From positions 1 to 41,114 of the forward strand of contig JAGRAW010000002.1 of the NCBI GenBank assembly GCA_020434415.1: a DNA stretch of 41,114 bases, written 5' to 3'. The stretch is from Bdellovibrionales bacterium. GTDB lineage: Bacteria > Bdellovibrionota_C > UBA2361 > SZUA-149. Shown here one piece after another: positions 1-41,114 of the stretch. The notes under the pieces were generated by a model. That model searched no databases. It was given only the letters and a program-made list of their open reading frames with translations, and was not told the origin of the DNA. Position numbers and translations under genes: made by a program. How positions within the stretch are numbered: the first letter of the stretch is position 1; every line of letters starts with the position of its first letter.

Positions 1-333
1 CCAGAGCGCCTCGCCCTCTGGTTCGATGCTCGCATCGACGAGGCGATGGAGATCCTCAGATTTCGTCTTGGCGATGAAGCCGAGGACGCCATCGGCATTC
101 TCGACGCTTGGCTCGCCGGACGAATGGAACCCTCGGGACGAAGGACGCTGGTCAAGTCTGTGCTGATACTCCGACAGGAGTTCGGCGCAACTTCCGGCGC
201 ACCGGAAGTTCCGGCAAAGTCCGTTGAACGTCGTCCGGCTGTCTTGCAGGAGATGTTGGACAACGCAAAGAAGGAACGAGCAGCGAAGCGGGCAAGCGCC
301 ACGAACACATTGCAGAAAATGCGACGTGGTTAA
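1..333 (+). CDS. hypothetical protein, 5' end outside window
   Basis: The reading frame is open from base 1 to the TAA at 331-333, so this is probably the C-terminal part of a longer protein. The first in-frame ATG, at 46, would give 95 residues, but the codons before it (reading PERLALWFDARIDEA) look equally coding. The product is charged and alanine/arginine-rich near the C-terminus, with a predicted helix (LQEMLDNAKKERAAKRAS). I recognise no family, signal peptide or membrane segment. It converges on the dehydrogenase gene to its right, with a hairpin between them. Confidence 0.45.
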   Translation, partial: PERLALWFDARIDEAMEILRFRLGDEAEDAIGILDAWLAGRMEPSGRRTLVKSVLILRQEFGATSGAPEVPAKSVERRPAVLQEMLDNAKKERAAKRASATNTLQKMRRG

Positions 334-347
334 CAGAGCTTGGAAAG

Positions 348-373
348 CGAGGCAGAAGTTCTACTCTGCCTCG
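348..373. terminator. hairpin between convergent genes
   Basis: A perfect 9-bp inverted repeat (CGAGGCAGA / TCTGCCTCG) with an 8-nt loop lies between the stop of the partial left gene and the TAA of the leftward dehydrogenase gene. The flanks are only weakly T-rich (TTAAGG on the plus side, CTTTCC on the minus side). It probably acts as a bidirectional terminator. Confidence 0.55.
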
Positions 374-1480
374 TTAAGGATTTGAGTCTCTACTCCCCAA
401 GTTCTCAGCAGCCTCGGCCGGTACCAACCGGTAAACTGCGCCTAGGGTCGAGAAGTAAATCTCTCCCGTCGGGCTCACCTCGACGTCGAGGATAGACGGG
501 CCGCCCGGTTCGAGGAGGAACGCCTCCTCGAGAACGGCTGGTCTTGCGCCGGAGCTGAGGCGTAACTGCCGTATGCTTCCGGTGACGAAGTCGGCGACAA
601 GCAGAGTTCCGCGGAGGGCGCTGTGAAGGGTGTGTTCGTAAAAGCGAACTGCCGTAATACCGGTAGAGGGCGTGAGGGTGTAGATAGGAGGAACTTCCAA
701 TTCTCCGACTACGCCGCACGCGTAGTCTTGCTCCCAGCCGTAGTCGCCGCCGCTGACTAGAATGTTGACCTCGTCGTCACAGTCCGGGCCGTTGTCTGAG
801 ACGAAGATACGACCATCTGAAGAACGCTCGGTAATTCCGAACACGTTTCTGAAGCCGAGCGAAAAAATAGGACTGCCGGCGATTGGATTCGACTCAGGGA
901 CAGTGCCGTCCGGGTGCATCCGAAGTACCTTTCCGGCAAATGAACTAACGTCTTTCGCAAGCGCCGGCATTCCGGCATCTCCTGTCGTGATGTAGAGAAG
1001 GCCGTCACTACTTGCGAGTAGTTTGCCGCCGCTGTGTCCTCCAACCGGTAGTGCGTCCAGCACCAAGCCGTCGACGGTAGCGACCGAGTCTGTGACAATC
1101 AGCCGGGCCACCTGTATGGCGCTATCATCCTCGGTGACAAAGCTTACGTAAAGATTGCTGTTAGTTGCGAAATTCGGATCTATGGCTAAGCCGAGCAGAC
1201 CGAATCCTTCGGTCTGTGAACTTGGGAGTATGGCGAGAGGATCAGGCGAAAGTGTCGCGCCGTCACTGACCCGAACTTGTCCGGTATCGAGCTCGGCGAT
1301 CAGCAAGCGACCATCCGGAGTAAAGGCAATATCTACGGGGACTCCGGGAACCTCGAACACCAGCTCAGGGGTAAGTTGCGGGGCGGGACTGGAGCTGCTC
1401 CCGCCACCGCCGCAAGCAATCGCGTGCATCAACAGAAGCAAGTGGAGTAGTGATGCGAATAGCGAGTATCTTCGGTTCAT
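374..1480 (-). CDS. PQQ-dependent sugar dehydrogenase-like lipoprotein (GSDH family)
   Basis: A 368-residue protein resembling the soluble glucose/sorbosone dehydrogenase beta-propeller family, which uses PQQ to oxidise aldose sugars. The N-terminus is a lipoprotein signal ending in a lipobox (HAIAC, Cys23), followed by a short Gly/Ser spacer. Family-like motifs are FTPDGRLLIAE near the start of the propeller, LLGLAIDPNFATN, VGGHSGGKLLASSDGLLYIT with the His expected near PQQ, LGFRNVFGI, and SDNGPDCDDEVN, where family members bind calcium and PQQ. It is therefore probably an outer-membrane-anchored periplasmic enzyme. The true substrate cannot be read from sequence. It stands alone on the minus strand, and its promoter would lie in the 254-bp gap shared with the divergent msrBA gene. 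Confidence 0.85.
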   Translation of the reverse strand: MNRRYSLFASLLHLLLLMHAIACGGGGSSSSPAPQLTPELVFEVPGVPVDIAFTPDGRLLIAELDTGQVRVSDGATLSPDPLAILPSSQTEGFGLLGLAIDPNFATNSNLYVSFVTEDDSAIQVARLIVTDSVATVDGLVLDALPVGGHSGGKLLASSDGLLYITTGDAGMPALAKDVSSFAGKVLRMHPDGTVPESNPIAGSPIFSLGFRNVFGITERSSDGRIFVSDNGPDCDDEVNILVSGGDYGWEQDYACGVVGELEVPPIYTLTPSTGITAVRFYEHTLHSALRGTLLVADFVTGSIRQLRLSSGARPAVLEEAFLLEPGGPSILDVEVSPTGEIYFSTLGAVYRLVPAEAAENLGSRDSNP

Positions 1481-1734
1481 GAGTCGAAAAGAGTGTTTCT
1501 AAGCGCGTTGTCCTAGCTGCAGCAGCCGGTCACGCAGGTCAGCCGATTGGTAAGCGTAGATCGTCAGAGTATAGTCTACCAGTGGGAAGTGCGACGCGTT
1601 GAAAGGACCGCGACGTTCTGTCGTCTAATCCAGGCTCGACAGGGGAGCGGCCATTTGCCCATAGTTTCAGGGCGTTAGATGAAGTCGCGCGTACACTACC
1701 CACGAGCATCACTCGATTTGTAACGGAGGGTTTC

Positions 1735-2769
1735 ATGAGGCGGTTGTTAGTTTTTGTGCTCCTAGTCGCCGCACTGACGGCATCAGCGTATTACACCGTA
1801 GAAGCGGAGGGACCAATGAAATCCAATTCCGAACTGAAAGAACGCCTTACGCCGCTGCAGTATAAAGTTACCCAGGAGGATGGAACGGAGCCGCCGTTTC
1901 GTAATGAGTACTGGGACAACAAGCGAGAAGGCATCTATGTGGATGTCGTTTCCGGCGAGCCACTCTTCAGTTCCCGCGATAAGTATGATTCCGGGACCGG
2001 ATGGCCAAGCTTCACGAAGCCGATCGATGAAGCTGCGGTGACCGAGAAGGCGGACAATACGCTCTTCATGCGGAGAACCGAGGTGCGGTCGGCAAAGTCT
2101 GATTCTCATCTAGGTCACGTGTTTGATGATGGGCCGGCACCTACGGGCCTTCGCTATTGCATGAACTCGGCTGCGCTTCGATTTATTCCGATCGATCGTC
2201 TCGAAGCAGAAGGATACGGGTCGTTTGTGAAGCATTTTCAGGAGGATGCGAAAGCCATGGAAAGTACTGGGCAGCAAGTTGCGACAACCAAAGAAGCGGT
2301 GCTCGCAGGCGGATGCTTTTGGGGTGTCGAAGAATTGCTCCGCCAATTGCCCGGCGTGGTCGAAACCGACGTCGGTTACACAGGAGGTTCCATCGCCGAT
2401 CCCACATACTCCGTCGTGAAGACCGGGGGAAGCGGTCATGCTGAAGCAGTTCGCGTAGTCTACAATCCGCAGCAAGTGACCTATGAGGAGATACTTCGGT
2501 ATTTCTTCCGCTTGCATGATCCGACGACCAAGAATCGCCAAGGCAACGACATCGGGACTCAGTATCGATCGGCAATTTTTTATACGTCAGAAGAAGAGAA
2601 GCAGATCGCTGAAAAGGTCATTGCAGAGGTAGAAGCGTCGGGAAAATGGAAAAACCCCGTGACTACCGAGGTCGTTGCTGCCGGGGCCTGGTATCCGGCA
2701 GAGGACTACCATCAAGACTATCTGCAGAAGAATCCTAACGGATACACCTGCCACTTTCTGAGAGATTGA
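1735..2769 (+). CDS. msrBA: bifunctional peptide methionine sulfoxide reductase MsrB-MsrA, exported
   Basis: A 344-residue fusion in the order MsrB (about 35-165) then MsrA (about 185-344). The MsrB part has [16 protein letters not shown] and [11 protein letters not shown] (catalytic Cys142). The zinc CxxC positions are replaced ([11 protein letters not shown]), so this is a zinc-free MsrB. The MsrA part has GGCFWG (catalytic Cys194), GYTGG, GHAEAV and a DIGTQYRS motif. A hydrophobic N-terminal stretch (residues 3-20) indicates a signal peptide or anchor, so it probably repairs oxidised methionines of envelope proteins. The start is supported by GGAGG upstream of the ATG. Its last 27 bases lie in a 125-bp direct repeat, and 8 bases after its stop begins the remnant of the convergent pheA-tyrA 3' end. 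Confidence 0.95.
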
Positions 2770-2867
2770 GTGAGCTCTTAGCGAAAATAGGCTTTGCTGG
2801 CATTCGCGGAGGCGATGAGCTCCGAAAGATCTCCCTGATCAAGCTGGGCTGCCGTGCGGAAGAGGAC
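2743..2867. repeat. 125-bp direct repeat, left copy (msrBA / pheA-tyrA 3' junction)
   Basis: This stretch matches 4007-4131 at a constant offset of 1264 bases with about six mismatches. It contains the last 27 bases of msrBA, an 8-base gap, and on the minus strand the last ~90 bases of the prephenate dehydratase-dehydrogenase gene (here ending in TAA rather than TAG). The pheA-tyrA part is a remnant, since the full gene ends in the other copy. The two copies bracket the two-gene cassette at 2904-3865. Confidence 0.9.
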
Positions 2868-2903
2868 CGTGGCGTTGCCTGCCTCGTAGAGCAGGCAGCC
2901 ACC

Positions 2904-3368
2904 TCATATCCCCCGGATGAGCTCCTCCAGCAGTGCGGTTTCGGTAACGCCTTGCTTCTCGCTGTGGGCGCGGAGCTTTTCATAGGCAGCAGGGCTCAAG
3001 CGGTAACTTCGCATCACCTTCTTCTCCCCGACTGGTTTTGTCCTTCTATCGCGCAACTCCTTCGTCGCCCAGTGACGCATTTTTTTGTAGCTGATGCCTT
3101 TGTAGTCCCGACCGGTCGGAAGATTCTTGCGGATACGTTCGACAATCTCGCCGAGCGCCTCTGGTAAACGCTCCTGGTGCTGGAAGGTACGTGGAAAATG
3201 GATTAGCGCGGCGGGGAACACCTCCATGACTCGCGGTTCCTCGTCGGCCGCGGCAAGCACATCACGCACGTCCAACTTCACGCTTGGCCGCGGTGTAATC
3301 TGAGGTGCAACCAAGAGCCCCTTTGCCACAAAAAAGCCTACTACGCGTTCAAACTTTTGCTTCGTCAT
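2904..3368 (-). CDS. ribbon-helix-helix-like protein, probable partner of the upstream NTase-like gene
   Basis: A 154-residue protein with no family I can name. The last ~37 residues (KKVMRSYRLSPAAYEKLRAH onward) have the beta strand plus two-helix pattern of a ribbon-helix-helix DNA-binding domain. The ~110 residues before it are of unknown fold and include a basic stretch around YKGISYKKMRHWATKELRDRR. Its ATG overlaps the stop of the upstream gene by four bases (ATGA), implying translational coupling. RHH domains are typical of antitoxins and autorepressors, so it may repress the promoter at 3872-3900; that is inference. It sits inside a block bounded by 125-bp direct repeats. Confidence 0.6.
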   Translation of the reverse strand: MTKQKFERVVGFFVAKGLLVAPQITPRPSVKLDVRDVLAAADEEPRVMEVFPAALIHFPRTFQHQERLPEALGEIVERIRKNLPTGRDYKGISYKKMRHWATKELRDRRTKPVGEKKVMRSYRLSPAAYEKLRAHSEKQGVTETALLEELIRGI

Positions 3369-3865
3369 CTCTCGGATGTAAAAAACAAGATGTCTCCGCC
3401 ATGATGGTTTATGAGCTTTCTGAGCTCATCACCGAATATTTGGATTCCCTGGAGAATAAGTCGCCGATTCTTCTCCGGCGCCTTTACTGCCTTACTGAGC
3501 AGACAATAGAGCGGCGAGAGGTATTCACAGCGTAGAACCTCACTCTCCCACAGAACGAGAAAAGTGCTATCCGGCGGAATCCAAACTTCTGAGCTCAGTT
3601 CATCATATTCGAGGCCGCGCTTATTGAGGACGCGCACAAAAGCGCTTCGTACCGGCCACGATGCATCAATAAGTGCGTCGACATCTGCCGTAGCGATAAG
3701 CGGCACCTGGCGTGAGAATTCTTCATCGACGAATAAGCTAAACTGTCCCAGTAGCGTGATGCGCGCGGAACTTTCCTCCGGTCGATCCGCCTCATCCTGC
3801 TCCTCTCGCAGGGCTCTCACCTCCGCCTCGAGCTCTCTGAGCACGTCGAGAAATAATGCTCTCAT
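3365..3865 (-). CDS. nucleotidyltransferase-fold-like protein, possible toxin of a TA-like pair
   Basis: A 166-residue protein, first gene of the cassette. The pattern ITLLGQFSLFVDEEF, then ATADVDALID, then LSPLYCLLSKAVKAPEKNRRLI resembles small nucleotidyltransferase-like proteins of the DUF6036/AbiEii type: a Gly-containing strand, an acidic D-x-D-like pair, and a later helix with conserved Lys and Arg. The usual GG/GS motif is degenerate here (GQ), so activity is uncertain. The N-terminus starts with a charged helix (LRELEAEVRALREEQDE). The predicted transcription start falls on the ATG itself. Toxin-antitoxin function is a suggestion from gene size, coupling and mobile context only. Confidence 0.55.
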   Translation of the reverse strand: MRALFLDVLRELEAEVRALREEQDEADRPEESSARITLLGQFSLFVDEEFSRQVPLIATADVDALIDASWPVRSAFVRVLNKRGLEYDELSSEVWIPPDSTFLVLWESEVLRCEYLSPLYCLLSKAVKAPEKNRRLILQGIQIFGDELRKLINHHGGDILFFTSER

Positions 3866-3871
3866 TATTGC

Positions 3872-3900
3872 ACCTTAGCAAAGGCGATGCTTGGCGTCAA
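3872..3900 (-). promoter_or_regulatory. sigma70-type promoter predicting a leaderless mRNA
   Basis: On the minus strand TTGACG (3900-3895), a 17-base spacer and TAAGGT (3877-3872) form a near-consensus housekeeping promoter. Six bases separate the -10 box from the ATG at 3865, so transcription should start at, or within a base or two of, the start codon. No Shine-Dalgarno sequence fits in that space. Confidence 0.65.
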
Positions 3901-4006
3901 TACGCTACTATAGGGCCGAATATGCACGACTTTCTGTTGCGCCTCGGCACCGCCGCGTCATTTCCCTCTCGAGCTGCAGAGATATCCTTGGTGATGGCGC
4001 AGTAGG

Positions 4007-4131
4007 TACACCTCCCACTTTCTGAGAGATTGAGTGAGTTCCTAGCGAAAATAGGCTTTGCTGGCATTCGCGGAGGCGATGAGCTCCGAAAGATCTCCCT
4101 GATCAAGCTGGGCGACCGTGCGGAAGAGGAC
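4007..4131. repeat. 125-bp direct repeat, right copy (msrBA / pheA-tyrA 3' junction)
   Basis: Second copy of the element at 2743-2867. Here the pheA-tyrA 3' end (4042-4131) is the functional one, and the 27 bases matching the end of msrBA (4007-4033) are the remnant. Upstream of 4007 and downstream of 4131 the two copies lose similarity abruptly. Confidence 0.9.
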
Positions 4132-5727
4132 TTCGAGGAAACGGTGCCGTACGCGAGGGTATTGGTCGTTCAACGACTGCAGATCGACAATCAAGTTTTC
4201 GCTTTGGTTGACTACGCGCTTGAGGACGCCCAAGAGGGCGCGAGAATTCGGGGTGCTAAAGGGCTCGAGCAGCTCCTCCGAAGGAATCGAGGTTCGGATG
4301 GTTTCTGCGAGCGCCAGCATGATGCACTGCAGAAGCGACTGAAAGCAGGCAGACAGCCGATCGTGTTCTTCGATGGTGAAGGCTGTCAGACGCGCTCCGT
4401 GCTTGTACAGTAAATCCTCGAAGGCCTGCGCCTTGGGACCGTGAGAATCGGTACGAGTGATGATGATGTTCTCGTCGCGCAAGGAAGGGATGTCATCCGC
4501 GAATAAGGTGTGCACGCCCAAGATCTCGAACTTGCGGTCGCTTGCGCTGAGTAGCGTCGGCAGCACGCAGGACTTGATGGAGCAATTCTCCACGACGAGA
4601 TGTTCCGCGCGGAGATGGGGAATCAGCTCCTCAGCGACGGCGACAGCACTCGACATCGGAACGCTGAGCAGCACGACATCAGAGCGCTCTGCGAGCTCCG
4701 AAAGCGGCAATCCTCCTTCCTTTTCCGTCACCAGCACTTCGAGGCCGGCGTGTTCGAACAGCGTTCTGAACCACTTGCCCATGGCCCCGTCGCCACCGAC
4801 TATTCCGACCGTGTTGAATGGAAGCTCGTGGAACCGCTGTTGCCGATAGGATCCGCAAATAATCAGCTCTGCTGTTTCTCCCGTAGTGCTCCGACAGTAC
4901 TCGCGAAGAGCGTCCAGGCATGCGGTGATGCGAGGCTCACTTACATGTCCCTCCAGATTGAGGTGGAATACGTAAATGCCGCGAGGATCGGGACGAGAGT
5001 GAATGAACTTCAGGTTCACTCCGTGGCGCACGCTAATCAGCTCCAGCAGTTCGAAGAGTAGACCCTGGCGATCGCGACCCGGATCGATGATGATGTAAGT
5101 GACAAACTCGGAACTCGCACCCGTGATAGGCCGAGGTCGAGCGCTGTCCGCAGGAGCAGGACCTTTACGGATGACCGCGAACCGGGTCCGGTTGCCCGGC
5201 TGATCGGCAATGTCTCGAGCGAGAATTGAAAAACCGAGTTCGGTGAGTGTCTGCTCAGCCGCGATTACCCCTGCATCTTTGATGTCTTTCTGCCGCAGCG
5301 ATTCGGCAGCTTGCGCTGTACTTCGGGTGACGACCTGCTCCGCTTGTGCGAGATGGGCAGCGAGAAAGCGCGAACACTGGCGAAAGCCTTGTTCATGAGA
5401 ATGGACCGACCGTAAGTCCGCAATCGCAGTTCCCGGAGCAGCGCCGAGACAGTGCACGATGTCCAACGTGTAGCACGTCTCGATGTGCAGCTTTCCGTGA
5501 TGTTCAAACAGTAGGTCAAGCGTTTCGGTAATCGGACCCTGCAGTATATTTTCCAAGGGAACGAAGCCGCAGGTGACCCTCTCCTCGAGGACCGCTTGGA
5601 ACACTTCGGTGAACGAGTTGCAGGGGAGGGAGCGTTGCGGGTGGAGGAACTTGGTGAGCGCCAGCTCCGAGTAGGACCCGCGAGGCCCCAAGTAAGCTGC
5701 ATCTATCGTTTCACTCGGCCCCGCCAT
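4042..5727 (-). CDS. fused prephenate dehydratase - ACT - prephenate dehydrogenase
   Basis: A 561-residue protein joining the last prephenate-consuming steps of phenylalanine and tyrosine synthesis. Residues ~10-190 are a prephenate dehydratase (YLGPRGSYSE, FVPLEN, catalytic-type GNRTRF at 178-183). Residues ~205-290 are an ACT domain (FIHSRP in place of the usual ESRP Phe-binding motif). Residues ~305-550 resemble the dehydrogenase half of the enteric T-protein: nucleotide-binding GIVGGDGAMGKWF, His406 in LGVHTLF, an EEHDR motif and a conserved Arg in TPNSRALL. There is no chorismate mutase domain. The gene follows wza by six bases, so it is probably co-transcribed with the EPS export genes. 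Its 3' end lies in the right 125-bp repeat. The dehydrogenase part departs from the usual HPMFGP, so its activity is less certain. Confidence 0.85.
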   Translation of the reverse strand: MAGPSETIDAAYLGPRGSYSELALTKFLHPQRSLPCNSFTEVFQAVLEERVTCGFVPLENILQGPITETLDLLFEHHGKLHIETCYTLDIVHCLGAAPGTAIADLRSVHSHEQGFRQCSRFLAAHLAQAEQVVTRSTAQAAESLRQKDIKDAGVIAAEQTLTELGFSILARDIADQPGNRTRFAVIRKGPAPADSARPRPITGASSEFVTYIIIDPGRDRQGLLFELLELISVRHGVNLKFIHSRPDPRGIYVFHLNLEGHVSEPRITACLDALREYCRSTTGETAELIICGSYRQQRFHELPFNTVGIVGGDGAMGKWFRTLFEHAGLEVLVTEKEGGLPLSELAERSDVVLLSVPMSSAVAVAEELIPHLRAEHLVVENCSIKSCVLPTLLSASDRKFEILGVHTLFADDIPSLRDENIIITRTDSHGPKAQAFEDLLYKHGARLTAFTIEEHDRLSACFQSLLQCIMLALAETIRTSIPSEELLEPFSTPNSRALLGVLKRVVNQSENLIVDLQSLNDQYPRVRHRFLEVLFRTVAQLDQGDLSELIASANASKAYFR

Positions 5728-5733
5728 ACGACC

Positions 5734-6336
5734 CTACTTTACGGCAATGACGTCGCCGTCTTTCAGTTTTGGATTAGGCTCCTTGCCCTCGACTACCAGA
5801 TTATAATCGAGCTCGTAACGAAGTTCTCCCTCTGCCGTGTTCCGGATCAGAATAATCGAACTTTCATCAGCGAAGGGAGCAAAGCCGCCTCCTGTGGCGA
5901 TAGCTTGCAGCAATGTAATCGCGCTTGTGCTGCGATACTCCCCCGGTTTGTTGAACTGCCCCGAAAGATAGTAGCGTGTCGGGGCGGACTGAATGACCGT
6001 GGTCGTCACGGAGACCGCAGGTATGAACTCCTTCAGTCGCTGCGTCACGTCCGTCGTTATCTGTTCCAAAGTCCGTCCGCGCGCGTTCACATCGTTGATC
6101 AGCGGCATCGTGAAGCGTCCGTCTTCGCGCACGAAGACCTCACCGGAGAGACGATTCTCCCCCCACACCTTGATCATCAATACATCACCTTCCTTGGCGA
6201 CGTAGGTCGCCGTGCTGTCCCCCTCCTGGAGGAGTTCTTCCGTTGGTCGAGTGTTACCTTTCGCCAGCATTCCGCAGCCGAGAGCGCCGAACGCAACAAA
6301 AGCGATGACGCAGCGCATGCAATTTTTCAGGTTCAT
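5734..6336 (-). CDS. Wza-type polysaccharide export lipoprotein (first EPS set)
   Basis: A 200-residue outer-membrane polysaccharide export protein. It has a lipoprotein signal (FGALGC, Cys21 counted from the chosen ATG), a poly_export domain (YVAKEGDVLMIKVWGE, then FTMPLINDVNARGRTLEQI), and one SLBB-type segment (YYLSGQFNKPGEYRSTSAI). It is short for Wza and matches the shorter exporters of PEP-CTERM/XrtA-type EPS loci. I chose the second ATG (6336) over 6366. It places the signal peptide at the N-terminus and leaves 10 bases after the stop of the upstream TPR gene, whereas the longer start would overlap that gene. It is translated in series between the TPR gene and pheA-tyrA. Confidence 0.85.
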   Translation of the reverse strand: MNLKNCMRCVIAFVAFGALGCGMLAKGNTRPTEELLQEGDSTATYVAKEGDVLMIKVWGENRLSGEVFVREDGRFTMPLINDVNARGRTLEQITTDVTQRLKEFIPAVSVTTTVIQSAPTRYYLSGQFNKPGEYRSTSAITLLQAIATGGGFAPFADESSIILIRNTAEGELRYELDYNLVVEGKEPNPKLKDGDVIAVK

Positions 6337-6346
6337 TCTAGTACGC

Positions 6347-8674
6347 TCACGATCCAAGAGATTCAAACAAACTCTTCATCTTTCCATATTTTGGATGCTG
6401 CTCTCCGCCTAGTTTCATTGCCTGGGCAACAAGCCGCTTTGCATCCTGTTTTTCGTCAACCGCAGCCTTCACTTCGGCGAGGTGATAGAGGATTTCAGGG
6501 TTAGGCGGTTGGTCCGGGTTCGCCTGCTTGTGGAGTTCCAGCGCTTCTTCGAGCAGCGGCAATGCTGCACGAGGGCTGCCGCGCCGGAAGTGCACCCAGC
6601 CAAGCGTATCTGCAACGCTTGACTCCTTCGGTAACTCCTCCTTCGCAATTTCGGCGAGCCGCAAGGCTTCATCCAGATTACCATCGAGCTCGTCGGTGAG
6701 AAGCCACGCGAGGTTGTTGGCGGCGGGCGCAAAACGCGAGTTGCCTTTCAAGATATCGCGATAAATATCGGCTGATTCCTTCATCTGTCCCATGCGTTCT
6801 CGTGTGAGCGCGAGCAACATCTGGGTCGGGACATGATTCGGATTCTTTTCAAGTAGCTTTTGATAGTGGGCGGCTGCCGAGTTTAAATCGCCGCTTACCG
6901 AGTCGATGGCGCCCAAGGCGAAATAGGCGCCAATCAAACTCGGCTTCTGCTCCAATGCCTTCAGAAACAGCGCTTTGGCTTCGTCGAATCGATGTTCGTT
7001 TTGGCGGTTCGCCAGCGTCAGCGTGCCGAGTAGGAGGTCGTATTCCGGCTTGGACTGCTCGCTCTTCTCGCGAAGATCTTTAATCTCCTCAATGACCAAA
7101 CCGAGATCATGTCCTTGCTGGGCGCGGACGCTGACTAGCCGTCGAGCGGGAGCAAGAATGCCGCGGTCGAAGCTTACTGTCTTGCGGTAGAGCTCGAGTG
7201 CCTTGTCCAGATTTCCTTCCTTCTCTTCCAACAAAGCAAGTTTGAAGTAGCCGGAAGGATTTTCGGGAAAGGAATCAACAAGAAATTCGTAGGCCTTTCG
7301 CGCCTTACTGCCATCACCCTCGACTAGCTCGATGTCAGCATAGAGGATATTGGCGCCAAGCTGTTGGGGATACCTTCTAAGTATCTGCTCCACGTGCTCC
7401 CGGGCTTGTGCATAGTCCTCGCGGAGGAAGAGTGTCCGAGCGAGCGCCAGTCGCGCACCGACGTCACCCGGATCGATGGCCACCGCCTGGTTCAAATGTT
7501 CCATGCCTTCTCGAGATTTTCCGAGTTGAAGCTCGAGTAACCCTGCACGACGAAACGCCGGAGCGAAGTTGTTTTGCAACTTGAGTGCTTCGAGAAACTG
7601 GGCAAGGGCTTCCTCCGGCTTGTTGTCCAGTTCGAGATTGCGGCCCTGGAAGTAATGGATACCGGGATTGTCGGGAAGGGCCTGCAGCAACGCGGCAGTC
7701 AGCGCTGTCGCCTTTTCGGGCTGCTGCCGTGCGAGATACATGTCATAGAGCCGGTCGCGCGCGTCGTGTCGCTCCGGGTCTGCAGCAATGGTCTGCTCGT
7801 ATTGTTCGAGCGCTTCTCCGCCTAGTCCCCGGCGCATGAGAAACTCGCCAAAGACATACCGTAGACTTGATTGGTCAGGGTTCTGCTCAATCAGGTTCTC
7901 GAGCGTCTCTTGCGCTTCGTCGAGTCGCCCCTGGCGGGCATACAGATCCGCCAATGCCATCTGTACCGGCGAGTTGTTCGGCTCCATCTTGAGGGCCTTC
8001 CGGTAAAGCGCTTCCGCTTCTTTCTCGTTGTCGTCGGCCAGCTCGATGTTGGCGAGGCTCGCAATGGCAATTAATGACTTTGCGTCACGAGCAATGACTT
8101 CGTTCAAGATTCTCCGTGCGGCGTCTCTGTTTTTGCGCGGGCCCATGGCTTCGATGTTCGCCTTCAGGACCTGCGCCTGGGTGTCCTGGGGATCTTTTTC
8201 AAGCACCTGCATCACGTGGCTTTCGGCCATCTCAAACTGCCTTCCGGCCAGCATGATCGAAGCAAGGTGCAGTCGAGCATCGCGGAGGTTGGGGTCGTAG
8301 TTAATCGCAGTCGTGTAGTTTTCCACCGCGTTTCGCATCTTGCCTTGGCGAACCTGGACCTCTGCCAGCTTGAAATAGGCGTTGGCGTCCTTCGGCTTCA
8401 AGTCGATTGCGGCCATCAGGTTGATCCGGGCTGACTCCAGCTCGCCGGTATCAACGTTTTCCTGAGCGTCAGCCATCAGTTTGGCGAACTTGGCTTCCGG
8501 GTCACTGCAGCCGGATAAAAAGCTAGTGGTTACAAGTAGTAAGGTCGACAGCAGGAGGCCTTTTCGCGCCGACGAGCGATAAGCGGAAGGGGTAAACTGA
8601 ATCAAAAGCATGCGGGAACCCGATATGTTTGCAGCAGAGCTACTCTGCCGGAATTCTTTGAAAGCAAGAAACAT
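6347..8674 (-). CDS. large TPR-repeat lipoprotein of EPS locus (PrsT-like)
   Basis: A 775-residue protein made almost wholly of tetratricopeptide repeats, about 18-20 units of 34 residues (for example NAYFKLAEVQVRQGKMRNAV and AEALYRKALKMEPNN). A lipobox (FLSGC, Cys56) follows a hydrophobic segment. The ATG at 8674 has a good AGAGGG ribosome site 9 bases upstream. The internal ATG at 8611 would give a more usual signal-peptide length but has a weaker site. Composition and neighbours fit the TPR proteins called PrsT in XrtA/PEP-CTERM exopolysaccharide loci, although no exosortase is present here. It likely scaffolds periplasmic polysaccharide assembly. It heads a leftward operon with wza and pheA-tyrA. 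Confidence 0.8.
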   Translation of the reverse strand: MFLAFKEFRQSSSAANISGSRMLLIQFTPSAYRSSARKGLLLSTLLLVTTSFLSGCSDPEAKFAKLMADAQENVDTGELESARINLMAAIDLKPKDANAYFKLAEVQVRQGKMRNAVENYTTAINYDPNLRDARLHLASIMLAGRQFEMAESHVMQVLEKDPQDTQAQVLKANIEAMGPRKNRDAARRILNEVIARDAKSLIAIASLANIELADDNEKEAEALYRKALKMEPNNSPVQMALADLYARQGRLDEAQETLENLIEQNPDQSSLRYVFGEFLMRRGLGGEALEQYEQTIAADPERHDARDRLYDMYLARQQPEKATALTAALLQALPDNPGIHYFQGRNLELDNKPEEALAQFLEALKLQNNFAPAFRRAGLLELQLGKSREGMEHLNQAVAIDPGDVGARLALARTLFLREDYAQAREHVEQILRRYPQQLGANILYADIELVEGDGSKARKAYEFLVDSFPENPSGYFKLALLEEKEGNLDKALELYRKTVSFDRGILAPARRLVSVRAQQGHDLGLVIEEIKDLREKSEQSKPEYDLLLGTLTLANRQNEHRFDEAKALFLKALEQKPSLIGAYFALGAIDSVSGDLNSAAAHYQKLLEKNPNHVPTQMLLALTRERMGQMKESADIYRDILKGNSRFAPAANNLAWLLTDELDGNLDEALRLAEIAKEELPKESSVADTLGWVHFRRGSPRAALPLLEEALELHKQANPDQPPNPEILYHLAEVKAAVDEKQDAKRLVAQAMKLGGEQHPKYGKMKSLFESLGS

Positions 8675-8783
8675 GGATTTAATCCCTCTAGATTACTCGA
8701 TATTCGCGTGAATTACGGGCGACTGCAACTAGAGACACACGCGGGACGATAGTTACGATGGGAGCAGAGTAGATGAGACGCTA

Positions 8784-8811
8784 TTTACTTAGTCGATAAG
8801 GCGGTTATATT
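8784..8811 (+). promoter_or_regulatory. candidate promoter in the divergent EPS control region
   Basis: In the 294-base gap between the leftward TPR gene and the rightward Wzz-like gene, TTTACT (8784-8789), a 16-base spacer and TATATT (8806-8811) form a plausible sigma70 promoter for the rightward genes, leaving a leader of about 150 bases. On the minus strand TTGCAG followed 17-18 bases later by GAATAT is a weaker candidate for the TPR gene. No clear operator was seen. Confidence 0.4.
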
Positions 8812-8968
8812 GGGGCCGTTTTGCTCTATTTTAAGTGGCAGACTGCCCTGCGAGGTGAAGGTCGGACGATAGCGCTTGGGACCTGAAGGGGGATCTAACA
8901 GGCGGATGACATCGTTTGCGGGACGAGACACGGCGCAACGAAGCTGAGTCTTGCGGGTGTGGGATGGT

Positions 8969-10531
8969 ATGAACTTCGACGACTACAGAAGAAAGAGCAT
9001 TTCGGAGGTGCTCGCGCCGTTCAAGGCCGGATTCGCTCGCTATTGGCGGGTAGCCTGGGCGCCTGCTCTGGCGGTCGCGTCATTAATCGGAGTGCTTAGC
9101 ATCCGCCTGCCCGACTATTTCGTCTCGGACGTCCTCATCTTTATCCAACCGCAGAAAATAAGTTCCAAGATAGTCGAGGCCCCGGAGAAAGAAGAGCAGC
9201 AGGAGCGCTTTGAGGCTCTGGTGCAGGAACTCCTCTCTCGCCCTCGTCTGCGAGCAATTGTCGACAAATTCGATCTCTATCCGGGCTACGAGGGGGTCGT
9301 CGGGAAGGAACTCGCGATGAAGAAGCTGCGCGAGGACATCCAGATTGAACCGGTCACGTCGCCTTCCGGGAAGGCGCTAGCGCAGACATTTCGTGTCTCC
9401 TACGCGCACAGCGACGCGAACATGGCGTACGAAGTGACCAAGTCACTATCAAATCTGTTTATCGAAGAAAGTATCATCACTCAGAGAAGTGAAACCCAAG
9501 GAACGGAAGAATTTCTCGATTCTCAGTTGCGCGAAGCGAGACAGCGCCTCGAGCAGACCGAGGCAAAGGTCCAGGAGTTTGTGCGCCGAAATGCCGGAAA
9601 GCTGCCCGAACATAAAGAAGAGGCAATGGCTCGCCTTGAAAATGCTCAGCAGCAGTTCGCGACCAACGGGCAAATGATCTCAGCCAATGTCGCCCGCCTG
9701 CAGTACCTGCAACAAGAGCTGCGTCTCGCTCAGACAGCCGGGGTTGGCGCTCAATCAGGTGGAAATGACGAGGATATAAACGATCCCGCTGCCAGTCTCG
9801 CACAGCTTGAGCGCGCCCTGGTCGTTCTCAAGAGCAAGTATTCTGCGAAGCATCCGGATGTCATCAATACCCAGGAACGAATCTCGGCACTCCGCAGCCG
9901 TCTTAAATCAGAGGGGGCAGTTTCCTCCGGTCAAGACAATGCCGCGCTTGCAGGCCTATCGCCGGTAGCTCGGACGCTACGCAATGATATCAACGAGGTC
10001 GAAGTACAGCTCGCGCGGATGCGCCAGGAAAACGAGACCCTCAAAGCGTTAATCGCCGAACTCGACGCGGATATCAAAACGATGCCGTTGAAGCATCAGG
10101 AGCTGACACAGATTAGTCGTGACTATGCCAACGTGAAGGACGCCTACGAGAAGCTTCTCGCTGCGAAGGAAGAAGCCGCGCTGCAGTCCAGCTTGGTTCG
10201 CAGTCAAAAGAGCTCGCAGTTCAAGATTGTCGATCCGCCTTCACGACCTGTGGTGCCCGCCGGTCCGATGCGGCTGCTGATCGCCGCGGGAGGTCTTGTC
10301 GCCGGTCTTGCGGTGCTGTGCCTGTTGCCGGTGGGTCTGTTTTTCCTAAACGACTCCTACAAGTTTCGTGATGAAGTGGAAGATGAGACGGGAGTGCCGG
10401 TTATCGGAGTGATCCCCCCGATGAAGACGCCGGCGGCGGCGATAGCGCGTCGACGCGCAGGAGCGATGGCAGTCGTTGCTTCTGTAGTGACGTTTTTTGC
10501 AGGAAGTTTACTGATTATCTTGGTAGTATGA
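8969..10531 (+). CDS. Wzz/GumC-type chain-length determinant (first EPS set)
   Basis: A 520-residue inner-membrane polysaccharide co-polymerase. It has a membrane segment near the N-terminus (WAPALAVASLIGVLSIRL), a long periplasmic coiled-coil region (about 170-400; FLDSQLREARQRLEQTEAKV), the pre-TM2 proline-rich motif (FKIVDPPSRPVVPAGP), a second membrane segment (LLIAAGGLVAGLAVLCLLPVG), and a further hydrophobic C-terminal helix (AVVASVVTFFAGSLLIILVV), as in XrtA-locus chain-length proteins. It carries no kinase domain; the kinase is the next gene, overlapping by four bases. I prefer the ATG at 8969, preceded by GGGATGG, over the upstream TTG at 8951. Confidence 0.88.
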   Translation: MNFDDYRRKSISEVLAPFKAGFARYWRVAWAPALAVASLIGVLSIRLPDYFVSDVLIFIQPQKISSKIVEAPEKEEQQERFEALVQELLSRPRLRAIVDKFDLYPGYEGVVGKELAMKKLREDIQIEPVTSPSGKALAQTFRVSYAHSDANMAYEVTKSLSNLFIEESIITQRSETQGTEEFLDSQLREARQRLEQTEAKVQEFVRRNAGKLPEHKEEAMARLENAQQQFATNGQMISANVARLQYLQQELRLAQTAGVGAQSGGNDEDINDPAASLAQLERALVVLKSKYSAKHPDVINTQERISALRSRLKSEGAVSSGQDNAALAGLSPVARTLRNDINEVEVQLARMRQENETLKALIAELDADIKTMPLKHQELTQISRDYANVKDAYEKLLAAKEEAALQSSLVRSQKSSQFKIVDPPSRPVVPAGPMRLLIAAGGLVAGLAVLCLLPVGLFFLNDSYKFRDEVEDETGVPVIGVIPPMKTPAAAIARRRAGAMAVVASVVTFFAGSLLIILVV

Positions 10532-11526
10532 TGAGCAGGACTAGGTGGGGAAAGAGCGTTCCGGCAAGCAGTTCGTCGCCCGAGCAGGAGCTTGGTGCAC
10601 GGAGCACTACAACCTTGAATGGAGCCCAGCGGCAGGTGCCAATAGCGCCGGTACTTCGTCCGACAGGTCGGAACAACGGCCTGAGTGAAGGTCTCGTCCT
10701 GCTCTCGCGCGGGCAGATCACCGATCTGGAAGCCGCTGAGCGGTTTCGAATTCTTCGCGCCCAAATGGAGCGTCGTGCGTTGGAGGCCGGACCGCAGCAA
10801 GTGGTTGCCGTGACCAGCGCAGTGCCGAGCGAAGGAAAGAGCGTGGTGTCGGTAAATCTTGCGCGAGCCTTCGGAACAGATCCACGAGGAAAGACGCTGC
10901 TGATCGACTGCGATCTGCGAAAGCCGAACGTCCATCGCTTTTTCAATCAGATGCAGAGCCCCGGCCTCAGCGATGTGCTCGTAGCAGGCAAGTCAATCCG
11001 GAGTGTGCTTCGTTCGGTTGAGCCGGGCTTAGACCTGATCACTGCCGGAAGTCCGGTGATCGACTCTTCCCGGGCGATAGAACAACCGGGGACAGGTCTG
11101 ATGCTGGAGGAGCTGAAGAAGCACTACCAATACATCGTGTTGGACTGCCCACCGGCGCTCTTTTGCTCGGAGCCGTTACATCTCAGTCACCTCGCAAGCT
11201 CCTCGTTGATCGTCGCTCGGTCATGGCGCACCGAAAAGAAGTTGGTGAAGGACGCTGTCGGATTGCTCGGGAAAAAAGCGATAGCCGGGATCGTGCTCAA
11301 CGAATGCAACGATACCGTCAGCCAGTATGGCTATTACGGTTATTACGGTTATGACCGCCAGGCCATCGCGAAAGCCAAAGCTACTCGCGCGAGACGCCCC
11401 AAAGTACGGTCCGCCGAACAGCGAGAGAAGAAGCGTTCGTTTTCCTTCTTTCGTCGAAAAGGGCCGCAGGCTGCACCCTCCGCTCCGATAAAGTCTGAAT
11501 CGGCTGCGCTGGGAAAGTCCGAATAA
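10528..11526 (+). CDS. bacterial tyrosine autokinase (CpsD/CapB/Wzc-C type)
   Basis: A 332-residue cytoplasmic BY-kinase that works with the preceding Wzz-like protein to control EPS polymerisation. Walker A is SAVPSEGKSVVSVN with the essential Lys retained, Walker A' is TLLIDCDLRKP, and Walker B is YIVLDCPP. A tyrosine cluster with the core QYGYYGYYGYD follows the kinase core, as expected for autophosphorylation, but ~55 basic residues follow it rather than the protein ending there. The coding sequence ends inside a 24-bp tandem repeat array, which may have altered the C-terminus. Overlap with the upstream gene (ATGA) implies coupled translation. Confidence 0.88.
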   Translation: MMSRTRWGKSVPASSSSPEQELGARSTTTLNGAQRQVPIAPVLRPTGRNNGLSEGLVLLSRGQITDLEAAERFRILRAQMERRALEAGPQQVVAVTSAVPSEGKSVVSVNLARAFGTDPRGKTLLIDCDLRKPNVHRFFNQMQSPGLSDVLVAGKSIRSVLRSVEPGLDLITAGSPVIDSSRAIEQPGTGLMLEELKKHYQYIVLDCPPALFCSEPLHLSHLASSSLIVARSWRTEKKLVKDAVGLLGKKAIAGIVLNECNDTVSQYGYYGYYGYDRQAIAKAKATRARRPKVRSAEQREKKRSFSFFRRKGPQAAPSAPIKSESAALGKSE

Positions 11527-11585
11527 GTTGCGCGGGGAAAGTCCGGAAAAGCTGCACTGGTAGAGTCCGAATAAGCTGCGCAGGG
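11504..11585. repeat. 24-bp tandem repeat array over the kinase stop codon
   Basis: Three consecutive 24-base units (11504-11527, 11528-11551, 11552-11575) share the pattern CTGCGC-GGGAAAGTCCGAATAAG and are followed by a partial fourth. The kinase stop TAA (11524-11526) lies in the first unit. A weak similarity just before 11504 suggests an older, eroded unit. Confidence 0.8.
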
Positions 11586-11671
11586 TCGCGGCTTTTCACA
11601 ACCATCGAGTGGCAGGCCCGCGCCATTTGCGGTAACCTCACCTCAGGTTAGCACTCGGCATTGGAGCACCT

Positions 11672-12316
11672 ATGAGTTTTTCCTGTAATCGTACCTGCCT
11701 TTCGTTCGTGACACTGGCCGCATTAGTCGTGGTTGCCGGTTGCCGATTCAAAGCGCCTTCGACCGCCGAAGGGCGACATCTTGCGGACCAGAAGGTGTTC
11801 GCCGGAGCAGTGCCTGCTTGGGTGAATCAGACGCAGGAGAAACGCCCAACGTTCGCGGTAAAATCCGGGCTCGTGCCTCAATCCTATACCGTACCGACCG
11901 CAGTTGCTTCATCGAATCGGTTGGGACCGGATGGCTTTACGGAAGAACAGGGCGAGGGTGCTGAGCGAACGGAGGAAGGCACCAGGCTCGGCCGGGCTGA
12001 ACAGGTAGAGCGAAACGACGACTCTCCTCTCGATAGAATCGAGCAATTATGTCCGGGATTGGAAGCGAGCGTGAGCGATGCACTTCGTACCGTCAACACG
12101 CCATCGCGGATCGAGAAATACGAACGCCTCACCAGGGGGTGTCCGGCAAGTGCTGATTTATGGCTGTGGCTGGGTAAGGACTATGAAGCCGAAGGACGTC
12201 TGGTTGAAGCGAATCGCAGCTTCGAGAACGTGTTAGTGCATGACCCCGGCAATGAAGCGGCGGAGGCGTTGTTGGCGCTCGTCCGACAGAGACTGAATGA
12301 AGGTGCCAGGGACTAG
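11672..12316 (+). CDS. lipoprotein with C-terminal TPR-like segment
   Basis: A 214-residue protein with a lipoprotein signal (LVVVAGC, Cys24), a low-complexity Glu/Arg-rich middle (about 85-115), and a C-terminal ~80-residue region with TPR character (LWLWLGKDYEAEGRLVEANRSFENVLVHDPGNEAAEALL). I do not recognise a named family. Placement after the Wzz and kinase genes suggests a periplasmic or outer-membrane helper of the first EPS set. GGAG lies seven bases before the ATG. Its TAG stop is formed by the TA target of the insertion element and the first G of the element; removing the IS restores gac-tag, so the protein is unchanged by the insertion. Confidence 0.65.
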   Translation: MSFSCNRTCLSFVTLAALVVVAGCRFKAPSTAEGRHLADQKVFAGAVPAWVNQTQEKRPTFAVKSGLVPQSYTVPTAVASSNRLGPDGFTEEQGEGAERTEEGTRLGRAEQVERNDDSPLDRIEQLCPGLEASVSDALRTVNTPSRIEKYERLTRGCPASADLWLWLGKDYEAEGRLVEANRSFENVLVHDPGNEAAEALLALVRQRLNEGARD

Positions 12317-12399
12317 GCCGTGTTGACATTTAGTCTTGTACTTATCATGGGTTCAGCGTACCTCGTAGCTGTAGAGAACAGCAAGAGGACCAGAAGTCG

Positions 12400-12741
12400 A
12401 TGCGGCGATATGAACTGTCGGACGATGAGTACGACCGGATAGAACACTTGCTCGCGGGTCGAGAGGGAGATCGCGGGCGTACAGGAAAAGATAATAGGCT
12501 TTTTGTGAATGCCGTGATTTGGATAGCCCGCACTGGAGCGCCGTGGCGTGACCTTCCGGAGCGGTTCGGCAAATGGAATAGCGTGTATCAGCGGTTCAAT
12601 CGTTGGTCTCAAAAAGGCTTGTGGGAGGAGATTTTCAACATGCTGAGCATCGATGTAGATGTGAAAGATCTCATGCTGGACTCGACTATTATACGAGCAC
12701 ACCAACATGCTGCAGGGGCAAAAAAAAAGCATACACGATAA
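12400..12741 (+). CDS. IS5/IS427 transposase, OrfA
   Basis: A 113-residue first part of the transposase. It has the N-terminal DUF4096-like region (YELSDDEYDRIEHLL) with the typical GRPGRDNR-like stretch (RGRTGKDNRLFVNAVIWIAR) and TGAPWRDLPERFGKWNSVYQRFNRW. The first catalytic Asp of the DDE domain is in MLDSTIIRAHQHAAGA. Translation stops shortly after a run of nine A residues. A one-base shift there joins it to OrfB. Confidence 0.9.
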   Translation: MRRYELSDDEYDRIEHLLAGREGDRGRTGKDNRLFVNAVIWIARTGAPWRDLPERFGKWNSVYQRFNRWSQKGLWEEIFNMLSIDVDVKDLMLDSTIIRAHQHAAGAKKKHTR

Positions 12742-13174
12742 TGAAGCTCTTGGTCGCAGTCGAGGAGGCTGGAGCACGAAGGTGCATGTAGCGGTAGCCG
12801 ATACCGGCCAACCGCTTCGAGTCTTGCTTACAGGCGGTGAAGCGCACGACATTACGAAAGCGGAAGAACTCGTATCGCAACATTCCGCGGAGCGCATCAT
12901 CGCTGACAAAGCTTACGATAGCGACGATTTTGTCGAGACTGTCCACAATCGAGGAGCGAAAGCAGTCATTCCGCCCCGTAGCACCCGCCTCGAGCAAAGG
13001 CGCTATAGCAAGAAATTATACCGCCAACGCAACAAGGTTGAGCGCTTTATTAACCGCGTAAAGAACTTTCGACGAGCGGCAACACGTTATGAGAAGACTG
13101 CCCGTAACTTCTTGTCTATCTGGATGGTTGCTGCTGTGGTCGTAATGTTAAGAGCAAATGTCAACACGGCCTAG
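12707..13174 (+). CDS. IS5/IS427 transposase, OrfB
   Basis: The second part of the DDE transposase, in the +1 frame relative to OrfA. It contains GRSRGGWSTKVHVAVAD, the second catalytic Asp in IIADKAYDSDDF, and the Glu in RQRNKVERFINRVKNFRR. It is probably made only as a fusion with OrfA (about 258 residues) rather than from its own start, which overlaps OrfA and lacks a clear ribosome site. Its TAG stop uses host bases beyond the right inverted repeat. Confidence 0.88.
   Translation: MLQGQKKSIHDNEALGRSRGGWSTKVHVAVADTGQPLRVLLTGGEAHDITKAEELVSQHSAERIIADKAYDSDDFVETVHNRGAKAVIPPRSTRLEQRRYSKKLYRQRNKVERFINRVKNFRRAATRYEKTARNFLSIWMVAAVVVMLRANVNTA
12720..12728 (+). other. A9 slippery run joining OrfA and OrfB
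   Basis: Nine consecutive A residues followed by G lie at the end of OrfA. Transcripts that lose one A, or ribosomes that shift +1, would read gca-aaa-aaa-agc into OrfB, giving HAAGAKKS before the GRSRGG motif. Homopolymer slippage of this kind is known in IS5/IS427-type elements. Confidence 0.7.
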
Positions 13175-13208
13175 ACGAAGGTGCCAGAACAACTCGTGGA
13201 GTAGCTCA

Positions 13209-14069
13209 ATGATTAGACGGATTTTGGTTCCCTTCGACGGGTCTCCCTCATCTCGCTCGGCGCTCAGCATAGCATGTAATATCTCCGGAATTATCGGTGC
13301 GGAGCTGGTCGGCTTGTACGTGGAAGACGAATCCCGTTTCGTCGATGTCTCGCTTGCAGCGGCTATTGCGGAGAACGTTACGGCCAATCCGATCATCAAC
13401 CATCCACTGCCCCCTGAGCAAATGTTGGAGGTAGAAGAGGAAGTGGCGGGTGAGCGCGCGGTGCTGCGGCAGTTATTTCGAGAGTTGTGCGCTGACGATG
13501 AAGTGGAAGCGGAATTTCTCAGTGCGCGCGGCGCACCCGCCGAAGTAATTGCGGAGAAGGCTCGCGCAGCAGACTATATTATTATGGGCAGTAGCGGCTT
13601 ACACCGCGGCAGAGATCATGCACCGGATGGTGCCACGGTTGAAGCCTTGCTGCGTGCGACCACACGGCCCGTGCTCGTTCTGCCTGATGAACCGGTCGGG
13701 CAAGCTCGAGCGGTTATTGCATACGACGGTAGTCGCGCATCCGAGCGCGCGCTCGCCGCTGGTGCTGAAATCTGCAGCATCTGCGAAATCAGAGACGTTC
13801 ACGTGCTTTCGGTCGGCTTTTCAGCTGAGGAAACGAAGCGCATCCAGGCGCCTGCGCTCGAGTATTTAGCAGCGTACGGTTTAACTCCGGTTGCCGCGTC
13901 TGCGAGCGGAAAAGCGGGGGATGCCATTGGCCGATACGCGGACGAAGTCGATACCAGTGTGCTTGTGCTCGGGGCCTTCGGGTCCAATCGGCTTTCCGAA
14001 ATGCTGTTCGGTAGTACGACTCACGATGTCTTACGTTATGGTGGAGCCGCGACCCTTCTGGTGGGGTAG
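13209..14069 (+). CDS. tandem UspA-domain universal stress protein
   Basis: A 286-residue cytoplasmic protein with two Usp-type regions. The first starts IRRILVPFDGSPSSRSALSIA and ends with the nucleotide-loop motif ADYIIMGSSGLHRG. The second starts ARAVIAYDGSRASERALAA and ends VLVLGAFGSNRLSEMLFGSTT, with the G-2X-G-9X-G(S/T) ATP-binding pattern. The start at 13209 is preceded by GGAG. Upstream in-frame codons run into the insertion element and are not native. Function is probably stress signalling through ATP binding; the specific role is unknown. Confidence 0.88.
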   Translation: MIRRILVPFDGSPSSRSALSIACNISGIIGAELVGLYVEDESRFVDVSLAAAIAENVTANPIINHPLPPEQMLEVEEEVAGERAVLRQLFRELCADDEVEAEFLSARGAPAEVIAEKARAADYIIMGSSGLHRGRDHAPDGATVEALLRATTRPVLVLPDEPVGQARAVIAYDGSRASERALAAGAEICSICEIRDVHVLSVGFSAEETKRIQAPALEYLAAYGLTPVAASASGKAGDAIGRYADEVDTSVLVLGAFGSNRLSEMLFGSTTHDVLRYGGAATLLVG

Positions 14070-14260
14070 TTTTAGGCGATGCCTGCTTCGGGCGTAACAT
14101 CCTAGTATTTTTAAATTATTCCGCCGCGCCTCATCGTGGCACTACGGGCGATAAGGCAGGACCCCTCCTATTGCGACAGTGGTTTGGCATGCCGAGCATG
14201 GTTGTGGTATGTCGACTCCTTCGGTTATATGTCAAACGCCCGTATCTGGAGAGCCCTATA

Positions 14261-15205
14261 ATGCCCCTCTGCGCTACCCGTGCATCTTCTACGACCCTCG
14301 GCGCGCTACTGCTCTTTCTTTGTTTCTTCGTGCGAACTGCCGCTGCGGAGGACCCGAGTGAGTTGGTGTTCGTCTTTCAAAAGCAGAAGGATCCGTCACA
14401 GGTTCAGCAGGCGGCTGATGAGGTTGCGACGTTCCTAAGCGAGCAGTTGGCTATGCCGGTGCGGGCGAAAGTCCCAAGCGACTACTCGGCGTCCGTGCAG
14501 GCGCTTGTCAGCAAGAAGGCCGATATCGCCTACACCAGCTCGTTGCCGTTTCTCCTTGCGAGACGAGATGGCGGAGCAGAAGTGTTACTTGTTGAGCAGC
14601 GCGAGGACCTGAACGGGAAAGCCCGCACCGATTACGACTCGGTCTTTGTCGTGCCGAAAGACAGTCAACTGCAATCAATTGATGATCTCAAGTCCAAGGC
14701 GAAGGACTTGCGCGTGGTCTTCACCAGCCCGACCAGCACCTCAGGATACGTGTTTGCCTATTTGCGACTAGTCCGAGAAGGGCTGCTCCAGCCGAAGCAG
14801 GATCCGAAGACAGTGTTCGGAAGCGTCGGATTTGGCGGGAGTTATACCAAGGCACTAGAAGAAGTGCTGGCCGGTCGAGCAGATGTTGCCGCGGTCAGTT
14901 ATTATGCAGTTGAGGGTCCTACTGTCGGTTCCTATCTCAAGCCTGAGCAGGCAGCTCAACTTCGTGTCCTAGCGCGGACCTCGGGCGTGCCCACACACCT
15001 CATCAGTGCTCGCGAAGGTCTTAGCGATGGCCTCAAGGCGCGAATCAAGAACGCGCTCCTGGCGCTGAGCGCAGAAAGGCCGACCCTGTTGGAAGATGTC
15101 TACGGGACTGCAAAGTTTGTGGAGGTAGACGAAGAAGAGCATCTCAAGGGGACTGTCGAAGCAGTCGAGTTTCTCGGACTTCCGATTGAAAGACTGGCTG
15201 GATAA
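14261..15205 (+). CDS. phnD: PhnD-like phosphate/phosphite/phosphonate ABC transporter binding protein
   Basis: A 314-residue periplasmic solute-binding protein. A hydrophobic signal peptide (TLGALLLFLCFFVRTAAAEDP) ends in an AxA-type site. The mature part shows family motifs: DIAYTSSLPFLLA, DYDSVFVVPKDS, VVFTSPTSTSGYVFAYLRL and ALEEVLAGRADVAAVSYYAV. I chose the ATG at 14261 because GGAGAG lies just upstream and the signal peptide then starts correctly; the longer frame adds 30 unlikely residues. It is followed 14 bases later by the fused ATPase-permease gene, forming a minimal PhnDCE transporter. The ligand may be phosphonate, phosphite or phosphate. Confidence 0.9.
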   Translation: MPLCATRASSTTLGALLLFLCFFVRTAAAEDPSELVFVFQKQKDPSQVQQAADEVATFLSEQLAMPVRAKVPSDYSASVQALVSKKADIAYTSSLPFLLARRDGGAEVLLVEQREDLNGKARTDYDSVFVVPKDSQLQSIDDLKSKAKDLRVVFTSPTSTSGYVFAYLRLVREGLLQPKQDPKTVFGSVGFGGSYTKALEEVLAGRADVAAVSYYAVEGPTVGSYLKPEQAAQLRVLARTSGVPTHLISAREGLSDGLKARIKNALLALSAERPTLLEDVYGTAKFVEVDEEEHLKGTVEAVEFLGLPIERLAG

Positions 15206-15219
15206 CGCAGGTAGCTGAC

Positions 15220-16818
15220 ATGCAGAGTTTGGGCTCGATAGCGATAGATGAGCAGCGGCAGTCTCCGGTTGCCGCCCAGCCTTATGTCGTCGAAGTCCAG
15301 AATATCGACTTCTGCTATCGCAACGGCTGCAACGCCCTGCGCGACGTTTCCTTGGCATTTCACGCCGGGAAGCATTATGCGATCATGGGGCCGTCGGGCT
15401 GCGGAAAGACTACGTTACTTGGCTGTATTTCCGGCCGCCTTTCTCCTCAGCAGGGTGCAATAGTTCGTCACGGTCGAGTGGCGACCATTCATCAGGACCT
15501 GCGACTGGTAGCGAATCGAACCGCGTCGGAGAACGTGCTCCATGGAGCGATGGGACGACTCTCGCTCCTACGAACCGCGCTGCGTTTTCCGAAGGTGGAG
15601 CGAGCTCGTGCGGAGCGTTTGATTGCTCGTGTCGGGCTTGCCGCAAAAAGCAACACCTTGGTCAAGCACTTAAGCGGTGGCGAACGGCAGCGCGTGGCGA
15701 TTGCGCGGGCATTGATGCAAGATCCGGCGATTCTGTTGGCTGACGAGCCGGTGGCTGCCCTGGACCGCGAAACTGCACATGATGTCATGCAGTTGATCAG
15801 CGAGCTGGCAAGAGAACAGCAGCTTGCGGTTATTTCGGTGCTGCATGACGATCGTATCGCGGAGTCTTATGCCGATCAGATTTTTCATGTGTCGAATGGC
15901 CGACTGGTCGCCGGGCGAGAAGATCTGCGTCGCAAGTTCGACTATCCTCTCGAGCCCGTCGGACGAAGCGCTCTGCCCATAGTCTCGGCGTCTGAGACGG
16001 TCGAAGAGCGCGACACTGAACCCGGAAGGAAGGTGCAGCCCTTCAATCGTCGGCAATCGTTCCTACTCGTCTGCCTGGCTTGCAGTGTCTACATTTGGTC
16101 GATTGCTGAACTCGACATTCGGGCACGCGATCTGCAGGGAGCCGTCTGGGGTGTCGGCGCATTTTTGAAAGAGCTGGTGCCCTATTCGTGGCAGCAAATA
16201 ACGGCCATTCCCTGGACCACTTTGGGCGCCGCACTTGTCGAGACAATTCAGATGGCGCTCCTCGGCACGACGGCCGGTGTCGTGGTGTCCTGGCCGCTTG
16301 CTGCTCTTGCAGCCAAGAACGTAGGCCCACGGTGGCTGCGCAGGCCCATCCGATTCCTGTTGAACGTGATACGAACAGTGCCGTCACTAATCTGGGCGCT
16401 GCTGTTTGTCGCTGCGGTGGGCTTGGGATCTTTCGCCGGCGTGTTGGCGCTGGCGGCCTATTCGGTCGGCTACCTTAGCAAGTTCTTCTATGAAGCCTAC
16501 GAAGGTGTCGATCCGGGACCGACCGAGGCACTTCGGGAAATAGGAGCTAGCGGTTTGCAGCGCTTCTTACACGCTGTGGCTCCTGCCTCCGGTCCGGCCG
16601 TTCTATCGAGTTGCATCTTTATGCTTGAATACAACGTTCGAGCAGCGAGTGTGCTGGGCATCGTCGATGCCGGCGGTATCGGCTTCTACATGAAGCAGTA
16701 TGCCGACTACCGCGCTTTCCCCGCGCTGCTTGCATGTCTATTGTTACTACTGCTCGTGGTGGTAGTGTTCGACGCCGTTTCGTGTCGCATTCGCGAGCGC
16801 CTAGTTCAGGCTGAGTAA
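15220..16818 (+). CDS. fused PhnC-PhnE ABC transporter protein (ATPase + permease)
   Basis: A 532-residue single polypeptide with an ATP-binding subunit followed by a permease. Residues ~22-240 contain Walker A GPSGCGKTT (57-65), the signature LSGGERQRVAIA (151-162), Walker B ILLADEP (171-177) and the switch His in VLHDD. Residues ~280-530 hold about six membrane helices and the PhnE coupling motif EALREIGASGLQRF. The two parts are joined by a ~40-residue polar linker. PhnC and PhnE are normally separate proteins. The last codons (GCT GAG TAA) lie within the 104-bp repeat at 16808-16911. Confidence 0.9.
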   Translation: MQSLGSIAIDEQRQSPVAAQPYVVEVQNIDFCYRNGCNALRDVSLAFHAGKHYAIMGPSGCGKTTLLGCISGRLSPQQGAIVRHGRVATIHQDLRLVANRTASENVLHGAMGRLSLLRTALRFPKVERARAERLIARVGLAAKSNTLVKHLSGGERQRVAIARALMQDPAILLADEPVAALDRETAHDVMQLISELAREQQLAVISVLHDDRIAESYADQIFHVSNGRLVAGREDLRRKFDYPLEPVGRSALPIVSASETVEERDTEPGRKVQPFNRRQSFLLVCLACSVYIWSIAELDIRARDLQGAVWGVGAFLKELVPYSWQQITAIPWTTLGAALVETIQMALLGTTAGVVVSWPLAALAAKNVGPRWLRRPIRFLLNVIRTVPSLIWALLFVAAVGLGSFAGVLALAAYSVGYLSKFFYEAYEGVDPGPTEALREIGASGLQRFLHAVAPASGPAVLSSCIFMLEYNVRAASVLGIVDAGGIGFYMKQYADYRAFPALLACLLLLLLVVVVFDAVSCRIRERLVQAE

Positions 16819-16911
16819 CGAACGACATGCACCTGCATACTACCGAAGAGTAAAGAAGCCCGTGACGCACGTTTGCGAGCACGGGCAGGGCAGGCCCCCG
16901 AGCATCGTTAT
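16808..16911. repeat. 104-bp direct repeat, left copy (phnCE / LRR 3' junction)
   Basis: Every base matches 32124-32227 (offset 15316). It spans the last 11 bases of phnCE, the intergenic hairpin, and the last four bases of the convergent LRR gene. Beyond 16911 similarity to the LRR gene resumes after a 59-base deletion. The two copies bracket the EPS operon plus the modular GH10 gene. Confidence 0.92.
16858..16886 (-). terminator. rho-independent-type terminator for the leftward EPS operon
   Basis: GCCCGTG and CACGGGC form a 7-bp stem enclosing a nested CGCA/TGCG stem. On the minus strand the hairpin is followed by TTCTTTACTCTT. It is carried on the 104-bp repeat and lies about 140 bases after the last EPS gene stop. 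Confidence 0.65.
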
Positions 16912-17000
16912 GTCTAGCCTGGGTTGATCCCGAGGCGGAACAAGCGCGCATCTACACGTCATTGCCACCAACGGCTGGATTGGCTGTCCGACTGCAGTGC
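16912..17000 (-). pseudogene. decayed 3' fragment of the LRR-type gene
   Basis: On the minus strand this region encodes a stretch reading CALVPPRDQPRLD, clearly related to CFTFVPPPDQPKLN near the C-terminus of the intact LRR protein at 32224-32916. The fragment has a 59-base deletion next to the repeat and no full reading frame. The right-hand limit of similarity is uncertain, as it fades by about 16960-17000. Confidence 0.7.
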
Positions 17001-17027
17001 CGAGTGAGGCGGACCGGCTCTCGAGCA

Positions 17028-17771
17028 CTAATTGCCGAAGCACCTGCGGAGCCGGGCGGGAAGATGCGTCTGTCGCTTGTTGAAGACCACGCCCAGTAGG
17101 TTCCCGCCGGCATCTACCACTCGGTCACGAGCCAGCATCACCGTTCGCTTGCGGGTTCTGTCAGCTTCAACGACCAGAATTACTCCGTCTGCATTCTTGG
17201 CGATGAGGAGTCCCGCGGAACTTCGTGCAAGCGGCAGGGAGTCGATAATCACCCAGGGAAAGCGCTCTTTTAATCGCGCGATGAGAGCGCTTGAAGTCTC
17301 TGCATCTGCAAGACGGGCGAGCGCGGCCTCTTCTCGAGCCAGGTAGGCGAGGGTGAGATTGGGTTGTTCGTTCAAGCTCAAAAGATCGTTCAGATCAGTT
17401 CCTGCAATGATTGCGTCCTGAAGCACCATTCCGTCGGTAGCGTTCGGACGCACCTCTCCTAACAGTAGCACGCGCTTTCCGACGCTCTCTGCCACGAAGC
17501 GAGCAAGGCCCTCAGCAATGCTCGAGGTCCCTTCACCCGAGACAGAACCAACGAATTGAATACAGAGTGGGCGGGTATCGGCTCTCGCGGCCTCGATACT
17601 ATGAAACAGCGCTGCCATCTCGCGTCGCGCCAGCACGTCCAAGGTCCAGGACTTCTCCGAGTCGTCGGCGACTACTGCCGGCAAAGCCTGTAGCGGTGCT
17701 ATCTCGGAATACCCACTACTGTTCTCCTCCGAGGACTGGACTCCGGGAATGATCGATAAAGGGCTATTCAC
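17028..17771 (-). CDS. degenerate BY-kinase-like ATPase (last gene of EPS operon)
   Basis: A 247-residue CpsD/CapB-like protein. The fold pattern is retained: IQFVGSVSGEGTSSIAEGLA, VLLLGEVRPN, WVIIDSLPLA, GVILVVEADRTRKRTV. However, the Walker A Lys is replaced by Thr (GEGTS) and the Asp of Walker A' by Gly/Glu (LLGEVRP). No tyrosine cluster is present at the C-terminus. It is therefore probably a non-catalytic partner of the Wzz-like protein encoded just upstream, or depends on the intact kinase at 10528-11526. A GEGTS variant also occurs in other EPS-locus kinase-like proteins. Confidence 0.8.
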   Translation of the reverse strand: MNSPLSIIPGVQSSEENSSGYSEIAPLQALPAVVADDSEKSWTLDVLARREMAALFHSIEAARADTRPLCIQFVGSVSGEGTSSIAEGLARFVAESVGKRVLLLGEVRPNATDGMVLQDAIIAGTDLNDLLSLNEQPNLTLAYLAREEAALARLADAETSSALIARLKERFPWVIIDSLPLARSSAGLLIAKNADGVILVVEADRTRKRTVMLARDRVVDAGGNLLGVVFNKRQTHLPARLRRCFGN

Positions 17772-17805
17772 AACTGCTACTCCATCGAATGGCGGTAAAC
17801 GATCG

Positions 17806-19290
17806 TTACGCGGCGTCTTTCACCGAACCGTCAGGAAAATGCGGAATGCTTGCAAGCACAGGCACGTTAACATGCCGCTCTACCTCGCGAGCACTTAAAA
17901 AGCTTTGGGCACCGAATTCAGCCATCAGCGCTGCTCCGACGCCGCTTACCAGGGCCAAGCACATCGCGAGCACAAGAGTAAGCAGCTTGCGCGGCTTAAC
18001 TGCCTTGACGGGTACGACCGCTTCCTGGATGACTCCGATGTTCGCGATCTTCTGTCGGTTCATCTCGTCCTGAATACGACTCTCTTCCAGTTTTCGTTGA
18101 TAGACCTTGAAATTCTCCTCGTTCGTCTCGATTTCGCGGTTCAGCTCCCGCAGTTCCTTGTCTCGCAAATCGAGCGTCTGAATCTCACGGTCCAGCTCGG
18201 TCATTTGCTCTTGCAGGCTGTGAGCCCGAGCATGAAGCGCTTCGAGTTCTGCTTCGGTCAGGTTCGCTTCATTTTCGGCGAGGCGGTGAGCAGGGTTCGC
18301 CGACTTCACTTTGGCCGCGATGTCGCGCTCTTGCTCGCGGAGAAACTGCTCAATAAGACGGATTTGCTTACGAGTAGTGACCAGCAGCGGATTGTCGTCA
18401 TTGAACTTGGCCGAGAGACCCTGTTCGTCCAGCTTCAATGCCAGGAGCTTCGAGCGCGAGTCGACCAACACCTTATCCAGCTCACTCTGCGTGTAACGAT
18501 CCTTCGAGGCGATGATATCCGTCATCTGCTGCTTGTAGGAGCCCAACTTGTTTTTCGCTTCATCCACTCTACTCACCGTATTCTTGAGCGAAGCGTCCAG
18601 CTCGTTTCGTTGCTGAAGAAGCAGGCTACGTTGTTCTCCCAATGATGAAATCTTGTTTTCCTGCTTGAAAGTTTCCAGCCGCTTTTCGGACTCTTCCAGC
18701 GCTGTTTTGAATGCAGTCATTTGTTCCTGGAAAAATCCTGAGCTGCTCTGCGTATGCAGCTCAAGGTGTCGCGCGATGAACTTTCGAATAAGCTCATTCA
18801 ACGCTCGCGCGGCGAGTTCAGGATCCTTATGTTGAAAGGCTAGGTTTATGACGCTCGACTTCTTGACCGGCTGAATCTCTAGACTCTTGCGGAACTTCAG
18901 GAAGGCGGCGGAACGCGCGTTATCTTCGGAGTCCGATTTGATATCGTCGAACAAAGCTTCGCGGCCGAGCGACTCGATGACCTGTTCTGCGAGGTCTCTG
19001 CTACCGATGATACTTACCGCCGAGTTGATCACCTCTTCCTGGTTGAATGTGCTTACCGGCGTTTTATCGCCGATCTCCGGTCGGTAGATGAACTCTCGCC
19101 CGAACTTCACGAGTAGGCTCGACTCTGCCTCGTATTTGGGCGTCATCAGGAATGTCACCGCTGCGATTGAAATAAAAATCGCTCCGCCAACGAGCAGTGC
19201 CAATCGGCGACGTTTATGGAGAGTCGCACAGAAGAGCTGCAGATACTCGAGCGGCTCGTACGGGGACTGGGGGCTCATACTTCTCATCAT
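17806..19290 (-). CDS. Wzz/GumC-type chain-length determinant (second EPS set)
   Basis: A 494-residue polysaccharide co-polymerase. It has TM1 near residues 32-52 (LALLVGGAIFISIAAVTFLM), a Wzz motif (YEAESSLLVKFGREFIYRPE), a periplasmic coiled coil (about 190-400, rich in Glu/Gln/Leu), a proline-containing segment before TM2 (VVPVKAVKPRKLL) and TM2 (LTLVLAMCLALVSGVGAAL). It has no cytoplasmic kinase domain. It lies between wza (13-base gap) and the kinase-like gene (34-base gap). Several in-frame ATGs (19290, 19287, 19278) make the exact start uncertain. Confidence 0.88.
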   Translation of the reverse strand: MMRSMSPQSPYEPLEYLQLFCATLHKRRRLALLVGGAIFISIAAVTFLMTPKYEAESSLLVKFGREFIYRPEIGDKTPVSTFNQEEVINSAVSIIGSRDLAEQVIESLGREALFDDIKSDSEDNARSAAFLKFRKSLEIQPVKKSSVINLAFQHKDPELAARALNELIRKFIARHLELHTQSSSGFFQEQMTAFKTALEESEKRLETFKQENKISSLGEQRSLLLQQRNELDASLKNTVSRVDEAKNKLGSYKQQMTDIIASKDRYTQSELDKVLVDSRSKLLALKLDEQGLSAKFNDDNPLLVTTRKQIRLIEQFLREQERDIAAKVKSANPAHRLAENEANLTEAELEALHARAHSLQEQMTELDREIQTLDLRDKELRELNREIETNEENFKVYQRKLEESRIQDEMNRQKIANIGVIQEAVVPVKAVKPRKLLTLVLAMCLALVSGVGAALMAEFGAQSFLSAREVERHVNVPVLASIPHFPDGSVKDAA

Positions 19291-19303
19291 AAAACTGCCG
19301 AGT

Positions 19304-20041
19304 TTAGGGATTGACGGTAAACGCGAATGGGAGCGGGAGGTTTTTGCGTATATACTGATCGACCCAGCGGTTCACATTGGAAATGGGACTGCGCGGAACA
19401 TAGACTACGTCAAGCGGAGCGAGCATGATATTGTCACGCGACTCGCTCCCTTCAAACACGTCTTCCATGTCGAGAAATATCAGCTCCGGCCTGCCGCTCG
19501 AACTGTTGCGAATAATAAGTACTTCATCAAGGTAAGCTGAATCCTTCAAACCACCGACGCTCGCAATAGCTTGCAGGACATTGATGGGGCCTGCCAAAGT
19601 GACAACCCCAGGACGAGAGACTTCACCGCCGACGAAGACTTTCTCGGTCGCAAACGTGCGAACGATGACAGCGATCTCGGGCCGCTTGATCTTTGGCGCA
19701 TACTTGCGAATGAGCGCATTCTTCAATTGCTCCGGCGAGAGGCCGACAACACGTGTCTCGGAAATGAGCTGAAGCGAAATCTTTCCGTCGGGCCTGACCC
19801 GTACTGTTTCGTTGAGATCGGGATGAAAATAGAACTTGATATCTAGCTTGTCGCCTACCTGCAGAGAATAATCGGCTTTCGCGACTGGCGGTCGAACCGG
19901 TGCCAATGCTTCGACGGCAGTATCTTCGACCGCAGTGGTAGAGCAGGCGAGGCAGAATGTGAGGAGCGCTGAAGGGAGAGTCCGCAGAAAGTTTCGGCAG
20001 ATTCGGGGGGCACGATTGCGCATCAGATGTACCGTCTTCAT
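19304..20041 (-). CDS. Wza-type polysaccharide export lipoprotein (second EPS set)
   Basis: A 245-residue exporter. A lipobox (TFCLAC, Cys33) follows a signal peptide. The poly_export domain contains YSLQVGDKLDIKFYFHPDLNE and VRPDGKISLQLI. SLBB-type segments follow (VFVGGEVSRPGVVTLAGPI; DEVLIIRNSSS), and the C-terminus reads PLDVVYVPRSPISNVNRWVDQYI. It forms the outer-membrane channel for the polymer made by the upstream genes. An internal Met at codon 7 is an alternative start. The 272-base gap upstream contains a perfect hairpin just before the start codon. Confidence 0.88.
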   Translation of the reverse strand: MKTVHLMRNRAPRICRNFLRTLPSALLTFCLACSTTAVEDTAVEALAPVRPPVAKADYSLQVGDKLDIKFYFHPDLNETVRVRPDGKISLQLISETRVVGLSPEQLKNALIRKYAPKIKRPEIAVIVRTFATEKVFVGGEVSRPGVVTLAGPINVLQAIASVGGLKDSAYLDEVLIIRNSSSGRPELIFLDMEDVFEGSESRDNIMLAPLDVVYVPRSPISNVNRWVDQYIRKNLPLPFAFTVNP

Positions 20042-20047
20042 TAAAGC

Positions 20048-20070
20048 GGACCGTCTTCGAGAGACGGTCC
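20048..20070 (-). promoter_or_regulatory. hairpin in the wza leader
   Basis: A perfect 9-bp inverted repeat (GGACCGTCT / AGACGGTCC, 5-base loop) ends six bases before the ATG of the second wza and would cover its ribosome-binding region. No strong Shine-Dalgarno sequence is visible. The rest of the gap to the GH10 stop (20071-20313) shows no gene I can support. Confidence 0.45.
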
Positions 20071-20313
20071 TGTCTTCGTTGGACTCGGTGCGTCAGAAAC
20101 CTTCCGGAACGGAGCAGCCGCGGCGCATGAGCCAGTTTACAAGGGCGCCGGTCGCGACAAACAGATCGGCAAGTTCCATTCATTCAGTCGAGCCGCCGTA
20201 TCCCGGAATAACAACCCGGAAATACGGCCCTCTGCTGCAAACCACAAGACTCGGTTGTGGAGTGACGCAATTTGCTACCATAACTCCGTGGAATAGGCAA
20301 ATATCCGGTCTGT

Positions 20314-21477
20314 TCAAGACCTTATGGAGAAGGACTTTGCTCGCTTTCTCATCGCTGCCGAGTCGAATGCCTTCCCCATAGCGTCCCATGCAGGCTTCCG
20401 ACGGAAGGTTCGGTCGAGCGGCAGGGGGCGAACGGCTAGGCCGTCGGCTCGAGGAGCATGGTCGACGTACCACGAGTATCGGTCGCATAATCCCCAGGTC
20501 GCGACGAGGGTAACTGCGGGTTCGTCGAGCGCCGTCTCTAAAAACTTCCGATATTGCTCGGCAACCAACCGATCCCGCTCTCGTTCGTTCGCCGGCAGGT
20601 TCCCATCCCAGACATCAAGCTCTGTAATGTAAATCTCGAGTCCCAGGTCCGCGACCTCGCGAATGAACTCTCGAAATGACTTCCGATTGAATACTCCATG
20701 GTCGGAACGTAAGTGACCTTGGATCCCGAGTGCGTGCAGCGGGGTCTTCTCCGAAAGAAGCTTCTCGAGGAGGCGAAGTGTCTGCCGTCGAAAGCCCCCG
20801 AACCGATGGCTGTCGTACTCCAGGTAATTCTGATTCAGTACCAACCTCGCGTGAGGGTCAGCCTTCGCGGCGGCTTCGAACGCTGTTCGCACAAAATCCG
20901 GACCGAGGAGCTTAAGCCAGATGTTGGAGGTCATGCCGTCCGCTTCTTGATCCCAAATGCGGATCGGCTCGTTGACAACATCCCAGGAGTGAACGCGTCC
21001 GGCATAGCGACTCGCTACGGTGGTTACGTGCTCCTCGAGGAGTCGTCCCGCGTTGGCTTTGGTTGCCGTCTCGCTAAACCAACGAGGCAAAGACTCCCCC
21101 CAGATAAGCGTGTGCCCTCGCACAAGGGCCTTGCAATCCTCGGCAAACCGAAAAAGCATATCGGCGGGCTTGAAATCGTATTCACCTCGCATCCTTCGTA
21201 TAATGTGCCATTTGAGTTCATTGCCCGGAACGAAGAGGGCACATTCTTCCCGATAGTGTTCCGCGAGCGCTGGGTTCTCCTCGATAGAGCTCATCATGAT
21301 TTCCGAGCCGTAGAGTATGCCCTTTGCAGCGGCTCTCGCAGCAAGAGGGAGCTCAGCTTCTCGAGCAAGCAATGCAGTCGGTGGTAGAGCGAGTGTAGAG
21401 GCACTGAGGCCGAGCGCTTTTAGAAAGTCGCGACGTGAGACAGTCCAATCGGTCGCGGGAGACAAAAAGCTGCTCAC
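20314..21477 (-). CDS. GH10 endo-xylanase-like hydrolase, Tat-exported, within the EPS operon
   Basis: A 387-residue glycoside hydrolase family 10 protein. The N-terminus carries a twin-arginine signal (SRRDFLKALGLSASTLAL). The catalytic domain spans about 55-375 with the acid/base Glu170 in SWDVVNEP and the nucleophile Glu286 in YITELDVWD; GHTLIWGE, NQNYLEY and GIQGHL are also typical. GH10 enzymes cleave beta-1,4-xylan. In this setting, overlapping the downstream end of the GT26 gene by four bases, it more likely trims or releases the operon's own polymer in the periplasm. That would imply a beta-1,4-linked backbone accepted by GH10, which is inference. Confidence 0.92.
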   Translation of the reverse strand: MSSFLSPATDWTVSRRDFLKALGLSASTLALPPTALLAREAELPLAARAAAKGILYGSEIMMSSIEENPALAEHYREECALFVPGNELKWHIIRRMRGEYDFKPADMLFRFAEDCKALVRGHTLIWGESLPRWFSETATKANAGRLLEEHVTTVASRYAGRVHSWDVVNEPIRIWDQEADGMTSNIWLKLLGPDFVRTAFEAAAKADPHARLVLNQNYLEYDSHRFGGFRRQTLRLLEKLLSEKTPLHALGIQGHLRSDHGVFNRKSFREFIREVADLGLEIYITELDVWDGNLPANERERDRLVAEQYRKFLETALDEPAVTLVATWGLCDRYSWYVDHAPRADGLAVRPLPLDRTFRRKPAWDAMGKAFDSAAMRKRAKSFSIRS

Positions 21478-22238
21478 TGGGATGCGATCTTTTGCTTGAA
21501 GAGTAGCCAGAAGAACTTGGGATCCTCGAGCAGGTATCGCCGAGCCAAGCGCTTCGGCTCAGCGCAGAGCCGCCAGAACCATTCGAGGCCGTAGCGTTGC
21601 ATCCATCCTGGAGCACGCCGAACCGCCCCGGCAACAAAACTGAAACTGAAACCTATGCCGATCGCGTGCCGCGCGCCACTGGATGCACCATGGTCAGCTA
21701 TCCAGAACTCCTGTTTCGGACAGCCCAGACCGACAAAGAGGTATGTCGGTTTTGCCGAGCGGATAAGCTCGAGAATTTTTGCGTTCTCCGCCGGGTCGTT
21801 CTCGAAGCCGTAGGGAGGGCAGTAGCATCCTGTGACGCGCAACGTAGGATGTTGACGACAAAGTTCGTCGGCAGCCTTCTCGGCGACCCCGGGATCGCCG
21901 CCGAGAAGAAAGATGGATGAACCCGTCTCCGCGGCGCGCGCAGCAAGCCGTTCAAACAGATCGGTACCGTTGACACGACCCTTGAGCGGTGATCCGAGAA
22001 ACTTTGCGGCCCACAAAAGCGGGACCCCGTCGCACACTACGAGATCCGCCTGGGAGTAGCACTGCCGGAAGCGGCTGTCGTTCTGCAGCTTCATGACATG
22101 ATCGACGTTCGGCGTAACGGTGAACGAAAACGACTGCGCTTCGGCGAGCGCCTGAATCCGGTCGACGGTTTCATCGAGGCTGACGTTGTCGATAGGGACA
22201 CCCAAGATCGTCACTTTGGCAGGACTCGGTTCGGTCAT
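21474..22238 (-). CDS. WecG/TagA/CpsF-family glycosyltransferase (GT26)
   Basis: A 254-residue cytoplasmic or membrane-associated transferase. GT26 hallmarks are TPNVDHVMKL, DLVVCDGVPLLWAAKFLG, RVNGTDLFERL, FLLGGDPGVAEKAA, LFVGLGCPKQEFWI and the C-terminal RAPGWMQRYGLEWFWRLCAEPKRL. It adds a sugar to an undecaprenyl-linked intermediate. It overlaps both neighbours by four bases (ATGA), so translation is coupled through this part of the operon. Confidence 0.93.
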   Translation of the reverse strand: MTEPSPAKVTILGVPIDNVSLDETVDRIQALAEAQSFSFTVTPNVDHVMKLQNDSRFRQCYSQADLVVCDGVPLLWAAKFLGSPLKGRVNGTDLFERLAARAAETGSSIFLLGGDPGVAEKAADELCRQHPTLRVTGCYCPPYGFENDPAENAKILELIRSAKPTYLFVGLGCPKQEFWIADHGASSGARHAIGIGFSFSFVAGAVRRAPGWMQRYGLEWFWRLCAEPKRLARRYLLEDPKFFWLLFKQKIASQ

Positions 22239-23428
22239 ACTGGAGTCCCCTCCGCGGTTCGGTCTGACCGTTGCGACCCAGCCTCATCGTACAGATTGAG
22301 CAAAGCATCGACGTAGCGTTCTTTCGTCAAATGTTCGCTCGCCCACGTCCGTCCATTCGCTCCTAGCTCCGCACATCTCCACCGATCCTCCCAAAGCTGC
22401 TGAATCGCATCTGCAAGCATCGCTGCATTTCCGGGCTCGACCAGCATCCCACGCTCGCCGTCGAGCACTAGCTCGGGAACGCCGCCGATAGCGGTAGCAA
22501 CGACCGGAAGGCCCATTGCTAATCCCTCTGCTGCGGCCAGAGAGAATGTTTCGTAGCTCACGCTGGGCAAAGCGAGTAAGCGTGCACCGCGATAAAAACG
22601 CCTCAGTTCGTCCTGTGAGAGGAATCCGACGAACTCGACGTTCGACCCCGCCTGGCTGCGTAGAAACTCCTCTTCGCCACCCGTGCCTGCGATCCTGAAT
22701 AATATACTAGGCATCCTTCGAGCCGCATCAAGAAGGATTCGAACGCCCTTCTCTGCACTGAGTCGTCCGGCGAACGCAACATATTCTCCCGATGCCGGTT
22801 GCGCCGGTTCAGCAGGGATCTCGACGGCATTCCAGACGGTTCGAATTCGCTCGGCGGGAAATCCCGCATCAATGAGCTTTTGCCGCATGAAGTCGGTGGG
22901 GGTTATCAAGAGCGCGACGGCGTCGTGAAAGAGCCTGAACTTACGTACGAGGAAACCACGTAGGGCGTACACGATGCTCTCCGCATAATTGTCGCGGCAG
23001 TTCTGAATGATGCACCAGTGCTCACCGGAGTGGAGGCACTTCTCGCAGACCATACCGTTGTGCAGGTGATACCAGGTGGGACAGGTCAAAATCTGGCAAT
23101 GAACGGTGAACAAAGAGGGGACACCGGCGTCTCGACAGGCGGCAAGTACTGAAGGGGACCACTGGGGGAACAAATTATGAGCATGCACGACGTGAGGTCT
23201 AACCCGCTCGATGTACTTTCGCATATAGCGATATGCTTCAGGGTTGTAGATCCCCGTGAACGCGGCGGTGAGTTTCTTTCCGATACTCGCTTCCAGCTCC
23301 CGGCTGGATCTGATGAGCAAGTCGGTTTCGATGCCGCGCTCCTTCAGCCACTCGGTCGTTTGAAGAACGACACGCTCCTCGCCGCCCCCGATACTTCGCT
23401 GCTGGTTGTATACTTGCGCTACTCGCAT
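22235..23428 (-). CDS. GT4-family glycosyltransferase
   Basis: A 397-residue GT-B transferase. It has an N-terminal Glyco_transf_4 region (GGGEERVVLQTTEWL; VVHAHNLFPQWSP) and a C-terminal GT1/GT4 region with VAFAGRLSAEKGVRILLDA and the EX7E-like motif PSVSYETFSLAAAEGLAMGLPVVAT. A cysteine-rich insertion (CPTWYHLHNGMVCEKCLHSG) is frequent in one GT4 subgroup and may bind metal. It probably extends the lipid-linked repeat unit. It is separated from the GT2 gene by 46 bases with no notable element. Confidence 0.92.
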   Translation of the reverse strand: MRVAQVYNQQRSIGGGEERVVLQTTEWLKERGIETDLLIRSSRELEASIGKKLTAAFTGIYNPEAYRYMRKYIERVRPHVVHAHNLFPQWSPSVLAACRDAGVPSLFTVHCQILTCPTWYHLHNGMVCEKCLHSGEHWCIIQNCRDNYAESIVYALRGFLVRKFRLFHDAVALLITPTDFMRQKLIDAGFPAERIRTVWNAVEIPAEPAQPASGEYVAFAGRLSAEKGVRILLDAARRMPSILFRIAGTGGEEEFLRSQAGSNVEFVGFLSQDELRRFYRGARLLALPSVSYETFSLAAAEGLAMGLPVVATAIGGVPELVLDGERGMLVEPGNAAMLADAIQQLWEDRWRCAELGANGRTWASEHLTKERYVDALLNLYDEAGSQRSDRTAEGTPV

Positions 23429-23474
23429 TGAATCTCGAAAATTTCCGCTTCACGTTGCCGGGCGGAAAAATGTC

Positions 23475-24440
23475 TTAGTTTGTTCTGCCGGGATGACTTA
23501 GCTCACCACTAGGACACAACGCACCAGCGTACGCCAGAAAGTAGCGGAGCGAACAATGACGAGCTAATGCGAGCTCCGGCTGACGAAACGCCAGGGCAAA
23601 TCCCAGTGATGGGAGCACCACCGCTGCGAGATGTCCGAGCCGGAGAACGAACAAGAGAGCCAGCTTCGATTTCGGAAGTTCGCTCCTATCGAGCCCCGCC
23701 CGGTGACTAGCACACTTCTCGACAAGGGGAAAAAGGTACTGGGACTGGAGTCTTGCTGCGGGCACGACCTGATACATCACCGCGCTAGGCGAAGCGACGA
23801 TTCGAGCCTTTGCACGAATCGCCTTTCTGAAAAACTCAGCATCCTCACCGATTGAGCTGCTCTCATTGAAACCACCGATGTCGGAAAAAAGAGAGCGTCT
23901 GACCATCACGTTCCCGGTGCCGGGAACGAACTCTGCCTTGCGGCGAGGATCGAAACGACTGAACCACCGAGGCTCCCGCGCGAAAAACGGATTCTCGCCA
24001 AGCAACCGACGGACAGTGGGTTTCGGGTTGCTGGATACATCGTTCGGCAGCAGTAACAACGAGGGACCGCCGATACAGTCTCCACCAGTCTCGAGAGCAG
24101 TTCGGTGCAGTTCCATCAACCAGCGAGGCGCTGCGATCTGGTCGTCGTCGAGAAAAGCTATCCAGGTGCCCCGTGCCTCACGAACGCAGGCGTTTCGCGC
24201 AGCGGCAACGCCCTTATTCTGTTGCGTCAAGAAGCGAAACGGCACTGGTGAGGTGGACTCGGCCCAAGCGAGAACTTCGGTTGTTTTATCGGTCGAACCG
24301 TCGTCAACCACGACTATCTCGAATGATTCTCCGAAGCTCGACATCTGCTGATAAACGCTCTCCAACGTCTGCTTTAGCAAGTGGGACCGGTTGTAGGTGC
24401 AAAGACAAACCGAAACTGCGGGAGTCGGGTGGAAGCTCAT
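23475..24440 (-). CDS. GT2-family glycosyltransferase
   Basis: A 321-residue GT-A transferase. SVCLCTYNRSHLLKQTLESV and EIVVVDDGSTDKTTEVL form the nucleotide-sugar fold, FLDDDQIAAPRWLMEL holds the DxD-type metal site, and GGFNESSSIGEDAEFFRKA holds the ED catalytic-base motif. The C-terminal ~70 residues contain one hydrophobic stretch (LALLFVLRLGHLAAVVLPSLG), suggesting membrane association. Its start overlaps the stop of the polymerase gene by four bases. Confidence 0.92.
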   Translation of the reverse strand: MSFHPTPAVSVCLCTYNRSHLLKQTLESVYQQMSSFGESFEIVVVDDGSTDKTTEVLAWAESTSPVPFRFLTQQNKGVAAARNACVREARGTWIAFLDDDQIAAPRWLMELHRTALETGGDCIGGPSLLLLPNDVSSNPKPTVRRLLGENPFFAREPRWFSRFDPRRKAEFVPGTGNVMVRRSLFSDIGGFNESSSIGEDAEFFRKAIRAKARIVASPSAVMYQVVPAARLQSQYLFPLVEKCASHRAGLDRSELPKSKLALLFVLRLGHLAAVVLPSLGFALAFRQPELALARHCSLRYFLAYAGALCPSGELSHPGRTN

Positions 24441-25807
24441 GGCGCACCCGTAGGGGAAGGATGATCTGTCTGCAGACTGCTATTATACAGCTCGGATGCG
24501 CGAAGGGAAAAAACGAGCTTCGAAACGCCCACCATGACGACAAGGGTCGCCATGTTACTCATGATCATCACAGACTCCATTAGGCCGTTCAGAAGCGCAA
24601 ATATTACGAGCGATCCGACGAGGCAAATGTCGAGACTTGCTCCGCGACGCCGGTACCGAACAGCGACCCACACGACACCGAAGCTGATAGCGACATACAA
24701 GAGCAGTCCCACTAGACCGAGGCTCAGGAGCAGCTCGACGTAGGTAGAATGAGCCTGGGTGACAACCCAATCTTGGGTTGCGAGGATGGTGTCGGCGTAG
24801 CGGGATGTCCAGAAGGAGTCGTAGCCGTAACCCAGCAACGGTCGCTGTTCGATGTAACGAAACAACTGGCTCCATAAGGGGATTCTTCCCGTAAGCGTAA
24901 TCATTTCCGAGTCCGCTCTCCCGCTCGAGAGCGTGGAGGTGACGAGGGGGACGATAACCTCGCGGCCAAGCATAGCGGTCGTGCCGATGAAGGCAGCCAA
25001 AAGCGAAAAGGCCACTTTCGTCGGAAGACGCTCCGTGAGCAGCCAAAAAAGAAAGGGGGCGAGGGGCGTGAGCACCAAGCATGTTCTTGACTTTGTCAAA
25101 AGGAGAAATACCGTCGCTTCCAGCAACACGGCGAGATAGACAGTTCGCCAACGATCGCTTTCTAACGCTTGGGTGCCGGTTGCTAGTAGCAGCAGCGCAC
25201 AGTTTATCGCCTGACTATTTGGATGCAGGGTGCCCGAGAATCGGTACTCGCCGGAGAAAGGATGAAACGTCCCCAGGATCAACTCCGCGAGGATGCCGAC
25301 ATGAAGGTAGCCGAAGCTGCTTACCGCAACCCAAACAACAAAGTCTCTTAAGCTGAAACGCCACGAAATCGCGTAAGCGCCGATACAGAGCATGCTGAGA
25401 ACGATTATTCGACGACCGGTAAGACCCGGATCGACCGACCAAGCAAAGCTCAGCGCTGACCACACGAGAAACACTCGGATAAGCCAGCCCAACCACGGAT
25501 TGCCGATCGCGTCCGAGCGCTCGCGGTAGAGGGCTGTGACGACGATTCCCCAACACCCGACGACGATAAGCACTAACCGTCTGAGCAGGTTCCCGTCCTC
25601 TACCTTCTCGGTGAACTCTCCGAGGGACGGACTGAATCCCTCATGGCTCAAAAGAGAGAAATAGAAATCGTGCTGAATTAGAAAGAACGCGATGAACAGA
25701 AACACCATCGAGAACCACGGACGGCCCCTGAGGCGGGCGCGACTCAGCGTTGCCGGCGCATACTCGAGCGGTCTTCTAGACAGCGCCGGGGAGACGAGGT
25801 TACTCAT
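24437..25807 (-). CDS. O-antigen ligase/polymerase-like protein (Wzy)
   Basis: A 456-residue multi-spanning membrane protein with about 10-12 hydrophobic helices. A Wzy/WaaL-type motif region has RFSGTLHPNSQAINCALLLL in the middle and a periplasmic loop with RPLLGYGYDSFW and VTQAHSTYVELLLSLGLVGL. It polymerises undecaprenyl-linked repeat units in the periplasm, in concert with the Wzz-like protein. I chose the ATG at 25807, which overlaps the flippase stop by eight bases. The upstream ATG at 25834 would extend the overlap to 35 bases. Confidence 0.88.
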   Translation of the reverse strand: MSNLVSPALSRRPLEYAPATLSRARLRGRPWFSMVFLFIAFFLIQHDFYFSLLSHEGFSPSLGEFTEKVEDGNLLRRLVLIVVGCWGIVVTALYRERSDAIGNPWLGWLIRVFLVWSALSFAWSVDPGLTGRRIIVLSMLCIGAYAISWRFSLRDFVVWVAVSSFGYLHVGILAELILGTFHPFSGEYRFSGTLHPNSQAINCALLLLATGTQALESDRWRTVYLAVLLEATVFLLLTKSRTCLVLTPLAPFLFWLLTERLPTKVAFSLLAAFIGTTAMLGREVIVPLVTSTLSSGRADSEMITLTGRIPLWSQLFRYIEQRPLLGYGYDSFWTSRYADTILATQDWVVTQAHSTYVELLLSLGLVGLLLYVAISFGVVWVAVRYRRRGASLDICLVGSLVIFALLNGLMESVMIMSNMATLVVMVGVSKLVFSLRASELYNSSLQTDHPSPTGAP

Positions 25808-27170
25808 CGGTCTGAAGCTCCACCGTCGGCTCAATTGCGATCTCGCTCCGTTCGGTTGTTGCCGCCTTCAAACACCAGTATCTTGCGAGTGCGCTCGCGA
25901 CGTGTGCGACGAAAAGCGATGCTGCTGCACCGACTGTTCCCGAAAGCTGCACCAGCCAGACACCGGCGGTGGCCAACACTAGCAGAGGCACGATGTTGAT
26001 TTTGAAGTCGACGTCCGATTTTCCGAGCGCGAACAAACCTCGCGAGTAGACGAACCCGACGCTAGCAGCGACAAGTCCCAGAGCTAAGAAGGCAAGGGCG
26101 AGTCCGTTGCCAGCGTAGTCCGTGCCGTAGAGGTTTTGGAGCAGCCAATCGCCGGCCAGCGCGAGCGCTACCGAAACCGAACCTAAGAATGCGACTAGAA
26201 ACAATGCTGCCCGACGAGAATAGTCGCAGAGCGCGGAGACGCCGTGAGTCGCGTAGACCGTTGCAATCTTCGGTCCGAGATAGTTCTGCAATCCGATAAG
26301 TGGAGCATTCAGCACACCAAGAATGCCAATGCACGCGGCCCATAGCCCGGTCGATTCCGTTCCGTGAAAGTAGGTGATCAACCACGGATAAAAATTCATG
26401 CTGAGCGCCCACAGTAACCCACTCGCGAGGATCCATTTCCCTAGCTGCCAGTTGATGAAAAAATCAGCGACAAGCGCTCGGGCGGAGAGCTCAAACTCGC
26501 CACGATTTGCCGCGAACCAGCAGAGCAAGCTCACTGCGCTAGCCATTCCAATAGTGGCAAGAGCAAGATTGGCCGAGAGCGTCGCTCCCAGTGCGAAGTA
26601 GAGGAGCCCCCCGACCTGCAAGGTGCCGGCCGCGACATCGAACAAAAGAGCGCTCATCGTTCGAAGCTCCGCAAAACAGAGCCTGCGCACAAAGTCTCGG
26701 AGCATCACCAGGGAGATAGCCCCGGCAAGTACTAGCAGCGTCGCATGGAAATCGGTCATTGTGCCTTGCAGCGAGAGGAACATCCACGCAAGCGACACTA
26801 GAAGAACCGTCCCCGCGGAGAAGGCGATTTGATGAGCGATGACGCTCCCGCGGTACGACCGCTGCTCACGCTGATCGCCCAGCTGCGGCCGTCGGATCAT
26901 ATACGGCGTGGAGATAATCGCCGTCTGAAGTTCGGTAATGAATACACTAATGCTTAACGCGAGCATGTACAGGCCGAGTTCGTCTTTACCCGCGAATCGT
27001 CCAATGATGACGCTGGTCAAGAACCCGGTCATGCTGACCGCACCCTGATCGAACAGAGTAAGCGTTCCTTTGTGCGAGACGAGCGATGTCAGACGGTGCG
27101 TGATCCGTGGGACAGGCGCGGGAAGTCCGCTCACTACCTGCGGGACCGAAAGTTTAGAAACTACCTTCAC
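25800..27170 (-). CDS. Wzx-type flippase / polysaccharide transport protein
   Basis: A 456-residue MVF-superfamily membrane protein with about 12-14 hydrophobic helices. The N-terminal pattern is LTLFDQGAVSMTGFLTSVIIGRFAGKDELGLY, followed by YMIRRPQLGDQREQRSYRGS. A C-terminal Glu/Thr-rich tail is cytoplasmic. It would flip the undecaprenyl-linked repeat unit across the inner membrane. It lies between the priming transferase (15-base gap) and the polymerase (overlap), as expected in a Wzx/Wzy operon. Confidence 0.85.
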   Translation of the reverse strand: MKVVSKLSVPQVVSGLPAPVPRITHRLTSLVSHKGTLTLFDQGAVSMTGFLTSVIIGRFAGKDELGLYMLALSISVFITELQTAIISTPYMIRRPQLGDQREQRSYRGSVIAHQIAFSAGTVLLVSLAWMFLSLQGTMTDFHATLLVLAGAISLVMLRDFVRRLCFAELRTMSALLFDVAAGTLQVGGLLYFALGATLSANLALATIGMASAVSLLCWFAANRGEFELSARALVADFFINWQLGKWILASGLLWALSMNFYPWLITYFHGTESTGLWAACIGILGVLNAPLIGLQNYLGPKIATVYATHGVSALCDYSRRAALFLVAFLGSVSVALALAGDWLLQNLYGTDYAGNGLALAFLALGLVAASVGFVYSRGLFALGKSDVDFKINIVPLLVLATAGVWLVQLSGTVGAAASLFVAHVASALARYWCLKAATTERSEIAIEPTVELQTDE

Positions 27171-27185
27171 CGTCCGGGGCCCTCT

Positions 27186-28682
27186 CTACCTTGCCCCTCT
27201 GCCTTTGACGACGGCGGGGATGGTCCCGAGGAGAATCGACAGGTCGAGCAAGAGCGACCAGTTGTCGATGTACTGAATATCCATCCGCATCCAGTCGGAA
27301 AACGAGATGTCGCTTCGTCCGCTGATCTGCCATGTGCACGTCAGGCCGGGTTTCACGCTGAAACGTCGGCGATGCCAGTCTTCCTCAAAGCCATTATAGT
27401 CACGGACGGGAAGGGGACGAGGTCCAACCAAGCTCATGTCTCCCATGAGCACGTTCAGTAGTTGAGGCAGCTCGTCGATACTAGTCTTGCGAAGGAACTT
27501 CCCAATGGTGGTGACCCGCGGATCGTTGGTCATCTTGAATGCGGGACCGTCCACTTCGTTCGCCGCCTTGAGCTCATCCAAGCGCGCCTCCGCGCCAACC
27601 TGCATGGTGCGAAACTTCACGAGGGGGAACAATCGCTTGTTGTAACCAAGCCGTTCCTGAACGAAAAACACGGGCCCGCGGGAGGTCCCTTTCACTAGCG
27701 CCGCCACAAGTAAAAACAGGGGAGCAAAAGCGAACAGCAGTGTTAACGAACCAACGAAATCGAGCGCGCGCTTGGCAAGAAGGCGGGGAACTTCGACTTT
27801 AGCAGGGCTTACGCTGATAAATGCACCCTCAGCGTATTGTTCCGCTCGAAGGTAGCCGGCATCTGATTGAAATATCTCCGAAAGAAAGCGCACCATAATG
27901 CCCTGACGCGCGCAATCCGCGACGATTCGAGAGATCTCCGGATAGCGAGACTCGATTGGAAGGCAAATAATGACTTCATCGATCACGGTCGTCCGCAGAT
28001 ACTCCGGAAGTCCGTCGAGGTCGGAAACCAGGACATAGCCTGACGCTTGGAATTCAGAATCTCCGGTCCCGTCGTCGGCAAAGCCAAGCAATTGGTAGCC
28101 GAGTTCGGGGGCTCGTTCGAACCTTGCAGCGAGTTTCATTGCGCGGGTGCCGGTTCCGACGAGTACGACGTATCTGAGGTTCCGGCCGTAGAGTCGAACC
28201 TGTCGGAGCAGGAACTTGAGAGACAGTCTTGCGGTGACAGTTACGAACGATACAGGAACGTAGAATAATACCGAGCTGAGGTAGACGTCCCTCAATACCG
28301 GTCCCGACATCCCCCCGGAGAGGAAACGCGAGGCGATATCCGCTGTGAGAAGGACTAATGCGCCTGCGGTGGTCGCCTTCAATATCTGGCGGGTATCATC
28401 CAGCATGCTGGTGAGGCGTCGCGAGTTGTAGAGCTTGAAGTAGCTAAAAAAGGCATGCCAAATCATTGAGAAGAGCAATGCCAAAGCGACGCTCTGGATG
28501 GGTATCCGGGTTTCCGCGAGCTCGGAGATTGAAAAATGCTCCAAGGCCGACGTTATGCCCAGACTTTCTGCTGACAACTTGGCGCTTACAAGGTTCGACA
28601 GCGCAAGGCAGCCAAACATCGCAGTCAAATCGAACAGTTGTAGAATCACAACTGTTAACGATCTACGACGGGAAGGGCGCAT
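27186..28682 (-). CDS. exopolysaccharide polyprenyl glycosylphosphotransferase (priming enzyme, GumD/WcaJ-like)
   Basis: A 498-residue inner-membrane enzyme that starts the repeat unit by moving a sugar-1-phosphate, usually glucose, to undecaprenyl phosphate. It has four to five N-terminal membrane helices, a Rossmann-like CoA-binding region (YVVLVGTGTRAMKLAARF), a further helix (SLTLLFAFAPLFLLVAALV), and the C-terminal catalytic core with PVFFVQERLGYNKRLFPLVKFRTM, TSIDELPQLLNVLMGDMSLVGPRP and KPGLTCTWQISGRSD. The start has GGAG nine bases upstream. It is the first gene of the leftward EPS operon. Confidence 0.95.
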   Translation of the reverse strand: MRPSRRRSLTVVILQLFDLTAMFGCLALSNLVSAKLSAESLGITSALEHFSISELAETRIPIQSVALALLFSMIWHAFFSYFKLYNSRRLTSMLDDTRQILKATTAGALVLLTADIASRFLSGGMSGPVLRDVYLSSVLFYVPVSFVTVTARLSLKFLLRQVRLYGRNLRYVVLVGTGTRAMKLAARFERAPELGYQLLGFADDGTGDSEFQASGYVLVSDLDGLPEYLRTTVIDEVIICLPIESRYPEISRIVADCARQGIMVRFLSEIFQSDAGYLRAEQYAEGAFISVSPAKVEVPRLLAKRALDFVGSLTLLFAFAPLFLLVAALVKGTSRGPVFFVQERLGYNKRLFPLVKFRTMQVGAEARLDELKAANEVDGPAFKMTNDPRVTTIGKFLRKTSIDELPQLLNVLMGDMSLVGPRPLPVRDYNGFEEDWHRRRFSVKPGLTCTWQISGRSDISFSDWMRMDIQYIDNWSLLLDLSILLGTIPAVVKGRGAR

Positions 28683-28867
28683 GTACTACTACTCCGAAAG
28701 AAACTACGAGCCGAAAGAAATACGAAAAGGTGTGGGTTCCGCGGTGAAACGGAATAGACGCGGCATGCCACACTTCAATTCGCAATCGTCGACCTGGTGA
28801 GATGCGATTCAATGAAGCGTGCGCAGAGGCGTTGGACCTCACCCGGTGCTGCCGCGGACGAAAACCT

Positions 28868-28932
28868 AGTATAAATCTACGTAGGAGTAAAGCGTTGGTT
28901 ATGTTTAGTTTTTTCTAAACGAAATCTAAACG
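28868..28932 (-). promoter_or_regulatory. EPS operon promoter region with repeated TCTAAACG sites
   Basis: In the 368-base gap 28683-29050, the minus strand has a TATACT -10-like box (28873-28868), about 190 bases before the priming-enzyme start and with no good -35. Just upstream (28903-28932) are two direct TCTAAACG copies 11 bases apart, one helical turn, plus an inverted GTTTAG copy, which looks like a regulator-binding site. No gene is supported in the rest of the gap. Confidence 0.4.
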
Positions 28933-29050
28933 GAAGCCTCACTCCTCCAAAAATTACCAGGGGGCGACAGAGGTCCGCACTTGCTGGGTCGGGACCGGTT
29001 GAGCAGTGCCTACCGGCGCAGTCGATTCGCGGCGTTACAGCGCTTGATTG

Positions 29051-31675
29051 CTATGGATCAACCCAAGGCTCGCGCTCGTTGAACGCTTCGAGCAGGCCGT
29101 CGTACGCGGGCTTTGGCTGGACGTTCTCGTCGAAGATCAGCGGCCAAGTTTCGTAGCCGAGTGTCCAGTTCCACCAGCTGTGCTTGTCCGACAGTCCCCA
29201 CAACTGGAAGTAGCCGCGATTCTCGATACTTAGGAAGATCCGCGCGATTTTCTTGTAGGCCTGCTTCTGGCGCTCTAGCTGATAGGACGTGTTTACCGGG
29301 ATGCGAATGTCGAGCTCTGTAATGAAGTTCAGAAAACCCAGGTCAGACATCTCTTGCATCCGCTGTTGCAACGGGAACGTCGGGGATAATACGTCATCGA
29401 CTCGTACGTGGAGCTGCCAGCCAAGGCCGTGAATCGGTACGCCTTGGGAGCGAAGCCGTACCAACATGTCTCGGACGGTCCGATATTTTCCGAGATTGGT
29501 TTCGATGTCGTAGTCGTTGTACAAGAGTACTGCATTCGGTTCGACATGGTGCGCTTCTTCGAACGCGATCCGCATAAAGTCTTCTCCCAGTGCGCGATAC
29601 CAATAGGAGTTTTTGTAGCCGCTGGAATAATCCGAAGCCGCCTCGTTTACGACGTCCCAGACCGCAACCTTTCCTTGGTAACGGGAAGCAACAGTACGGA
29701 TGTGATTGCGCATCACTGCTTCGGCTTGCGCGTGGGGAGTAGCTTTCACCCAGTCGAGCACCAGCGCATCGTCCGCCCACACTAGCGGATGACCATGGAG
29801 AAGCATGCCAAATGTTTCGGCCATCGCGACCATCTGATCGGAAAGGTGGAAGTCAAAGTCGCCCTGATGCTGCTCGACTCTCGCCCAATACACCGTAAAC
29901 GTCTGGACATTGAATTCCTGTCCCGCCATAGCGACCACTTGAGGATCATCAAGCTCCCAGACAGGTGTGCCGATCGGGATGCCGAAACACTGGGCCGCTG
30001 CCTTCAGGGTGTCGCCCGTGCAGGTCGCTTCTCCTCCTGAGCTGGACGACGAACCGCTGGATGAGGATGACGAGGAACTACTCGAAGAGCTAGTCGATGA
30101 AGATGAGCTTGATGACGAGGAACTGCTGCTTGAGGACGAGCTACTCGATGAGGAGGAACTGCTCGAAGAAGAACCAGACGATGACGAGCTCGAGCCGCCA
30201 TCCCCGGAATTTGATCCGCAGTTTTCAAGTTCGATGACCGGAACTGCCGCGATAGTACCGATCGAACCGTCCAATTTTGGATAGACTCGGTGAAGGCTTG
30301 ACGCTCCGGCGCTCACACTTGGGGACCGGGCAGTGACCAGGCCGATACGATCGGCGCCTATAAGTTCGTGTATCGCTAGGTGCGGGTGTGCGTGCGGTGC
30401 TAGGGTGTGACGGTGCGTTTCCGATCCGAGACCGTATCCGGCAGTGTCGCGGACATCAATCTGATAGTGTGTCGAGCGAGCGCCCTGATTTGAGAGAACG
30501 AACCAGTTGCTTGCGCCTAGATAGGTGTTGACAAGAGCCCCCACCCCGCACGATTGGCGGGATCGAGTTGCTTCAGGTTGAAGCGCGTACGCCCATTCGA
30601 TCCGATTAGTGTCGTCTGGGACGAGACCGTAGAAAAGACTCTGCGCGAGAAAACCTCGTCCGGCTGTTCGGGACTCATCGCAAGTAACGCGGAAGCTTCC
30701 CGTAGTGCGGTCACCTATCACGGAATTGAGATAGCGATGGACTTGTGCGAACGCAGGGACGGTAATCCGTTCGTCATGAAGTCGCGAGCCATCCCCGGCG
30801 AACACTTCGAACCGAACCTCGAGCGAAGCGGAATTGAGATTAGCCACCTCCGCCCAGTTAAGCGCCGGGTCCATAGTGTTTGCGGGAATAAGGCCGGAGT
30901 CGCACCTGCCTTCCGTCACCTGAAGCGGAAATGCGAACGTGAACCTGTCCGAATCCGTTTGCCCACCATAGCGGATTAGAAATGCAGAATAAGGTTGGTC
31001 CTCCACTCGTGGAACCAAGTCGAAGAAACCGACTTCCTTGCCCTGGTCATGGCCTAGCGGGAGGTCGATTCTCTGCCCGGGCCGAAGTTCGATCTGGGTG
31101 CGACGCGCACTGCGCGAATCGACTGTTCCCGCGGGAAATCTTCTAAGCTCGGCGACAAAAGGGCGATCACCGTGATTGATCACCGTCAGCCAGTTGAGAA
31201 CAGCCGGTCCGTCAGGATCTGGATTCATTGAGTTGTAAAGGCCGGAGGTCGTTCCGCGACGAAGAGCTGCTGTTGGCAGGGTATAGGCGTATTCGAGAGG
31301 TTCGTCCGAGTCTACAGAGGCATAACGATAGATGGCTGTAAGACAGGAAAGCGACTGCCCCTGCGATGCACTGGGGGTAATTCGGAAGGTTCCGTACTTG
31401 TTCCGCGTATGCTCAGCGTCGAGCATCAGGTGAAGCGTGCCGTAAGCCGCAACTGTTGCACCTCTGGATTCAAGCAGGGTCCCTTCGCTTGTAAGCAGGT
31501 CGAAACGGAACTCTATGGGCGTTCTGGTTAGATTGCTACATTCGACGACGTTGGCTTGCTCCAAGTATCCATTCCATGAGCCCTCAATCGTGTCTGCAGT
31601 GGCGGTATGCGAGAGAGTATGCGTCAGGAGCGCAAGCAGCAGAGAGAGCACGACGTAAACTGCCTGGGATGGCAT
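29051..31675 (-). CDS. secreted modular GH10 endo-xylanase with repeat domain and poly-Ser linker
   Basis: An 874-residue protein. It has a signal peptide (residues 1-~28). Four related ~105-115-residue segments follow, at about 30-135, 145-255, 260-370 and 376-485. They share a strand pattern such as LNWLTVINHG / LNWAEVANLN / SNWFVLSNQG and ends such as LEYAYTLP / FTFAFPL / IEWAYALQ, so they may be beta-sandwich repeats; I know no named family for them. A linker of about 55 residues (~495-550) is almost all serine. A GH10 domain (about 556-870) carries acid/base Glu680 in WDVVNE and nucleophile Glu789 in ITELDI. It is probably extracellular and xylan-active. It ends 368 bases upstream of the EPS operon start, on the same strand. 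Confidence 0.93.
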   Translation of the reverse strand: MPSQAVYVVLSLLLALLTHTLSHTATADTIEGSWNGYLEQANVVECSNLTRTPIEFRFDLLTSEGTLLESRGATVAAYGTLHLMLDAEHTRNKYGTFRITPSASQGQSLSCLTAIYRYASVDSDEPLEYAYTLPTAALRRGTTSGLYNSMNPDPDGPAVLNWLTVINHGDRPFVAELRRFPAGTVDSRSARRTQIELRPGQRIDLPLGHDQGKEVGFFDLVPRVEDQPYSAFLIRYGGQTDSDRFTFAFPLQVTEGRCDSGLIPANTMDPALNWAEVANLNSASLEVRFEVFAGDGSRLHDERITVPAFAQVHRYLNSVIGDRTTGSFRVTCDESRTAGRGFLAQSLFYGLVPDDTNRIEWAYALQPEATRSRQSCGVGALVNTYLGASNWFVLSNQGARSTHYQIDVRDTAGYGLGSETHRHTLAPHAHPHLAIHELIGADRIGLVTARSPSVSAGASSLHRVYPKLDGSIGTIAAVPVIELENCGSNSGDGGSSSSSSGSSSSSSSSSSSSSSSSSSSSSSSSSSTSSSSSSSSSSSSGSSSSSGGEATCTGDTLKAAAQCFGIPIGTPVWELDDPQVVAMAGQEFNVQTFTVYWARVEQHQGDFDFHLSDQMVAMAETFGMLLHGHPLVWADDALVLDWVKATPHAQAEAVMRNHIRTVASRYQGKVAVWDVVNEAASDYSSGYKNSYWYRALGEDFMRIAFEEAHHVEPNAVLLYNDYDIETNLGKYRTVRDMLVRLRSQGVPIHGLGWQLHVRVDDVLSPTFPLQQRMQEMSDLGFLNFITELDIRIPVNTSYQLERQKQAYKKIARIFLSIENRGYFQLWGLSDKHSWWNWTLGYETWPLIFDENVQPKPAYDGLLEAFNEREPWVDP

Positions 31676-32123
31676 ACTTCTGTCCCAGAGACCTCTGAAA
31701 GAACGTGAACGTCACCGCACGAACCGTCCAGTTCAAGATTACCCGACCCGACCTCATATATTCTCGTCACCGGGGCATGTGTGCTGAAGAGCTTGAACCG
31801 CAATGAATCTGTTCTTATCGAGATTTCGCAATCTCCATAACGAAAGCGCGGAGACTTCGATGGAGCGCCTAGCAGATCGCTGAAAAAGATCATCCAGGGA
31901 CTTTCTCAGGTCGTGCGAGTAAAGACTTTTGCTTTTGCGCACTCCAAATTTTAAGGACTTAGTGTCTTTGAAATCTGCCCGCCGGTCCGTCACCTCGACA
32001 GTCGCGCGGGTCGAATGAACGTTCGTCTGGGCGGCCCCAGGCCGGACCGTGTAGACGCGCTTGTCTGTCCGTGCTCAGGATGCTGGCGCGGCGCGCTGAC
32101 AGGGCGCTGACCCCTTTCCGGAA
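31676..32123. other. long intergenic region without a supported gene
   Basis: About 450 bases between the GH10 start and the right 104-bp repeat. Short frames exist but have no recognisable motif or ribosome site. The promoter of the GH10 gene should be in the left part (TTGAAC at about 31735 on the minus strand has no good -10). A perfect 14-bp palindrome, CCTTTCCGGAAAGG (32113-32126), lies across the border of the repeat. Confidence 0.5.
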
Positions 32124-32227
32124 AGGCTGAGTAACGAACGACATGCACCTGCATACTACCGAAGAGTAAAGAAGCCCGTGACGCACGTTTGCGAGCACGG
32201 GCAGGGCAGGCCCCCGAGCATCGTTAT
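32124..32227. repeat. 104-bp direct repeat, right copy (phnCE / LRR 3' junction)
   Basis: Identical to 16808-16911. The first bases (AGGCTGAGTAA) equal the end of phnCE but have no phnCE sequence before them, so they look like a remnant. The last four bases belong to the intact LRR gene. Confidence 0.92.
32174..32202 (-). terminator. rho-independent-type terminator after the LRR gene
   Basis: Same hairpin as at 16858-16886 (GCCCGTG / CACGGGC with a nested CGCA/TGCG stem), followed on the minus strand by TTCTTTACTCTT. It lies about 20 bases after the LRR stop codon, the expected place. Confidence 0.65.
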
Positions 32228-32916
32228 AAACTCTGCACCTGATACAGATCGCCGGCATAGTCGCTGATGCGTTGCCATGGTTCCATGTTCAGCTTGGGCT
32301 GATCCGGAGGCGGAACGAAGGTGAAGCACACATCGTACATAGTGGCGTATCGGGCCGTGGGTGTTCCGGGAAGTACCGTGAGATGCAGCCTTCGCAGGCT
32401 GGGTAGCTCACGCACGTGCCGCAAGCCTTGTTCGCTGAGCGAACCGACACGCATCGTGATGTGCTCAATCTCGGATAGTCGACTCAGCGCCTTGCAATGT
32501 TCGTCGCTGAGACTATTTCTGACATAGCCGAGATTCACAATCCTCAGCGGTAAATGCTCCAAGCGCTGCAGTGCGGTGACACTCGGTTCGGCTAAATCGA
32601 AGGAAATCCCCTCAAGGTCAGGTAGCCTTGCGCAGAGGTCGACTATTTCGTCTGTCTGCTGCGGAGTGTGTATCTGCTCACCCAGGCTAACGAAATCGAC
32701 GCTAGTGCCGACGTGATGACCAATCAATGGTTCGAACAGCCAGAACACCTCTCGCCGTTCATCCGGATTGCGGCTTACGCTGCACCCCAGCTCCGTGAGT
32801 TTGGCAACGATGGCATTTTCCAGCTCGATCTTTTGCTTGACCTCAGTAGGGTGTCTGAGGAAGAAGGCGACCGCGGCGATCACCACAAACAAGTAGCGTA
32901 GCGAATAGCGTTTCAT
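32224..32916 (-). CDS. leucine-rich-repeat-like protein with N-terminal anchor
   Basis: A 230-residue protein. The N-terminal motif MKRYSLRYLFVVIAAVAFFL resembles the RFSLRTLLVVV-type anchor common in Planctomycetes proteins. A middle region has successive leucine-rich units (LPDLEGISFDL, LPLRIVNLGYV, LSEIEHITMRV, LPSLRRLHLTV). The C-terminus is VPPPDQPKLN followed by ~25 polar residues. I chose the ATG at 32916 because the 50 preceding in-frame residues look non-coding and AAAAGGACC lies before it. Function is unknown; LRRs mediate protein binding. A decayed piece of a close copy lies at 16912-17000, so this gene or a relative once also lay beside phnCE. Confidence 0.65.
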   Translation of the reverse strand: MKRYSLRYLFVVIAAVAFFLRHPTEVKQKIELENAIVAKLTELGCSVSRNPDERREVFWLFEPLIGHHVGTSVDFVSLGEQIHTPQQTDEIVDLCARLPDLEGISFDLAEPSVTALQRLEHLPLRIVNLGYVRNSLSDEHCKALSRLSEIEHITMRVGSLSEQGLRHVRELPSLRRLHLTVLPGTPTARYATMYDVCFTFVPPPDQPKLNMEPWQRISDYAGDLYQVQSL

Positions 32917-33153
32917 CTTTAGGTCCTTTTCCGCACGACCCGAAAACCAAAAAGAACCTAGTGTTCGTGCGCCACTAGACTCGTCGGTGGTGTACCGGCG
33001 AGCCCAGCAAAGTCTCGTCTTCCCGCGTGAGTGGAACATCCTAGCACTTTTCCTGGTGCAGTTCATTCGATGACAGTTCGTTCCGCGATTGTGGCCGATT
33101 CGGACGGGATTGAACCGATACCGCGTCTAGCATCCGTCCCTGAAGATCGTTAA

Positions 33154-33189
33154 AATAACGTAAGGTTATTGGCTCGAAGCCCTTCGAGC
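33154..33189. promoter_or_regulatory. two consecutive inverted repeats upstream of a small ORF
   Basis: AATAAC-gtaag-GTTATT (33154-33170) is directly followed by GCTCGAAG-cc-CTTCGAGC (33172-33189) and then TTCTTGG. The first could be an operator and the second a small terminator or attenuator hairpin. They sit in the 280-base gap between the divergent LRR gene and the ORF at 33197. Confidence 0.4.
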
Positions 33190-33196
33190 TTCTTGG

Positions 33197-33652
33197 GTGG
33201 TCATTAGTTCGGCCTTCTTTAGATCGGTTAATCGGGTTGTGAAAATCTCTCTCGCTGTTAGGCGCGCGCGGAGACTTGTCGATCTTCTTCGTGCTTCGTC
33301 GGATACTTCGGAATGCGAGCGCGTGGTCTGTCCGCAGTGTGGCTCGGAAAGCAGTTGTCGCGTTGACGGGGAGTTCTACTCCGACGATTTGAGTCGCGCG
33401 ATGGATGTGGAGTCACTTTCGGGATTGCTCGCCTACTGGTGCGATGGCTGTCGGTATGCTCGCGTGACACGGCGCCGCTTGTTTCGAGAGGACAAGGAAC
33501 TGGAAGTTGAGGTGCTGCGAGAGCCGAGCCACACCAGAAACGGCAAGCTACTGATCAGCGAGTCTGTCGAAGGGCAGACGCCGCGACAATGCTTTTGTGC
33601 GCTACCGCTACGTGCTTATCCGAATCGGGGATCGTCGAAACAGCAGGGATAA
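33197..33652 (+). CDS. hypothetical zinc-ribbon-like protein
   Basis: A 151-residue frame beginning with GTG; a second GTG at 33238 is an alternative start, and no ribosome site is convincing for either. It contains one CPQCGSESSC motif and, ~35 residues later, WCDGCRYARVTRRR, together a plausible four-cysteine zinc ribbon. The N-terminal part is basic and hydrophobic (VVKISLAVRRARRLVDLLR). No family recognised. It converges on the sensor kinase gene. The coding call rests on the cysteine pairs and the length only. Confidence 0.4.
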   Translation: MVISSAFFRSVNRVVKISLAVRRARRLVDLLRASSDTSECERVVCPQCGSESSCRVDGEFYSDDLSRAMDVESLSGLLAYWCDGCRYARVTRRRLFREDKELEVEVLREPSHTRNGKLLISESVEGQTPRQCFCALPLRAYPNRGSSKQQG

Positions 33653-33663
33653 AGAAGGCCGCT

Positions 33664-33705
33664 TCGGCGACATCTCACCTCCAATATGGGGGGTATTTTC
33701 GCCGA
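33664..33705. terminator. nested hairpin between convergent genes
   Basis: TCGGCG and CGCCGA enclose an inner ACCTCC / GGGGGT pairing, between the small ORF and the leftward kinase stop. An ATTTTC stretch lies on the plus strand after the inner stem. A weak bidirectional terminator is plausible. Confidence 0.3.
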
Positions 33706-33710
33706 GGAGC

Positions 33711-35690
33711 CTAGCAGGGTAGTTCGATTTCCCGCGCATCAGCCATGCTGCTTCCCGGACGGCCCATGCATTTCCTGATTACCGCAAGCAATTCGTCGCG
33801 ATGGAACGGCTTCGCAAGATAGTCGTCCATGCCGCTTGCAAGATACTTCTCGCGATCGCCTTTGAGCGCATGGGCCGTCAAGGCGATGATTGGCGTCCGT
33901 CTACCGAAGTTTGCTTCCCAAGCGCGAATACGCTTGGTCGCTTCCACGCCGTCGAGAATCGGCATCTGGATGTCCATCAGGACGATGTCGAACGAGTCGG
34001 AGATGTACCGTTTGAACGCTTGCTGGCCGTCTTCGGCAACCGTGACGTCATAGCCTGCCCGTGTTAGCATTTTTAGGGCGACAGCTCTATTGACGGCATT
34101 GTCCTCGACCAACAACACTTGTCCATAGCGGTCGTGGGGACGGGGTACGCCGTGGAGGCGATTAGATGCCGTCTCCGCTACCGGCGGCTGCTCCACTGTT
34201 TCAAACGCGATCTCGAACCAAAAAGCGCTACCGACGTGCTGGCGACTTTGAACTTGCAGCGTTCCTCCCATTGCTTCAACAAGTCGTTTCGAGATCGCAA
34301 GCCCCAAACCCGTCCCTCCGAAGGTGCGGGTGGTCGAGGAGTCAGCTTGAGAAAATGATTCAAAGATGCGCTCGAGCTTCTCCTCCGGAATCCCTATGCC
34401 GCTGTCCACAACGGTAAATCGTATCGTCGCTTGGCGGTCTTGGTGACCGACCACGCGGAGGCGAAGCGCCACACCGCCGGATTCTTTGGTAAACTTTATC
34501 CCATTTGACAAGAGATTGAGCAGCACTTGGCGGAGTCGAGCTTCGTCGCCGATTACGTGGCGAGGGACAGAAGGAGGCAGATCGATGACGAACGCCTGTT
34601 CCTTCGACTTCAGTCGCGGAGTGTAGAAAGCGTCAACTTCTTTGACGAGCGAGTGCAAATCGAAATCGCTTGTCACCAATTCAAGCTTACCGGCTTCGAT
34701 CTTGGAGAAGTCGAGAATGTCATTCACGATTGTCAGCAACGACTGACCTGACTGATACACCGTATTCGCGAACTCCTTCTGCTCTTTCGTCAGAGACGTG
34801 TCGAGAAGCAGCTCGCTCATACCGATGACGCCGTTCATCGGCGTTCGTATCTCGTGACTCATGTTGGCGAGAAACTCGCTTTTCGCTTTATTCGCCGCTT
34901 CTGCCTGCTGCTTTGCGTAGTTCAGCTCTTCGTTCTGCCGTCGTAGTTCGAATGTCTGTCGCGCGACTTCCTGTGCGAGTGTCCGGTCCCGGTCCTCCAG
35001 TTCTTCGAGCAGCTTGTTGAACTCGGCGATGAGGGTGCCAATTTCGTCGTTGCGCTCCTCCGGCACCCGCGCCGCATAGTTTCGCTCGAACGCAATTTGT
35101 CGAACGGTCGCGATCAAGTTGCGGAGCGGCCTGGTGATTATCCGTTGCAGTAAATTGGAAAGTAGGAGCGCCAACAGAATGCAGCCAATAATCAAACTCA
35201 GACTACCCGCCAGCTCCCGGTCAACGTTTTCTTGAAAAGAGGCCGTGTCGACGGCGATGGTAACACGACCGATCTCGTCTGTGTTCGAGACAATCGGTTG
35301 CACGCGTACAATGGTGTCGCGATCCAGATGAGTTCCCTCTTCGAGCCCCGCTACGGCTTCCGTGAGCGCTCGTCCTCGTGGTGTCGGCGCGAACTGGGCG
35401 AAAATCCGCCCCTCGGTGTCCCGCACGACCGCTAGCAACACCGATGGCTTGTATCTTAAGCTTTCGAGACTGCGTTGCGCCGCGGGAGCGTCATCGAACA
35501 GCAGTGCTGACTCCAACGAGTAGGCACTAATTTCCGCCAAAGTGCGCAGATCGCGGATCTGTTTTGCGCGTGCATTAGTGACAAATCGGTATAAGGAGCC
35601 CGTCTCGGCAATGACAAGCACCGTTAGCGATACGCCCAAGATGAGTAGTATCGCCGTTGCGCGCAAGGAGAGTGCAAAGCCGCTTTTCAT
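33711..35690 (-). CDS. hybrid sensor histidine kinase with CHASE8-HAMP input and C-terminal receiver
   Basis: A 659-residue inner-membrane kinase from the ATG at 35690. Order: TM1 (about 8-28), a periplasmic CHASE8-like domain (about 33-150; [20 protein letters not shown] and [16 protein letters not shown]), TM2 (about 163-182), HAMP (to about 235), coiled coil, HisKA with phospho-acceptor His279 ([15 protein letters not shown]), HATPase with N box ([11 protein letters not shown]) and G boxes ([18 protein letters not shown]), and a receiver whose Asp is in IVLMDIQMP. There is no DNA-binding output, so phosphate probably passes on to an Hpt protein encoded elsewhere. The longer frame to 35879 adds 63 residues without domain character. 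It is divergent from a YfiR gene; YfiR proteins act on CHASE8-containing partners such as YfiN. Confidence 0.9.
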
Positions 35691-35888
35691 CGGATTGTGA
35701 GTTCTTCCGGCGTCGACGCTAAAGACGCGCTTTGACCTTGTAACGGAGCCGAAGATGCGAGAAGAAACTTCGATGAGCTGATAGTGCGCGGATTCGCGGT
35801 CTCGTAAACTGTTAGGGGGGAAATAGCTTCGCCGATGAATCGAGCAGAGATCACTATCCGCTGTTGCATCAGAAGCCATGGGCTTTGA

Positions 35889-36479
35889 ATGAAATCGGTG
35901 CGGAACGTGCGAGGCCCCGCCTTGTTCGCAATCTTCATTTCAGCTCTCTACCTGCAAGGACCCGTCGTGGTCTTGGCCTAATCAGCCGATTCTGTCCGCG
36001 AATCACCGGCGGACAGTCGGCTACTCTCAGAATATCGGGTAAAGGCGGGGTTCGTCTTTAATTTCCTGAAATACGTCCAGTTTCCGATGCCAAGAGCTGA
36101 GTTGAACCTCTGTATCCTCGGCAATTCGGATGTGCTGCGAGAGTTTGCCGGTCTGGAGGAGCGTGTAATCGAGGGGCGCGGAATACGCATCCATACCGTA
36201 GATACAATTTTAGCCATAAAACACTGCGACGTTATCTTTTTATCCCGCGAGAGCGCTTTTCCGGAAGGCGCGATTCTTACGGCAATTGGTGAACAAAGCG
36301 TCCTAATCGTTGGTGAAACCGACGGATTCGTTGCGCGAGGCGGCACTATTGGCTTTTACCTGGAAGGAAATAAGGTTCGTTTTGAAATCAGCCCGACCGC
36401 TGCGAAAGAGAGGAAACTCACAATAGGCTCACAATTGTTGCGACTGGCTCGCATTGTATCGGAAAGAGAACAGCTATGA
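35889..36479 (+). pseudogene. YfiR-family periplasmic regulator interrupted by an in-frame TAA
   Basis: From the ATG at 35889 the frame encodes a signal peptide of 30 residues ending VVVLA. It then hits TAA (35979-35981) and continues in the same frame without another stop to 36479. The part after the stop holds the full DUF4154/YfiR pattern: SEYRVKAGFVFNFLKYVQFP, ELNLCILGNSD, HCDVIFLS, SVLIVGETDGFVARGGTIGF and the C-terminal INxxAA-like segment. No ATG, GTG or TTG lies between the stop and the ATG at 36087, which would give a 130-residue product lacking signal peptide and first helix. A single C-to-T change (CAA to TAA) would explain it. The stop codon overlaps the TonB receptor ATG. Confidence 0.85.
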
Positions 36480-38521
36480 GGAGAAAGCAGGGAATGTTCA
36501 AAACTCGAGTCCGGTCGGCCGTATTCTGGATCGGGTTGCTCGGTGCGCTAGTAGCTATAGACGGAGTGTGGCCGGCGAACGCCGAACCTGGGGCCGATGT
36601 ATTTGATCTCACCATCGAAGAACTGATGAATGCCGAGGTCTATTCCGCATCCAAGCGGACCGAGCAAGTACGTCAAACTGCCACAGCAATCTACGTGATC
36701 TCACAAGAGGACATTCAGAATTCGGCGGCAACGAGCATTCCGGAGCTGCTGCGTATGGTGCCGGGGGTAGAGGTAGCGCGTTTCAATTCGGGAGCCTGGT
36801 CGGTAAGTATTCGTGGGTCCAGCGGCCGCTTCGCGAATAAGCTCCTGGTGCTTGTCGACGGCAGGGGCGTTTATAGCCCGACATTTTCCGGAACCTATTG
36901 GAGTGAGGTGGATACACTGCTCGAAGATATCGAGCGGATTGAGGTGATTCGGGGTCCCGGCGGAACGTTATGGGGAGCCAACGCCGTGAACGGTGTCATC
37001 AACATCATCACCAAGCATGCCGCAACGACGATAGGGAGCTACGCCGAGGCAGTAGTCGGTACTCAGGACGACTCGATAGTTGCCGCTCGCTATGGACAGG
37101 CTCTAGGATCCTCGGGAGCGGGGCGGGTTTACCTGAAGTATAGTAATTCAGGTCATGCGAAGCGGGTCGACGGCGGCGATGCGTTCGATCGCCTCGAAGT
37201 GCAGCGCGGCGGAATCGTTTCCGATTTCCAGATTTCAAAAGACACCACGTTGCGACTGGAGGGCGGGCTATATGTGGGGGAGGAGCATTCAGACTTCGCC
37301 TATCCGAGCGCTGCGCCGCCATTTTTGGAAGCGGTCGAAGATTCAATTGAAATGGCGGGAGGCCATGTCAACTCGATCTTGAACTGGGATATCGGGCCGG
37401 AGCAGCGCGTCAGTGTGCAGAGCGCGTATCAGAGGTCCCGACGAGATGAATTGGTAAGCGACCAACGGGTCGATCAGGTCGACACGGATCTACGATATCA
37501 GTTTCAACCCTTTACCGTTCATCAAGTAACCTTGGGCGCGGGGTATCGGTTTATTTCCGACGAGTTCGACGGGGGGCAAGGGCTGCAAATATCTCCGTCA
37601 CATCGATCACTTTCAGTAACGAATGTATATTTTCATGATCGGGTTACAATCGTGCCCGATCGGCTGGCGCTAATACTGGGAGCGAAAATCGAACACAATA
37701 CCTATACCCACGAGGAAGTGCAGCCGAGTGTGCGCAGCATTTGGTCACTGAACCAGAACCACCATCTTTGGGCGGCATTCTCTCGTGCAGTGCGAACGCC
37801 GTCGAGAGTAGACAGAGACCTCTCCGCCGATTTTTTAAGCCTTCCGGCAAGCGATGGAGAGTCGACGGTAATTGCCCGTGTTTTAGGCAATAGTGGTATC
37901 GAAGCGGAAAACCTGAATGCCTATGAACTGGGGTATCGCGGTGTCGTCGGGGGAGCCCTCGATGTGGACATCGCTACTTTCTATTTCGATTACTCAGATC
38001 TTGTGACCATCGAGCCGGAAGCTACATTTGTATCTACCGAAGAGGAGCTGCCGGTTATAATCTCCCCTTTTCGCTTCGATAACAGGGGTAAGGGAGAGAG
38101 TATCGGGGCAGAGATTGCAGTCGGCTTCGATCTGACGCACCGTTGGCGCATCTACGGCACCTACTCGTACGTGAATCTCGATTTCGACCGCGAGGCTGGT
38201 TCGAACGATCCGTTCTTCGGTCGTATCGAAGGTCTTACTCCGGAACATCAGTGGACGATCCGATCCTATCTGGGTTTGCTCGACGACGTCGAGGGGGCGG
38301 CGTTCTTGCGATACGTCGACCGCCTGCCTTCGGCAAATGTCGACGCGTATGAAGAACTTGATCTTCGCTTGGCCTGGCAGGTCAATTCGAAGTGGAGCGT
38401 CTCGCTCAACGGCCAGAACCTGCTCCACGACCGACACCAAGAATTCGAGGAGGGCTTTTTGTCCCCGGTCGGGACCGAGCTACCCCGAAGCGTGTATGCG
38501 GCGATTACCTATCGAAACTGA
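36476..38521 (+). CDS. TonB-dependent outer-membrane receptor
   Basis: A 681-residue outer-membrane protein. A signal peptide ends at about residue 36 (WPANAEPG). An N-terminal segment (FDLTIEELMNAEVYSASKR) is typical of the receptor subgroup found beside YfiR and signalling genes. The plug domain (about 55-170) has VISQEDIQNSAATSIPELLR, VSIRGSSGRFANKLLVLVDG and IERIEVIRGPGGTLWGANAVNGVINI. A 22-strand-type barrel follows, ending in an aromatic-poor YAAITYRN. The cargo is unknown. It overlaps the YfiR stop by four bases, so translation may have been coupled to it; the nonsense codon upstream could reduce its expression by polarity. Confidence 0.92.
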   Translation: MRRKQGMFKTRVRSAVFWIGLLGALVAIDGVWPANAEPGADVFDLTIEELMNAEVYSASKRTEQVRQTATAIYVISQEDIQNSAATSIPELLRMVPGVEVARFNSGAWSVSIRGSSGRFANKLLVLVDGRGVYSPTFSGTYWSEVDTLLEDIERIEVIRGPGGTLWGANAVNGVINIITKHAATTIGSYAEAVVGTQDDSIVAARYGQALGSSGAGRVYLKYSNSGHAKRVDGGDAFDRLEVQRGGIVSDFQISKDTTLRLEGGLYVGEEHSDFAYPSAAPPFLEAVEDSIEMAGGHVNSILNWDIGPEQRVSVQSAYQRSRRDELVSDQRVDQVDTDLRYQFQPFTVHQVTLGAGYRFISDEFDGGQGLQISPSHRSLSVTNVYFHDRVTIVPDRLALILGAKIEHNTYTHEEVQPSVRSIWSLNQNHHLWAAFSRAVRTPSRVDRDLSADFLSLPASDGESTVIARVLGNSGIEAENLNAYELGYRGVVGGALDVDIATFYFDYSDLVTIEPEATFVSTEEELPVIISPFRFDNRGKGESIGAEIAVGFDLTHRWRIYGTYSYVNLDFDREAGSNDPFFGRIEGLTPEHQWTIRSYLGLLDDVEGAAFLRYVDRLPSANVDAYEELDLRLAWQVNSKWSVSLNGQNLLHDRHQEFEEGFLSPVGTELPRSVYAAITYRN

Positions 38522-38659
38522 CTTTTCGGCATGAGCATCCGGAGTGCTCGGGGATTGATGTGGCTTATGGACCCATTGGGGCTATTTATTTGAGATTGCG
38601 GCAGTGTTGCTGTAAGCACTCTCCCCGATAGAGAAATAGCTCGGCAGGGTTTGCGGTGG

Positions 38660-38706
38660 TAAACGGGACTGTTTTCAAGCTTCCGGCTCGAAAACAGTCC
38701 CGTTTA
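38660..38706. repeat. perfect 17-bp inverted repeat
   Basis: TAAACGGGACTGTTTTC and GAAAACAGTCCCGTTTA are exactly complementary, with a 13-base centre that itself pairs AGC/GCT around TTCCG. No T-run follows on either strand, so it is not a typical terminator. It could be a REP-like or other palindromic element. Confidence 0.75.
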
Positions 38707-38717
38707 CTAGAGGTGTT

Positions 38718-38748
38718 TGCGTCCTTTTCCGGGGACTGGAAGGACGCA
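38718..38748. repeat. second inverted repeat, in the leader of a small ORF
   Basis: TGCGTCCTT and AAGGACGCA pair perfectly, and an inner CC/GG extends the stem with a two-base bulge. It starts 12 bases after the larger hairpin and ends seven bases before the AGGAGG ribosome site of the ORF at 38771. Confidence 0.6.
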
Positions 38749-38770
38749 TTCTTACAGGAGGTTCTCAAGG

Positions 38771-38977
38771 ATGACTTTGACGGCAGGTTGCTATTGGGTT
38801 CGAAATCGACGCCGTAATTCGGTCGAAGTTGCTACCGATCGGCATGGCAAGAACGGTTGGACGCGAATCACCGGCGAATTGCTGGCCTCGCTCGAACGGC
38901 ACTATGTCCTTATCGAAGGGATGACCTTCCGCATCGAACAAGATTTGGAGCTGGAAGCGGTAGGTGCTGCAACATAA
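38771..38977 (+). CDS. small hypothetical protein, 68 residues
   Basis: The ATG has an almost ideal AGGAGG (38756-38761) nine bases upstream, stronger than most sites in this window. The product begins MTLTAGCYWVRNRRRNSVEV and ends in an acidic ELEAVGAAT. It is soluble and mixed in charge, with a possible single helix in the middle. No family recognised. It follows two hairpins in the gap between the TonB receptor and the convergent histidine operon. Confidence 0.5.
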   Translation: MTLTAGCYWVRNRRRNSVEVATDRHGKNGWTRITGELLASLERHYVLIEGMTFRIEQDLELEAVGAAT

Positions 38978-39004
38978 GCAGCAGCACCAGTCGTACTCAC
39001 ACGA

Positions 39005-39040
39005 AGCGCTCCTTCGAGAGTGTTCTTGCGCGGGAGCGCT
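39005..39040. terminator. hairpin between convergent genes
   Basis: AGCGCTCC and GGAGCGCT form an 8-bp stem with a 20-base loop, between the small ORF and the histidine operon end. There is no clear T-tract; a weak terminator at best. Confidence 0.3.
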
Positions 39041-39101
39041 GCCAGCCCGGAGAATCAAAACTCATTCGAGTGGATTTGCCGGGCTGTTTCTCTCGCTCTG
39101 T

Positions 39102-40358
39102 TTACTCCTTGGCGTCGCCGGGACGTCGCGTTACCTTCAGCATACGGCGATTGAGTTCCTGCTCTACCTCGGCGAACGGGATGTCGTGAGCTGCCAGTTT
39201 GGCGAGCGTAAAGTAGAGGACGTCGGCGGCCTCCCATCGGACATGCTCTTTGTCTACCGCCTCTGCAAGTTCAGCCGCTTCTTCTCGGAGTTTTTTGCCA
39301 AGGAGAGGCGCATCGGCAAACAATCTCGCTGTGTAGGAACCCTCAGGGGCACTGTCCCTGCGCGAGGATAAGACGCGGGACAGCGCGGGTGCGCCACCAA
39401 TTGCACCCCAGCATGTCCAGGTGTTCGTGTGGCAAAATCCCGGCTCCTGCTGCCGAACGGTAAAGCGTATCGTGTCGCGGTCGCAATCCAAGTCCGCGGC
39501 GAGTAGTTCCTGGACTGCTCCGCTGGAAGCTCCTTTGCGCCATAAACCGCGTGTTCGGGAGTGGTATGCCCCTCTGCGCTCCTCGATTGCGGTGCGAAGA
39601 CTTTCCAGGTTCGAATACGCGAGGCCAAGGGCGACTCCATGCTCGTCACAGACAACCGTCGGCCATAGGCCGTCTGGTCGATCCGTGGATAGCGGCGCTG
39701 CGAATGCATCGCCGAGATGCAGACGGCCGCTATAGAGCGCCATACCCACCTGAGCGTCTGCACCCATCTGATCCAACGCTCGGATATCTTCGGCGGTGGT
39801 GACTCCTCCGGCAATGGTCACCCGAGCGCTTCCGGCGGCTTCCACCAACGCTTGGACCTGATCGAGGTTCGTTCCGCCCAGACGGCCCTCACGTTCGACG
39901 AAGGTAACAAGAAAGCCGCCAACGTAGTCCCGAAGCTCCTGCATCCGTTCGAGGATGCTACGGCCGGTGTTGGTCTTCCATCCATCGACGACGACCTCAC
40001 CGTGCTTCGCATCGAGGGCAGCAATTACTCGCTCCTTTGGAAGCTCGCGCAGAATCTCCGGAACGGCGCGGGTGCCGAGGATAATCTTTTGAGCGCCGTC
40101 ATCGAGCGATTCAACGGCGGATTTAGCATCGCGAATGCCGCCCCCGACCCGGCAGCGCGCAATTCGAAGGAGCCGTCGTATCACCTCTCGGTTACTTCCG
40201 ACGTTCATTGCGGCATCGAGATCGATCACGGCAATTTCGCCGGTAACGCCGAACCGCGACGCGAGTGGATCAGGCGTCCCCGCGTCTATCGCCTTCTGTT
40301 CACCGCCAATCAATTGGACGGCGTTTCCGCCTTGTAAATCAATGGAGGGAATAATCAC
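39102..40358 (-). CDS. HisA-HisI-HisE triple-fusion histidine biosynthesis enzyme
   Basis: A 418-residue protein with three enzymes in one chain. Residues 1-~225 are HisA (ProFAR isomerase): catalytic-type Asp7 in PSIDLQGG, Asp116 in [14 protein letters not shown], Thr152 and TIAGGV. Residues ~230-318 are HisI (phosphoribosyl-AMP cyclohydrolase): [24 protein letters not shown], metal-site DCDRD (291-295), Cys309 and Cys316. Residues ~338-418 are HisE (phosphoribosyl-ATP pyrophosphatase): [13 protein letters not shown] and WEAADVLYF. HisIE fusions are common, while HisA in front of them is not. These steps (HisE, HisI, HisA) are consecutive in the pathway. The start overlaps the hisF stop by four bases. 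Confidence 0.93.
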
Positions 40359-41114
40359 AGCCGCACCCGCACGCCCTTTTTTGCCAACACCGCTTTCAAG
40401 GCTGACACGGTGTAGTCTCCTTCGTGAAAAATAGAGGCGGCCAACACGGCATCTGCGCCCGCCGCGAGCGCTTCCGCCATGTGTTCGGGGGTATGCGCAC
40501 CGCCTGAGGCAATCACCGGCACCGGTACCGCGCAGCAGATCGCCTGCAATAACTCCAAGTCGTAGCCTGAGCGCGTCCCGTCACGATCCCAGCTCGTGAG
40601 CAATATTTCTCCCGCGCCGCGTCGCACAGCCTCTTCGGCCCACCAAACCGCGTCGATCCCGGTGCGCTCTTTGCCGGAGCGGACAACGACTTCCCAGCGA
40701 CTGGATCCGTCCTGATGCAACCGTAGCGCTGCGTCCATTGCCAAGATCGCGCACTGACTGCCGAACTGTTGTGCGATATCCGTCAGTAGTGCCGGGTTCT
40801 CGACTGCGGCAGTATTCACGGCAACTTTGTCAGCACCTGCTTCCAGTAAAGCCTGTGCATCGCTTGCGCTTCTCACGCCACCGCCGGTCGTGAGCGGCAG
40901 TGAGAGCTGAGCTCGGACCTTTCGGACGGTTTCATGATGTGTGGAACGTCCTTCAGGAGTTGCTGAAACGTCCAAAAATACCAACTCATCAGCGCCCTGC
41001 GCTTCGTAGGCGGCTGCAAGCTCCTCGGGACAGCCCGCGTCGCGTAGGCCCTGGAAACGCACCCCTTTGACGACTCGCCCGTCTTTGACATCCAAACAGG
41101 GAATAATACGCGCA
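40355..41114 (-). CDS. hisF: imidazole glycerol phosphate synthase subunit HisF, N-terminus outside window
   Basis: The minus-strand frame stays open to the window edge and reads [18 protein letters not shown] there, so only the first few residues are missing. It is a (beta/alpha)8 cyclase with catalytic Asp in CLDVKDG and in AILAMDAA, phosphate-binding LTTGGGVRS and [12 protein letters not shown], and [14 protein letters not shown]. With HisH it makes imidazole glycerol phosphate and AICAR. It precedes the HisA-HisI-HisE gene in the operon with a four-base overlap; further his genes are expected to the right. Confidence 0.96.

Follow-up and report, generated by a model that had tools for sequence, protein, structure and literature searches.

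An EPS operon with GH10 genes between identical direct repeats in a Bdellovibrionales bin and its possible capture by end joining

A 15-kb EPS block lies between two copies of one direct repeat, at the junction of two convergent genes, raising the question of how such a block came to be placed there. We analyzed this locus in a window of 41,114 nt (the whole stretch of DNA under study, a single contig), which belongs to a draft assembly of 4.54 Mb in 677 contigs with a completeness of 79.7%.

The 104-bp repeat and its neighboring genes

Alignment of both copies of the repeat, termed R in the following, revealed 104 identical positions out of 104, a direct orientation and a spacing of 15,316 bp, which bears out the base-for-base match described in the first-pass annotation (Table 1). 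R covers exactly the 3′-3′ junction of phnCE and the LRR gene, and each outer copy is continuous with one intact gene. The end of phnCE, which had been placed inside each repeat, is indeed contained in both copies with its last 11 nt. The 3′ end of the LRR gene, likewise placed inside R, is present there as well, limited to the last 4 nt of the gene, to which the CGTTAT of the left copy corresponds in antisense direction; the stop codon of the LRR gene falls in the final bases of R. A terminator hairpin, also read into R before, did not withstand scrutiny: the terminator scanner gave no call, and the folding z-scores of -1.2 and -1.6 against shuffled sequences amount to a slight excess, which together rule out a strong terminator. 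R can also be ruled out as an RNA or tRNA element, having no Rfam or tRNA match. Inspection by eye showed that R has an AAC...GTT outer stem and that the RYYYAAC/GTTRRRY integron core is absent.

R is present in two copies in the whole 4.54-Mb bin. This count rules out a dispersed repeat, the reading that the first-pass annotation had opposed to an insertion scar and for which it had proposed a genome-wide search. Within 1.88 Mb of the bin, R is the longest exact repeat, a run of N aside. A query spanning the left copy had no match in 57 related genomes, the exact core of R was absent from the viral contigs searched, and R was likewise absent from the plasmids searched.

The phnCE homologues of two related genomes (G013 and G014) end at the same point as phnCE in the window, whose end is thus the natural one. 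The distribution of phnCE is patchy; within the order it is present in these two genomes only, and a phnCE query in the named-genome search returned no match. No homologue of the LRR protein was found in the 46 related genomes of the clade. With the LRR gene missing from these genomes and phnCE patchy, no relative was found in which phnCE adjoins the LRR gene with the block lacking, i.e. an empty site.

Beyond the left R lies the decayed LRR-gene fragment that had been noticed at this edge. Its assignment holds, chance being very unlikely: its local score of 24 was reached by none of 3000 real genome fragments (maximum 22) and by none of 1000 shuffled sequences. This remnant is about 75% identical to the LRR gene, whereas the adjoining R is 100% identical. 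On the inner side of the right R copy, no additional phnCE remnant was found. The window contains six perfect palindromes of 14 bp, including the one at positions 32113-32126, and a truncated DDE transposase ORF (12707-13174), which lies 3.6 kb to the left of the left R and overlaps a universal stress protein gene in its start region.

Table 1. Coordinates of the repeats, blocks and genes discussed in the text; positions refer to the window unless a locus is named.
Feature	Position	Strand	Remarks
Second scar, left repeat	2743..2867	+	125 nt; last 27 nt of msrAB and 3′ end of PDT
Second inserted block	2868..4006	-	1.1 kb; two hypothetical genes, 2904-3368 and 3365-3865
Second scar, right repeat	4007..4131	+	125 nt, 96%; truncated msrAB end and 3′ end of PDT
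phnCE, fused phosphonate ABC transporter ATPase-permease	15220..16818	+	natural C-terminus
Left copy of R	16808..16911	+	last 11 nt of phnCE, intergenic hairpin region, CGTTAT
Decayed 3′-end fragment of LRR gene	16912..17010	-	beyond left R; gap of ~59 nt relative to right copy
Wzc-like tyrosine autokinase, CpsD/CapB type	17028..17771	-	score below curated cut-off
Wzz/GNVR chain-length protein	17806..19290	-	
Wza-like polysaccharide export protein	19304..20041	-	
GH10a, GH10 glycoside hydrolase inside EPS operon	20314..21477	-	RR motif near N-terminus
WecG/TagA/CpsF glycosyltransferase	21474..22238	-	Pfam scan
GT4 glycosyltransferase	22235..23428	-	Pfam scan
GT2 glycosyltransferase	23475..24440	-	Pfam scan
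Wzy / O-antigen-ligase-like polymerase	24437..25834	-	Pfam scan
Wzx-like flippase	25800..27170	-	25% identity, E 1e-23, to annotated oligosaccharide flippase
WbaP-type initiating sugar phosphotransferase	27186..28682	-	
GH10b, C-terminal GH10 domain	29051..31675	-	874 aa
Perfect palindrome CCTTTCCGGAAAGG	32113..32126	.	14 bp; spans exact block/right-repeat junction
Right copy of R	32124..32227	+	104/104 identical; runs into intact LRR gene
LRR-like protein gene	32224..33066	-	280 aa; no homologue in 46 related genomes
Ku/LigD set and divergent Ku	L061:18269-19177, L062:188-1126 (contig C655); L170:5917-6855 (contig C665)		

Gene content and origin of the 15-kb block

The complete Wzx/Wzy operon and the GH10 gene that had been described between the repeats were both recovered. 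The gene set of a Wzx/Wzy-dependent EPS operon is present with initiating transferase, flippase, polymerase, Wzz/Wzc and export protein, the Wzx-like flippase being recognized by its 25% match only and having no match in Pfam or NCBIfam. In the direction of transcription the order is GH10b, WbaP-type, Wzx-like, Wzy-like, GT2, GT4, WecG-type, GH10a, Wza-like, Wzz-like and Wzc-like. Solved xylanases are matched by both GH10a and GH10b, and the RR motif of the former suggests a Tat signal. The N-terminal part of GH10b, outside its GH10 domain, is matched by a protein encoded on another contig (L097:6354-7484) with 28% identity (E 1e-24), indicative of a paralogous domain. Separate from the inserted EPS operon and outside of it, the window harbors an XrtA-like export set at 4042-12316, composed of TPR, Wza-like and fused PDT/PDH genes and divergent Wzz, Wzc and TPR genes, which is conserved across the order.

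It is probable that the block was inserted as one unit. The first-pass annotation had proposed such an acquisition between phnCE and the LRR gene, and the anatomy of the locus, the restriction of R to two copies and GH10a speak for this proposal; neither an empty site nor a foreign composition could be added in its favor. GH10a has no ortholog in 46 genomes of the phylum, where the best match reaches 34%, and is 47% identical to a GH10 protein encoded on a plasmid of Nostoc sp. UHCC 0302 (NZ_CP151100.1) within an EPS operon of matching order. Because of this difference between the clade and the Nostoc plasmid operon, the module is of a kind that is carried on plasmids in other phyla. Judged from these sequence comparisons, the likeness to the Nostoc plasmid and the distance of GH10a from its clade support acquisition. 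Like the block, the Nostoc operon comprises, in this order, a sugar transferase, a flippase, a polymerase, glycosyltransferase, a WecG-type protein, GH10 and a tyrosine autokinase. It differs in lacking GH10b and, in the annotated stretch, a separate Wza, its non-GH10 genes are at most 50% identical to those of the block, and it has transposases nearby where the block has long direct repeats instead. The composition of the block is ordinary, with a tetranucleotide distance at the 69th-85th percentile and a GC content of 0.55-0.57. The comparison of the block with the rest of the genome, which the first-pass annotation had recommended, thus returned no foreign signature in either measure, and a foreign base composition is ruled out as a mark of the block.

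A second repeat-flanked block in the same contig

The same 41-kb contig contains a second direct-repeat pair of 125 nt with 96% identity, which the first reading had missed. It encloses a block of 1.1 kb between the convergent genes msrAB (plus strand) and PDT (minus strand, a fused prephenate dehydratase/dehydrogenase). Both pairs can be written as A> R X R <B, where X is the block and R contains the 3′ ends of the plus-strand and the minus-strand gene with the short gap that separates them. At both scars the left copy joins an intact A and the right copy an intact B, the junction being duplicated, and the repeat sequences of the two scars are unrelated. As both scars lie in one contig and both at convergent junctions, a local hot spot or a shared cause is possible.

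No msrAB gene adjoining PDT was found in relatives. At neither inner side of the 1.1-kb insert is there a diverged remnant, and the insert occurs only once in the bin. Its genes matched no defence family and no plasmid, reached a phage family below threshold only and matched one viral contig with 35%. A search of 1.88 Mb of the bin (116 contigs) found no further pair that was long, near-identical and non-tandem, and in relatives lacking Ku, 212 kb of partly overlapping loci contained no such repeat pairs. Other repeat pairs of the bin were rejected as further scars, those of contigs C11 and C555 being GGACACCC-rich dispersed repeats and those of C33 and C333 duplicates that have diverged to 74-75%. 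The intergenic repeats at L020:9021-9412 and in contig C555 (3591-5139), which are rich in GGACACCC/GGGTGTCC, are palindromic, dispersed and REP-like. A dispersed repeat of ~183 bp occurs at L023:7022-7205, C213:1533-1718 and C644:5875-6055 (87-91% identical); it matches itself in both orientations and is MITE-like.

The second pair also bears on the reliability of the assembly. Exact overlaps of 77 nt between the contig ends of C44 and C658, and of C649 with itself, indicate that the assembly was probably made with k = 77. Since R with its 104 bp exceeds this probable k, it would form one node of the assembly graph, and its resolution relied on reads or read pairs. The block could hence have been misplaced by traversing one real R twice, as a phnCE-R-LRR path together with a 15,316-bp circle of X and R would give an identical graph. 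Yet the junctions of R with X on both sides are still required under such an artefact, so that R must exist at least twice or X must form a circle closed by R. Moreover, the copies of the 125-bp pair share no exact run above 71 nt, for which reason this pair is not a graph repeat; it is unambiguous in a k = 77 graph and has the same anatomy. We therefore regard an assembly artefact as improbable.

Routes by which the block may have been inserted

Direct repeats at gene 3′ ends around a block of genes give the classic look of an island, which would make R the att site of an element that lost its integrase or was moved in trans. Of the features of an integrase-mediated island, the block displays the flanking direct repeats, but not an integrase, a tRNA/tmRNA site or a deviant composition. 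No integrase, recombinase or transposase was detected when the main ORFs of the block were scanned with Pfam, and ARAGORN found no tRNA or tmRNA in the window. Nor does the block resemble a transposon, for which a transposase, terminal inverted repeats and a short target duplication are typical: no terminal repeat of at least 10 nt is common to the insert ends, and the best terminal inverted match, of 9 nt, is located off the block ends. Like att-flanked genomic islands, the block encodes adaptive surface functions and is bounded at gene 3′ ends by perfect direct repeats. It differs from them in the lack of any mobility gene, in an R that recurs in no other element among the relatives, plasmids and viral contigs searched, and in the presence of a second pair of the same geometry and unrelated sequence. 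Hence, we consider site-specific integration highly improbable. A likeness also exists to the variable segments between repeats that are common in bacteria and known from strain comparisons, where gene blocks are inserted or deleted between direct repeats in the absence of a mobile element, largely ascribed to illegitimate recombination (PMC2884548). In that study 10-18% of the segments have repeats, mostly shorter than 30 bp, whereas the repeats described here are 104 and 125 bp long and reach across the ends of both genes.

As the best explanation of the whole we tentatively put forward the capture of a ready-made EPS operon by end joining with duplication of the junction. The 3′-3′ junction of phnCE and the LRR gene would have suffered a double-strand break that left long staggered ends, these ends would have been filled in, and Ku/LigD would have ligated a foreign linear fragment carrying the EPS operon and its in-operon GH10 between the filled ends, leaving target duplications of at least 100 nt. 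Since the duplicated segment is the 3′-3′ junction, phnCE and the LRR gene would both have kept intact ends. The 1.1-kb insert might be a second example, older or less homogenised. More doubtful is the wider proposal that Ku/LigD end joining captured both the 15-kb operon and the 1.1-kb cassette at long-staggered breaks and that duplications of at least 100 nt are its readable signature.

The large-block scar is explained nearly as well by an additive single crossover of the Campbell type, in which a circle carrying X and a copy of the junction recombined inside R and left R on both sides. Such an event yields exactly the arrangement A-R-[B' fragment]-X-[A' fragment]-R-B, and it accounts for the statistically solid and diverged LRR remnant as donor-derived as well as for the identity of R, by gene conversion across the crossover. 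It demands, however, a donor circle that held this very junction beside X, and the same again for the unrelated second insert; the LRR gene has no homologue in relatives, and a diverged remnant is missing at the inner sides of the 1.1-kb insert. Overall, we judge this route to be unlikely. A foreign donor is dispensable if a tandem duplication was followed by partial deletion, or if a replication fork copied X elsewhere and then returned ~100 nt upstream, as template switching to an earlier point gives the R-X-R geometry and the composition of the block is native-like. These routes are decidedly improbable, given that the 1.1-kb insert is single in the bin, that the large block has no near-identical copy in the sampled contigs (1.88 Mb) and that GH10a points outside the phylum.

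The entry of operons without an integrase into chromosomes goes mostly unseen. If end-joining capture holds true, R-X-R scars with intact neighbors would be a signature of end joining that can be counted across genomes with and without Ku, and such counts would show the extent of bacterial NHEJ in gene acquisition. Owing to the identical R copies, ordinary RecA recombination could excise the block and restore phnCE-R-LRR. The perfect repeats would thus predict a clean RecA-dependent loss of EPS, possibly an on/off switch for the biofilm matrix.

Several observations count against end-joining capture or lend it support. The identity of 100% in R and of ~75% in the LRR remnant is not given by a single duplication with independent decay, so that either R was homogenised later by gene conversion or the remnant derives from a donor. 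Two scars in one 41-kb contig are unexpected for random breaks. The known outcomes of bacterial NHEJ are mostly small deletions (PMC10932983), and we found no bacterial NHEJ case with duplications above 100 nt reported in the literature. In mammalian cells, tandem duplications arise when staggered breaks are filled in and then joined in a Ku-dependent manner, and the overhang sets their length (PMC8355091). The genome analyzed here has Ku and LigD, too, but those mammalian duplications contain no captured fragment, let alone a 15-kb insert. We searched for Ku after the staggered-break model had already been formed. One contig of the bin (C655) encodes a canonical Ku, with genes for the ligase and the primase-polymerase of LigD next to it; their domains (Ku_bact, NHEJ ligase and LigD polymerase) all score above the NCBIfam cut-offs. 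As NHEJ/Ku is common, with about 22% of bacterial genomes having it (PMC7719229), its presence lends modest support only. Among the genomes of the clade, 2 of 46 have Ku, this bin counted. A second Ku of the bin is divergent (31 bits), and the LigD ligase and primase-polymerase are apparently encoded by separate genes.
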